Made by a program: the position numbers and the translations under genes. The notes under the pieces were generated by a model. The model had not been told where the DNA came from. It made no database searches and was given only the letters and a program-made list of their open reading frames with translations. DNA of 64,000 nucleotides from Styela clava. Lineage: Eukaryota > Chordata > Ascidiacea > Stolidobranchia > Styelidae. The stretch covers positions 13,600,151-13,664,150 of the forward strand of contig NC_135257.1 in NCBI RefSeq assembly GCF_964204865.1, written 5' to 3'. Shown one piece after another: positions 1 through 64,000 of this stretch. Within the stretch, counting starts at the first letter, position 1, and the number at the start of each line of letters is the position of its first letter.

Positions 1-240
1 AATTTTTACTACCTCAATATATATAAATGAATTTTCCAGAAAAATCCGCCGCGAAAAGCTGCGATAAGAAAGATCGAGCAAAACAGTTCTATATTTTAAA
101 TTAAATACAGTTTTGTATTCTCCGCTCAGAATATTAATGTTGTTTTCATGTTACTTAAGGAATCAAAATTATCGTGTTAGACAGCTTATCTTGTTATGCA
201 TGCAAAAGACACATTTAACTTTTTCTATGTTTTTAAACAG

Positions 241-561
241 ATCCAATCAGTTACGTGGGCAGTTCATAATGATCCGAAGTGTTTTCCTGATCCAGACAAA
301 TTTTACCCGGAAAGATTTATCAATCCAGAGGATGGATCCTTCCAAAAATCAAAATATTGGATACCATTCAGCATAGGTAAACGTAATTGTCTCGGAGATC
401 AATTAGCACAAATGGAGCTCTTCATTTTGCTGGTTACGCTGATTCAAAATTTTGACATCTCGGTGAAAGATGGCACAATGATTCCTTCTTTGGATGATGG
501 CATAGAGGGCATTGTCTTTAGCCCTTCACCATTGGACCTGATAATGACTGACAGAGAGTAA
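241..561 (+). CDS. CYP2-like cytochrome P450, last exon only (gene cut by left window edge)
   Basis: This is the terminal coding exon of a heme-thiolate monooxygenase; all earlier exons lie left of the window. It starts after a CAG acceptor at 238-240 and ends in TAA. It encodes the AVHNDP segment, the PERF motif and the heme-binding loop FSIGKRNCLG (nt 367-396), which carries the cysteine that ligates the heme iron, then the L-helix QLAQMELF. At 321 nt it is exactly as long as the last exons of the intact P450 genes at 1939-8000 and 21512-26233, so the frame and acceptor are well supported. It lies 1.4 kb upstream of the next P450 in the same orientation, so the two are probably tandem duplicates. 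The substrate cannot be told from this exon. Confidence 0.9.
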   Translation: MQSVTWAVHNDPKCFPDPDKFYPERFINPEDGSFQKSKYWIPFSIGKRNCLGDQLAQMELFILLVTLIQNFDISVKDGTMIPSLDDGIEGIVFSPSPLDLIMTDRE

Positions 562-1235
562 TTGGGTCGTTGAAATCACTGTTATATACCTATAATTATA
601 TTTCAATAATTATTACTGTTGAATGAGGATAGAAATCACAACACCTTTGTCATGTCTGTTGTACAATGTCGGACCTATCGGAAAGAGCAAACTCTGAGAA
701 ATCATTTCAAAAATGGAAAAGGGGCGATTTATCATATACAATAATTTATGGGGCAACCTGGCACACTGTATTTTGCGTGAATAATATTTCAATTTCATTG
801 TCAAAATAATATGATTATTATCAATTTTATTTTCGAAATAATATGAATGTGTGAACCAGTCGAACATATCGCAGCTTCTTTGTTTTGTGGTTTGGATACT
901 TCCATTGCGACTCCAGGAACATTCAAGGATAAGGATCATTTGGGTTAGACAACTGTTTAAAAATCCTTCATTCAAGTGACCGAATATATGTTAGTAAACA
1001 AACAGCATGTTGAGAAGTTTGGAATGTCTGCAGCTGCGAATTTATTAATATGCGCACTGTAAAGTCGTTTGATAGTCTATATCACCCTTTTCGGCTCCGT
1101 GTTATATTTTGGTATTTGCAATACTAAATTAAAGATTACAAAAATGACAAAACTATCTCTTGTATAACATTTGTCACATTGGAATTCCAAACTATATCCT
1201 GGTATTGACACGTACATTATATTTCGCTTCGTTGT
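562..1235. other. Intergenic, no gene seen
   Basis: This is the 3' flank of the first P450. It is AT-rich, with short ORFs on both strands that show no family motif. There is no clear AATAAA; an ATTAAA-like hexamer near 1127-1132 is the best poly(A) signal candidate. Confidence 0.5.
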
Positions 1236-1572
1236 TTATGATTTATTAATTTTTTCGCATCAAATGTTTGTGAGGTATATAGCGGTACGGAATCTCTCTA
1301 GTCTATCCGAGTCTTTACGACTTGTGTGCGTTGCCTCAAGGCTTGATGCAGAATGTGAACAAGGCTGGTGCAGCCGCAAACGCACTATATGTATTGTCGT
1401 GATATGTATGTTATGATTTATTAATTTTTTCGCATCAAATGTTTGTGAGATATATAAGTACGGAATCTCTCTCGTCTATCCGAGTATTTACGACTTGTGT
1501 GCGTTGCCTCAAGGCTTTATGCAGAATGTGAACAAGGCTGGTGCATCCGCAAACGCACTTATATGTATTGTC
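1236..1572. repeat. Tandem duplication, about 175-bp period, two copies
   Basis: The block beginning TTATGATTTATTAATTTTTT at 1236 recurs at 1411. The two copies match closely through the stretch ending TATTGTC, with a few substitutions and small indels. The ORFs over this block are repeats of each other and show no protein family, so I do not call them genes. Confidence 0.85.
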
Positions 1573-1938
1573 AAAAGACGTGTAGAATATCAACAAACGC
1601 TGACAAAACGTCAGATAGAGTGCATGAGTTTACTAGATTCGGAGATTTGTTTATAATTAACCAAGCATGGCTAGAATTAGATTTTTATGTACAAAAGAAG
1701 TTGTATCGTCTGTCGCAACACTCAATAGCAACCCTAGTCCTTCAGCTATTGAACTATGCGAATTTGGATGCGAAGTTGAATATATTCAGATATTTGCCTT
1801 TTACTTCACAATACTGTAACGTTTTCTTCAATATATACAATAAATGTAAATTATGCAGTTGGTATAGGATACGGTATGATAAAATCGGAATAAAAATCAA
1901 AATAAAAAAAAAGAATTTCCTGATTGCAGTGGAGAAAG
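1573..1938. other. 5' flank of the second P450
   Basis: No coding signal is seen. Just before the ATG at 1939 there is an acceptor-like stretch, TTTCCTGATTGCAG, ending at 1929. It could be the 3' end of a 5'UTR intron or a spliced-leader acceptor. Tunicates do trans-splice, but nothing here proves it. Confidence 0.4.
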
Positions 1939-4900
1939 ATGATTATTCTCACTGGTGCATTGTTGATTGTTTTAACAACGAGTTTGTTCCTGCTTTGGTA
2001 TAGAAGAGACAGTCGATTGCCACCAGGTCCCAGAGGTATACCGATACTTGGTATACTTCCTTTTTTGGGCTCTAATCCAACGAAGAAGTTGACGGAATGG
2101 ACTAATGAATACCACGGGGCATGCACCATGCGAATTGGAAGAACGGACACTGTAGTACTCGCAAATTACGGGAGTATTTATGACGTAAGTATTGCAGTAC
2201 CGGTATTGTAGGATCTTAATTGTAGAAAGCCCCTGCCAGATCCATATTGTACACTCACGTTTTATACTACAGCTTTCGGTGGGACATACTGACATATGCA
2301 ACACGAATTCAGCTGAACAAACAAATGTCTGTTTGTTCCTATATTTTAGATTTGATTAGCGATATTTTCTTTTTCTTATATGTTGGCAAGTAAACTTGAT
2401 AGAAAGGCAAGAATTGCACATAGCAACTCTTCCAGCCGTCTAATCCGCCTCGACCTGATTTTACGAATTATATCAATAACCGGGAGTTTAGATGTACTAA
2501 TCTGCACCCTGGCCACGTGTCAGGAACCTTATGTGCAAACTTTACTATACCGACATATCTTAATCACCAAAAATGAAACATTCTATTGCGACTTAAAAAG
2601 CTACATTCTGTTATTCTAATGTTCTGCTGAAGTGACAGTATTGTTGTCGAATTTGAGCTGCTAGTTTATTGATCAGGCTAACGCTATAATGTTTAGCTGT
2701 TTCCGCATTTTAGCACCAATGAATACAATATGATGTGTTCTAATGTAATGAAATATTTGAAAACATGATCGCCAATGAAAATTGTAATCTGCTTCTATGG
2801 TGTATAAATATTTGCAAAATATAAAACTCCAACCATGCTAAAAGTCTGGCAAATATCTTTACGTTGGTGTGAAATACCTCTAGGAATTCAACGATTTTGA
2901 AATATATGGGATATTTTCATAATCATGTGTCTGTGTTTAGCACGGAGCCTTAATTTTGTGTGTTGAGAAAACCAACTTGACTGGGGAATATGAAGATGTC
3001 TATATATTTTTTGCATTCACTCAATTCACTATCAAATTTCAGGTGTTAATACGCCAAGCTGCCAAAATGGGTGCTCGAGCAGATCTTACCGTTCCCGATG
3101 CAGCCAACAAAGGAATTGGTATCGTCTTTGCCACTCCAAAAATTTCGGAAATTCATAGACCTTTTACACTACAAACTTTTAGAAGGTTATATATGTTTAA
3201 ATACAATCATGGAATTTTTGATTTTCAACGATAAAACTCTGAACTGAACGGAACAAGTTTTAATATCAAATTTGAAATAACGATTAAGTATTCAGAAAAT
3301 ATATATTGGGTACACCACTGCAATACTGAACTGAGCATTTTCCCTCGCCTACCTTCGGTTATATATACGTTTTTTTGTCTGCAGAGAAATTTTCCTCTCA
3401 ACGACTTTTTCGTTTAGGATCCAAGTTCAGACGCAAATGGTGTTCATAATTTTTATAGCAGTACATACATTTGTAGGGACAATCATATTACGGTAAGTTG
3501 ATTGAGTTTCTGTTATTTGGGCAAAACCAGTATTATTAGGTGTAAATGGGGTTTAACTCAGATTCTTTGTATTAGGACAAAACGAGTAACAATTCTTAGT
3601 TGTTGTGCGTCATTCGCGCCGCAGGCCATAGCCCGAGGACAAAATATTTTGTTTCGGTCGTACCATCAAGGTTAGATCTCCTGCCATGCTTGATAGTAAA
3701 TTAACTCAGTTAACCGGTAACTCAATGTCACGGTGTGTATAAAAAAAAGACAAGGTGAGTTTCAAGGCAGAAAGTAACAGTATTTATGCGTAAGATACTG
3801 GAGAATTGTGACGATCAAGTTGGCAATAAAATATCGATTGTGTGCTGGTGAATTGTAATATCTTTGCATTCGTTGTAGGGAGTGAATATCACGCAATCTC
3901 AGAAAGAGGGTGCAATAGAGATCAAGCTAAGGATTGGACCGCTCCCATCTGCCTTTACAACAAAACGTTCAATAATACATAGTATGATGACATTGAATAT
4001 ATGATTTTGCAGTAAAATCGTGAACAATATATTTCGACCGAAAACTAATTCTGAATTTATCATTGTCAACGTTTCATAATTAGCAATCTTGGTACTTCAA
4101 TTATTTTTCACATTTATTGGATCCTTACCAATACAATTAGTGATATTATTTTGAATAAAACGCCACAGAAGATAAACTTGCGATGACGTAATCATTTTTG
4201 AAAAAATTTACATTATAAAGATGATTTGTACCTGAGATGTCGGTTAACGGTTAGAATAAATCGTAACCATTAACCATCTAAAATCGGTCAACCGTTTAAC
4301 CATTCCCAGCCCTAGTTATGACCAACTCGTTTTGTCCTAATTCAAAGAAGCTGAGTTAAACCCGATTCACACTTAATAATACTAGTTTTGTCGGAATTAC
4401 CGAAACTCAATCAACCTAGTATGATTGTCCCTACACATTTGATTGCTAATATATTCGTTTTCTTCGCAGATTGGGAGTGGGTAAAAATACCATGGAAGCC
4501 AGAATACAACAAGAAGCATCATATTTGGTTAAAGCTATACAAGATAAAGAGGAAAATCCGTTCGATCCCAGTGTATATCATAATTTTTATTTGTCATTAT
4601 TAACTATAATGATTTGGTATTTTGAACAACTTACTCCAAAAGATGATATCAACGTTTGAATTTTTTTTTATTGTATAACCTGCTAGCTGTGTACTGCATA
4701 AGCATGTTTATGAGTCTAATGGCCTTCAGTGCACTACTACCTACTGTTAAGTTTACTACAGAATCCCCAGATATCTTTCTTCGGGCGAGTTGTTAATAAA
4801 CATATGAAATTCCGTTTTGATATGATTTGTTAGAATGGAAAAACAATTTTTGTGATTCGTTTCAAAGAATTGACTATAAGACGAAACTGACGCATAAAAA

Positions 4901-7900
4901 TAAAGCAGTATTTTCGATTATATGTATGATAGACTTATTCTAACATGATGTCATTTACATATATTCAAATAAGCGAAATCAGTGAATGGTTTAGTTGCAA
5001 TGATTGAGACAAGCGTTCTGATAGGAGCCGCCACATTTATGTTTTATTTTGTTTTAGCGATTATTTTTGTACGCTGCATTCGACATATCATGTTTAATTA
5101 CGATGGGAGAGAGATATTCATACGATGATAAAATACTGGAACATATGGGATCTAAACTAGTAGGTGGGTGAGCGAAATAGAAATTAATTCTTACAGAACG
5201 ACACACAGATTTTCGCAGTAAATATTAAAGTACTATATTCCTATACCTCAGAAGGAATCATTAACTCAAAAGTATCCGTACAACATCTGCTTACCAAAAT
5301 CTCTCTTATAAAAACTCTGCTTCCACATTATTCTATTTTTAATTTTCCAATTTTTTTGTCACAGACTGCGAGAAAATGGAATATATGTTTTACTAATTGG
5401 CTCATCAAAGTATCTACCACATTTTGCTCCATTCAAAGCTGTAATGAAAAGATATTTAGATGACTTCAATAACGTTGTTGGTAAGATATACAAATAATAA
5501 TTTAATTATTATAAAAATAGTATCAAATTATAGTCACTTACTATTACTCTTCCTTTGGAAATTGAAAAAAAAATCTCATTAAAAATACAAAATGGCAATA
5601 TTTCACGTATTGATTAGCTCAGGATTCAAATGAGTAACTTAGTCAATGTTGTTTCAACGTTTCGTCTGTATAACGAGTTCATCATGTTGTTTTAAGGTTC
5701 CATTGGCAAAATTCGATACTATTTTGATGCTGATTTTACAATAATTTATTTAATTTAACTTATAGGAAAATAAATCACGTTTTCACAGTACCATCGCATT
5801 GATATTTGGTAACAGTTGAAAATATCCCAAATGCTGCTGAGGTACAAGTTGAAATTTCCATTAATTTTACTTGTTCTAATAAACATTCCAAGATTTCTTC
5901 AAAACGAAAGTAAAAGAACACGAAACCACTTACGACGAAAACGAAATGCGAGATTATATCGACATGTTTTTGGAAGAAATGAAAAAGCAAAATCCTGATC
6001 CAACGTTTCATGTGAGAAAATATTTGGAACAATTGATGAATTTAATAATGTATGAAAGTTAGTTGATACATACCTCCAATTTTAATATTGTATCATCGTT
6101 GTTTGAGTGTTTGCACTTATGCAATGATGTCATTTTTGTAAAGCAGATTACTGTTTCAACACTTGTTTTGTGTCGAGAAGCTTCAAAAATCTCAACTTTC
6201 TGGACATCAAATCATTTGACAATTTATTTTAGTTGCCATACGGCCCATACCATGTCTGTTCTTTCCGGTTTCGATTTTACTCAACTCAGGCAAACTTCGT
6301 GCACGTTCTGGTCAGCCAAGAATCTTACTGCAGCAGATTGACCCAGATTATAGTTCAGTCACTTGATAATTTCGTGTGTTTTACGATTTATTATGTGTAA
6401 AACCTGTCGATTTCAAGTAAAGCATTTCCCAATAACATAGGAAATATAGAACATACATCCTTGTATTTAAAAATGCAATAAATAACACTTGTCACATAAT
6501 GTTTAGCATCATAAACATCTCTATGCAAGCTCACAGCTCTAAAAATTTTAATCTAGAAAGATCAATTGTTGATTGCTTTGCACAATATTATGGAAGCAGG
6601 ATCTCAAACTCTGTCATGTACCCTCTCCTGGTGCATGATTGCCTTACTAAAGTATCCGAAATATTACCATATACTTAGAAATGAAATCGATTTCGTAGTT
6701 GGTAAGTTTATTAATATCAATCTCTTTTACATGGTTGTCTGAAGTACGAAATGTGCTTAAAATGGAAGATTTAATGGAAATTTTTTCGGTCTCTGACTCC
6801 ATAAAAATTGTTTCTATACTTGACCAAAGCAAAATTTTTGTTGATTATGTTGCGAGTGCTTTCTCGAGTTAGCGCATACAAGTTGATAGTTGGTATATAT
6901 TTTGATAAACATTCTTTTGATTTCAAAATATTTAATCGTCTGTAATTCAAAAGTTCTGATAGTTAACTTTAGCCTAGTTTATCCCAGCATTTTGGAGACA
7001 ACTTTTTGTTTAGCTCAGCTAGACCAAAACTTTATAGAAGGCGAAATCAGCATGGAGGTAATGCCTGAAAATAAAACTAAAACCAGACATATAGCAACTA
7101 AAACCTCAAAACGAGCCAATGTTCACAACCACGAGTCAAACATGTCTCAAGTGTAAGACAAAATTTCAATTGGTATATGACTTCTTCCTAATTGGTCATT
7201 GCCAGGGTAGTATACACCGAAGCTGTTTGTTTTTGACAAAGAAACATACCTAGCAGATATATTGGGAATGTATTAAATAATTCATAAAGAATTAGCAATA
7301 TGGCGCTCCCAAGCTCCAGCCTTTTAGATGCGGACGCAATCTTTTTGCAGGTTGTGACAGGAAAGTTTCCTTAGCTGATCGTAAGAATATGCCGCGAACG
7401 TTGGCATTTTATCACGAACTGATGCGTCGATGCACTCTTGTCAAAACCTGCCTTAGGCAAACCGTTGAAGACGGAGTAGTTGTCAATGGATACAAATTAC
7501 CAAAAGATACACAGGTGAACTTTGCTTATGAATTTTGATTGGGTTTTCGCGATTTTTTTAATGAGAGAAGATGTTCAGCCTTCGCAATATGAGATTCCTA
7601 GCTGTTATCAATTTTGGCGCCACATCTACGTTTTTATCTCGGCATGTCACATTCATTTTTACTCTTTTATTTTTACCAGATTCGAGTACTTCCGTCGGCA
7701 GTTCATAACGATCCCAAGTGCTTCCCTGACCCAGAAAAATTTTGTCCGGAAAGATTTATCGATCCAGAGGATGGAAGTTTCCAGAAATCAAAATATTGGA
7801 TGCCATTTTCCATTGGTAAACGCGATTGCATTGGCGAACAACTGGCACAAATGGAGCTGTTCATCCTGTTAGTAACAGTTATTCAAAATTTTGACATCTC

Positions 7901-8000
7901 TGTGCGTGATGACACAAAGATACCGTCCTTGGATGATGGCATAGAGGGCGTTGTTTTTACTCCTCCGCCACTGGACCTAGTGTTTGTTCGCAGAGAATGA
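1939..8000 (+). CDS. CYP2-like cytochrome P450, complete, nine exons, 488 aa
   Basis: Probable ER-anchored heme monooxygenase; the substrate is unknown. Exons: 1939-2184, 3043-3185, 4470-4572, 5058-5167, 5365-5480, 5893-6011, 6557-6701, 7351-7514, 7680-8000. All introns are GT-AG; the exon 2 donor (GTTATA) and the exon 6 acceptor (AAG) are weak. The frame stays open through all joins. Residues 1-22 form a hydrophobic N-terminal anchor, followed by WYRRDSRLPPGPRGIP, the positive stop and proline hinge. The I-helix AGSQT is at 293-297, the K-helix ExxR at 350-353 (E350, R353), PERF at 405-408, and the heme loop FSIGKRDCIG at 425-434 with Cys432. Length is normal for CYP2. The C-helix position usually held by Trp is Ser117, while Arg121 is kept. 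The start is the first ATG just before the hydrophobic anchor. Intron 2 holds a 964-bp DNA element. Confidence 0.9.
3472..4435. mobile_element. DNA transposon (non-autonomous) in intron 2 of a P450 gene
   Basis: The ends begin TGTAGGGACAATCAT and are inverted copies of each other. Imperfect similarity runs about 120 bp inward on both sides. The element is flanked by a direct CATT (3468-3471 and 4436-4439), which looks like a 4-bp target duplication. No transposase is visible inside. Near the right end, about 4240-4316, is a stretch reading toward CCCAGCCCTAG that resembles a hAT-type terminus, perhaps a nested relic. The superfamily of the outer element is not clear. Confidence 0.75.
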
Positions 8001-8280
8001 GCTCTGACCGATATTTGTTTGCCTGCATAATTAATTGTGAAATGTAAATGAAAAATCTTTGGTTGGAGTCGAATTTAAATTCAATATTGATGCAGCAATA
8101 TTTCATAATAAGATCTTGGAGGGGAAGGTATGGGGGGGGGACAGATAAAATGAGTGTTTGCGCGAATTGAATCGAGCAATCTCTGCCAATATAAAAATAA
8201 TATTAGCTTTAGTCCATTCCATACCCCTTTTTCTTGAATTGTAATCATCGTTCTTGATCATTTATTTTTATTGCGATGTT

Positions 8281-8292
8281 AATAAAAATAAA
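8281..8292 (+). terminator. Tandem AATAAA poly(A) signals
   Basis: Two adjoining AATAAA hexamers lie 281 nt after the TGA of the complete plus-strand P450, a reasonable 3'UTR length. This is the likely 3' end of that mRNA. Confidence 0.5.
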
Positions 8293-9124
8293 CCGCTTTA
8301 AACAGCAAGTATTTGTGTATATCACTCCATGTTAATTACAGCTTTGTAACGCAGTTTCTCAATTCGTCGTTGGAGTAGTTCTCCCTCTTATAAGTAAAAT
8401 TTAAATGTCGGTATGACGCTTCATTTTCTTGTATACGTATTGAAATATATGGTCTGACTGACTAACAAGACTATCACAAATAACATTGAATGAGCCATTT
8501 TCTATTCATTGCGAACGAGCGGTGGGTATTTGAGTTTCAGACAAACCTTAAAAGTTTTAAGAAGCCTGTATTTCTGGTGAGGTATTTCTGGCCACGTTTT
8601 TACAGTCATTGCGAATTATAATCCTGTCCCACTTTTCTCAGTCATTTTCTTTCAATGAAATAACGCAAACGTGGTCGAATTTACGGTGGTTAGAAGACGA
8701 TGCAAGGCAATGAAAACAAGTCGTAGATAAATGAATCGGGTCAGTGTTGAACCAATTATACAAGACAAGATAGCCGTGTTTCGGGAAAGGATAAGAGATA
8801 GAAATAGAGCGAGATACGATCGACTTGGCGAAAGCATGATTCATAATTTCATATGGAACAACTTTTTTACGACGCTTTCCTACTCTTTGTTGCGTCAAAA
8901 TGGTTTCTAAACCGATGCGAGTCGTTTTCCGCCTGTTTTAAGGTTTGTTCGATCTGAGTTAGTGGATGGAAACCCAAATTGGTCGCGTTCGGGTTTGCGG
9001 CGAGTTCGTCTTCATTACTATTCATAACATTGAGAGGTCCGTATTTTGGCGCAAAGGGCAATAAAACCTCTTTTAGCCTCAAAGACTGGTATGCATTGGT
9101 GTAAATGATTGCGGTCGAAAAATT
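8293..9124. other. Intergenic, no gene seen
   Basis: Short minus-strand ORFs at 8638-9136 have no recognisable motif and differ in composition from the P450 exons. Nothing further is identified. Confidence 0.4.
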
Positions 9125-9205
9125 CCAAGGGTGCAAATGTCCATAAATGCAAATATTCGCGGGTACTAATGTTCACATGTGCAAATGAATGCGGGTGCAA
9201 TTATA

Positions 9206-10173
9206 CGAGGTGCGGCTAAAAAGAAACGGGACTGACGTCACAGATTGCGCAACACGATTAACCATCGGTAATCAACACTTTTGCAGTGTGGCGTAATATG
9301 TGTTCTTTGTTTAACAGCTGTTTTGACACAATATCGCAATTATTTTTGTTTTTCAGGATCCATAAGTGAATGTGATAAATTTATTGTTGAAAAAAAAATG
9401 CTGTGCGAGGTCTGATTGAGTTTTTTGGCGATAGGGGGTTCAATTAAAGAATGACGACTGAGCAAAGAATTAACATTAAATTTTGTGTCAAACTTGGATA
9501 AATGCTTGTCAACTCGGCATGCATTCAATCGTTGAGCTTTCTGTTCCTCAGTCAACTCAAGAGCCTTTGGCATCATTTTGGCACACACCTTTCGCATTCC
9601 CAAAGTGTCAACCAAAATGGTGCGGACCGTTTCTTTGTCCATCCCAATTTCGTTGGCAATGACGCGAATTGTTAAGCGACGGTCACTGCGAACCAACTGC
9701 CAAACCTTTTCGATGTTGGTATCAGTACTGGAAGTGCAAGGCCTCCCTGACCTCGGATCATCCTCCACATCCTCCCTGCCTTCCACAAATCGCTTGTGCC
9801 ATTCAAAAACTCTTGTTCTGGACATGGAAGAATCTCCATAAACATCACGCAACATCTGCAAAGTCTCAGTCGCCGTTTTTTCCAAGTTTGACACAAAATT
9901 TAATGTTAATTCTTTGCTCAGTCGTCATTCTTTAATTGAACCCCCTATCGCCAAAAAATTCCATCAGACCTCGCACAGCATCATTTTTTCAACAAGAAAT
10001 TTATCACATTCACTTATGGATCCTGAAAAGCAAAAATAATTGCGATATTGTGTCAAAACAGCTGTTAAACAAAGAACACATACTACGCCACACTGCAAAA
10101 GTGTTGATAACCGATGGTTGATCGTGTTGCGCAATCTGTGACGTCAGTCCCGTTTCTTTTTAGCCGCACCTCG
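9206..10173 (-). mobile_element. Mariner-family derivative with 293-bp inverted repeats
   Basis: The element is 968 bp and flanked by TA on both sides (9204-9205 and 10174-10175), the target duplication of Tc1/mariner elements. Both ends begin CGAGGTGCGGCTAAAAAGAA. The left arm (9206-9498) and right arm (9881-10173) are inverted copies of equal length with only a few mismatches. The right arm contains the transposase start codon, so the left arm is an inverted copy of the 5' end that replaces the normal 3' end. The element cannot encode a catalytic domain and is non-autonomous. Confidence 0.9.
9499..9928 (-). pseudogene. Truncated, frameshifted mariner transposase (N-terminal HTH part)
   Basis: Reading starts at the ATG 9928-9926 inside the right inverted repeat (MTTEQRINIKFCVKLG) and resumes in another frame after a run of six A (minus strand, about 9875-9880). 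One base fewer would join them. The second frame holds the paired helix-turn-helix region typical of mariner, including WHKRF, EDDPRSGRP, IANEIGMDKETVRTIL and LGMRKVCAKMMP. The DDD catalytic domain is absent because the sequence runs into the left inverted repeat at 9498. It belongs to the family that also gave the vertebrate GVQW3-like proteins. It is not functional. Confidence 0.85.
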
Positions 10174-10790
10174 TATGTGAGTGCAAATGTATACGGCTGC
10201 AAAAGTACGTGAGTCCAAATGTCCGCGGGTGCAAATTTACGCATGTGCATATGCATGTGGGGGCAAATGTCCGCGGGTGCAATTGTATGTGGGTGCAAAT
10301 TACACGAGTTCAAATGACCGTGGGTGCAAAGTTCTGTGGGCGCAAATGTACGCGAGTAAACATGTCCCTGGGAGCAAATGTCCATGGGTGTAAATGTCCG
10401 TGGGTGCACATTTCCATGGGTGCAAATGTCAGTGTGTGCAAAAGTATGCAGCCGCAATTGCCCTGGGTGCAATAATAATTGAACCATTCCACTCTTTGAT
10501 CTGATCGAGAATATTTTTAAAAATAATTTAGTTCACCTACGCTGTATTCACTGCTTCATTAACACTTGCCAAGGTGATCGTACATTTGCACCCACGTACA
10601 TTTGAACCCATACATTTGCACCGGTATATCCGCGGGTTCAATCTATATGCGGGTGCTAAATTCCATGGGTTAGGGTTAGTATGGGTTCAAATATCCGTAA
10701 AAAAAATTTCCATAGGTGCAATAGTATACAGGTGCAATTGTCGTGTATACAAATTACGGGTGCAAATGTACGTGGGTGCAAATGTAATGG

Positions 10791-11396
10791 AACCTTTGCT
10801 CATAGTATAATGGGTGATAACGTACCACAGAGATATATAAATAGAGTGCGCTCCTCTCTCGTTTCCGCGGGACCATTTGAAGGCTCTCTCGTTTTGACGA
10901 TAGACTTCCAACTTTTGCGAGAAGCGTAATGCATTTTTTATGGGGTTAGATAGAAATCATTTTGCGTCGATTTTTCTCGCATATTCTCCTGATCTTGATT
11001 CGTGTCTCATTATGTATCAAACGCTAGTATATCCCAGCCCCCCATACGGTGCTAATTTTGGCAGTTTTATAAATTTGCGAAAGCCGTGAGTTAATAATAT
11101 GGCCAACGTATCAGTCAAAAGCGAACATAAACGACCACAAAACATTAGCCAAGCTGGCTTATCGGAATCGCTTCCCCATTTACCTGTATTTAGCCTTATT
11201 TTATCGACTTAAGTATTTTGCGTAGTGATCTCATTATCGTTGCGTGGCCTGGTTCCGTAGTATCCGAGCTGTACATATAAATAGAACTAAAGAGCGCTTC
11301 ATAAGTGCGTATACCAATATGGAGGTAACTAATATTGTTCGCTTACTCTACACCAAGTTGTGTAAAAGGCAGAATCCCATGGACACATGATATATT
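10791..11396. other. Intergenic, no gene seen
   Basis: Mixed sequence after the minisatellite. No ORF with family motifs, no RNA gene and no clear inverted repeat was recognised. Confidence 0.4.
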
Positions 11397-11508
11397 CACT
11401 TGGCTAACACACACACAATTCCCGAACTCGTAATAAAACTAGAATGACTAATGAGGAAAGTCGGAATAAAGTTATGGCCTAACCTGGTTCACAGACTACG
11501 GGAGTACC
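11397..11508. repeat. Relic of the GGTACTCCCG inverted-repeat element
   Basis: This stretch matches the right half of the element at 25018-25245, sharing CCCGAACTCGTAATA, GGAATAAA.TTAT.GCCTAAC and the terminal ACGGGAGTACC. The left half is not recognisable, so it is a degraded or truncated copy. Confidence 0.6.
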
Positions 11509-12055
11509 AACTAAACTGCGCTTCGCCCTCTGCCGAATTCGTAGGTGGAAGCTTCCCCGTGGAGGTTATTGCATTTTTATGATATAAAGCAAAAACAATT
11601 GTATCCACTCATATCTAATGTATATTCGCCTGAACAACCAATTTTTTTCAAGAACGAGATCCACATCAGACTATAAATTCCCAACTGAAGTATAATTATG
11701 CTTGAATACCCACAAAAAGTCGCATATAGATCCATATGTGACGCACTGGGTAGTAAAATAGACGAAAAACTGGCCAAAACCCGATGCAACACGAAGAAAC
11801 TTAGGAAGCATAAACGCAAAGATGGCGGCGATCAAATTGTCCCGCCCTGCGACAACGCAAAACTAGAGAGAAGATCGTTCCATGTATTTCCAGTTCAGTG
11901 TTACGTACAAGAATACCGACCGGGCTGGCCACTGAGTCACGCCCACTCCCTCGGGTAGAAACTGGTATTATTACGTTTTCTGGTAATATGGCGTTTAAAT
12001 AAAATATTAAAATTCTTACTGTTTTTAATCACAGCATAAAAGTAGCCCTCTGTAC

Positions 12056-12288
12056 CTTGCAATGCTTCTCTTTAGGAAGTCCAGCATTTCAACAAACTGA
12101 GCCTTGATTTTATCACCTACAGAAATCTTGACAATAGCAGTTTTCTGTGGATGCTTGCCACCTTCAGCTCTGGGCTGTTCTAGTTCCGAAATTCCATCAG
12201 TCAAGGTTTTCAGTGATAAAATGTCTTCTGCATCTATTCCAGTTTTGCTACTTGTACTGGTGCTGGATGAACCATTTCCTGACGCCAT
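12056..12288 (-). CDS. Unassigned first-exon-like ORF (hypothetical)
   Basis: An ATG at 12288 opens a frame that begins MASGNGSSSTSTSSKTG, a Ser-rich start, followed by a charged helical stretch (AEDILSLKTLTDGISELE, then VGDKIKAQFVEMLDFLKR). The frame reaches AAG at 12058-12056 directly before a good donor, GTACAG, so it could be a coding first exon of about 78 residues. I find no convincing next exon at lower coordinates and do not recognise the protein. It is richer in GC than its surroundings. It may be a real gene start, a retained exon fragment or a retrocopy piece. Confidence 0.4.
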
Positions 12289-13992
12289 GATCAAAGCGTC
12301 TCAACTGGTAATTGAATTTTTAGTATTCCAATATACTTAATATTGCACCGCTCCACACAACAATTTGTTTCCCGGTTCAACACTTACCGGTAATAAATAT
12401 GTAGCACCTTTATTTGCCACCCAGCTTGAGACTAAATTACTGTAGGGTACTGCAGCATTTTAATTTACCTATATAACTACAAGTTTATACGTTACGCAGA
12501 TCAAACACCCGATTCTTTGCGCCTGTGCGTACCAAAACGTCTGTAGAAACTACCATAATTTGTTTAATGAATGTGTTGAAACGTACCTTTGCATACGTAC
12601 TAACAATTTTTTTCTGTCTCTTCCTCACAATCAAGATGGTAAATGTATACAGTTTATCGGCTTTTTGAAATATCGGTATCGGCAATTCTCGTGGGTATCG
12701 GTACATCTCTACCTTAGACCATTAGACCAACTTAGTCGAATTAAATATAGCGGTAATTATCTAAAATTTAAATAAATATTTTCAGTTGCTCAATATTCAA
12801 CCCTAACCATCCCTTTACTGGATTTTACAGTTGTTGAACATTTTGCAAATTCACGAATAAGTTAGATAACTAAGTACACTACTCACAACCAGATACAATT
12901 CGACCAAAGTGTAATCGCGAATACAAAAACGATCACATTCGTTACTAGTTTACTGATTCGAGACCATAATCACCAGCCAATTTCTCTAAGCAATGCGTTC
13001 GTAAGCAGTTTGGAAAAGTAGACGACGCATCAGATATTCTTATTGGGACGAAGTGGACCCGTGAATAGTTTTTTAAATTATTGTTGTTGTCGCATTTCTC
13101 CACAACCAATGTACCGATCCATTTTGAATTTTTCAGTACCTTAAATATGGTTGAAGGCCATCACAATTGTCTGCCGATATTGCTGTAAGCGCAGTGCTCA
13201 ACTACGGTTACAGCACATGTATAGATGAGCAACCACTTCGTCCACATTTTCAGCAGTTCACTCTTTTTCTTAGAGTTCTGACAAGTAAATTAGAGTTCAG
13301 AAGTCGGATATAAAATTTTCTTCATCTAGAGACGGAGTGAGATTTTTGTCAACCCAGAATAGCTTTTTTTTAAATGGTTCGGAGTCTGGTGTAAGTTTAC
13401 CCCCAACCCGACGGCTTATCAGAAAATGTCAAAATTTTGACACCGATTCCATACACTCTCCAATACCAGTAGCAAAATACACATCTCAAGTTGTAACACG
13501 AGGTCTGTAGCTCATGTTCAGAAATATCGAGTTTTATAGGAACTAATAGGAACGATCCATATGTACACTTCTTGTACAATAATTTCAATTCAATATTTAG
13601 TAAACTCTGGATTGTCTTTGCATTAGTTTTTGAATGGGCATTCAAAGCTTTGACGCTTTTGTGGCTCAAGAGCGGTAGTCAGAGTCAAAATTCTCTCAAC
13701 CCAAGAAAGAAAGTTTTTTTTTAAACAAAACACAAAAACATCAAAGTTTTCGGATTCGACAGCTGAAATTGGTGTTCAAACTTTTCGACCTCGTAACTGG
13801 GGGCTAGGTTCGATTCAAAATTTCTGTTTCTTTTAAAATACTCAAGAAACCTGGATAATAATAATCCGACTGGTTGAGGTGTACATTTTTAAATGCATCT
13901 GTACTCTTAAAACAAGTTACATAAATTTTGTATTGGCTTATTATAGGAAGAAATTTTCTGGGCCGGGGTCGGGAAAACAATTATCACACACT
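12289..13992. other. Intergenic, no gene seen
   Basis: This lies between the unassigned ORF and the 3' end of the minus-strand P450. The ORFs here are short and without motifs. Nothing is identified. Confidence 0.4.
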
Positions 13993-13998
13993 TTTATT
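13993..13998 (-). terminator. AATAAA poly(A) signal
   Basis: Minus-strand AATAAA, 95 nt after the stop of the P450 gene at 14093-19432. Confidence 0.5.
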
Positions 13999-14458
13999 TA
14001 GTGAATCAAACATGTACAGCAAACCAAACGAATGGATGAAAAAGAGGCAACATACATCGTTTTTTGCATTTTACTATATGAATCTTTTAAAATTATTCTC
14101 TCTCAGTCATAATCAATTTTATAGGAAGAGGTGTATACAAAGCTCCCTCGTGACCACCATCAAGTGATGGAATTTCAGTTCCTGTTTCTACCGAAATTTC
14201 GAACTTCTGGATTAAAGTGACTAAAATGATAAAAAGCTCCATTTGTGCCAACTGCTCGCCCAGGCAATTTCGTTTTCCAATCGCGAATGGCATCCAGTAT
14301 TTTGACTTTTTTGAAAAGTTCCATCTTCTGGGTTTATGAATCTGTCCGGGTTGAAATCGTCGGGATCAGAAAAGCATGATGGATCGTTATGTACTGCCCA
14401 ACTGATCGAGAATATCTGAAACATAAAGTCACTTTATCAAAATAAATACAGAAAACTT

Positions 14459-14474
14459 ATATATATATATATAG
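14459..14474. repeat. (AT)n microsatellite
   Basis: A short pure AT run in intron 8 of the frameshifted P450. Confidence 0.8.
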
Positions 14475-17355
14475 TTGATTTTGGATACGTAGTCTGACGA
14501 GAATTATAATTACGTTATTATAGTATGACAGTGTGAATATATGATCCTGGTGCAGAAAATATGTATTCAATGCGTCGAGAAATTTTGAGAAAATTTGAAT
14601 CGCTACTTTTAAGCATGATTCACCTGAAACGCAAAAATGTCAATGAACGGTTGGAATCTGAAATTAAAAAAAAAGAGCCAAAATGCGCAAGTGCTTACGC
14701 CTGTGTTTTTTGGTAATTTGTATCCATCGACTTCAACTTCATCTGTGATAGAGCAACTGTCAAAGACCTTGATGAGTGTGCATCTTCGCGTCAATTCATG
14801 AATGAAAGCTTGGGTATAATTCATATTTTTGCGGTCTGACATAGTGATTTTTTCACTGCAATCTGCAAAATATAAAAACTAAATTTCGCAAAAATATAGC
14901 TTTGAGAACGTAATTTAACTAGATAAAACAACTCGATATGGCCCACCTGACTTTACTAATAGATTGTTTGTCAATAAGCACTACGTTAAGGTAATTTTAA
15001 TTGATAATTAATTAACTTTATCGATAAAAATCGTAAAACAGTTAATTTGTTCCAACATTGTAATGAATTAGTTCATTATTTGCAATGGTTTGTTTGATCG
15101 ATTCTGCTAACAGATCTACTTATCAGAACCTACCTAGAACATCGTCAACTTCCTCCTTGAGTTTCTTATAACTTTCCGGGTAATGTAGCAATGCAAGCAT
15201 GCACCATGATAAAGTACATGAAAGCGTTTGCGATCCGCCATCCAGCAAATTGTGCAAAGTAACTTTTAGTTGATTTTTCTGTTGAATATAAATCTGAGTA
15301 AATTGGCTGTGTTTAAAATTGTGAATTTATTCCATTTGCTGAAACGCGGTGAATTCACCATATCTTACGTTGAATGTTGGATGATGATCCTCCTTTTTCA
15401 TTTCTTCCAAGAAAATGTCGATGTAATCCCTCAAATCATTTTTATCGTATGTGTTTTCATGTTCTTTTATCTTGCGTCCGAAAGTATCTGAACAAAATAA
15501 TGACTAATGATATTTTGTGAAAAACCAAATTGGCATAAAGCAAATATATTGCACTCTCCTGTTCTGTATTACAATGCCACTTTTATTTTATGTAGAATAT
15601 TCGAGAAAACACATTTTTTATCCGTGTGTGTGGCAGCTGGGAAGAGAGAAATATAACAAGACAGGAGGTTCAAGTGAGGTTGGGAACATGATACGGACGC
15701 ACTACAGAAGCATTTGCAATACAAATATTTATATAGCCAACCCAAATATTCTTGCATAGTCAACTTAATATACCTATACAGCCAATGATGTTGTATACCA
15801 TTGCAACGAAATTGCTGCGGACTATTTTAGTTAAAAAAAATGTTAAGAAAGTCACACAATGCAAAAATGTTATTCTTTGACACAATCACTTATACAAAAC
15901 TGATAGCGTTGGTTCGTAGCAAAACGTGTATAGACAAATGTTGTACTAGTGGTCATATAGGACCGTTATTGGCCAGTCGTTCAGCGGGTAGCGGAAGTAA
16001 TCTGACACGTATTTTTGAATCCGGATTTCCGCTTAGGGAGACCCTTATTCTCAGCCATTTCGTCTGCTTGATTGTTTATTTGTAGCATCTAAACGGGTGG
16101 ACCAAGCTACAAAAAATTCCCTGTCGCCATATGAATAGGCTGCGCTAGTTTATCTAGTTCTAGTAGGATATCTAATGCTGGGTACCAACCATTGCAAATA
16201 TGGGAAAAATACGTTTTTAATTAATAACTTTCTGCTTACCATTATAGTAGTCGTAAAACAAACGCTGCGATTCAGAGTACTTTTTTTTTCAAACAAAACA
16301 ACCAAGCTTTTTTGTTAAAAATTTAATTTTTGTTGCTCGACATACAGTCTCAATAAATGTCTGTTAAGTCAATGTTTAAAAAACCATTATACATAATAAA
16401 ATAAATTAAAAAAACAAATGAATTTTTGCGTTACCTTTGACTTGGTTAAAGTCGTTGACGTACGTTTCTATTGCACTTTTGAATGGAGGTATTGACGCGA
16501 GATAGCCACAGACGTTTGACAAAAAAATGTATATGCCGTTATCTCGTAACCTGCAATATAAATCGTATGTCAACAGTGTCGCACAAATGTAATTTTCACT
16601 TGCAACTGAATGCTATTGAGTAATGCGTGTACCAAATAAAATTCGACCTGAACCAGTTTAGTATTGTATGGACAATAAATGGCCGAGGTACCATTGAAAA
16701 CGAGGTATTTCATTCCGAAGTCATGCAAGTCGAATATTTGACCATCATTTCCATATATTTGAGAATTGCTTTCTTCTTTTTAAAAGAATGTACTAACTAG
16801 CCAATTTGGAGTACGATGAGATTCAACGTTTTTTTTTATGCAATCTATTATTTTTGTGTTATCCATTTAAAATGATTTAGCAAATAAGTTTCAGTTATGT
16901 TACCCATCGACTAATTTCGAAGCCATTTTCTTAAGTGTGTCATCATCATATGAATATCTCTCTCCTGCCACATTCAAACATGCTATGTTCATAGCCGCAT
17001 ATAGAAACAGATCCTGGATATGAATTGCATAAGTTCGATATGGCTGAAATTGTCTGAAAATCACTGGGGACATGGTTTTTTGGCAGCTTTCAGAAAAATA
17101 CAAGAACAGATTTTGAGGATGAAATATGTAGTTATGTTCTGTCACGGTAAAAAGTTTATATTTTAGATAGTTGGAATTCTATTTTTGAGAGCAATTTGAG
17201 AAAAGCTGAAGTCTCTTAATGTATTTATGAGATTATGTCAAATGAATGAATTCCGACTGATCCAACAAGAATGAATATTTGGGTCATTCTGTTTGGAAAT
17301 CATAATATTTAATTATATCAGAATATCCTGAATCACTCATTTTTTTATTAATATT

Positions 17356-17753
17356 GGACACGAAGTGGAACTATGGATCGTTTTGTTATTATTATTATTA
17401 TGTTGTTGTTAGTGTTCTTTTCCTTATTGTTGATGCCATTGAAAAATCACTTTTTTCTCAAGATACTGGACCAATTGCTTTGAAATATTTAGTTGTTGAA
17501 GATTGCTGTTGTCGTTAGAAAGCGATTACTTACTTAGTAAGTTTCTGTAGGCTCTATGAAATTCGTTTTCCTTATGAAGTTCTATGCGATGACGTCATCA
17601 GAAATTAAAGATTGCGCACCGTGTGATGGTTCCACGATCTGGTTCTCAACAAAGTCGAGTATTGTTATAAGGAAAACTGCCGGTACTGTATTTGATACTA
17701 CTTCGTTTTGGCTTTCGTCTCCAGCATATATTTGAGCATTCTTTTCTTCTATG
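17356..17753 (+). repeat. Dispersed repeat family R1, copy 1
   Basis: Shared landmarks of the family are GGACACG, GATCGTTTTGTTATTATT, CTGGACCAATTGCTTTGAAA, a GATGACGTCATCA-like core and CATATATTTGAGCAT near the end. This copy lies in intron 3 of the frameshifted P450. No protein is encoded. Confidence 0.65.
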
Positions 17754-19432
17754 CTCATTATTATCCTCTGGCTTGTGCGCTGGCTTGTATTGCATTTGAA
17801 GCTTTCAGTCACGTACTTTGGGCAAAATAATTTTCCACAATTTGAAGGAAGCGCTCTGCACAAGCGTAATCCCTAACGGAAAATATTAGATAATCGCTAC
17901 CTAATTTGAAAACTGTATTTAACCCCTTCAAAGCTGTTTGTTGGGAAAAGTTCAAGACGAAGTTTCCTTCAATAAATGGCCATCTTTGCTATTATATGAA
18001 TACTTGTTTTACAAAAGTTAAACACCAATGGAATGCCGATCTGACTTGCAACATCGGATCGGACCTCAATACTAAATCACAATGGGAATAAAGTTACCTT
18101 AGGATCAAACGGTTTACCACCTTTTTCTCGAATAGCTTGAATTAAATACGAGGTTTCTTCATGTATTCTATTTGCCATCGAGCTTTTGCCCATTCCCAGC
18201 CTATCAAAAGAGATCGGGATTGACATAAAAATAGCAGGTATGCTTGTATTTAGCATTATTTAGCAGATAGTTATTACTCTGTTTGGAATATCAAGTAGGG
18301 TCGTAAAAGGGAACGTCTTTATGATACCTTCCGTTTATAGTACAAATATTTATTTAGCTGGGTCGAACCCGAAGCTTAATAAGACAAACCAGTATCGTTT
18401 GAGAATGCAGTACACATACTCCCTCACATGCCGATGAAATTGGGATAGGTGAAACTCCTTGGTCAAAGCTATCGATCATTTTAGGTAATTGGTAATGAAA
18501 TTGCAAATTACCTTTTTTCTATTCTAAAAGTTCCACCAAAATTGTTTATGAAGTGATCTGCAGCATCTACATTCAATATTGGACGATAAAAGCGCACAGG
18601 ACAAGGTATTTGGTACAGTTAAATGTCAATCGAAAACCTTTTGTCTTTCATTATTCCTCTTTTTCAGTTAAATTGTCTACATGTACCTTTTTAAAGCCTG
18701 CAGAGTGAAAGGTCTGTGAATTTCCACCACATCCAGGTCTGCAAAAACGATTCCTCGGCCCTGGTTGGTCGCATTAAAAACGTGTGCTGGTGGTCGAGAA
18801 CCCAATTTCGATGACTGGCGAATATTAACCTACATATAATAAAGTAAAAATATCTTATTGTTCAAATAATTTAAATGCAAATTAAAAAAAAAAGCGAAAA
18901 AAATTGCAGGAAAATTTTGTTACTCGGAAAGTTCTCAACATATATATCATCACAATGCTGACGATGCGATTGTCAAATATAACAGTGATGGCCAAATGCA
19001 CCTATTCAAGTGGGAATTGTTGTAGTGTGTCATTCATTCAGCGCATTGCTTTCATCATATCCAGCGTTTCAACACGTTTGAGTAAACGTTCAGAATCTTC
19101 TCTGACTTGAATACCCAAAGAAAATTGTCCGCCGATCTCACTGCATTTAGATCACATTGGGATTATTGTCTTTAATTTACACTTACGTCATAAATATGTT
19201 CATAGTCGGTCAGAATCACCAAATCCTTGTTACCAAATCTTGCGGTATAAGCTTTTCCATACTTTTTTGACCATTCAGTTATGGCTTTTGCTGGATGTTT
19301 ACCAAGAAATGGAACCACTCCTAAGAATGGTATTCCTCTTGGTCCTGGTGGTAATCGATGGTCTCTTCTGTACCAATTCATGAATAATCCAATGATGGAT
19401 ACGATGAGGAGAGTGATGACAAAATTAAGCAT

Positions 19433-21511
19433 ATTTGAATATAGGCAGCGGCTGGGTAAATATGAGAAAGCAACAATTTTAAAACCATGCTCAGATATCA
19501 TAGAAAACGACATTAGGATGTTTTTATTCCTGATATTGCAAGGATGTATATATTGTCTCGTGATTGTACTTACACATGTGCAATTATTGTCCACTCAGCC
19601 AGTTTATTGTTTAATTCACACATTCTGATGTCGTAATTACAAAGACAAGCTGGATTTAAAGCACTACTACTAACCGTCGGTATATCTCGGTTATTACCAT
19701 TCTATAACGATTTCTTCTAATGCCCAAACATTTGTTAATTCCCACTGACAATAAGAATATTTGCTGATGACGTAACTAAATCGGACAATGATTTTGCAAT
19801 GATTAACTTTGGAAGTCAAACAAGGTTTATATTTGCAATTATGCTATATGGCAGACGATACTCTCTAACGTTGAAGATCGGCTGTTTGACGCAATGAAAA
19901 TTATCTGGCAACACAATCGTTCGACATGACTATATCGATAGTAGTGCGGGTCCAAATCTGGCCCTTCGGTTTTAGTTAACTGGATGATCACATGAGCATT
20001 TTACTGCTCTATTTTTGATATGAATGAATAGCCTTACAGAATCAGTTTGCGAATGCGACCTGGTCTAAACAGGACCCGAATTGTTAGTTTTGCACATTAC
20101 ATGAAATACGTGCGTCATCGATACAGAAAAGAGAAAAAAGTTGTTACAACGGCAGCAGACAGAAACATTACTTGATTTCGATGGAGGCTTTGTACATCAA
20201 ATTTACATTTCGAAAACTTCAAGTGGAAACTTCTGAATATTTCAGAAATTGATTGGCGGAACACTGCAGCGTGACATTTAATGTATAATACAGATTTGAC
20301 GAATTGGTTACGTTTTATCGTATATTCTGTTTGTTTGAATTTTTTATATTAAATTTGGCTAATTCGATTAAATCACTGATATACATATACATTGTAACAC
20401 TGATTTCTGTCTCGGTCGCATTTAAAATTGTAAATGGAATACTAAAACTGACAATATTCATGTTTTAATCTGCAAAATTGATAAGATGTCCGTGATACCC
20501 CTTTTTCTTACTGATTTTTCTTTCTCCACTGTCGTAATAGGCCTTTACTATCAAACTTCATAATAGCAAGCCGCTTTTGTTGCTGCGATCGTCAACAAAT
20601 ACAGAATAAAATCATATTTTTCTGAATATTGGCATTCATAGCAGGAATTTACCCTTCCATCATTTTTTGTCAAACCAGTATGTACACTGTAATGGTGACA
20701 TACGTGGGAAAATAAATTGAGTTCACCAGTAAAACGGGGTAAGATTTAATACCATATTTTGTCCCATATACGTTACATATACGTTACATCGCAGATAGGC
20801 TACATAGTTTTACCGCGCATATAATTTGCCATGTAATCTTTCTTTGTGGGTTTGCTGTAATAGGACGGAAAAAAATATTTTCGTTATGATTAGTTTGTTA
20901 CTAAATGCTTTAAGACTACTCGACATATACGCATAGAAAGCCACTATATTTGAGAGCGCCGTAATATTTATATCTGTGTCATATCGTCAACTTCACCCTG
21001 CGACGTCAAGATTCTGAACAACTACTACCATATTCTCAAATCCATAAAACTCTTAACAAATAACTGAAATTGTATCTTGTATTCATAAAGATAAAATTAG
21101 CATATTATTGCCCATATTATATAGAGCAGACAGCAAATTTAAATAAATTAAACATTTTACGATTCAGGCAAAATTGTGCTAGAATGTATTTTGCTAAAAT
21201 ACGAGAAGCATCAAGAGAAAAAACATGAAGAGAAATTACAAATTGTCTTTTTTCGTAAAATTATATAACTTGATTATTATTTTCTCGAAATTATTTTTTG
21301 ACAGAGGTGTATGATCCACTGTTTCTGCTATTTATCATGAAAATTAATCCTAATCAGACAAATCGGTGTAATCGTTTTTACTTTAATAACGTTGAAATCG
21401 TTTTAATCGTACGGAATTTTTTTTGCAGTATTTTTATAGCCTTACAATTACAGGTCAAATAGAAAGTTGTCATTGTTGTCATCATCATGTTAAATTACAC
21501 CTTAATCTTAG
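19433..21511. other. Intergenic between the two minus-strand P450 genes
   Basis: About 2.1 kb with no ORF of interest and no P450 exon relic. A minus-strand ATTAAA at 21382-21387 may be the poly(A) signal of the gene at 21512-26233. Confidence 0.45.
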
Positions 21512-24500
21512 TTATTCTTTATCAGTCATAAGTAGCTTTATTGGAGGTGGTGTGTACAGAACACCTTCTATACCGTCATCCAACGATGGCAATGGAGCAC
21601 CGTCTTCAATGGATATGTCGAAATTTTGAATCAAGGTTACCACAACAATGAAAAGCTCCATTTGTGCCAGTTGCTCGCCAAGACAATTCCTTTTCCCAAT
21701 TGCAAAAGGAATCCAGTATTTTGATTTCTGGAAGGTCCCAGTTACCGGGTCGATGAATCTTTCAGGTTTAAATTTCTCTGGCTCGGGGAAAAACCGAGGA
21801 TCGTTATGAACCGCCCAAGCAATCGAATAGATCTGAAACACATTAAGTGAAATTTATTATTGCATGTGCAGTAATTAAGAATTGATATCATGTGGTTGTT
21901 GAATTGAGCAATCAATATGTAAATTTGGGCTACTAATCACTGCTGCGCATGGTATGAATCCACGATTATTACAGATTTTAAAAATATGTGATTATTTCAT
22001 TTGCCGTTCAATGCCAATTGTTGAAGCGTAAAGGGTTTTCTTATCAGCAGAAATGTACTGGACATGATATCGCTGATTTCCTCGAATAGTATATCCAGTT
22101 TGAGTACTACGGTACTAAGAACTGAAATATGCACAAAGTGTACCGAATCTCTTGCTGTGATGACGATCACGAGTTTATTCTTTTTACGCTCACGCACTAA
22201 CACAGGGGTGTGCGACCCGCGGGCCAAATGCCCACAAGGAAAACTTGTGCGGCCCGCGAAAAAGCGCTACTTTTGAATGGTGTGCGGCCAGCGAAATGAG
22301 TTTTCAATTTAATCTAGTATGTTCGAGTAATTCCAATTCCTGTGCGTTGCAGTGCCTACATCTGAGCTTGTGCAAAGCAAAGGCATGTCACAAGATCAAT
22401 AACCAAACATTTTGTGTCTGCAACTGCTAGAAAGCCTATGTTAAGTAAAGGTGCGTCCCGCGGTTTCATCCAGTTATTTGTATCTGACCCTCGTGTATTA
22501 AACGTTGCACACCCCTGCAATAAAATAATATCGACCTGAATACACAGTTATCATCTAAATGATCGGAGATGACAGGTTGAACAAAAATATATGTGTACCC
22601 CTGTGTTTTTTGGTAACTTGTAACCATTGACTTCAACTCCGTCCACCATAGAGCAGCTATCAAATATTTTGACAAGTGTGCATTTACGCATCAGTTCATA
22701 CAAAAATGCCTGGGTGTACGGCATGTTCTTGCGATCCGCTATAGAAACTTTTTTGCCACAACCTAAAATGTAAGCAAAGGGTGTTTAAAAAGAATAGGCG
22801 AGTAGTCTTTCGTGGCCCACTTTCGCTGCACAAAAATTCTATTGTTTGCATTACTAAATTACAATTTAGTAACAAAAAACAGCATTATCATTCATTTTTA
22901 ATACAATCAAATTTAACTAATAGCAATTTTTAATAGATTTGTGGCCCACCTGAAATTTTTTCTGTAGCCCTGCAGTGGGGATGGCCTACTGGTTGAGAAC
23001 CAGTGGTTTAGATATACACAAGTAAGCAAACTTACCAACCACGTTGTTTACTTCCTTCTCCATTAGCTTGTGATATTTTGGATAGTTAAGCAACGCAATC
23101 ATGCACCATTGCAAAGTACACGAAAGAGTTTGTGATCCTGCTTCAAGTAAACCAAACAATGTCGTCTTCAGTTGGCTTTCCTGATTACAGGAAAAGTAAT
23201 TTATAGTAATTAACAACTCTAGGATTGTAATAAAAAAAACTCATCTCCAATGTTTCATTCAATTTTTTTCAAGAGTATGTATGTTAAAGTAACTAAAAAA
23301 TAGCTGAGACTCAGCTGTGATTTTGCATAAAAAAGTGAAGAGCCGGTCTCCCACTTACTATCTCTATGTTCATTGTTTGGATATAATGTAACCACACCCT
23401 GACTGATACCAATCGACTGTTCTTACAACGATTGATTATACTGTTGCATATTGTTTAAATGTATAAAATTCAATTCTTTACATTGAATGATAAATGATGA
23501 TCTTCTTTTTTCATTTCCCGAAGAAAAATGTCAATATAATCCCGCAAATCATTTTCATCGTACGAGTCTCTGTGTTCTTGTATCTTTTCTTGGGCTAAAT
23601 CTGCACAAAGAGCAACAAACCGGTTTAACATTATAAGTAGCAATTATAAACTAAACAAGTGATAGTTCGCCGAGTTTTCGTTGTTAAACCATGCAAATTG
23701 AAGATGCAATTAAAATATACAATATTTAAAAATTGTACTCGATGTACCAGTATTTTTTCGCTTAAACTTTAAACAGTTACATTACGTGACCTGCAGACGG
23801 AAGAAGTCAGAGCCCGAATACAATTATTTATACAGTTAATGAATAGAATCACATTCTTTCACCTGCGATACGATGCATATCATCCACATATCCTTTCATT
23901 GCATTTTTAAACGGCGGGATTGATGCCAGATAAGAGCAGGTGTTTGTTAATAAAATGTACATGCCATTGTCCCTTAATCTAAACAATGAGAAAAGAAGTT
24001 TTCGGCAATCCTTGATATCAGTACATACAACGTTTTGCATTTATTTTCGGGTTCGAGATTAACAACTTTTGTACCACTTAAATTTGTTACTTTATTCTTT
24101 TAAGCACCGTTTATTCGTTATTACATTGTATAAAACCATTGTTTTGGTTTACTGTCTGCAAATAATTCAGTCCGTTCATACTCAATAATTAATGTATAAT
24201 AATAATAATACCGTACGCTAACTTACCCACGAATCAGTAGTGTTCCAGTTGTCTTTAAGGTCTTATCATCGTATGAATACCTCTCGCCCAAAAAATTCAA
24301 ACATGATATGTTCAAAGCAACGTACAGGAACAAATTCTGAAAACAATTTCACAAAAGGTCTCTCAAAATAGGTTTTGTGAAATTTAACACTTCCATCGGT
24401 TTTGGAAAAAATTTCACCCGCTCTCTCAAGTCGCAAATTAATACTTCTTGTCTTGATCTCAATGTCGGTTCATATAACTTAATCTGCCCTTCAACGCAGA

Positions 24501-26233
24501 CCATCTTCGGACTATTAGTCTTACCAGGTCAAACCAAAAATTTGGATTTACGACCATAGGAAATCTAATAAACAGCTTTAATTTAAATTCAATCCCAACC
24601 CCGAATCCGTTGAAGTAAATTGTACGACTCTAAGTTAAGAACATTCGCTTTGTGATGCAAGCCAGGTATAAAATAAACAAAAAATTGAATTAACAAGGCA
24701 TTTTATTTACCGAATATTGAGTCAATCATTTACCTTGGGGCTGAACGACTTTCCTTTTTTCTCTCTGATAGATTGGATCAAGTATGTCGTTTCTTGATGA
24801 ATTCGATTTTCCATTGCACTTTTACCAACTCCCAAACTATAAAACAGTATCAATACCGAAAATTATTCAGAATTATTACTTCATTCATCCCCTTTTTAGC
24901 AACCTACATCCAAATGTGAAAATATCTTCGAAATTGCAATGTTTTGGAAGGTTAACTTGTAGATGGCAATAAACATGTTATTTTTGTTTGTAGGCAAAAT
25001 CCATCATAAAAAAATTGGGTACTCCCGAAGTATGTGAACCAAGATGGCGGACACCGGAACCTAGTATGTGTACCGAGTTAGGCTTAGGCCATAATTTCAG
25101 GTACAAATACTACGGGGGTCACTTGGATAGTCCCCGAACTCGTAATAGAACTAAAATAAGGAAAATTGGAATAAAATTATTGCCTAACTCTAAACTGGTA
25201 CACATACGGTGTCCGCCATCTTGGTTCACATACTTCGGGAGTACCTAAAATTATAGGTAGAAATGTATATGAAATAAATATTCGCTGTACCTTCTCAACG
25301 CATGCAATGTAAAAGGCCTATGAACTTTTATGACGTCTGGGGTTGCAAATACTATTCCCTGGCCTTTGGCGTATGCGTCGAATACAGTGAACGGTGGTCG
25401 AGCTCCCATTTTACCAGTTTGACGAATATGCACCTGTAAATGGTTAAATAACTTTTTAAATTATCGACGGAAATTCATTGAATACTTTTTGATTTTTTGA
25501 TACAAATTTTGTCAGAATTCGACATTCAAGTTATCAAGGTTTACTGTGTAAAACAATATAGAGGGCCTAATATAGAGAATTTATTTATCACCCCTGAAAC
25601 ATCGCATGTATCGATTCACCATGACCTTGTGGGTAATCACAAAAGGCTAAAATGTTACGGATTTACACACAGAAAATTGCTTTCATTCTAGTCCTTCATT
25701 GGTTATCTCGTTGTCATTTATTGAGTTTACATGCCTCTATCTATAGGCGAATTAAGATAACCAAATGCTCAGGAGTCAGGAAGCGCTTCTTTCAATGTAA
25801 AATTGAAAATATACAAATAGCTTCATTTGCATTTACTATCATGTCTTTTAGGTACTTAGAAAGTCTTCATGAAATTTTTTTAACGACTTCATGTGAAAAC
25901 TATCTTGATCACAATTCACGTCTTTCTTCGACAACCAGCAATCGAGATTTATAAAAACAAACGCAAGTTGCAAAAGTTAATACTCACGTCGTAAATGTCT
26001 TCATAGTCTGTTAGTATTACCGTCTCCTGATTACCAAGTCTAACCGTGTATGCCTTACCGTACTTTTTGGTCCATTCCATTAATGTTTTTGCTGGTTGTT
26101 TTCCAAGAAAAGGAGTCACACCTAACATTGGTATTCCTCTTGGTCCAGGTGGTAAGCGACTGTCTCTTTTATACCAATATAAGAACAATCGAGTAATGCA
26201 TGCCACAAACAAAGCGATAATGACCACGAACAT
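21512..26233 (-). CDS. CYP2-like cytochrome P450, complete, nine exons, 488 aa
   Basis: Probable ER-anchored heme monooxygenase; substrate unknown. Exons in order: 26233-25988, 25433-25291, 24836-24734, 24336-24227, 23978-23863, 23600-23482, 23180-23036, 22762-22599, 21832-21512. All introns are GT-AG and the frame is open throughout. The start is the ATG at 26233 (MFVVIIALFVACITRLFL, the membrane anchor), followed by YKRDSRLPPGPRGIP. The I-helix AGSQT is at 293-297, ExxR at E350/R353, PERF at 405-408 and the heme loop FAIGKRNCLG at 425-434 with Cys432. The C-helix WxxxR has Ile117 in place of Trp, with Arg121 kept. It stands head to tail with the frameshifted P450 at 14093-19432 and shares its exon sizes, so they are probably tandem copies. 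Intron 8 holds a hAT-like element and intron 2 a hairpin MITE. Confidence 0.92.
22203..22517. mobile_element. hAT-like non-autonomous element in P450 intron 8
   Basis: The element begins CAGGGGTGTGCGACC and ends in the inverted match GTTGCACACCCCTG, with the GCGGCCCGCG-type interior common in hAT MITEs. The flanking octamers CACTAACA and CAATAAAA agree at 6 of 8 positions, fitting a worn 8-bp target duplication. No transposase is encoded. Confidence 0.8.
25018..25245. mobile_element. Hairpin MITE in P450 intron 2
   Basis: The 38-bp terminal inverted repeats are perfect (25018-25055 and 25208-25245), beginning GGTACTCCCGAAGTATGTGA and ending AAGATGGCGGACACC. The inner parts also pair imperfectly, so the 228-bp unit could fold into one long hairpin. 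A degraded relative lies at 11397-11508. No clear target duplication is seen and the superfamily is unknown. Confidence 0.8.
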
Positions 26234-26330
26234 TTTACCTCATAATACCCACAATGAGTGATGACACTGTAAACTTATGAAATCGATGAAAAATACATTA
26301 TGGTTAGCAATAAATACAGATCAAATTATG

Positions 26331-26346
26331 GATATATATATATATA
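26331..26346 (-). promoter_or_regulatory. TATA-rich stretch upstream of the intact minus-strand P450
   Basis: An alternating TA run read on the minus strand as TTTATATATATATATATCC, about 100 nt upstream of the ATG at 26233. It could serve as a TATA box or be a simple microsatellite. Confidence 0.3.
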
Positions 26347-27496
26347 AAAGCGTATACAGCAAAGTAGTTTTCTCAAACGAGCATGTGCCGCCTAATCACT
26401 CGCTAAGTGGAGGGAACTGTGTGTTTGCTGCTTCAAATGACATCTTATGCTGAGGCTATGACCTGCTTCAAACTAGGACATCACCAAGTTTGCTTGTTAA
26501 TGATTAAATTTACAAGTTGCGGCATATACTCCTGAACGGATCCTGTGTAGCTTGTTTTGGAGATGTAAGTTAACTGGGGTAAACAAATAACATGCGATTT
26601 TATATCTGTTCATTCACTATATTAACAAAAAAACTACAAATGAGAAATGTTATCAGCCAGCCTTATTCATGAACAACTTAATCTTGCGGGGAAGAATGTC
26701 TGGAGCAGTCAAAGTTTATCAACATACTTCTTCGAAATCAACCATGTAATAAATTATGTAGGGCAAGCAAACCAACACTCTTCCGGCCCATAGTAATTTT
26801 CTAGGTAACGGTGAATACTTCTCCAGAGTCTTGTTTGCAGCGAAATAACTCCTACATATTTTATACAGTATCAAAAATAGAAATGATTCCGAACATTTTT
26901 AACTTTTGGATGTGATGTACCGGGAACAAAATATGGACAAATGAAAGGAAAATTGAGAAATTTGAAAAGATTAACGAGAATATTGGTAACATAGCTTAAA
27001 AGAAGTTAACACCGTTCTATTAGGAGAAGTTTGGCGTGGCGGACAGACGAAATACTTCAACCAGCTTACTATAAAATCAAATAACTAGTGTTTTTGAGTC
27101 TTGAAATTCTTCTCAATTGCAAAGAGGTTACATCGATACAATTTATATAATATACTGTATATAATACAATTTGTTGGTGTAATATGGGTATATTAAAATT
27201 AAATGAAGTAAAGAACTTACATAAACCCTGGTTAAAAACAAATCTGGTTAAGATATATATATTGAAAACTAACTTCATACTTAAATTGAAATTGTAACAG
27301 GACTTCATGAAAACCCTGTATATATGTTTTATTCTCTTGTAATGCCGCTGTAATGTAAATAGGCAAGTTTTTTTTTATTTTTTATTTTTATTTTTTTATT
27401 CAAAAAGTGAAATAAAAAGCACTTCGCAAAATAGCATTTCGTGCTGTACAATGGAAAATCTGTCACTAAAATGTTGTGAAAAAAAAAACACTTCAT
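26347..27496. other. Intergenic, no gene seen
   Basis: AT-rich DNA upstream of the P450 cluster, with T-rich runs near 27367-27400. No ORF with motifs. Confidence 0.4.
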
Positions 27497-28537
27497 CGTC
27501 ACGCTAATACCCGAATTGCGTAAGTCATTTTTAGCAGTTTTGAGAAAAACGTAAAAAACTTCCTAATGATATTGTTATGCCATTGAGAGTCAATAATTTG
27601 CCATGGTTCAGTTTTTTGATTGTAGCCGGATTTAAGTTAATTTGTATGACGCAGTCAAGTGACGTCATAATGGCGCATTGTTACTTAGGCAGAAATGTGT
27701 CTATGACTTGGGGACATACGCAATTTTGCAACTTTACTATATGCACCAGTCCTGAAAACAAAACATTCCAAAAACGAATGTAATTATCAGTACATACAAT
27801 GTCTAATCCCCAAAATAGCTAATCAGTTTCAATTACATTATTTTTTATGTTTAGAAAAATATATTTCATCAATATAACACGTTCTGCACACCCACCGAAA
27901 TAAGACAGCAAATCACCTAATATAAAAGCCAACCAAGGTGAATTGATCTCGGACAGTGAATATAGTAAGTGCACGCTTTCCTATACTGTAGTATAAATTC
28001 AAATTAATACGCGCTAAGCTAGAATCCGAGTGGCAAAAACTCGAAAATACTTAGCCGAGGTTATTTTGCCTTTGTGACGTCACAATAGTCCTGCGGTAAC
28101 AATGATAATTCATTATGACGAAACAATTGCACAAATATGCATGTTATACTAAATCTCCATTTTTATGGTTTTTGGAATTCTTAAATTAAAATCTGCGTTA
28201 ACAGACAGGTGCGCAGCATTACATAAATACCCATTTTATAAACAAGAGAGCTATGCTCAAATATATGCCCACGTAGCGCCACCCAATGGCAATAATTTTG
28301 ATGACGTCATAGCGAAGAAAAAAAAGTAATAGCCTTCTGGAGAAAAATTTCATCTTTAACCACTGAAAATTTCAAAGCAATTGGTCCAGTATTCGAAGAG
28401 AAAAGCGATCTTTTAAAAATGATGGAGACAAATAACAATAACAACAAAATTTTGAAACGATCGTTATGTCCACTAAACGTGTCCAAAAACTCAAAATCGC
28501 CAAAAATGACTTACGCAATTCGGTTATTAGCGTGACG
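27497..28537. mobile_element. Candidate inverted-repeat element enclosing an R1 repeat
   Basis: The left end (27497-27532) begins CGTCACGCTAATACCCGAAT and the right end (28502-28537) is its near-perfect inverted copy. Weaker pairing continues about 20 bp inward. The span of about 1.04 kb includes R1 copy 2 at the right. No transposase and no clear target duplication are visible. It may be a composite, or two inverted R1-related ends. Confidence 0.55.
28243..28484 (-). repeat. Dispersed repeat family R1, copy 2
   Basis: Read on the minus strand it runs from GGACACGTTTAGTGGACATA through GATCGTTTC, CTGGACCAATTGCTTTGAAA and TGACGTCATCAAAA to GAGCATAGCTCTCTTG, matching copy 3 at 45659-46066. Confidence 0.7.
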
Positions 28538-31500
28538 ATATATAAAACCGTTATCCGCAGGAGGGTGACATTGAGTCATATTCAAGCCCCTCTGAAAGTG
28601 CAATATCAATCGTCGCCAGTTGATTGGTATGCCGCCCCACCTCGATACTTCCCATGAAAACTTTCTCTTGTCTGTGCTCCGATGAAGATACTGAATTGTA
28701 CACTTAATCGATGGAATTGTATCTTTTTTCTATTTAAAAATGCGACTCTTTTTATTCCTATTCTGTCAATCTTTTCCGTCACCAGGACGTTATAACGAAA
28801 ACAATATTATTATCAACATATAAGTATGAGATACAATCGACAGGCATGCGAGCCTATTAGTATCTCTAACATGGGCGACAATGCATGTTTATGTGTCGAA
28901 TCTTGGTTGTTTCATCGGACTCATTTTATTGTCTTCAAAGTCTATATCGGTCCGTGTTGACTACGATTTTGCGATCGAACTGCGATCGGTTCTAAGACAT
29001 TTAACGTGCTGAGGAAAATATAGAACACAATTTGCATTATTTTGTAGTGATTATTCTTGGTATTCAGGGTTGCCCCCGAAATTTAACTAGCACTAAGCAA
29101 GTATGGTAGCGTAATATTCTTTGAATAATTGTCCATTGTCTGACAACGCTGAGACCAGCTTTTGGCAGATGGTTGAGCCTATTTGTGCAGTCAGTTTAAG
29201 ATACAGTTTACACTCTGCTCACAACTTTCAAAAAATATCAATATATATACTTCGAAGTAAAGTTCGAATTTTATTCCTATCATATGAATATATACAAATA
29301 ACCTACCGGTTCATTGGATATTAGTTCGGATACACAACCAGGCAATATATAAATGTGTTTTATGACGTTACGTTGACCCAGCCTGTTACATTGTATTATT
29401 ATTTTGGGGACTAATTTGGTCAAATTAAACTGCTAATTAGTGTGATTCAGCTGTAATTGTTCAGCTGTGTGTTTCAAAGCAGATATATGATTTTCAATGT
29501 CGATGCACAGGCAACGTCGTCGAACATACGTTGTTCTTCTGTGGCGCGTTAGGTAATTAATTCGGACAGATATTCCGCCAGCTAAGCAGGCGGACAGCTG
29601 GCCACACCACTTCGTAAATACAGCTTTAAAACTAAAGTCTCGAGAGCTGTAAAGCGTTTTTGTGTCGCAAGGTGCAGAAATGAGAAGCAAATTTGATTAG
29701 GAAGCGAATCGCGCCTGATCACTTCAAGAGTCGCTGAAAGTGGGCTCTCATGATCAAAATTGGCGCAGATTGTGCCTACGGGGAAAGTATTGTTTCAAGA
29801 CCGAAAATCTTCGTTCTCGAGAATGGATAATAAAATTGCATATTATTATTACGGTAAAATAATACCACAACAACAACAACAACAAAACAATCTATAATAC
29901 CACTTTGTCCAATAATGGTATTCCCTTCATTGTGCTGATTTTTTCTCACTTTGTGGTATGAAGGAGTTCATTGTGACGATACTTCACTAATGTGTAACTA
30001 ATTGGAATCTTGAAAAAAGTGTAAATTTTTACACAGAACACACTAATATTTAGTAACTAACCTTCCTTAGATAAGCAATGAAAGTTTTAACTGTATTTTA
30101 ATTTGATGGAGTTTCAGGAACATTTTAATGCATGGTAAAGATGGCTGTATTCCTATCAAGGTAAGTGAAATCAATAAGTTTTATCATTTTTTCGTAAACT
30201 GTTCGTCATGTGCAATTCTGCATTAGGTAAGCATTTTACTTTATTCTCAGTTCGGAATATGATTATGATGGACTATATTATTAACTGTCATGTAGCGGCA
30301 ACTCTAATTTAATCAATCATCTCTTTGAAGCCAAAACTTTACTGTCAACAACAATTGGCATGGACGCAAGTTAATTCATTTGTTCCATAAAAGTCTACAA
30401 CATCCAAATGCGCGGGAGATGAAATGATAGAAGTTACCGTGATATGGACTATGGGAAAACTGCTTATTATAAGTTTACAAGACTGTACAGTGTTAAATTG
30501 CGTCCCGGGCGTATTTCGCCGCCAACTGGAGATGACTATGTGCAGTAAGTTCTCACCAATCGCGTGAGAAATAGGCCTGGATTTGTTGTCGAGCATGTTT
30601 CACCTGTTGCTTGCTTGAGTTTTCCCGCCGATTTCATCGAAATCCCGCGGGTAAAGCGTCATCATCCTCGCATTATGACGCAACAGAAAACTTAATATTT
30701 ATTCACATATTACACTGATTTATGTTGTTGGGAACTGTGCGTGTACCTTTGGGATCAACAGGACAGTTACACGATATTCATTAGCACTATATATGTCAAT
30801 CGACTGGTAAAACGTCCAATAGTATAATATAGCATATCGCTTTTAACGAAGCATTTACCGACAAAAAGCGGTTCTTTCCGACACAAATATGAAAAAAATA
30901 CTTTTGAACAATACCGATAGAGTCCAAAAGTCAAATATTGAAAATATTATGTTTGCTATACTCATCCAAGCTTGGTAAAACAACAAATTTTTTTTTCGAA
31001 TGGTCCAAATGATTTAGTATAAACGTAAATCAAATTAATACGAAGAAAATATGTGGGTGGGATGTGGTAGGGGAGTCATATCGTCCCGAAGGCTAGAAAC
31101 TCGAAAAGAAATCCCGATCACAGCATATTCATGCACTCTTGCTGATAGATCTAATATCATGTTACGGGAGGTTTATGTCATCCGACGGTAATTACATCAC
31201 TGCATGTGATATGCTATGTTGAAATTGCGGAAAAGCCATAAAAGGTCAAACCATGCCGTGCTATGAGGTAAGTCAGTGAAAAGTTACGGCTAAAATTTTA
31301 TCTGACGTGTTTTATTTGCGGTTAATAAAGTGATATAGGTTCTTTTATCCGCAATTATTGATGCTTCTCAAAATAACTAACCATCATTTTATGAGAATTT
31401 TTACGCCCGCGCTCGTGTGAAGCCTTTAATAAGTATAATAATATTTTTTGAATGAACACAATTTTTTCAATTCAATTTACAAGACTTTTGCATGGGATTG

Positions 31501-33062
31501 AACATGAAATCATTCACCAATGATGTCTACATAGTTAGAACAGATCCTTATGTATTATGAGTTCAAAGTCAATTCAAAATCAAGAGATACACAACTCAGT
31601 GGTGAATTCTATTTCTCCGTTGAGCGTTTCCGCTATTGAGTGTATACGTGCGAGTTTGAACGAACGGGAAAATTACCACAATCCGCAAAATCTTTAGAGT
31701 ATTAAGGAGTACTAAGGAGCTGTCAGAAGAAAGAAGGTTAATAATATTTCGTGAAATAGATTTTTTTAATTTTATTCTAACGATTTATTTTAAAACAAAA
31801 TACTATAAACACGAAAATTAATTATCTGGTTTGAATTCAGAAAAAAAGATTTAAGACATGTTAAAGATTTATTTTGTGCGCAGAATGAACTCATACTTGA
31901 GTCACAATTTAGGAGAAGCAGATGAAAACTTTCCTCGGTAATAAATTCTCGAATTTGCGCTTGAAATCATAGAATCGATTCAAAAAGTTAAATTTCGCTA
32001 TGATGAGTGATCCTCGTTTTGCGACATTCGGTGTCTATCGGCACGAAGTCGTGGTTGGAATCCATGGAGGTATATGACTAAAATTTATATTTCGAAAAAA
32101 AAATTACTTTCATAAATAATTTTTTGACAATTTGACAATTTTATTGGCATCAAACTACTCAGATATGCAAAGTAGATTTTTTGTAAATATTTCCACATGC
32201 TTCAAAATTTTACTACATAGGTTAAATAGAGTAATGTAATAAGTAATTTTCATATTTGATATGAATTATTCGGTTCAAAACAAATAATCGGTTTAAATAT
32301 AAGTCTTGATCCGATACTAATATCCTAAATATATATCTCATCAGACATTTAATAAATTTGAATCCACTGGATAGGCACGTTGCGAGATTGCAAATTTTAA
32401 ATCACTTGAACATGGATGGATAGCAATTTCAATTTAATATTACGTCAAGTACAAAAAATCTAAATGTATTGTGGTGTGAATCACGACTGTTTGTGTCCGC
32501 AGGCATAGCCTAGATACAAAACAACCAAAGCAATTACGAATAGAAAGCGTTTAACAGGAACAAGTTATGAATCAATTATGAAGTGGTAAACCAGAGGTAG
32601 ATTACTGACTATTTTATTATAATCAATACAAATTATTGAGTCTAAATTAATCGTAAGGGTTCTGCTTTCCATTGCTAATTATCTTACTATATGAATATTG
32701 AAAGCTTTCTTAGGTCGCCAAAAGTATCTTGGCGCTTTCTTTGATGAAATTCTATATTTTAAGATTTAGACAAACACCTTGAAGCAATTTTACAACTCCG
32801 CCATTTTACATGCTGCCGACAAAGGGCCGTTCAAAATATCATATTTTTAGGTCGGTAAAAAGGTAAGTCCGTTGTGATATATTGCGGAAAGATAAACAAG
32901 TTCGTCCAAAATAGGCGTGATTGAACATCCATTTACCTGCATGTTGACCCTTTCCGCCAGATACAACTTGCTTTAAGGTTAGTGCACCGTACTCGCGGTG
33001 AGACTGTTAATCCGCCATATACCAATATCAGCTCGGCTTGTCTGTGAGTTGGCTGTCCCACT
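28538..33062. other. Intergenic, no gene seen
   Basis: About 4.5 kb without a recognisable gene. A (CAA)n run lies near 29870-29889. The stretch about 29440-29700 is less AT-rich and holds several CAGCTG E-boxes but no Smad-type module. The ORF at 29433-29690 (minus) shows no family. Confidence 0.45.
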
Positions 33063-33078
33063 GGCGCCATGCAGTCTG
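33063..33078. promoter_or_regulatory. Smad-type composite site 1: GGCGCC-N5-GTCTG
   Basis: GGCGCC (33063-33068), five bases, then GTCTG (33074-33078). This is an exact fit to the BMP-Smad composite site known from fly Mad/Medea elements and vertebrate Id-type BMP response elements. No E-box follows at 4 nt. It lies 2.8 kb downstream of the first Id-like gene. Confidence 0.55.
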
Positions 33079-35844
33079 TGACGGCTACCACTAATTTCAC
33101 ACAAGTGAAGTTAAAGCTAGCTTTCGCGATATTTTTATCTTTGGCTTTCATCATGTACCAGTAAGCTTGGGTACTTGATCAACATTTATTTTTAAGTGAG
33201 GTGTAGAATCGGTTTGTGTACGTCCATACATGTTATTTTTACCGGGTCAGAATAACCTTAGTTGCATGACTGCGAAGACACTTTTCAATCTGAGCGGCGA
33301 CATATTAAGATGATAGACTAGATTATCGGCGAAATTTTGACGGCCTGATTTTCATATTTTTCTAACGAAATTTTACTACGGCCCTACCCAGGTGAAATCC
33401 TCATACGTGGTTTGGCTGAGGGTCACATGCTTCGGAAAGAACAGTGTTTTACAATGCATTGAATTGTCCAATAATACGGACAATCAAATATAGACATCAT
33501 ACACATATATTTATACATTTTTCATAACCTTTCTTTGCTATCAGTCGCAATTACGTGCTCGCTGCCATTTTGAAAAACTAAAATTCCAAGTTTTGCATAT
33601 TTTAAGAATTTTTTTTTTCGTGTTTAAAGAAATGGGAACAAATTTAGTATTAATTTTGTGAACTGTTTTTCCGTCAAAAGAGAAAGCTTATGTCACGATG
33701 TGGATAATGATAGTTTTAGTATTTTAGAATTAAAAATTCTAGCAGTGTTGTAAGAGATATATTACACCCTTGCAAAATCAATATTTATTTTTGTTTGCTT
33801 ATTTCAAAGACAATCGAGCTCTTATGAATTTTGTACGAAACCATGCAAAAAAAAAATATATATATATTAATTTTAAAAATTTATTTATTTATGACCAACA
33901 ATTTATCACGCTGTATACTTGGTAGCTACATTTCTCAAAGCGGAATATTTTTAGGCCAGTTTCTGGATGGTAACCCTGTATTATCTTTATTTCAATGAAA
34001 ATACTACCGTTACCACGGAGGGCACAATGTACTCAGTCTTAATTCTTGCATCGGATACATTTCTAAATTACAAAGTATGATGAGCATGGTAAGGGTACAG
34101 AACTTCTTGTCATCACAGTGTGGTTCACGTAGCCGGCTGGGCCTTCTTCCACGACCAGTCATCTTGGACGTTGAATCAGTCGAAGATTACTGTGCTACCC
34201 ATATACACGGGGATGATATGATTTGGACCGTGTTATCTACCACACCCACCCCCCTCTTTGCATATATCCGAAAATTCCTTCTTTCTATTCTAAAGCCTGT
34301 GCCTTTGGTTGCTCTCTGATAAACTACCAACATTACTATTTTGAGATGTTCTCATGTCCTTCGCAAGTGTCTAAAATATGTTGGTGATGGATATTACTAA
34401 GTTAATTACTTCCTTTTACCCATGCGGTCGAAGACCTTAGGAGTAGAAGTTTTCTATTCTGCGTCACCCATTCATTATCAAATTTTAATTAGAAACCCCA
34501 ACATGGCCTATCTGGTCTCTTCAAACTCCATTACATCAAAAATAGTCGTTTGGTTGATCGAGGGAAATATATTATAGCAAATTTAACAATATTTCGATGA
34601 AGCAATTTTATGAAAAAATAGTAGCAAAAGCACTTGAAATGAATGAAAAATAATTAGAATAAAATACAGTAACTATAAATTGAACGCAAATAAGTTTGAA
34701 TGTAAATCAATGTAAAGGAATAATAATCGGAAGCAGGTGTACATTGGGACTCAAAGTTTCGTAAACAAAAATACGTGCAGTGGCATTTAATATGATATAC
34801 TAACATATCGTACCAATATCCAATTTTCTTCTATCGTTTTTGTAAGCATGGATGACTGATCATCAAAAGATTGGATACAACGCGTAAAGCCAAGCGGCGT
34901 CAATAGATGAGACATGCAGAAAAAATTAAACTTGTTTTCTACCGTTTAGCTGTGTAATAGGCAATTGAAAATTTGATATTTAAATCGGCCACCGCATCAA
35001 TTGGAAATGTTCAATAGCCACCTAGCCAAAGCTATGTTTTGTAAAACATTTTCCAATTTGAAAATAAAGCACACCGCTTATTCGTGTGATATTTTCAACT
35101 GTTGTAATACTGATCTTTGTACTGTTGGGTACAGTCTTCATTTTCCTTGTGATATAATATATGTAATTGTTGATGAAAGTACTACTTTTGTGTAGAAAGT
35201 TGATGATTTGGTCGCGTGATGATTTGACGACGATGAATATTCGGAATGTTTTTCGTCGGTTTGGTCCATTGGGTTTTCAAGGCTCGACAGAGACGCCAGC
35301 GTCAAAGCACGATTCGAAGCACCTAATCAAAAAGGAAAAATGTTACAAATACGTTGAAAGGTACGATAATAAAAAATTCCAGTTACGAATGTTTCCAACA
35401 CTTAGTTATTTATTTCTCATCATGAATAGGGCGAATAATACAAATACATTTTTTTATCTGTTTTGTTCAGTTTATTCCAGAACCAAAATTTGTTTTTATC
35501 GTGGAATACTGAATAGATTCAAAAGTTTGCACGCACCATCGTCGAAGTAGCATACTGGTACTCAAAATGCTGCCGTACAAAATTAGAAATCTACCGGTAT
35601 AAGCAAGCTCAAAAAAGTAATCTGATTATTATGCTATATCGGTACAATAATACAATACCCGACTTCCCAGTAGACAATTTTAAACAGGGTAAGGCATTAC
35701 AACACTCGCTAAAATGAGCAACCGGTAATATTCAGCTAATTTAAATATAATATGTCATGAAAATGATTCATGTCGCACATGCAAACGTACCTATATGGCT
35801 TTGTTGAGTGTGTTATTGCACATTTGAATGGCACCATCCATAAA
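33079..35844. other. Intergenic, no gene seen
   Basis: This is the 3' side of the Id-like gene. ORFs at 34077-34319 and 35167-35550 (plus) show no motif. A minus-strand ORF ending at a good donor near 32935 lies just left of it but is not recognised. Confidence 0.4.
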
Positions 35845-36297
35845 CTAACAGACGGGCGCCGACATCGGATGATGACAATTTGTTGCTTGCAATTGCTGCT
35901 TCGTTATATGATTGCTTGTTGATGAAATTATATTTTCTTGGTCTTCAATAGATTCGTTTGAAAAAGAATTGTTACTCGATGTGTTTCCGTCTCTAATAGA
36001 ATCCGCACATTCGTATTCCGGGCACTGCTGTTGTTGAAGTACTGAACTCAGATCATAGATATAATGAATCGCGTGCTGCATGATTTCCAAATCTGTGATC
36101 TTTTCATTTTTTATTCCTGCTATTGTCGGTACAACTGACTTCAATTTTTCAATCAGCATCGACACGCCAGACTCATCTTCGTCCGTCCGCCGTGAAATCG
36201 TCATTGATTTTGCGGCGAATTTATGTAACACATCCGTGGTCGATCTTACATGACACGATACTGCAGTAGTTGGTTTTGGAGATTGTGCTTTCACCAT
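35845..36297 (-). CDS. Id-type HLH protein (inhibitor of DNA binding-like), single exon, 150 aa
   Basis: A likely dominant-negative helix-loop-helix regulator. It should bind bHLH partners and keep them off E-boxes because it lacks a basic region. Helix 1 is about residues 44-58 (VSMLIEKLKSVVPTI), the loop 59-67 (AGIKNEKIT) and helix 2 68-88 (DLEIMQHAIHYIYDLSSVLQ), close to the Id pattern of LKxxVP and EILQHxIDYIxDL. No Arg/Lys-rich basic region precedes helix 1. The C-terminal half is Gln/Ser/Asn-rich and unstructured. The start is the first in-frame ATG (MVKAQSPKP), with a TATA-like element 115-125 nt upstream. No intron is needed, though many Id genes have one after the HLH. A paralogue lies at 53801-54061 on the same strand, and Smad/E-box modules lie on both sides. 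Confidence 0.88.
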   Translation of the reverse strand: MVKAQSPKPTTAVSCHVRSTTDVLHKFAAKSMTISRRTDEDESGVSMLIEKLKSVVPTIAGIKNEKITDLEIMQHAIHYIYDLSSVLQQQQCPEYECADSIRDGNTSSNNSFSNESIEDQENIISSTSNHITKQQLQATNCHHPMSAPVC

Positions 36298-36410
36298 ATT
36301 TGTTATATATTCTCAAATAAATTCTAAGTTTGTCGCAGTCTATTCAACCTTATACGCTCTGTGTGTAATCAACGATATCAAAGTAATGAATCAACCAATT
36401 TGCTGAGGTT

Positions 36411-36420
36411 GTTATATATT
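36411..36420 (-). promoter_or_regulatory. TATA-like element of the first Id-like gene
   Basis: AATATATAAC on the minus strand, about 115-125 nt upstream of the ATG at 36297. It is reasonably placed for a core promoter. Confidence 0.45.
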
Positions 36421-36580
36421 GGTCCAAATGATCCGGCGTTTTTCTTGAACCTGTCCAGCTTTGTTTAAACGGTTTAACGACAAATCTCGCTCATCACTTT
36501 TTCACCAACTCTCCTCTTGTTTCTTTTATTATCTCACCACGGGAGCAATCATAACATGGAACGCATTGTTTCGTTGGCGA

Positions 36581-36604
36581 CAGACAGGCGCCCAAGTGCA
36601 GCTG
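36581..36604. promoter_or_regulatory. Irregular Smad/E-box cluster in the first Id-like promoter
   Basis: CAGAC (36581-36585) lies one base from GGCGCC (36587-36592). GGCGCC abuts CAAGTG (36593-36598), which abuts CAGCTG (36599-36604); both are E-boxes. At the exact 5-nt spacing there is only a partial match, GCGAC. It sits about 285 nt upstream of the ATG, a promoter-proximal version of the distal modules with altered spacing. Confidence 0.45.
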
Positions 36605-38470
36605 GGTGAACAATAGAGATACAAAGAGATAAGAGTGATCATGCGAGAGAGAGTGATAATAAAATAATCGTATTGATATACGGAAAAGTTCGATACTGTA
36701 GTAAACTTACGGCCTTTATCTCGCTTCAATGAAGTCACAACCGCATTGAAAAAAAAAACGACCACGGAATGGCGCCAATACTACAACTTTAATTTGCTAT
36801 ATGTTTTTAAACTTTTAAACAGAAATAATTATTATTAAATAAAACACAGGTTGGGCAATTAACACACAACGGTAATATTTATTTACAGACATAAGTGATA
36901 AAAATTACCATTGTTGAATATTGTTACGAAATCAGATAAAATTCAAAACTTAAGGTATGAGTAGATTTAGCTTCTCTGAAACTTATTTCGTTAACGCACC
37001 TATCTCTATTTTACAAATTTCCAAATTTCGAGCGAACCAGATTTCAAAACTAAAATTTGTAGTGTTAGCTCCGAATTTTCGAAATCATCTAGGAATATTA
37101 ATGGGATATATTGTCTCAATCATCATTCGAATTCACAGCTAATCATAATTATCATCTATCTATGAGATATCATATTTTATGTTTGTGCAGCTTTGGGATT
37201 AAGCTGCATCTTTGTGACGTAAAAATTTCTATATTCTTCATTTCACCAAGCGATAAGTGTTATGTTTAGTTTCAAAATTACGTAATGGATGGATTAAAAT
37301 ATCTATTGCAATTGTAATTGAAACGTACATGTTAAATATCTTATCAAAATAAACTTATAAATTATGATTGAGCGATGACACGTGCAGGCGATATAACGCG
37401 GACAACTATCAAAACAACTGGACACCAGTTAAAAATAATAAAGTAGTGATAACAATAAATTCTTATTTAATCTTTGCATTGCTTTCACTTCGAACCTAAA
37501 ACGACCATAAATTCATCCAGGGTTTTTAGAATTAAAAGTATTTTTATGACGTAAAAAATTTTAAAAAGGTAATATTTTCATCAGTAAATGTGTCTCAAAT
37601 TCAATTTTATTCTTTAATTATTGGAGCATATACACACGAGTTTTCAAATTTTCGTTCAATTTAAACTCGCTTATTTGTACTATTCTCAAATATAAGTTAC
37701 GATTTCATCACATAGTCATTGATGAACGCTGTAATTATGCTACAATTCGATTCAAAGTATCAGAAAATAGTACCAATATTCGAACCGAAAGTAGTTCGAT
37801 TCCGAGAGGAGAAATTTTTAATGGACAATTCTTTCCCCAGCAAATCTGTAGAAATACTGTTTGACGTTGGTATACATACAATTTTCGCAATGTGTGGGTC
37901 ATTCTTGGTGACCAAATCGCATTTTCTGGTTCTAAGTGATTATTCTTGGATGCAAATAATTTTGAGAAGAAGTCATGCTTCGAAAATTTTCATGTCAGTC
38001 GTCTAGTGCGGAAACGTCTCGACCGGACGGATTTGGAAGAACACGTGAGTCGCTTGTTAATTAACGAACGACAAATTATAATTTGCAAAAGATTTTCCGC
38101 GGATTATCCCGTCAATTAATTTCCATAGTTAGGAAACATTTTTATGAGGCGTTCCATTCGAAGGGGCATTGTTTCACTAGACAGTCTGGCGGCACAAGAC
38201 TGCCACAACTACCCCCAAATAACGTTTATCCAAAATACTAATTGCTACGTGCCAAGTAAAACCCGTGGATGACTTGTACAATGATAGGTTGTCCCATATA
38301 TGATCCGTAATTAATAATGGATAATACGAGTACAAATAAGATTCCAGGTTAATCTCCACCTTTCGATCACATAATAACTTAGATCTTGTTTTTGTATTGT
38401 TGTATTATTCAGAGTGGCAATATGGTAATTAGAACTTTCCTTTGTGGCAACAAGTGTCCGAAACAGGTTC
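36605..38470. other. Upstream region of the first Id-like gene, no gene seen
   Basis: AT-rich. A lone GGCGCC occurs at 36771-36776 with no GTCTG partner. The ORF at 37719-38006 has no motif. Confidence 0.4.
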
Positions 38471-38486
38471 CAGACGCCAAGGCGCC
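38471..38486. promoter_or_regulatory. Smad-type composite site 2: CAGAC-N5-GGCGCC
   Basis: CAGAC 38471-38475, GCCAA, GGCGCC 38481-38486. A second GGCGCC is at 38505-38510. No E-box occurs at the usual 4-nt distance. Confidence 0.55.
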
Positions 38487-38510
38487 CTCGCGCAAACTTT
38501 GTGTGGCGCC

Positions 38511-39867
38511 ACTACTCGTGGGAAGAATAAATTAATTGTTTCATTAAACATTTGTTTATTGTCAAGAAAAATGAATAAATTGGTAATAAATCCGAACAAA
38601 TAGAACGGAATTGAGTGCGCTATCATGATTATTAAAATGTTTGGAGTGCTCTGCGATGGCAGAATCATAACTGACTCTGATTTAGTCCAAATTAAAATGA
38701 AAAAAAAAAACATGGTTCGAAGCATTGCTCATCGTGTATCTATCATGCTGCGAATGTTACTTCTATAATCTTATAGCGTATTTTTAATGAGACGTTCCAA
38801 CATTCTTGCTACCGAGTCACGCATAGTAAGAAATACCAGATGTCGCAAGTTGCGTTCAGATATGTTGCGTATACGTTACTAGTTTGGGCGTGCACCAATA
38901 ACATATCACATAATTTGTGGCATTACGATCTTTAAATCATCACCCGATTTCCTATTTTAGCCATAAAATACACGACAGACGCCCATCAGCAAAGAGTAAC
39001 ATATCATGACGCGATCTGGGTGGCTCGGGATAATCTTACTGTATTCGGGATTTGACCTATTCACGCGCAGTTTCGAGTCAATTCTTTTCAACCAAGTCTA
39101 GTGAACCATAAATGCATTTGAAAGTCAATCTTTTGGGCTAACAGGTGTTACGTGGATCCTTGTATTCGACAAGACAGAATTTGACCACGTTTAGGCGAAA
39201 TTATCTACTATCTTGGTATGGCTTTCATTAAAGTCCCCAGCAGCTAAAATTTGATCGTGGATCTGAAAACAAACATGTTCTTTACAGCAAAAGTCGCCAC
39301 CTGTCTTGAACCCATATGCAAAAAAAAAATTACATCAATGCTGCCGACGACGGTTCGTTGACGCACTTTCATGGTGGCCTCATCAAAAACAAATACGCCC
39401 AGCCAGGGCATATTTCTGTCCATGTACGTGACAAACTATGTCTACAAAGTTTCTAAAACATGAAATTATGTCCAAAAAAAAAAAAAAAAAAAAATAATAT
39501 TGTGTATTCGTAAAACGTATTATCTGATTCCCACAAATCAAAACTACTTTTGTGGACAGGAATTTTTGATTTCCACTTAGAAAGTGGTGATGTTGGTGAT
39601 CTAATTTTAATGTTATGACGTTGCATTGAGGAGGAGTAAACCAATCATAAAGGCAAATATGTTTTGAAATTTTTTATATCATGTTGATACATGGAACCAG
39701 TTTGCACATACTATAACGTACTTGCGTATAGATAATGTTCAATCGATTATGAATCATAGTTATTACATCGAATACCCACACTCGACACATGATATGTGAG
39801 TCGTAATCAAGTGGCTTTTTTGTGGAAATAACGGTTAGGTTTCTTATCAGATTTAACAAAGTTCTGT
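38511..39867. other. Non-coding, no gene seen
   Basis: AT-rich, with a run of A at about 39476-39496. No ORF with motifs. Confidence 0.4.
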
Positions 39868-39893
39868 CAGACGCTGAGGCGCCATTACAGGTG
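39868..39893. promoter_or_regulatory. Smad/E-box module: CAGAC-N5-GGCGCC-N4-CAGGTG
   Basis: CAGAC 39868-39872, GGCGCC 39878-39883, then ATTA and the E-box CAGGTG 39888-39893. It is an exact member of the four-copy module. It lies 3.6 kb upstream of the first Id-like gene. Confidence 0.6.
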
Positions 39894-42224
39894 CGCAGAG
39901 GATTTTATATTCTATTTTACGTCTTATCTTTATATACAATATGTACATATTGGTTATGTCACCTCGTATAATAAAGAACAAGATTAGGAAGCTGAAATAT
40001 GACTGAGAAATCTAGGATGATGGGACTAACAAACGGGAGACAGTGGACATGTTTTTTCATTTAAAATATATTTCCGTGGCTTGAGAGAAAAGACTTACGT
40101 AAAGGTCATTTTCGGACGTACCGTGGATTTCCATATGGGTATATTGGCCCCAAACATAATAAAACGAATAGTCTTCAAATATGATTAATTACTGCTAATT
40201 GGTGAAACGCACGTGTGCTGTTACGTAGCTGCCGATTGCATTTGGGTAATTACATTGCGGTTCTAAACTTGGCCACAAATGGACGATATCACCCCTTGTC
40301 GAATACTTTGATCAATATTTTGAGTTTATGGTTTCAACTTAAAAAACAGCATTCTTTAGTTCAAGATGATGTATTGATTGATTTTGATGGCTAGAGAGGT
40401 CAAAAAGAAACTTCGAGTTGCTCCCAAAATCTTTTGTCAATGCTTGATTCCGCTTTTAGGTGTGGCGTGATCTTGATTTGAAAAGGTTTACAAGAAAAAT
40501 ATACAAATGTATACGGAACGCTCACGCATGGCGACACGCAGAAGTGATTTTCACTTCGGTATAAGTCGACGACCGATTTTGATCATTGATACTTATCATA
40601 TACAATATATCAGGGTCAACGAGGAATCAAACGTATTCAAATAACCAACAGGGAAAGTCAACATTATATCATTAAGCGCGTATGATTAATTAACCATGTA
40701 TCCTAACGTGGGAAAAAATATTTCCCTCATGAAAGCCAGGCGGGGTACGTTTATAGTCTGGAGGATATAATACGTGCAACTACTCAGCGAGAGTAAAATA
40801 TACACAGTTTCATCTATATATCCTGCTGATATAAAAGAAAAGGTGTTCGCTAACCTTGAACCACGAAAAACATGTTTTAGCAAAGTAATGCACATCAATT
40901 TATTTATCAGCTATGTTATTATTGGTAAATTATCAAGTAGGTATACTGTATATTTCCGACACTGGAACATAATTAGTATAAACAAGAATATAAAGTGCAT
41001 CAATACCACACTTTTGTGACGGTTAAAATGTACATCAATGGAGTACGTCTTTGTGTCGCGTACGATATGTGTTCGATAAAATAAATAATTTTTGATTGAC
41101 TGAACGTTTCAAATGGCAGGAATAACAGAAACAAAAATTACTAGGTTTGTATAACTTCGTACTATCGAGTTCAATAACCGATTCGATGAAATCACAAAAT
41201 TAGGTTTTTATTAGATAAACAAATGACGTGATATACCTCAGGAAGAAATACGTCGTTAACCGCATGATTCTGATAAATTTAACAACAATTTAGTTTTACT
41301 CTTTGTTGACCACAAATAAATAAACGCACTCAATGGTACAGGTGTCACAACAAATTGGTTTATGAAATACCATTTTTCTTAGTAAAAATCGTTTTCGTAA
41401 AAGGAATGAATGATCTGATCATTTTATTCCTGGGTACATAATGTTTGAGATAAGTAAAACTCAGACATTGAAAAAATCTGTTCCTAGAATTTGAATTCCA
41501 ATTTTTTAACAAATTTATTTTATTAACAAAAATTGTCACCATTTAAATTTAATAACATATGATTTGTACTCATCGTCTATGTAGAAATATAATATTCTGA
41601 CATTGGACAAATATTGCTGTTGGACGTAAATGCCCACGCTTCGGAAGCTAAAAAAAGTGAATAGTTGTATACAAACGTAAAATCTACGAAACAAACTTGT
41701 CCTGTAATATATGTTCATACTGCAGTAAGCAGAAGCGCTATGAAAAATCACAAAGTATCATTATTCTTTTCCGTGATTTTATCCCCCCACCCTCACTTGC
41801 TTTCCCTAGCACTCGTTTTTTTTTATCAATAAATAACATCCCGGTGTTGGATTTCAACCTCGAGTTTATCAATACTTCATATCGAGTTTTTTCAATACTT
41901 CATATATCGATGAAAAATTTGACTCTTTAACGAAGTCGTTCTGTAAAAAAGAAAAAGTATTTTATACGGTAATACAAATTATACGCTTTTAAAAATACTA
42001 GGAATATTTTTCGAACCTTTTATTATATTCTTGGAAGAATACTGCATACAAAAATGTTTAGTAGAAATCGAAATTACCAAAATGAAAAAATGATTGTTAC
42101 GATGGCGTCATAGTTATGATTTTGGCAATTTGACGCCATTTCATAAACCGCCCAGGGAATTATCATTTCAAAATGGGAATTTATAGTCGTTTCTCAAATT
42201 CACCTATATAATTCTCTTTGCAGC
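39894..42224. other. Non-coding, no gene seen
   Basis: AT-rich sequence with only short ORFs lacking motifs. Nothing identified. Confidence 0.4.
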
Positions 42225-42237
42225 GTCTGGCGCAGAC
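42225..42237. promoter_or_regulatory. Near-palindromic GTCTGGCGCAGAC
   Basis: Two Smad half-sites (GTCTG and CAGAC) face each other across GCG, 170 bp from the module at 42407. This could be an additional Smad contact; it is a single instance. Confidence 0.3.
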
Positions 42238-42406
42238 AGTTTACAAAGACCATTTTATTGTCTATATACGTATGGCCTCCCATAATTTTGTTTTTAATAC
42301 TCCCATGATCAGAACGCCGTATAGGTGAACCGGTATTTTCAGAAAATAAATGTAGTGAAAGAAAATAGCATATCTAACCTCACATCAGATAAATCATTAG
42401 TCCTGT

Positions 42407-42432
42407 CAGACGCCATGGCGCCATCACAGCTG
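42407..42432. promoter_or_regulatory. Smad/E-box module: CAGAC-N5-GGCGCC-N4-CAGCTG
   Basis: CAGAC 42407-42411, GGCGCC 42417-42422, ATCA, E-box CAGCTG 42427-42432. Same order and spacing as at 39868 and 62025. The N5 and flanks differ, so it is not simply a repeat copy. Confidence 0.6.
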
Positions 42433-42910
42433 CGTGTGACCCGTCAAATTATTATCATAAAATATTGCTCTGAGCCCTTGCCACGGATAAAGTTAGTGAT
42501 TTTCGTTACTTTCCCACTTTCTCACTCTTTCTCGGGCAAAACGAGAGATCTTAAAATTACTGACTGCGACTGGTTACGTGGAAGCGTTGCCGAATAATTC
42601 ATAATTCATAGTCATAATTCAGAGCATCCAGTGCCGGAGTCATCTCCATATCCATGATACCATAAATTTATGGCTGAATTAGTACCATTTTTAAAACTGT
42701 ACAATTTTTTTAAAACCGTGCTAAATTTGTATCTGATATAAAATATAAACATGACGTCTTCGCCAACAGCTCGTTAATCTATTTTTGATAATAATTTGTG
42801 CAATAGATAAAGCAAAGATTATGTAGATTGTGCGGATTGAAGATATAGATCACTTAGTAAAAAACTCAGACGGAATTAAAAAGTTTTATATATTTTGCTC
42901 TTTATAACTA

Positions 42911-42940
42911 AAAGAGAGCTATGCTCAAATATATGGACAC
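42911..42940 (-). repeat. Dispersed repeat family R1, short fragment
   Basis: Contains AAGAGAGCTATGCTCAAATA followed by TATGGACACG, the terminal signature of R1. About 43040-43085 holds a sequence ending in CCATGGACAAGCCTGG that resembles a hAT-type terminus, probably a separate relic. Confidence 0.5.
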
Positions 42941-43390
42941 GAAATCCAAAATGAAATGTTTTGCCATCATTTCTCCGAAATTCATACGATTTTCGTGTCC
43001 CCCGTGTCCCATGCGAAATACAAATGCTGTGCTGTCCCATCCCATTCCATCCCGTGGGACGTTTCCCATGGACAAGCCTGGGAATTGCTTTGAACTAACT
43101 TATGAATATGTGTTGCATGAATTTATCTGTGTTCAATGTTAACCAGGGTGTTGGTGAATACTCAATCATTTATCCTTCATTGCTGTGATGTTTAAACTTA
43201 TTCCATTTATTTTACCTGATTTATGTTAATTGCGGAGAATTCTGTATCAAAAAACTCGTGTGGCTTTAACTTCATTACTAGAAGGGGTTAAGTAGCTCAT
43301 AAATCCTCACCATAAATTGATTACATTATTAACTTTTCGTGATGACACTTTGGAAACAAAACAAACGAATTTTTTCGAATATAATGAAAA

Positions 43391-43462
43391 TGGAAATGCT
43401 GGGCATTGAACCCAGGGCCTCGCACATGTGAAGCGTGCGCTCTACACCTGAGCTGCATCACC
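43391..43462 (-). pseudogene. tRNA-Ala-like gene with CAC anticodon, probably degenerate
   Basis: The body follows the tRNA-Ala at 51523-51594, but the anticodon loop is TTCACAT, giving CAC (Val) where Ala has CGC. The acceptor pair 3:70 is T-T instead of the G-U that marks alanine tRNAs. The D-loop GG is shifted. The anticodon stem (CACGC/GTGCG) pairs perfectly, so the change is not simple decay there. It lies 4 nt downstream of a tRNA-Ser in the same sense, with TTTT between them. Confidence 0.6.
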
Positions 43463-43466
43463 AAAA

Positions 43467-43548
43467 CGACGAGGATGGGATTCGAACCCACGCGTGCAGA
43501 GCACAATGGATTAGCAGTCCATCGCCTTAACCACTCGGCCACCTCGTC
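43467..43548 (-). tRNA. tRNA-Ser (GCT)
   Basis: An 82-nt serine tRNA: acceptor GACGAGG/CCTCGTC with discriminator G, anticodon loop CTGCTAA (GCT), long variable arm, B-box GGGTTCGAATCCC. All stems pair. Identical to the two other copies in the window. Confidence 0.93.
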
Positions 43549-44055
43549 TACGCACTTCGTGACGATGAAGATTTCATTGATTGTGACATAATTAAAGAGT
43601 TTGTTATTTGAGTTCCTGAATTGAAGATGTCATGTAACTCTCTTTTATAAAAACGAAGCCACCCCGTTTTATGGAATGAATATTTGTTTGACTAGAAAAA
43701 AAAATGTTTCTTCACCATAGCAATGCAATTTTCATTCTTACTTTGAGAGTGTTTTCGAAATCGGGGTGGGCAAACGCGTTTGAATTTTCAAATTCTTGTC
43801 TTGTCTGGGATATCCTGTAGGACAGTTTTTTCATTTAATCAATATACTTTAATTTTATAATAGCCAGCCGGAATAGCCTAGCCAGGCTGAAATTAGTCCT
43901 CCTTTTTTTTTTGTGGCAGCTGCTTAACACCAAATGGTGTTTGCATAAGCCGACTCTCGAAAACCCCTGAATATAAGCACAAACTAATCTCAAAGGTAAA
44001 ATATAGGAAGCATTTTTCTCCAGCCAAGAACCTCTGTTATGCTGATTAAATCGAA

Positions 44056-44137
44056 GACGAGGTGGCCGAGTGGTTAAGGCGATGGACTGCTAATCCATTG
44101 TGCTCTGCACGCGTGGGTTCGAATCCCATCCTCGTCG
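44056..44137 (+). tRNA. tRNA-Ser (GCT)
   Basis: Same 82-nt tRNA as at 43467-43548 but on the plus strand, so the two face away from each other about 0.5 kb apart. No T run separates it from the Ala-like sequence that starts 5 nt on. Confidence 0.93.
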
Positions 44138-44141
44138 TCCT

Positions 44142-44213
44142 GGGAGTGTAGCGCAGTGGTAGAGCGCACGCTTCGCATGTGTGATTCCCCGGAATTCATT
44201 TTCCGGCATTTCC
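44142..44213 (+). pseudogene. tRNA-Ala (CGC)-like, degenerate T arm
   Basis: The acceptor (GGGAGTG/CATTTCC) still pairs and keeps G3-U70. The D arm is GCGC/GAGC and the anticodon loop TTCGCAT (CGC) is intact. The B-box is lost (GAATTCATTTT), although CCGGAA/TTCCGG can still pair, one base longer than normal. TTTTT follows at 44214-44218. Probably a pseudogene that relies on the upstream tRNA-Ser promoter, if it is transcribed at all. Confidence 0.6.
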
Positions 44214-44218
44214 TTTTT

Positions 44219-45658
44219 ACCCTAACTGAATTAAGTACTTATTGTATCCAAATGTCGGAACATAAAGAAGATATTGTAATCAATTACCGATTGCTTTGTT
44301 GTGATTTGATTTCCAGCGGTATGTTAGTCGTTGATTTCCAGTCACTAGAGCCCGCACGTAATATTCTTGTTGAATGTTTTTTTAGCAATTTTCCTAAGAG
44401 AGAGAGAGAGAATTTTAGAGAGAGAGAGCTTTTGTCACACCAGAAAGCTTAATCTGAACTGCTGAATTCGAAACGAATGAACGAACTTTCATACAGGAAG
44501 TACACCAAGCGTGCGACATCTTTGACGAAACAACGAGTTTTCGATGAAGTGTACTGGGGTTCAAGTATAACCGTGATTTACACCGAAGTTATACTGTAGC
44601 CTACTTATGCAAAACTGTGCATAATAAGCTATTTTCATGAGTTACATTGAAATTTGCAGTGAAATTTTACATAGTGAAAAGTCTGGGTAATACAAAGACT
44701 ACTTCATAATAGAAAACTGTTTCATCGGATCTTTGTCCAGCCTTGGATCAGCCACACCGAACCCTAGGGCTGGGGATTCGATCGAACCAAGATTAATTAA
44801 GGAACACTAATATAAACTATGACAAAGCGGGAAAACATTAAAACAACGTAAAGATCGGTCAAACAAGGAAAACCTGAAAATGTTATAAAATGCTTCCTGT
44901 AGCAAGAACATATTACCTTCGACCTAGAATAGCACATACACCAAACGAAAACTACATGAACAGGAGGCTAACTCGGACGATGGATGACGTCATGAGGTAT
45001 CGATATTCGGACTAACAACGTGTGAATAATAAACATTCCAGCAGTGCATGGATATTGCAAAAACAATGAACGCACATCTTACATATGGGCTACAGTGTGT
45101 TGAAATCAACACTCAATAAATCAAAAGGTAGGTGACGCGGATGTACATTAAACATTGAAAACTACTTTTTATATACACTATATATACAGTATTAGCACGA
45201 TGGCGATTCTCATTCAGCCAAACTTTTCTATGTGATATCGATGAAGCTTGTTTGGTTCCAGGTCTTATGTCCCATAAAGCCGTAGCTCAATTGAAAAACC
45301 TATAAAAATAAAATGACTACTGCTCTATTTCATTTATATCTACAGTTTAAAAAATAAACTGATAAGTAGGCCAGAAAACGGGTCTACGGTTACAAATATG
45401 GCCGAATATCGCTACTGTTGATTTATTGATGATTAGTAGGCTATTTGCACTCATTGTTAGGGAAAGGAAGTTCAAGTCCGGCAGAATAGTCATTCCCTTC
45501 CCTTCAGCTTTCTATGACCGCGTTGTTTTGCATTTTATGAGATCTCGCGTCAATCGAAGTGAACAGACTCTCTGCTGTACGTATATATACTATAAACCCA
45601 ATGCAATCGTTTTTTTTGGAGCTATTCCGTTATGGTACAGGTACACCTTCTACTTTTT
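44219..45658. other. Non-coding, no gene seen
   Basis: (AG)n-like runs lie at about 44399-44428. The ORFs at 44156-44452 and 45426-45869 follow the tRNA-like and R1 sequences and are not genes. Confidence 0.4.
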
Positions 45659-46066
45659 GGACACGTTTAGTGGACATAACGATCGTTTTGTTGTTATGTT
45701 GTTCTTGTTCTTGTTGTTATTTGACACTTTTTGGACACCTAGTGGAAATATTAAAAATCCGCTTTTCTCTTTGATCACTGGACCACTTGCTTTGAAGTTT
45801 TTAGTGGTTAAAGATGAAATTCTTCTCCAGAAGGCTATTACTTTTATTTATTACAAATATTTCTGTTAGCTCTGTGAGATTTGTTTTGATTTGCCATGAC
45901 GTCACCGAACGTTCTGCGGACATCGGACGCCATTTTGTGTCCTACTGTACTGCTCCAATTGGTGTCAAAATATATTTGTAGACTGTGATCTGACGGTACG
46001 GTAAACCGTATACTGTAGGCCTACTGCAAACAGACGTGTCCATATATTCGGGCGTAGCTCTCTTGT
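45659..46066 (+). repeat. Dispersed repeat family R1, copy 3
   Basis: GGACACGTTTAGTGGACATA, GATCGTTTTGTTGTTATG, CTGGACCACTTGCTTTGAAG, CCATGACGTCACC and the end GGCGTAGCTCTCTTG match copy 2 in reverse. Confidence 0.7.
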
Positions 46067-46629
46067 CTTATCTGTTTTCATTGATTCTTGAATTGATTCT
46101 TGATGATTTGAATGTAGGTTGTTGTACCGCCATTTTTTTGTTCATTTTATTAGTTTAACCTAATCTAAGGTAATCAGAATCTTTAAGTCAGGAATTTGTG
46201 TTCGGACAATAACAAGATAGTCCATTCCTATGTGAAGTACTTGAAATTTGCAGCAGCGATTTCTCGCTTTCCAATTTCACGTTGGTTGGTAAAAATAGGT
46301 ATTTTGGCCTTTATCGCTAATCACTTCAAGACTGATATATTTAAATTACAAGTAATCCTGTTGTAAAAGCTTGTGCAAACGAACATATCTCAAATCAAAT
46401 CTCATCATCAACACAGTATCGCCAATGAGTAATACCGTATTTCTCCGTGTATAATACGCACCCAGGTTTTAGTACATTTTTAACGAGAATTTTTCAAACT
46501 CCATGCATATAGAGGACTTGCACGGGTCACGTGACCTTGTTACTGGACGGCAATAAAACAAAAACGTCCATTTGGCTCCTGTCAGTTGCAAGTCGGATTA
46601 TACGTTTCCGTTTTGTTTGGCCGTTGAAA

Positions 46630-46820
46630 ATGGTTGTTTCGTATTGTTCCGCTGGCTGTACGTATAGTATAGACAACGAAATGGATCTTCAGCTATATTC
46701 CACTGTTTTCAAAAGATCCGGAACGTCGCGCAATGTGGATATCATCTATTGGCAGGACTGCTTGATGTCAAGTCCAGAAGCCATCTTACTTGTGTTTCAC
46801 TGTTTGCGGACAGCACTTAG
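46630..46820 (+). pseudogene. Broken THAP zinc-finger domain (left arm of foldback element)
   Basis: The ATG at 46630 gives MVVSYCSAGCTY, the start of a C2CH THAP finger. After a frame change the same strand reads KDPERRAMWISSIGRTA, a stop, then CGQHLVDGE, supplying the conserved Trp and the C-x2-H pair. Frame changes and the stop rule out a working protein. Confidence 0.65.
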
Positions 46821-49384
46821 TTGATGGTGAGTCATGATGTGCCGTTATCAATTTTTTTAAATATTCATAAGCTCCCTCATTTCAATGGAAAGCAGATAAC
46901 AAACTACTGTTATTGGGAGGCTTAGGCGTAGGCCTACTTCAGTACTTGCAGACTTGACTCGTGTAAGGGCCTACTTGCAGACTTGACTCGTGTAAGGTAT
47001 TAATCAATAATTGCCATAAGGTATTGTTTCCCTAGTTATCAGGTAATCTATTAGTAAGTGTGGAAATTTGAATAGATAACTAAAGTTTAACGCCAGTGCA
47101 AATGCAAAAAATAACCAGAATTCAATTGAATGCTCTATCTGAGAATACGCTCGCCACCACATCTCTGATCCCCCTGGGAGTTTCACAGGTTTCAATCCCA
47201 TGCGGGGATAGTTATGTGCGAGGGGATTGCAGCTCTCCTCCCACTAAGGGTGATTCACACGACCGCTGGTCGATTACGACATCCCCCACCATCAAGTCCA
47301 TGCTTCTAAAACAAATAACTGGCTAACTAATCCCGACATAGAATGGTAATCGTACGATGTTGCACCTTGCAATCTGTCCCCGACCACAGATAAATTCTAT
47401 CCTAAAAACCAACCACATTTATAGGCATAGTTGCGTTTTAAATTGAAAGAAATCTTCATTAATGGTCAGAAGGTGTTGTCTGATTGTTTTGTTAGTTAGC
47501 AGGTAATTTATTACTGATCTGATACACAAACTTGGCACTGTCAAATGATGATTAGTGTTTAATTTATTTTCAGGAAAAAGGGAAGATAACCCATTATCAG
47601 CTGCTTACATGTCCCATCGATATTTGAATTTTCGCCATCCCCAGAGAAGAAGAAAATAGTTAAAAAAGGGAGGATTTTGAAGAAAGGCAAAAGGCAGGAC
47701 CATTTCAACAAATTCTGTTAACTTGTATGCGTTGCAATATTAATTCGCAGTTGTTAGCATAAACATTTAATGTGTCTTTCGACTAGACCTACCACACTTT
47801 AAAAAAAAGCCGCCTACACCCCTTTCCACTAGAACCATAATACTGTAAAATATTTGATAGAAATTACCCCCGAGGCATCATCTTTCATTTGAAAGGGCTG
47901 TGGAGGCAGATACATTTTTTACTCTAAATTATGGAATGTTACTTCCAGGTTATCTTATCCTTGCTTATAGATATCTTGAGGTTAGTGACTCCAACTGACC
48001 CATGCATGCCACACTGAAAATTCTCTTGTGTACCCATAAAATAAGGCTGTTGGAGCCTTCAGACCTTGAAAACAGTCGAATCCGAGCACGATGGATTCAT
48101 GTGAAACACGTAAGAGGCAAAAATATCCCATCCTGAGCAGCACCGATCCACAACCTCCTGCCTATGGAATCAAAACATTAGACAAATTGGTGTACTGTGC
48201 GCATTCACAAATTTTTGCGAATCAAGTGTGCCTTTTGACTAAAGAAAATTTAGCATTGAAATGGTCAATCTCAATATCAACCTAGTATCTGCAGATAAAA
48301 CCAATTGTTTTTTAAAAATACATTTTTGATGTGCTTTATTTTTCAAATATAATTTATAATTACTGTAAAGTGTGTGATACATTTGGTACCATGAATACTA
48401 TTTGCAAATTAGCTTGGGTTACACCCCTCTCAAATAAAAGTTTAGACTCTTAAGTCGTATCTAATAATATTCTTTAAACAAAAGGTTGCGGCTAGCCGGC
48501 TACCCATCAGAATTTCCCTTCAGATCACAAAGTCGCAATATTACGCCTCGCTTAAGTTTCATTGGCAACTGTATCTGGTTGTAGTATCGGTGTCCAACGT
48601 TAGACTGAAACCCCAACGACCAGAGCCACCGAAACAATTTTTTTTCTTGATAGGGTCGTCTTGAAGTTGATTTTGTTAAAGCACAATGGACAATTTATCT
48701 CCACCAATCCACAGTAATGACAAGTTACTTTGTCATTACGATAAGCATCAATAAATGGATACTGAGGATGTATTATCAAGTCACGCAAGCTGAGGTCTTG
48801 TGCCACTGTGGTCTTGTTGCAACTTATACTTTGCCATCCATCTATTCCATGGTCGCACCCATATCTGTAAGATAATGGATACAGATAAGAGTTTTCATAA
48901 AATCTAACGATCAAGGAGTGTGAAATTTATGTCCATATCCCACCACAGCCACTAGTCGTAAATGAATTTGATTCCGGGTAGCATATCTTTTTTACCAATG
49001 ACAATAAAAAGACATTTTGAATCAGTTGTACAAGCACCATTAGGATAGGATTTATCTGGGGGGGAGCCAGTTATTTGTTTTCAGAAGCATGGACTTGGAT
49101 GGTGGGGAATGGTCGTAACCGATCAGCGGTCATGTGAAACACCCTCGGTGGGAGTGGAGCTGCAATCCTCTAGCACATAACTATCCCCGCATGGGATTGA
49201 AACCTGTGAAACTACCAGGGTGATCAGAGATGCGGTGGCGAGCGTATTCCTAGATGGCGAATTCAATTTAATTCTGGTTATTTTTTGCATGACCCCTGGT
49301 GTTAAACGTTAGTTATCTATTCAACCTTTTACACTTAGTAAAAGATTACCTGCTAATTAGGGAAACAATACCTTACAGCAATTG

Positions 49385-49627
49385 ATTATTAATTCCTTAC
49401 TGTCTTACACAAGTCAAGTCTGCAACTGCAAGTAGGCCCACGCCTAGGCCTACTAATAACAGTAGTTGATTATTAGATTAATTCCTTACAGTCTTACACA
49501 AGTCAAGTCTGCAACTAGGCCTACTAATAACAGTAGATGATTATTAGATTATTAATTCCTTACTGTCTTACACAAGTCAAGTCTGCAACTGCAAGTAGGC
49601 CCACGCCTAGGCCTACTGATAACAGTA
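49385..49627. repeat. Tandem repeat, about 70-90-bp units, three copies
   Basis: Each unit contains AATTCCTTAC, GTCTTACACAAGTCAAGTCT and AGGCCTACT.ATAACAGTAG. It lies in the right arm of the foldback element. The left arm has a shorter counterpart around 46920-46997, so the expansion came after arm duplication. Confidence 0.75.
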
Positions 49628-49925
49628 GTTTGTCATCTGCTTTCCATTGAAATGAGGGAGCTTGTGAATATTTAAAGAAATTGATAACGGCACACTATCA
49701 CTCACCATCAACGAAGTGCTGTCCGCAAACAGTGAAACACAAGTAAGATGGCTTCTGGACTTGACACCAAGCAGTTCTGCCAATAGGCAATAGATGATAT
49801 CCACATTGCGCGACGTTCAGGATCTTTTGAAATCAGTGGAATATTACTGAAGATCCATTTCGTTGTCTATACTATACGTACAGCCAACAGAACAACGAAA
49901 TAACCATTTTCAACAGCCAAACAAA
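49613..49925 (-). pseudogene. Broken THAP domain (right arm of foldback element)
   Basis: Inverted counterpart of 46630-46820. The minus strand reads KDPERRAMWISSIA and CGQHFVDGE in suitable frames, with a short insertion between them and a damaged N-terminal CxxxC part. Confidence 0.6.
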
Positions 49926-50693
49926 ACGCAAACGTATAATCCGACTTGCAACTGACAGGAGCCAAATGGACGTTTTTGTTTTATTGCCGTCCAGTAACAA
50001 TGTCACGTGACCCGTGCAAGTCCTCTATATTTACGATAATACGCATATCAAAATTCAGTCCTCTCTTGCCTTATAGGTGTTTTTTCCGGACGCTTTAGGC
50101 ATTTTGTCTGCTTGCCTTTTGTTAACTATATATATATATCTGGTAATATATTTTATGTATTTGCCTGTGAAACATCTGCCAATCATGATGTGATGTTATT
50201 TGACATTGAGGTATCTTGTACAGTTATTTGTCCCTCCCCCTTTGAAAGCTGACAATGCCCGATATCAGAACGTGTTTTCAGACACCGCACTTTAATAAGA
50301 AGCGGTATGTCACTCATACCGTGATTTATTACGGTAAAGTTTTGCCGATTCGGCGAAACGAGAGAAACAGACCAGACAATGACAGCAGTTAACGGATGTA
50401 CAGCATGTTTTTATCACTTTTATTTCATCATTTTTCTGCGCCTTCATCAACACTAAATTGTTGTGGAACTGGGTATGCTTCTACCAAATCAAGCATGATC
50501 TGATTCTAAAAGACTTTGCCACATAAAATTAGAAACTTAAGATTTACGAATGTGACAATTATTAGCGAGTTAAAGCATAAAATGAGAATTAATATTATTT
50601 GATATTTTCTAGACCACTGTATAATACGCACCCCCATATTTGTGACACTAAATTTGACCATGAAAGTGCGTATTATACACGGAGAAATACGGT

Positions 50694-51522
50694 GCTTTGT
50701 CTCGCCTTGCACTCCTTCTGCTGTTTCCATGGTAACTTGAACATCGGTGCTAGGAGTCGTTATTTGTTTCTGTGTATCGGGTGCCTCCTGGAAAATCAGG
50801 TTGCCTCGATTGTAATTTCTTCCTATACTCTTTTGCTAGTTTTTCTACTTTTTACTTATCGATTTTAATCGGTAAGTATGTTGATAGGTATTTGTCTGTC
50901 TGTCTGTATGTCTGTTAGATGCACGCGATATCTCACGAAAGCGAGATTGAATCTGCTCCAGATTTTGCATGTGCATTCATCTTATCTCGGACCAGAAGCC
51001 TATTGATTATGGGCGAATTATGTCGTATAATTAGCGAGTTATTAATTAATTAGTGATGGACACAAGGTGTCACAATGGAGTAAGAGCGCTGTTTTGGGGA
51101 TCCCCTAACTTTCGATCGATAAGTCTTCGGTCTCTGACCGATATTCTCGTTTATACTATTATCAATTACTGTTGGGTTTTTTTCACGGGTGTCGCTGCTC
51201 GATAGCCAGTCTTGGTTTCTCTCGACTCCTTTTCACCTCGGCTTACCAGTTTCGCCTCTTTTTACATACTGTATTAATTAGTGTATGGTACTTCATGTAT
51301 GGTGGATAAAATAAACTACTGATTACTGATTTGCATCGAACGTTATTGCAACACTGATATATATATTTAAATTACAAGTAATGTAGTCCAGTTTGTAAAC
51401 GCTTGTGTGAAGACATGGAAAAATCGCAATTTGATAAGAACGTGTCAAGCTTTGAAAGTATTGCTTGTGCTTAGGTTGTCTGTTACTGATTAAAATGAGA
51501 AGTAGTGTAAGACGCGAAAAAG
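50694..51522. other. Non-coding, no gene seen
   Basis: Includes a short (TCTG)n run near 50891-50908. ORFs are short and without motifs. Confidence 0.4.
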
Positions 51523-51594
51523 TGGAGATGCCGGGGATTGAACCCGGGGCCTCACACATGCGAAGCGTGCGCTCTACCACTGAGCTACATCCCC
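51523..51594 (-). tRNA. tRNA-Ala (CGC)
   Basis: A 72-nt alanine tRNA: acceptor GGGGATG/CATCTCC with G3-U70 and discriminator A, D arm GCTC/GAGC, anticodon loop TTCGCAT, T arm CCGGG/CCCGG with GGTTCAATCCC. A TTTTT terminator follows within a few nt. It lies 3 nt after a tRNA-Ser in the same sense with no T run between, so the two may be transcribed together. Confidence 0.93.
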
Positions 51595-51597
51595 AAT

Positions 51598-51679
51598 CGA
51601 CGAGGATGGGATTCGAACCCACGCGTGCAGAGCACAATGGATTAGCAGTCCATCGCCTTAACCACTCGGCCACCTCGTC
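51598..51679 (-). tRNA. tRNA-Ser (GCT)
   Basis: Third identical 82-nt tRNA-Ser(GCT) copy. It is upstream partner of the intact tRNA-Ala. Confidence 0.93.
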
Positions 51680-52309
51680 TACGAGAGATCAGCAGATGCT
51701 GTAAGCGTATATATAGTACACACTATTCTCTCGTTCTCGTGAATTCATATTTTCAGTCGTGTTGTAAATCAATGATTATGGTTCCGTCAATGAGTACGTT
51801 CACTGTGTAACCAATATAACGAAAATGTAAGTTTACACCACTGATATATGTGATGAAATTAACATTATTAGAATGTATTCAAGTGAAGTCATTCAGCCCT
51901 TTGTTATCCTTTAATGCCTCTTTGATTACCTTAAATTATCATATAATTTGGTCCAGTAGCTTTTCCAGTTCATTGGATATCAGTTGTTTACGTCTGGTAC
52001 TGGGTGGTTAGCTTCTTGTGCACTGTTTTGTCTCATTTGTGCTAAGCTGAGAATAAGTTTACTGAAGCCCAGTCTTTAGATTTTTATCTGATATTAAATA
52101 GCTTTTAAATGTGTATCTAGTAGGGGGTGCAGTGCGCTTATGAAATGTTGAGAAATATTAACTTATGCGTATATTTATGTCATAAATAGTTTATACATAG
52201 TATTGCAGCCATTAAAATCTTACAACTCTACCCACAAAAATTGTTGTTCCGATTATATACAAGCATATCTGCAGCGTTTAACTACCTAATGATCGTACAT
52301 TGTTAAATC
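51680..52309. other. Non-coding, no gene seen
   Basis: AT-rich sequence between the tRNA pair and the next Smad-type site. Nothing identified. Confidence 0.4.
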
Positions 52310-52359
52310 CAGGTGCCGAGACAGACGCGCGAGACTACCTGGCGCCACGTTCGCACCTG
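52310..52359. promoter_or_regulatory. Smad-type site with two E-boxes: AGAC-N5-GGCGCC
   Basis: E-box CAGGTG 52310-52315, AGAC 52332-52335, five bases, GGCGCC 52341-52346, then 7 nt and the E-box CACCTG 52354-52359. A further CAGAC at 52322-52326 is out of spacing. It lies 1.4 kb downstream of the second Id-like gene. Confidence 0.5.
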
Positions 52360-52985
52360 TGTTGTCAATACGCGGCACCGGTGTTTGATTGGATATCGCT
52401 ATTAAATATCTCCAATTCAGTAGTTCCGTTTCTCTCGAAAAGGCGCAAGTTTTAAACAAAGAAATCCCGACGGGCAATCTGATACTGTTTACAAATATTT
52501 TCACGGCAGCGAAGGGCCAGAGGCACGGAGAAACGGAAATATTGCTACATTCGACCACAAATTATTTGGGTACATTCGGTATATTTGACTCGGAAGTATT
52601 CAGGCTAAGATTACCCAAAATAAATGTCACGTTTCGTGAAAAATCAAATCTATTCACATGCTTCACATTTCGGATATTGAGAAATTATATTGACCCACAG
52701 GCTTCGTCAATAGCAATATAATATATATAGGCACTACGCGCTATGGAGTGTAGTAATCATTTTAGTCGTCTTTGTCAGACCATTATGTAATTAAAAATTG
52801 TCATTGCTGAATAAAAGTTGTAACAAAGATGCACATGCCTGTTGTGTAATGACAATAATAGTCAAATATTGCGGTAAAATGATGAAATTCCATCTAATAA
52901 ACTGACATTGTATTTGCACCTGCTTATCCAGGTGGTCGCGTTAAATATTTTCAGGTTGCTGACGAAAGATAGGGGCATACCCAGG

Positions 52986-53162
52986 TCATCGTCTCTTCCT
53001 GTGACGCATGACCATGCTTAAGTATCGTATACCGAGAATTAAAGGAATAACCCAAGCAACTAACTTGGATGAAATGTATTGATGAATGTATTCCAATATT
53101 GGCCCAAACTTAACGACGGTATAGTTATGTTCTTCGTATGTCAAATTCACGGCGAACGGCAT
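52986..53162 (-). CDS. Possible small membrane protein ORF or GPCR-like exon relic (weak)
   Basis: An ATG at 53162 opens a 58-codon frame: MPFAVNLTYEEHNYTVV with two N-glycosylation sequons (NLT, NYT), a hydrophobic segment LVAWVIPLILGI, then YLSMVMRHRKRR and stop. This layout recalls the N-terminus and first helix of a rhodopsin-type receptor, but the GN pair of helix 1 is absent and no later helices follow. It may be chance. Confidence 0.2.
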   Translation of the reverse strand: MPFAVNLTYEEHNYTVVKFGPILEYIHQYISSKLVAWVIPLILGIRYLSMVMRHRKRR

Positions 53163-53517
53163 AGAAAGGGGAGTGTTTATAGTGTTATTTCGCACCTGTA
53201 CCCATATTTACCAAGTCATGAGTTCAGCAACTTCTGAAATTGAGTTATCTTCTACTCTGGGTGCACAGTATTTGTTACGCTGACTCCTTGTATATATTTG
53301 CAATGCCTTTGAAAGCTTGGTTATGGGAAGAAAATGATAGACATTATATGGAAACAAAATTACTATTATTAAATTACAAAATCGACCAGACAATACGCTA
53401 TGAACACTGCGAGTAATCGTGTGGAACGATTTTGTTTTCAACATGACATGTATGCGTCAATAGTTCAGTTCCTGGATACCTGTTTCACAACAAACGCATC
53501 TTTTGTTCATTTTATAC

Positions 53518-53523
53518 TTTATT
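53518..53523 (-). terminator. AATAAA poly(A) signal
   Basis: Minus-strand AATAAA about 280 nt after the stop of the second Id-like gene. Confidence 0.45.
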
Positions 53524-53800
53524 GCATTTCAAAAAAACATGACACTTTAATTTTATAGTAAATTACAAAATATTTTGCATGCATGAATGTTGGCATGGTT
53601 TATCTTCATGCAACATGTCTCTTTGCCCTTCATTTTCTCCTCTCGACGGAAAACGTTCGTGTTGGATTTTGGCCGATTTATTTTTGACGATATCCGTACA
53701 TTAGCTTCTTGATTTGACAGCATACATGTATCTTCTATTGAAGATATCAGTAGAGGTTTGTTGTCGGTTGAAGTATCTTCATTTGCCTCTGGTGAGCATT

Positions 53801-54061
53801 TCAATCTTCTAGGACTTCTGTTAAATGTCTTATGTAGTCGATCGCATTCTGCATTATATCCAAATCTGATAGTTCTGATTTCTTTTGCGAAGTTGACGGT
53901 ACAACTGATTTCAGTTTTTCGTACAAATCTGACAATGCACATTCATCTGTTGAATGACGGTAAATCTTCTTTGAACTCGAGGAAACTTTATGCATAGGAT
54001 TCCAACATTTTGCATTGGCTAAACTTGAACAAGCGTTGCGTTTCATGAACGAAGGCTTCAT
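53801..54061 (-). CDS. Id-type HLH protein, single exon, 86 aa
   Basis: Second HLH regulator without a basic region, a paralogue of the gene at 35845-36297. The HLH covers about residues 41-84: helix 1 ALSDLYEKLKSVVP, loop STSQKKSELS, helix 2 DLDIMQNAIDYIRHLTEVLE. It shares EKLKSVVP and DL.IMQ.AI.YI.L with its paralogue. The start is the ATG at 54061 (MKPSFMKRN), 88-95 nt downstream of a TATAAATA box. The protein ends three residues after helix 2, unusually short. An overlapping frame just beyond resembles the C-terminal tail of the paralogue, so a frameshift or base error near 53803 is possible. It should act by binding bHLH partners. Confidence 0.85.
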   Translation of the reverse strand: MKPSFMKRNACSSLANAKCWNPMHKVSSSSKKIYRHSTDECALSDLYEKLKSVVPSTSQKKSELSDLDIMQNAIDYIRHLTEVLED

Positions 54062-54148
54062 CTTTTCAATTGATTTCAAAACCTGAGGTTAACTTTCTTA
54101 GCAATTGATACTTTTCAAGTTGGTATGACTTCGCTGGCGAGATTACCG

Positions 54149-54156
54149 TATTTATA
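54149..54156 (-). promoter_or_regulatory. TATA box of the second Id-like gene
   Basis: TATAAATA on the minus strand, 88-95 nt upstream of the ATG. This implies a short 5'UTR of about 60 nt. Confidence 0.6.
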
Positions 54157-54273
54157 TGCCACTATTCTTTTTTCTTTTGTGTCTGTACATTTATTCTCTT
54201 CGATCTTCTATCGGCTGCGCCACGGACTCCCGCTATGCGTCTAGCGGCAAAATGTGTAATTACCGTGAGAGAT

Positions 54274-54290
54274 AGCGCCAACTGCAGGTG
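54274..54290. promoter_or_regulatory. Half module in the second Id-like promoter: AGCGCC-N5-CAGGTG
   Basis: AGCGCC (54274-54279; GGCGCT on the other strand), five bases, then the E-box CAGGTG (54285-54290), about 120 nt upstream of the TATA box. The CAGAC half is missing, so this is a partial version of the distal modules. Confidence 0.4.
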
Positions 54291-57200
54291 CACCGCGTGT
54301 ATCGTTAATATCCCTGCTGCAGTAACTGATTTGTTGTCATTTAATATCATTTAGCGGCTCTTTTATTCTGGGAATAAGTGTGATGTGCAGTATAGTAATC
54401 AAAACAGATCTTCGGACAAGTTATAAAATTATGATAGCGTCTGCACGCTTGCACGTGTTCTGTGACGTCTTAGCCAATTAACCACAATTTGGCTCAAGGT
54501 ACCAACATTTTTATTGGATAGTTGACCGATTTCATCATTTTAAGCCACGAACCAATTTTCATTATTTTACGATTTAGAACGTGTGATTCATCCCGCATAT
54601 TGAAAAAGTAGTACACTGAAAAAATTGTAATAATTGATATTAAACAATGCTTTCATAGTTACGTAGAAAAGTGTGCAACATTGTCGACAAATGAAAAAAT
54701 GATTTATTCGGTCTGTGAACATTTTCATTGGTTAGCGAAATCCAAATAGTATGGTGACGACTGAATGGTAAAATAACACTAGTAATAGTTTCAAAATAGA
54801 AGTAATAATTGATGATTAAGATTTACAGTCTTCATATGGATAGAGCTACACCAGAAGCAACGACAGTGTATTTTTCTTATTTATTTGCTTCAACCATCTG
54901 AATATTCGCCTGGACAATAATTAATCAACATTCAATGCTCGACGACTTGGACGACAAAACCGAAATCAAGTTTTGTATCGCGTTCCATTTTTATGATTGG
55001 CCTCGAAATGAATTTTATACATTAGTGAAACCTATATTATATATTTGTTTATTCAAAATTGATAAAAAAAAAACTCTCATCACACGTGTGTTCTCTAATG
55101 ACGTTGAATGAAACATTCCATTATAATTTAGCATAGTGACTCGAAGACCGAATTATGCTTAAGTTTGGTGGCGTAGATTTTGAATTGAGTTCATTACATG
55201 GTGGCGAATCAAAAAATAAGTTGACTGAAGCCTGTAACAACGTAGCCAATTTGGTACAATAGTTTATTTATTTCACGAATATACCATGCGATAGGAATTT
55301 TTGCATAGACCATGCTCCTTTTTCTAAACATTCGATTTTGAGCCACGAAACAAAATTACAATAATGACTGATTTAAAATTTACAACGAGAGGAAGTTGTA
55401 AATTTTTTATTTGTTTTAACTTCAATCAAATAATAGCAAGTAAACAATACTGCTTATTGCACTATACAATTGCATTAAAAGTTAACATCTGACCATTAGA
55501 ATATTCCTGCAACAGAGAGTATCACAATCCATCTTTACGATTTTGTATTTGTAAACACCTTCGACATTTCCGATATTATAATCAACACCTGTTTTACTAA
55601 TGACAGTGAAGACTTGTAGAAAATCATGTATGACCACGTATGACCCCATGCAAATAGATGGGTAAGGTAAGGTAAGCCGATAATTGCGCAGCGTATCGTA
55701 ATACCTACAATCGTTTTAGTAAACGTTTGTTTCGATGGATTGTTTTGATTCTTCGAGAAGTATTTTATAGCGATGAGAAAATTCCTTTCATTTATTGCGT
55801 ATTGACTTTCCAAATTTGGCTTCTACCATCGTAAAAGTGATATGACGTTTAATACTCTAAGGAAAACGTGAACATGTTTATGCATAACACGGTGTCAAAA
55901 TATATAGTTATAGCTCAATTGAAGATGAGAACTTGCTCCAATACACCTGTGAACAGGTGTCAGTCACACATTCAAGCAGGACGGAAACAATATAAATTTA
56001 CGACAGAGAAAAACCTTTGATCAACGTATTATAAAAATTACAACGATGTGAAGTATTGGTATGAAAATGTTACAATATCGCACCTTTTTACCTGGTGTGG
56101 GAGAAGACTGTTCGCCATGCGATACATGCTATTCCCAAGCGTAATACTTGACGCAGTGCTGCTTCCACGTTTACAGGCCTTGCTTATTACACTATTACTA
56201 TCCGTTTTAGCAAAACTAACGTTAACCATGAAAGTGTGGTTTGTCGTATAAAATGTCGCGCAACGACGTCACAAAGTAATTTTAATTTTAATAGTAATTT
56301 TAAACGAGTTTGATGATAAAACTAAATATAAAAAATTAGGATTGGAAGCAAAAGTTGTCCAAACATTAACGTATAGCGAATATGGATTATTTATAAGAAT
56401 TTTTTTTTTTTCTTTGGCGGATCAGAAGTTTTTCCAAACTCGGATCAGTGTCTTTAAGACACGTCATATCCGAGTTATATCGGTCAAAAGAAGTATGAGC
56501 ATTGTTTACACAACAGCGTATAACAACAACATGCACGGATATTGATGTCTATGTGGTAGCCCAATATCTCTAAACGGTGGGGGACATTCAGGTGACAATT
56601 GTGGTCATGTATGCACTTCTACATCTAACTGTGTTTGTTTATTTGATTTTACAAATCATAAGAAAATAGTGTTGATTCATGGGACTTGCTGAATTATGAA
56701 AATCGAACGAACAAAAAAACTACATGATTTGTATAAGTCCTACGTTTATTACCATGATAAAGTAGCGGACTATTTGGTTTCACTCGCAATAACCTGTATA
56801 ATTCGACCCAATGAATTTAAAGTGGAAAACAAAGATCGAAATATTTTCATTTTATAAGTTAATCTCCAACCCTAGTTCATTCAATCTCTCCAAATAACAT
56901 CGTTTCTACTTGATTTGCCATCAATTGAATCCAGGTGTTTGAAAATTTCTAGTTTATGATTGTTTTTGTAGTTGCAGCTGGGTCTTCGGTGCACAACCAT
57001 GAAATACTTTCATGAAAAATTTAGTTAGAAAAACAGAAAAAAGTCCTGATCCAGTCATCTGCTCATTGTTTATATTGCCCACGTGCCACGAGTTACCCTT
57101 TCCGCCACATGAGTGAACCAGACAGCAAAATTACTGAAATCTAAATTTATCACCCTGCATTTCCTAGTATCTTTACTAGATATAACTTCATGCTATCGCG

Positions 57201-60200
57201 AATGCTCATACTGATATTTATTTGTTCAGTCCGTACTAAACTATGAGAATTTGCAATGATACCTATGCTAATAGCTGAGGTTATCATAAAATTGAGCTAT
57301 ATGCAATCAGGCTTCAGTAACTTTCCATATGAAATTATAATTGTGGCTCTGCACAACTCAGAAATTTTTGAAGCGTTTGTCACGAATTAAGAGTCTCAAC
57401 GTGCTTACTTACTTGGCCTAGAGTTGCTAGCAAAGATGTAACTATTTTAGGCTTTATATGCGTAAGTTTTGGATTTTGTTTATATATTATACCAAGTATT
57501 ATACATTTCATACTTAGTGAGCAAAGAAAGCAATTGCGGTATGAAAATATTTGATTTACTATGCTATTCTAACGCTATAAATTTTTCACATTTTCTGTGT
57601 ATCAAGTGACCGGTATATGTTTTGATTGTATTGGTATTGTCAGACTTGTTTTGAAACGCCTAAGTGACTTTGAAGAGTGTTTGGTAAATTTAGACGACTC
57701 AACAATGCGGTGAATATTATGACGTTGTATCAGGATGTCTGACTTCGTAAATAAAATCGTCGTGTTTTTTTTTTAGAAAATTCAAAATAAATGAATTATA
57801 TAATAAGCAGATAAAATTAAGCTGACTCTAAGCTGAAATTCTGTTTTAAAGATTATCGTAGCACATAACGAAAAAAAGTCCCGTCAAATGTAATAAATTG
57901 TATACAACTTGAAAAAGGAACATTTAAATATGACACATTTAAAGAAGAAATGGACCTATTGATAGACATTTTGGCAAATTGATGAATTGCTATGCTACTA
58001 CTATGCAATATAAAGAGTCATTTTAATTAAAAAAAATCACATCCAATTAGTTTAAATTTGTGAAAGTTTTGTTAAAGATGTTCATGGGTTCGTTACAATA
58101 CCTCAAGTTAGGCCTGCATTGATAAAACTATGACATAGCGGGATCTGCTTAACAAGTGGCATATGTCCACGGACTACCTTCATGTTCACTTGTTGTTTAT
58201 TGCTTTCTTGTTTATAGTTTGTTTAAAATGAAATTGATTTCTTGTACATCATACACATAGTGAATTTTGAACAAGTAGTCCTACTAACTTCATAAAAAAT
58301 CCATCATATGTGAGCGTTCATCTTTATTTACCACTAGAGGAATACTGCCTATGTGTTAGACGAAAAGGAGAAATTGACTTCAATTTAATTACATAAATAG
58401 CAGTGAGCAAGGAAATTGTACCCATAAATTACATTTATCGTTACTATTTACAAATACCTTTCATGAACCTTCCGCATTTAATTATTTCACACCTGGACGT
58501 TTTATTTGTTTATCGCGTGAATAGAAGGCGATCATTAAAATAAGAAAACACTGCATTGTCGAATAAATCGATGTATTCGGAAGTGTCAGAATGTCGTCAT
58601 GTAACTGTTTGTGATTCGCGCCCATTTCTCATTGTTATTATGCCGATATATGGCAAGATGGGTGACGTGAACACTGCATGGATGTAGTTTTCCCCACTGC
58701 CCATGTCTATGCACACGAAACTATTTACCGGTTGACTATTCTTATATTTGATTGGCATTGTTGACAGATGAGAGATAGTGCTGCAAAGCAGTTTTTTTTG
58801 TCATGTTCATGCTTAATAAAAATATTTCATTTTCACTTATGTCGTAAATTCAGGCCGTTAGCATATCAATGTAAGGAGGAGACATATCAAATAGTTTGTT
58901 TCTCCTAAAGCGTTTGGCGATAATTCCGATAATAAAAGTTGTTCTTGTTTGTCCAATAAATTCAGAATTTGGTCAAGTTTTATTATCGTGTAGTCATTTT
59001 AATGAGATGGACAGGCTTCGTATGTGTCAAAATATACAGGTGCCAAACTAAAATACAGTTGTGCAAGTTTTCTCCGTTTTTTGATCTGTTATTCTGATCT
59101 GATGATTTTATCTTATTTTTATGTACGCGACATTATCTAAATCGATAATTATCCTTGACAAAGGTGTGCTACTCAAACAGATTGCAAGCAAAAAAGTATG
59201 AAAATATTCAGAATAATCAGAAAAATCATGGGTCACACATCTGCCTTTTCCCAAAGTAGGAGAAAAGGATTTCAGAAATTGTCCGAAGCCGTTTTCGAGT
59301 GCCTATGCAACGTCTTGCGTTATGACTCAAAAGTTTGATGCGATGCTTTGGTTAGCCATGCTATAAAAATACCGTTATCCGGTGATGAACACCATGATGA
59401 AAGTAAAGTATAAAAGCAATAAATGAAGACTTAAAACCGATTAAGACTTCTTGGGTCAAGAACAGAAAGTGGTGGAAATACGAGCGTCACGAAACCATAC
59501 CTAAAGGTATAAATTGTTGAAGAGTCATTCCATGTCACTGGCTTATTCTTGAGAAATTATCTATTCTTATCAACAGGTAATACGTTTTTTGATGGTCATT
59601 TCGAAAATCGCTACTTATCAGCATTACGCCGAGCATTAACGAATTCCATCCAGTTATAAACATGTCATATCTGATGGAATACAGCCACCTGTTTTATACA
59701 AACAACGTTAGAATAACAAACACATAGTTAGATTTACATATCGTTTGGAAATTTTATATAACATCTACTCAACTATGGCCGAACCCTGTATTGCACCTCA
59801 AGAGTGAATTTCAATACTAGCCCACACTTGGTTGGTTGTGTGTTAATGATTAACTTATCAGATGCTTGATTCGTATATGCATCACACTATTATCTTGTTA
59901 ATCGGACGTTTTGTTTGGACTGATTGCTCCATTAGTAACATCTGCGTTGGTGAACTTGGGTTTAAGGTCACAAGAAAACGGTTTTCATGTACTTAGTCAA
60001 GAGTGGATAATATGCAGCGCATAAATGAGTATTTTGTTGCCAAGAAAGTGCTTCATTTTCAGGAGTGCGTCTGACTTGCAAAGGAAATGATGTATTTGAT
60101 ATTTTATTTTCTAACGAGTGTCCCCAGAAACGGTAGCGGTTCTTCATTTCATCCACTTTTTATAATACCGTTACAAAATATAAACATATAGTTGCTGTAT

Positions 60201-62024
60201 CAATTCGGACCATAGGTGTAAAATAACAATAAAAAACTGAAAAAAAAACTGGATGACATTGCCATACCTGAAAATTTCTTTTTATTACAAAATTAGTAAT
60301 TCAATACGTGACACTGAGAAGACACATCATATACCTTCTTATCATCAACATAGAACCAATTGGTAGATGGAGCTGATAAAAACTTTCTAAAAAATAACAG
60401 GTGATGACCTCATTTTAGAAAACTCACTGGTATACAAATAGCATTTAGATTTAGAGAGAATAAATAACGCACACATTATAAATTCATTTTCTTTTTTTAG
60501 TCGTTGATTTGCTAGACATCAAAAAGACAATGGCTAACCTAAAAACCACTAAATTAGCCGTTCTCTGATTGAATTATAAAAGAAATTGTGATAATTGAAG
60601 CCCATCCTTTGAAACCATATTTCTGGAATTATGAACGTTGCTAATTAATCCCAGATGTTATTCGGAAGTTTCCAATTATCACTATTCATTCATCTTCTAT
60701 GTCTATCAAGTAAATGGACTATACTCTTCCTATATATAATTCGAGCATATTGTAATATAGCTAACACAAAATCGTGCTTGACTGATGAGTAAATATATAT
60801 ATATATATATATATAAATGACTCGGCCCAGCAACAGCTCATACACGTCCGTGGAAAGTAAATACAGCGCAACGTGGTACAGAATATAAATGGGCGCAGTA
60901 TGAAAAACTGAAAATTGAATGGCAGTTAAATATGCGCGTGAGCAACATTATACATATTGAACACATATAGAGTGTGTATTCTACTTGAAAACTAATCGAA
61001 CAATTATATAGATAGTTATTGAACAATTTTGTTTTGAATAATTTATTCATAAAGAAGATTGAGTAAAGGTTAGATTTTGTTGCGTTTCGATGATTATGAG
61101 GCAAATTTTGCGAACGATTTCAATCTTACTTTACTATATGTTTTGCAGTGCACCTGGATGAGGAATCAATTAATCAACTTATCTTCGCATGATGTCCATC
61201 GAAAAGGCAAAGTTACCAAAATTGATAATGAAATATTAATTTGATTTTGCTCAATTCATCATCATGATACGTCATAAGATAATTTGCCAGTATCCGCCAT
61301 ATCATAATTAACCGCCTTTAGGCTTTTAATACTGCTTAGTTTTGTCGCAAAAAGTATGGGATATGTATGAGCAATGTAATTCAACGTATGCGTATGAGTG
61401 ATTAAAATTACAATTTAAATATTTCGGAGCACAGCAAATTTATCCTTTTAGCAGTGCCATGCAATCGAATTTGTTGATATTTGAATATATTCTTTTTATT
61501 TTTCTTACAAAATTTTAAATTGTTTGTATATTTCGGCAAAAAGCTCAAAAAAGTAAATTAAAAATGCTCTAAATTCCCATTAGATCCATCTACTAATAAA
61601 ATGAATTGTACCAGGTGAGGGATATGCTAAGATATTGACAAAATATTACCATTGCTCAAATTGTTATTGCCGGAAATAACATGAAAATAGACCCTATCTA
61701 ACGATTTATCCAATGCACATATTGAAAGGAAAATCCAACACACACAAAATAACTCAGTTTTACTGTAATAGTATACGTTTTCGTATTGAATTTTATTTCG
61801 AAATATTTTCTTCTCCCTGCGAGGGACAGCAAATAAAAGTCGACAGCGTGAATATCGTACGCGGTGTTTTAATGTCATTTATGAACTGCAGCTGAGCGCT
61901 AGGATGCCGCTTGGAAATATATGACCACCTGCGTTTAGCCATGAAAAGTTTATCCAGAGAAACTTAAATGTAGTTAAACAATCGCAGGCGCGATATATCA
62001 AAGTCAGTTAATAGGCGACATGCT
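54291..62024. other. Long non-coding region, no gene seen
   Basis: About 7.7 kb upstream of the second Id-like gene. It is strongly AT-rich, with an (AT)n run at 60793-60814 and no ORF with a recognisable motif. It could be a regulatory desert; I see no specific element in it. Confidence 0.45.
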
Positions 62025-62050
62025 CAGACTGAGAGGCGCCAAGGCACCTG
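62025..62050. promoter_or_regulatory. Smad/E-box module: CAGAC-N5-GGCGCC-N4-CACCTG
   Basis: CAGAC 62025-62029, GGCGCC 62035-62040, AAGG, E-box CACCTG 62045-62050. It lies 356 bp from a second module in the same orientation and within a locally GC-richer stretch (about 61.99-62.54 kb), which looks like an enhancer. Confidence 0.6.
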
Positions 62051-62380
62051 GTTAAATTGTTGCGCCTCTTCAATTCATTACGCGTCGGCACACGCTCTTT
62101 AACCCTATGCTCGCTACGACTCAGCTGTTTAAAAATTTGATAATCGTTAAAAATTGTGGATTTGTCAAATTTTCTCTCCTAAAACTCTTCCACAATTAAA
62201 TATCTCGTCTCGGGGAAAGATTTACAAAAAAAAAAACGAGAAAAGAGTGGGAAAGTGTGAAGGAATTTTTCGAGAGTGGCAAAATTCTATCATAAAAAAG
62301 TCACGGGGCCAAAGCTTTTTATATTTCTCTCGTATTTTGTTTTCCTCCGAATTTTGAGGGCAGGCAAATCAACAATCTGC

Positions 62381-62406
62381 CAGACTGGCAGGCGCTAGCG
62401 CACCTG
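62381..62406. promoter_or_regulatory. Smad/E-box module: CAGAC-N5-GGCGCT-N4-CACCTG
   Basis: CAGAC 62381-62385, GGCGCT 62391-62396, AGCG, E-box CACCTG 62401-62406. One base differs from GGCGCC; order and spacing are identical to the 62025 module. Confidence 0.55.
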
Positions 62407-62833
62407 GGCTAACTCGAGCTTTCGCCCACATTAAATCACGATTTTTCTGTGTGTAAACTGGCGCGCCGCACTCGTCGAGCTATCAATAATTACGACTTGT
62501 TGATTTTTTCCCGGCCGTGACGGTCGCGAGTCCTGTATTGTGGCGAAATATGTTTCATTGTAGAGACAAATCTCATAATTTAACTTCAATTTAATTTATA
62601 ACATAGGCAAGACATTTACCAAAATGGTTTCGTCACTGAATGATTTACTAATCTTCAAACCATCCTTGTTTAACATAGCTTCATTTTTTGTATGATGTTA
62701 TGAATGTTATTTTGTTACATTCCAATTTCTTTGAAGTGGATTTTTAGTTTAGAATTTTTTTTACTAATATTAAACATTAACCGACAAAACTACAATATCC
62801 CAAATATTTGCCGGGCACAGAGTAGACGTATGC

Positions 62834-63171
62834 TCGTTTTGTATTCTTGTTCTTATTGTTGTGAAAATATCTCGTTTCTCATCAACTACTGGACCAATTA
62901 CTTTGACATTTTCATTGGTCAAAGATTGTATTTTTGCTAGAAGGCTTTTTATTACTTTTATTAACCGGTATTTCAGAAATTCATGTGATGTCTCAGAGAT
63001 ATTTTTGCGTGCGATGACGTCACCAAAATTAAAAATTGCACACTTCGGGGCAGTTTCGCGTTCGCGTCAGCGATCTGGTGGTCAGACGAAGTCGCGAAAG
63101 CTGGTACCTGTAGTCTACTGTGGCAGATTGCACATTTCTTCGTTTCCATATATTTGAACATAGATCTCTTG
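62834..63171 (+). repeat. Dispersed repeat family R1, copy 4
   Basis: CTACTGGACCAATTACTTTG, GCTAGAAGGCTTTTTATTAC, GCGATGACGTCACCAAAATT and a GAACATAGATCTCTTG end match the other R1 copies. The ORFs on both strands here are shadows of the repeat. Confidence 0.65.
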
Positions 63172-64000
63172 TTTTATTCGTGGATTTTCATTTTTTTAGT
63201 TTTATTTGTGTCCTTCCAAAATAAACTCACTGACTAACTCTCCGAAAGTTGACCAATAGCCAATTTAATACCTTGTTTTATCCATGTTAGACCAAATTGC
63301 AAATAAGTTTAAAAAAAACTAATTTCAGATTTATTAATGTTTACATTGACTGCAAGATGTCATGACCTATATTTTCAGAAAAAAATATTAGTCAAAATTG
63401 CAGAATTTGTTTTATTAGATATATTGTTGTTGTGTATTTTTCACATTTTAGCCTATTATCCAAAATCCCTATCGCATAGTACGAGCAACACGTTCACTAG
63501 AGAGCGATAAAGAGAAAAATCTTCCTAGAAAATGGAAGGCACTGAAGTCTTACTTTATATTGAATATGACTGATCGACGCTAGTAATCTGGGATGTCAGA
63601 GTTTCCTCCAATTATTCGAATGAAATATTCGCACAGGTATATAAAGGGAAGAATTATTTAGGTTCCTCCCGACGTTTCCGTTGATATGAGCTTCAAATGG
63701 GAGAAAAAGTTAACACGATATTCCACGCACAAAATTTGAGCGAAATTTAGTGTAAACTATGCTACACTACACTCATGACCGTATCTTTGTGTGCATACAT
63801 ATATAAAGTTATTTTGAAGTCGTTTATTTACATTAGCTTCTTTTACGTTTTTGCACGTCTGAAATTCGGGAAATATTCGAGATGGCAGCCGGCAATACAC
63901 GCACTTTTCATGATTATTTGAAGATTACGTCAATGTTTTATTTACTTATTTATTCCAAAATTTATGTGGGCCCTATGGGATTCGTTTTTTTTTGTGTGTG
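63172..64000. other. Non-coding right edge, possible promoter
   Basis: No ORF of note. TATATAAA at 63638-63645, followed by GGG, looks like a TATA box on the plus strand, but the ATG about 45 nt further opens only a very short frame. A gene starting to the right cannot be excluded. Confidence 0.3.

Follow-up and report, generated by a model that had tools for sequence, protein, structure and literature searches.

Candidate BMP-Smad composite sites with an E-box at fixed spacing around a tandem cluster of tunicate Id genes

Around a tandem cluster of Id-like genes in a tunicate genome, GGCGCC is repeatedly followed by GTCT at a distance of exactly 5 bp, and most copies carry an E-box on the other side of GGCGCC, usually 4 bp away. 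We think it probable that these sites are BMP-Smad response elements of the cluster and that an E-box factor, for which an E protein is the best candidate, cooperates at them. The arrangement suggests that the genes may switch on where two inputs meet. The window, as we call the whole stretch of 64,000 nucleotides under analysis, is C9:13600151-13664150 of an assembly of 376,610,584 bases in 379 contigs. Wider counts refer to a 264-kb region that takes in the window and its surroundings, and all positions are given in window coordinates.

The initial annotation placed its sites around two Id-like genes. The genes are real Id genes, but the pair belongs to a group of some seven clustered Id-like HLH genes over 100 kb, of which the window holds only part, and the sites continue around a third gene, IdC, about 50 kb to the right of the window. 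The Id-like HLH exons are:

35848..36312, minus strand: IdA, Id-like HLH exon (open reading frame from ATG, 35848..36297; no basic region)
53804..54088, minus strand: IdB, Id-like HLH exon (53804..54061 in the narrower delimitation)
74.2, 82.4, 86.5, 114.2 (IdC) and 136.3 kb: other Id-like HLH exons

The best PDB relatives of IdA are ID-2 (phmmer, E 3e-4) and ID-1, and its Pfam HLH score of 18.6 bits lies below the cut-off of 20.7. IdB matches ID-2 in the PDB at E 1.3e-4 and, with 31 bits, is above the Pfam HLH cut-off. A profile of seven cluster members reached ID-2 at 3.8e-9, with ID-2 and ID-1 as the best solved relatives, and the region N-terminal to helix 1, read from an alignment of the cluster proteins, is not basic. 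The proteins thus have what defines the Id family, an HLH closest to ID1-ID3 that lacks a basic region before helix 1. When the genome was searched with IdB, 11 candidates were scored, and all five matches at E <=1 lay inside the cluster. Exact GGCGCC composites flank IdA, IdB and IdC, five further GGCGCC-N5-GTCT sites being found around IdC, outside the window. The three divergent copies at 74-87 kb have no exact GGCGCC composite nearby; the one related site there is AGCGCC-N5-GTCT, about 40 bp ahead of one ATG.

The sites of the window, and the variants in and beyond it, are as follows:

33063..33077, plus strand: GGCGCC-N5-GTCT without an E-box on the GGCGCC side, 3.2 kb downstream of the IdA ATG
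36579..36604, minus strand: promoter-proximal variant of IdA, CAGCTG-N6-GGCGCC-TGTCTGTC, 282 bp upstream of the ATG, with GTCT at spacing 1 and GTC at spacing 5
38472..38486, minus strand: GGCGCC-N5-GTCT without an E-box on the GGCGCC side, 2.2 kb upstream of the IdA ATG
39869..39893, minus strand: CACCTG-N4-GGCGCC-N5-GTCTG, 3.6 kb upstream of the IdA ATG
42408..42432, minus strand: CAGCTG-N4-GGCGCC-N5-GTCTG, 6.1 kb upstream of the IdA ATG
52332..52359, minus strand: CAGGTG-N7-GGCGCC-N5-GTCT, 1.7 kb downstream of the IdB ATG
54274..54290, minus strand: promoter-proximal CACCTG-N5-GGCGCT of IdB, a weak case with a GC Smad half-site and GTCT absent at spacing 5
62026..62050, minus strand: CAGGTG-N4-GGCGCC-N5-GTCTG, 8.0 kb upstream of the IdB ATG
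62382..62406, minus strand: CAGGTG-N4-AGCGCC-N5-GTCTG, 8.3 kb upstream of the IdB ATG
109290: variant with GGTGCC, gap 6
113926: variant in the IdC promoter, CAGCTG, gap 6
124222: variant with gap 4, GTCT absent at spacing 5
124726: variant with GGCGTC, E-box gap 4

All seven sites that the initial annotation had reported were found where it placed them, with CAGAC in six and AGAC only at 52332. An exact scan of both strands found these seven and no more AGAC-N5-GGCGCY in the whole window, and, as had been judged by eye, none between 0 and 33 kb. The accompanying claim that such sites would be unlikely by chance also held: 300 dinucleotide-preserving shuffles of the window gave a mean of 0.063 and a maximum of 2, vs seven, and a dinucleotide model expects 0.014 GGCGCC-N5-GTCT and 0.019 of the GGCGCT form per window. 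The genome of 376.6 Mb contains 221 GGCGCC-N5-GTCT, which predicts 0.04 per 64 kb where the window holds six (P ~4e-12); the looser GRCGNC-N5-GTCT occurs 2141 times, which predicts 0.36 where the window again holds six (P ~2e-6). Read backwards, the two patterns are almost as common in the genome (162 vs 221 and 1877 vs 2141), so the motif is hardly enriched genome-wide and what is unusual is its local density. Many of the 221 are repeat copies, with 42 distinct linkers among the 100 matches listed.

Within the 264 kb, GTCT stands at spacing 5 in 11 of 28 GGCGCC, and any other spacing from 0 to 30 occurs at most three times. An 85-kb interval, picked after the sites were seen, contains 11 GGCGCC-N5-GTCT (P ~1e-22). 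Thus the genome-wide scan, which had been proposed as a check, did not find a similar density everywhere; the sites are locally concentrated. That chance or a repeat artefact lies behind them is scarcely credible: the near-equal frequency of the backwards pattern (162 vs 221) could be read that way, but the local counts, the shuffles and a test on distinct linkers, given below, speak against it.

The E-box is the second regular part of these sites. Among the 14 RGCGCY-N5-GTCT sites in the 264 kb, CAGGTG, CACCTG or CAGCTG lies exactly 4 bp before the GGCGCC core in eight and 4-7 bp from the core, on the GGCGCC side, in ten; in the other four, no E-box was found within 10 bp on that side. The distribution of gaps is sharp at 4 and one-sided relative to GTCT, and a random position of the locus has a gap-4 E-box in 0.13% of cases. 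With a gap of 4, the centres of the E-box and GGCGCC are 10 bp apart, about one helical turn. A second set of 13 sites, which drops -23171 and 82367 (neither with an E-box within 10 bp) and adds 124726, itself first noticed through its E-box, has a gap of 4 in nine and of 4-7 in 11.

As the E-box spacing was noticed first and tested afterwards, P values of 1e-20 to 1e-24 overstate the E-box case, and a contrast with the rest of the genome is the safer test. CANNTG stands at N4 in 7 of 11 GGCGCC-N5-GTCT sites of the cluster vs 1 of 210 elsewhere (Fisher 6e-10, a value that treats repeat copies outside the cluster as separate sites); against the 42 distinct linkers outside, taken from the 100 listed among 221 and including one such E-box, P is 1.6e-5. 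The pattern CANNTG-N4-RGCGCC-N5-GTCT occurs nine times in the genome, and twice when read backwards. Four of the nine are in the window, four around IdC and one on another contig, C2, in a dispersed repeat; the RGCGCC E-box composite is confined to the Id cluster apart from this one repeat copy.

CAGGTG, the commonest E-box form, is itself dense here: counted on both strands, the bins near IdB and IdC hold 14 and 16 per 10 kb, and the rest of the 264 kb about 3.4 per 10 kb. Such local enrichment would be expected if the Smad composites were real and the E-box functionally minor, or part of a general enrichment of E-boxes in these enhancers. We consider this unlikely, since the gap is sharp and one-sided and the 0.13% random rate already contains the local enrichment.

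CAGGTG is also a Snail/ZEB site. The E-box could then be bound by a Snail/Scratch or ZEB repressor, possibly attached to the same Smads, so that Smads activate Id expression and the zinc-finger protein limits it. The predominance of CAGGTG fits this proposal, but at 42408, as in the promoter variants of IdA and IdC, its place is taken by CAGCTG, a poor Snail/ZEB site. ZEB2 binds to pSmads as well as to CACCT(G) sites and has an effect on Id2, which favours a repressor, yet ZEB binding is described in the same source as involving two spaced CACCT sites (PMC10048071; this and the other papers are cited from the portions accessible to us). On balance, we give the repressor perhaps a one-in-several chance. 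Both this proposal and that of a minor E-box touch the E-box part of the site and are compatible with the Smad part. CTCF was also considered as a reader of the composite and set aside, as its motif does not fit the 4-bp gap. For an E protein, our preferred reader, the presence of both CAGGTG and CAGCTG at the Id sites agrees with the CAGSTG preference of E proteins and ASCL1 (PMC6126921). A literature search, covering few subscription papers, found no Id gene with Smad sites and E-boxes at a fixed 4-bp distance, and a fixed-distance E-box at Id Smad elements may already be in print elsewhere.

If the sites had spread as duplicated enhancers, their flanks should be related. We compared 1-kb segments around the 13 sites; two pairs of these segments overlap on the genome. 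Apart from scattered short matches, all that they have in common at corresponding positions is the element itself, about 20-50 bp and at most 51 bp. Duplication was rejected, because the flanks are unrelated beyond the element, which suggests that the element was kept or regained and not copied with its surroundings. Ascidian Msx enhancers contain Smad sites and show fast site turnover (PMC7710358), which fits recurrent gain of such sites.

Relaxing the pattern to CASSTG-N4-GNCGNC-N5-GTCT gave 341 genome matches, and the 100 listed all resemble one dispersed repeat; thus, the relaxed grammar is not confined to Id genes. It is this repeat that contains the C2 composite, and its other copies among the matches listed mostly carry GGCGTC or GACGTC. 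Two copies that we aligned are 87% identical over about 1.35 kb, and tRNA and Rfam scans of these two were empty. A transposable element with CAGGTG-N4-GGCGTC-N5-GTCT might have seeded the Id sites, a suggestion strengthened by the likeness between the repeat's spacer and that of some Id sites. We regard it as very improbable: a blastn search of the 264 kb with the repeat part of one copy (L001, 518-1835) gave no match at E 1e-3, a second copy (L046) matches briefly at the left edge only, far from the Id genes, and the flanks of the Id sites do not match one another.

If the sites are, as we favour, response elements shared by Smads and an E-box factor, then BMP-activated Smad1/5-Smad4 is predicted to bind GGCGCC-N5-GTCTG, and the E-box factor would bind CAGGTG or CAGCTG in most copies, the likeliest candidate being an E protein, with or without a proneural partner. 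Bound one helical turn from the GGCGCC centre, this factor could cooperate with the Smads. Id would be produced wherever BMP signals overlap with bHLH activity, and its protein would then sequester the E protein, closing a negative feedback. In that case, the cluster would be the multi-enhancer, BMP-responsive landscape that the initial annotation envisaged. In Drosophila, the level of Emc is set mainly post-transcriptionally through its partners (PMC5915177), and active Dpp leaves Emc expression unaltered (PMC3410860), so the proposed feedback would be without precedent in the fly.

The tunicate origin of the DNA is evident from the contig of the window, which has cellulose synthase GT2 and then GH6 exons in this order on one strand. 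To our knowledge, the cellulose synthase-GH6 fusion is tunicate-specific. Cellulose synthesis and the tunic are likewise described as unique to tunicates among animals (PMC8965075). A TTAGGG telomere was seen at one of eight contig ends read, and a search of the assembly for mitochondrial COX1 gave no match.

BMP control of Id is among the oldest known enhancer-level links in animals. Bicore1, an Id enhancer of ~100 bp common to deuterostomes and molluscs, carries Smad and E2f sites and an 8-bp Atf palindrome, and Clarke et al. detected no Bicore in tunicates (PMC3410860). Like Bicore1, the sites described here are Id-linked, Smad-based and fixed in order and spacing, and there are two Smad sites upstream of Id. 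The sequence TGACGTCA, which we take to be the Atf site, does not occur within 600 bp of the 14 sites; the nearest copy is at least 633 bp from the 13-site set and 138 bp from the degenerate site at 109290. The sites were not assigned to Bicore1, as its Atf palindrome, the part that we looked for, is absent near the composites. The link between BMP and Id thus appears to persist in a tunicate in other form, with many copies and spacing exact to the base pair. This raises two questions: has BMP input to Id persisted in the absence of Bicore1, and does a fixed geometry govern Smad-bHLH cooperation on just those genes whose products inhibit bHLH factors? Tentatively, and with less conviction than for the response elements as such, we propose that tunicates may use a rigid tripartite E-box-4 bp-GGCGCC-5 bp-GTCTG instead of Bicore1, read by one Smad1/5-Smad4-E-protein complex. 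The Id genes would then be coincidence detectors with built-in feedback, and a transposable element family carrying a close version might exploit the same complex.

What the initial annotation called BMP-Smad grammar agrees with the Id elements of vertebrates, but the form that it quoted, GRCGNC-N5-GTCT, is that of the Drosophila silencer, which acts through Schnurri. Two Dpp elements are described in the fly, a silencer, GRCGNC-N5-GTCT, and an activator, GGCGCCA-N4-GNCV (PMC7669266). The silencer consensus is found here, at a different gene and in a different phylum; the activator consensus is not, the last base being T in the 13-site set, by the way these sites were selected. Core, spacing and final T, which the activator consensus excludes, would therefore suit Schnurri-dependent silencers through which BMP represses the Id genes. 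The host is a chordate, however, vertebrate Id genes are activated by BMP through elements of the same sequence (PMC11907993, PMC3439458), and sea urchin id expression expands under BMP overexpression (PMC3410860), and we hold repression to be quite unlikely. We infer the sign of the response from Id biology and the chordate host; in vertebrates, GGCGCC-N5-GTCT is the activating form (PMC11907993).

The closest known counterparts of the proposed response elements are those of vertebrate Id genes. The Id2 element is GGCGCC-N5-GTCTG (PMC3439458), and an 'ID-like' heterocomposite occurs near ID1-4 (PMC11907993). Smad1/5 composites need a 5-bp spacer, and a change of 1 bp either way abolished the response in GGCGCC pairs (PMC11907993). 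Composites of the form GGCGCC-N5-GTCT recruit Smad1/5-Smad4 and respond to BMP (PMC11907993, PMC3439458). The sites described here have the same GGCGCC and GTCT(G), with GTCTG in 9 of the 11 cluster GGCGCC-N5-GTCT sites, the same 5-bp spacing, a mirrored orientation and a location at Id genes. They share core, spacing, orientation, GTCTG and Id linkage with Id2, Xenopus id3 (GACGCC-N5-GTCTG) and the mouse Id1 BRE. Judged by its sequence, the Smad part is an Id response element of the known kind, and the present case comes from a tunicate. In contrast to the vertebrate elements, there are here 11 exact copies over 85 kb and three tandem Id genes, and 7 of the 11 have an E-box 4 bp from GGCGCC, where the published descriptions, in their accessible parts, mention no E-box. 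E proteins are Smad partners. So is ZEB2, another E-box factor (PMC10048071). For these known partnerships of Smads with E-box factors, a fixed 4-bp code at Id genes did not come up in our literature search.

The Id-like gene cluster extends past the right side of the window (C9:13674352-13736800, on NC_135257.1), and a genome-wide search with IdB, one of the two Id-like HLH genes inside the window, returned no Id matches outside the cluster at E up to 1. In window coordinates, where values above 64,000 lie to the right of the window, the extension holds:

74-87 kb, three divergent Id-like copies
114 kb, IdC, a third Id gene
136 kb, partial HLH

IdB and IdC have a sequence in common, TATAAATACG, which lies upstream of the ATG in both, and the IdC promoter region contains CAGCTG-N6-GGCGAC-N5-GTCT.

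54060-54500, IdB upstream region with the common sequence
113850-114250, IdC upstream region with the common sequence

As several P450-like exon pieces are found within window 1-33000, our data suggest that a tandem P450 array adjoins the Id cluster. These pieces include:

14093-14365, confirmed by Pfam
21512-21853, identified by eye
25949-26239, identified by eye

Transposon remnants and repeats are also present. A shortened piece similar to the mariner-type fragment listed here lies near 198332.

9340-9924, mariner-type transposase fragment (HTH_48)

A short, possibly SINE-derived repeat around GCAGGTGCAATTG...GGGTTCAAATGTACGTGGGTT recurs at 65555, 83978, 123306 and 128054.

This short repeat contains CAGGTG as well. 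A dispersed repeat of ~1.35 kb carries CAGGTG-TGTT-GGCGTC-N5-GTCT, doubled in a few cases at a distance of 72-76 bp. Two copies only were aligned:

L001:518-1835, dispersed repeat copy
L046:1919-3275, dispersed repeat copy

Genome-wide, CASSTG-N4-GNCGNC-N5-GTCT has 341 matches; judged by their 25 bases, all of the 100 listed look like members of this family. The repeat's grammar is nearly identical to that of the Id elements, the GGCGCC-N5-GTCT BMP-Smad-type sites around IdA, IdB and IdC.
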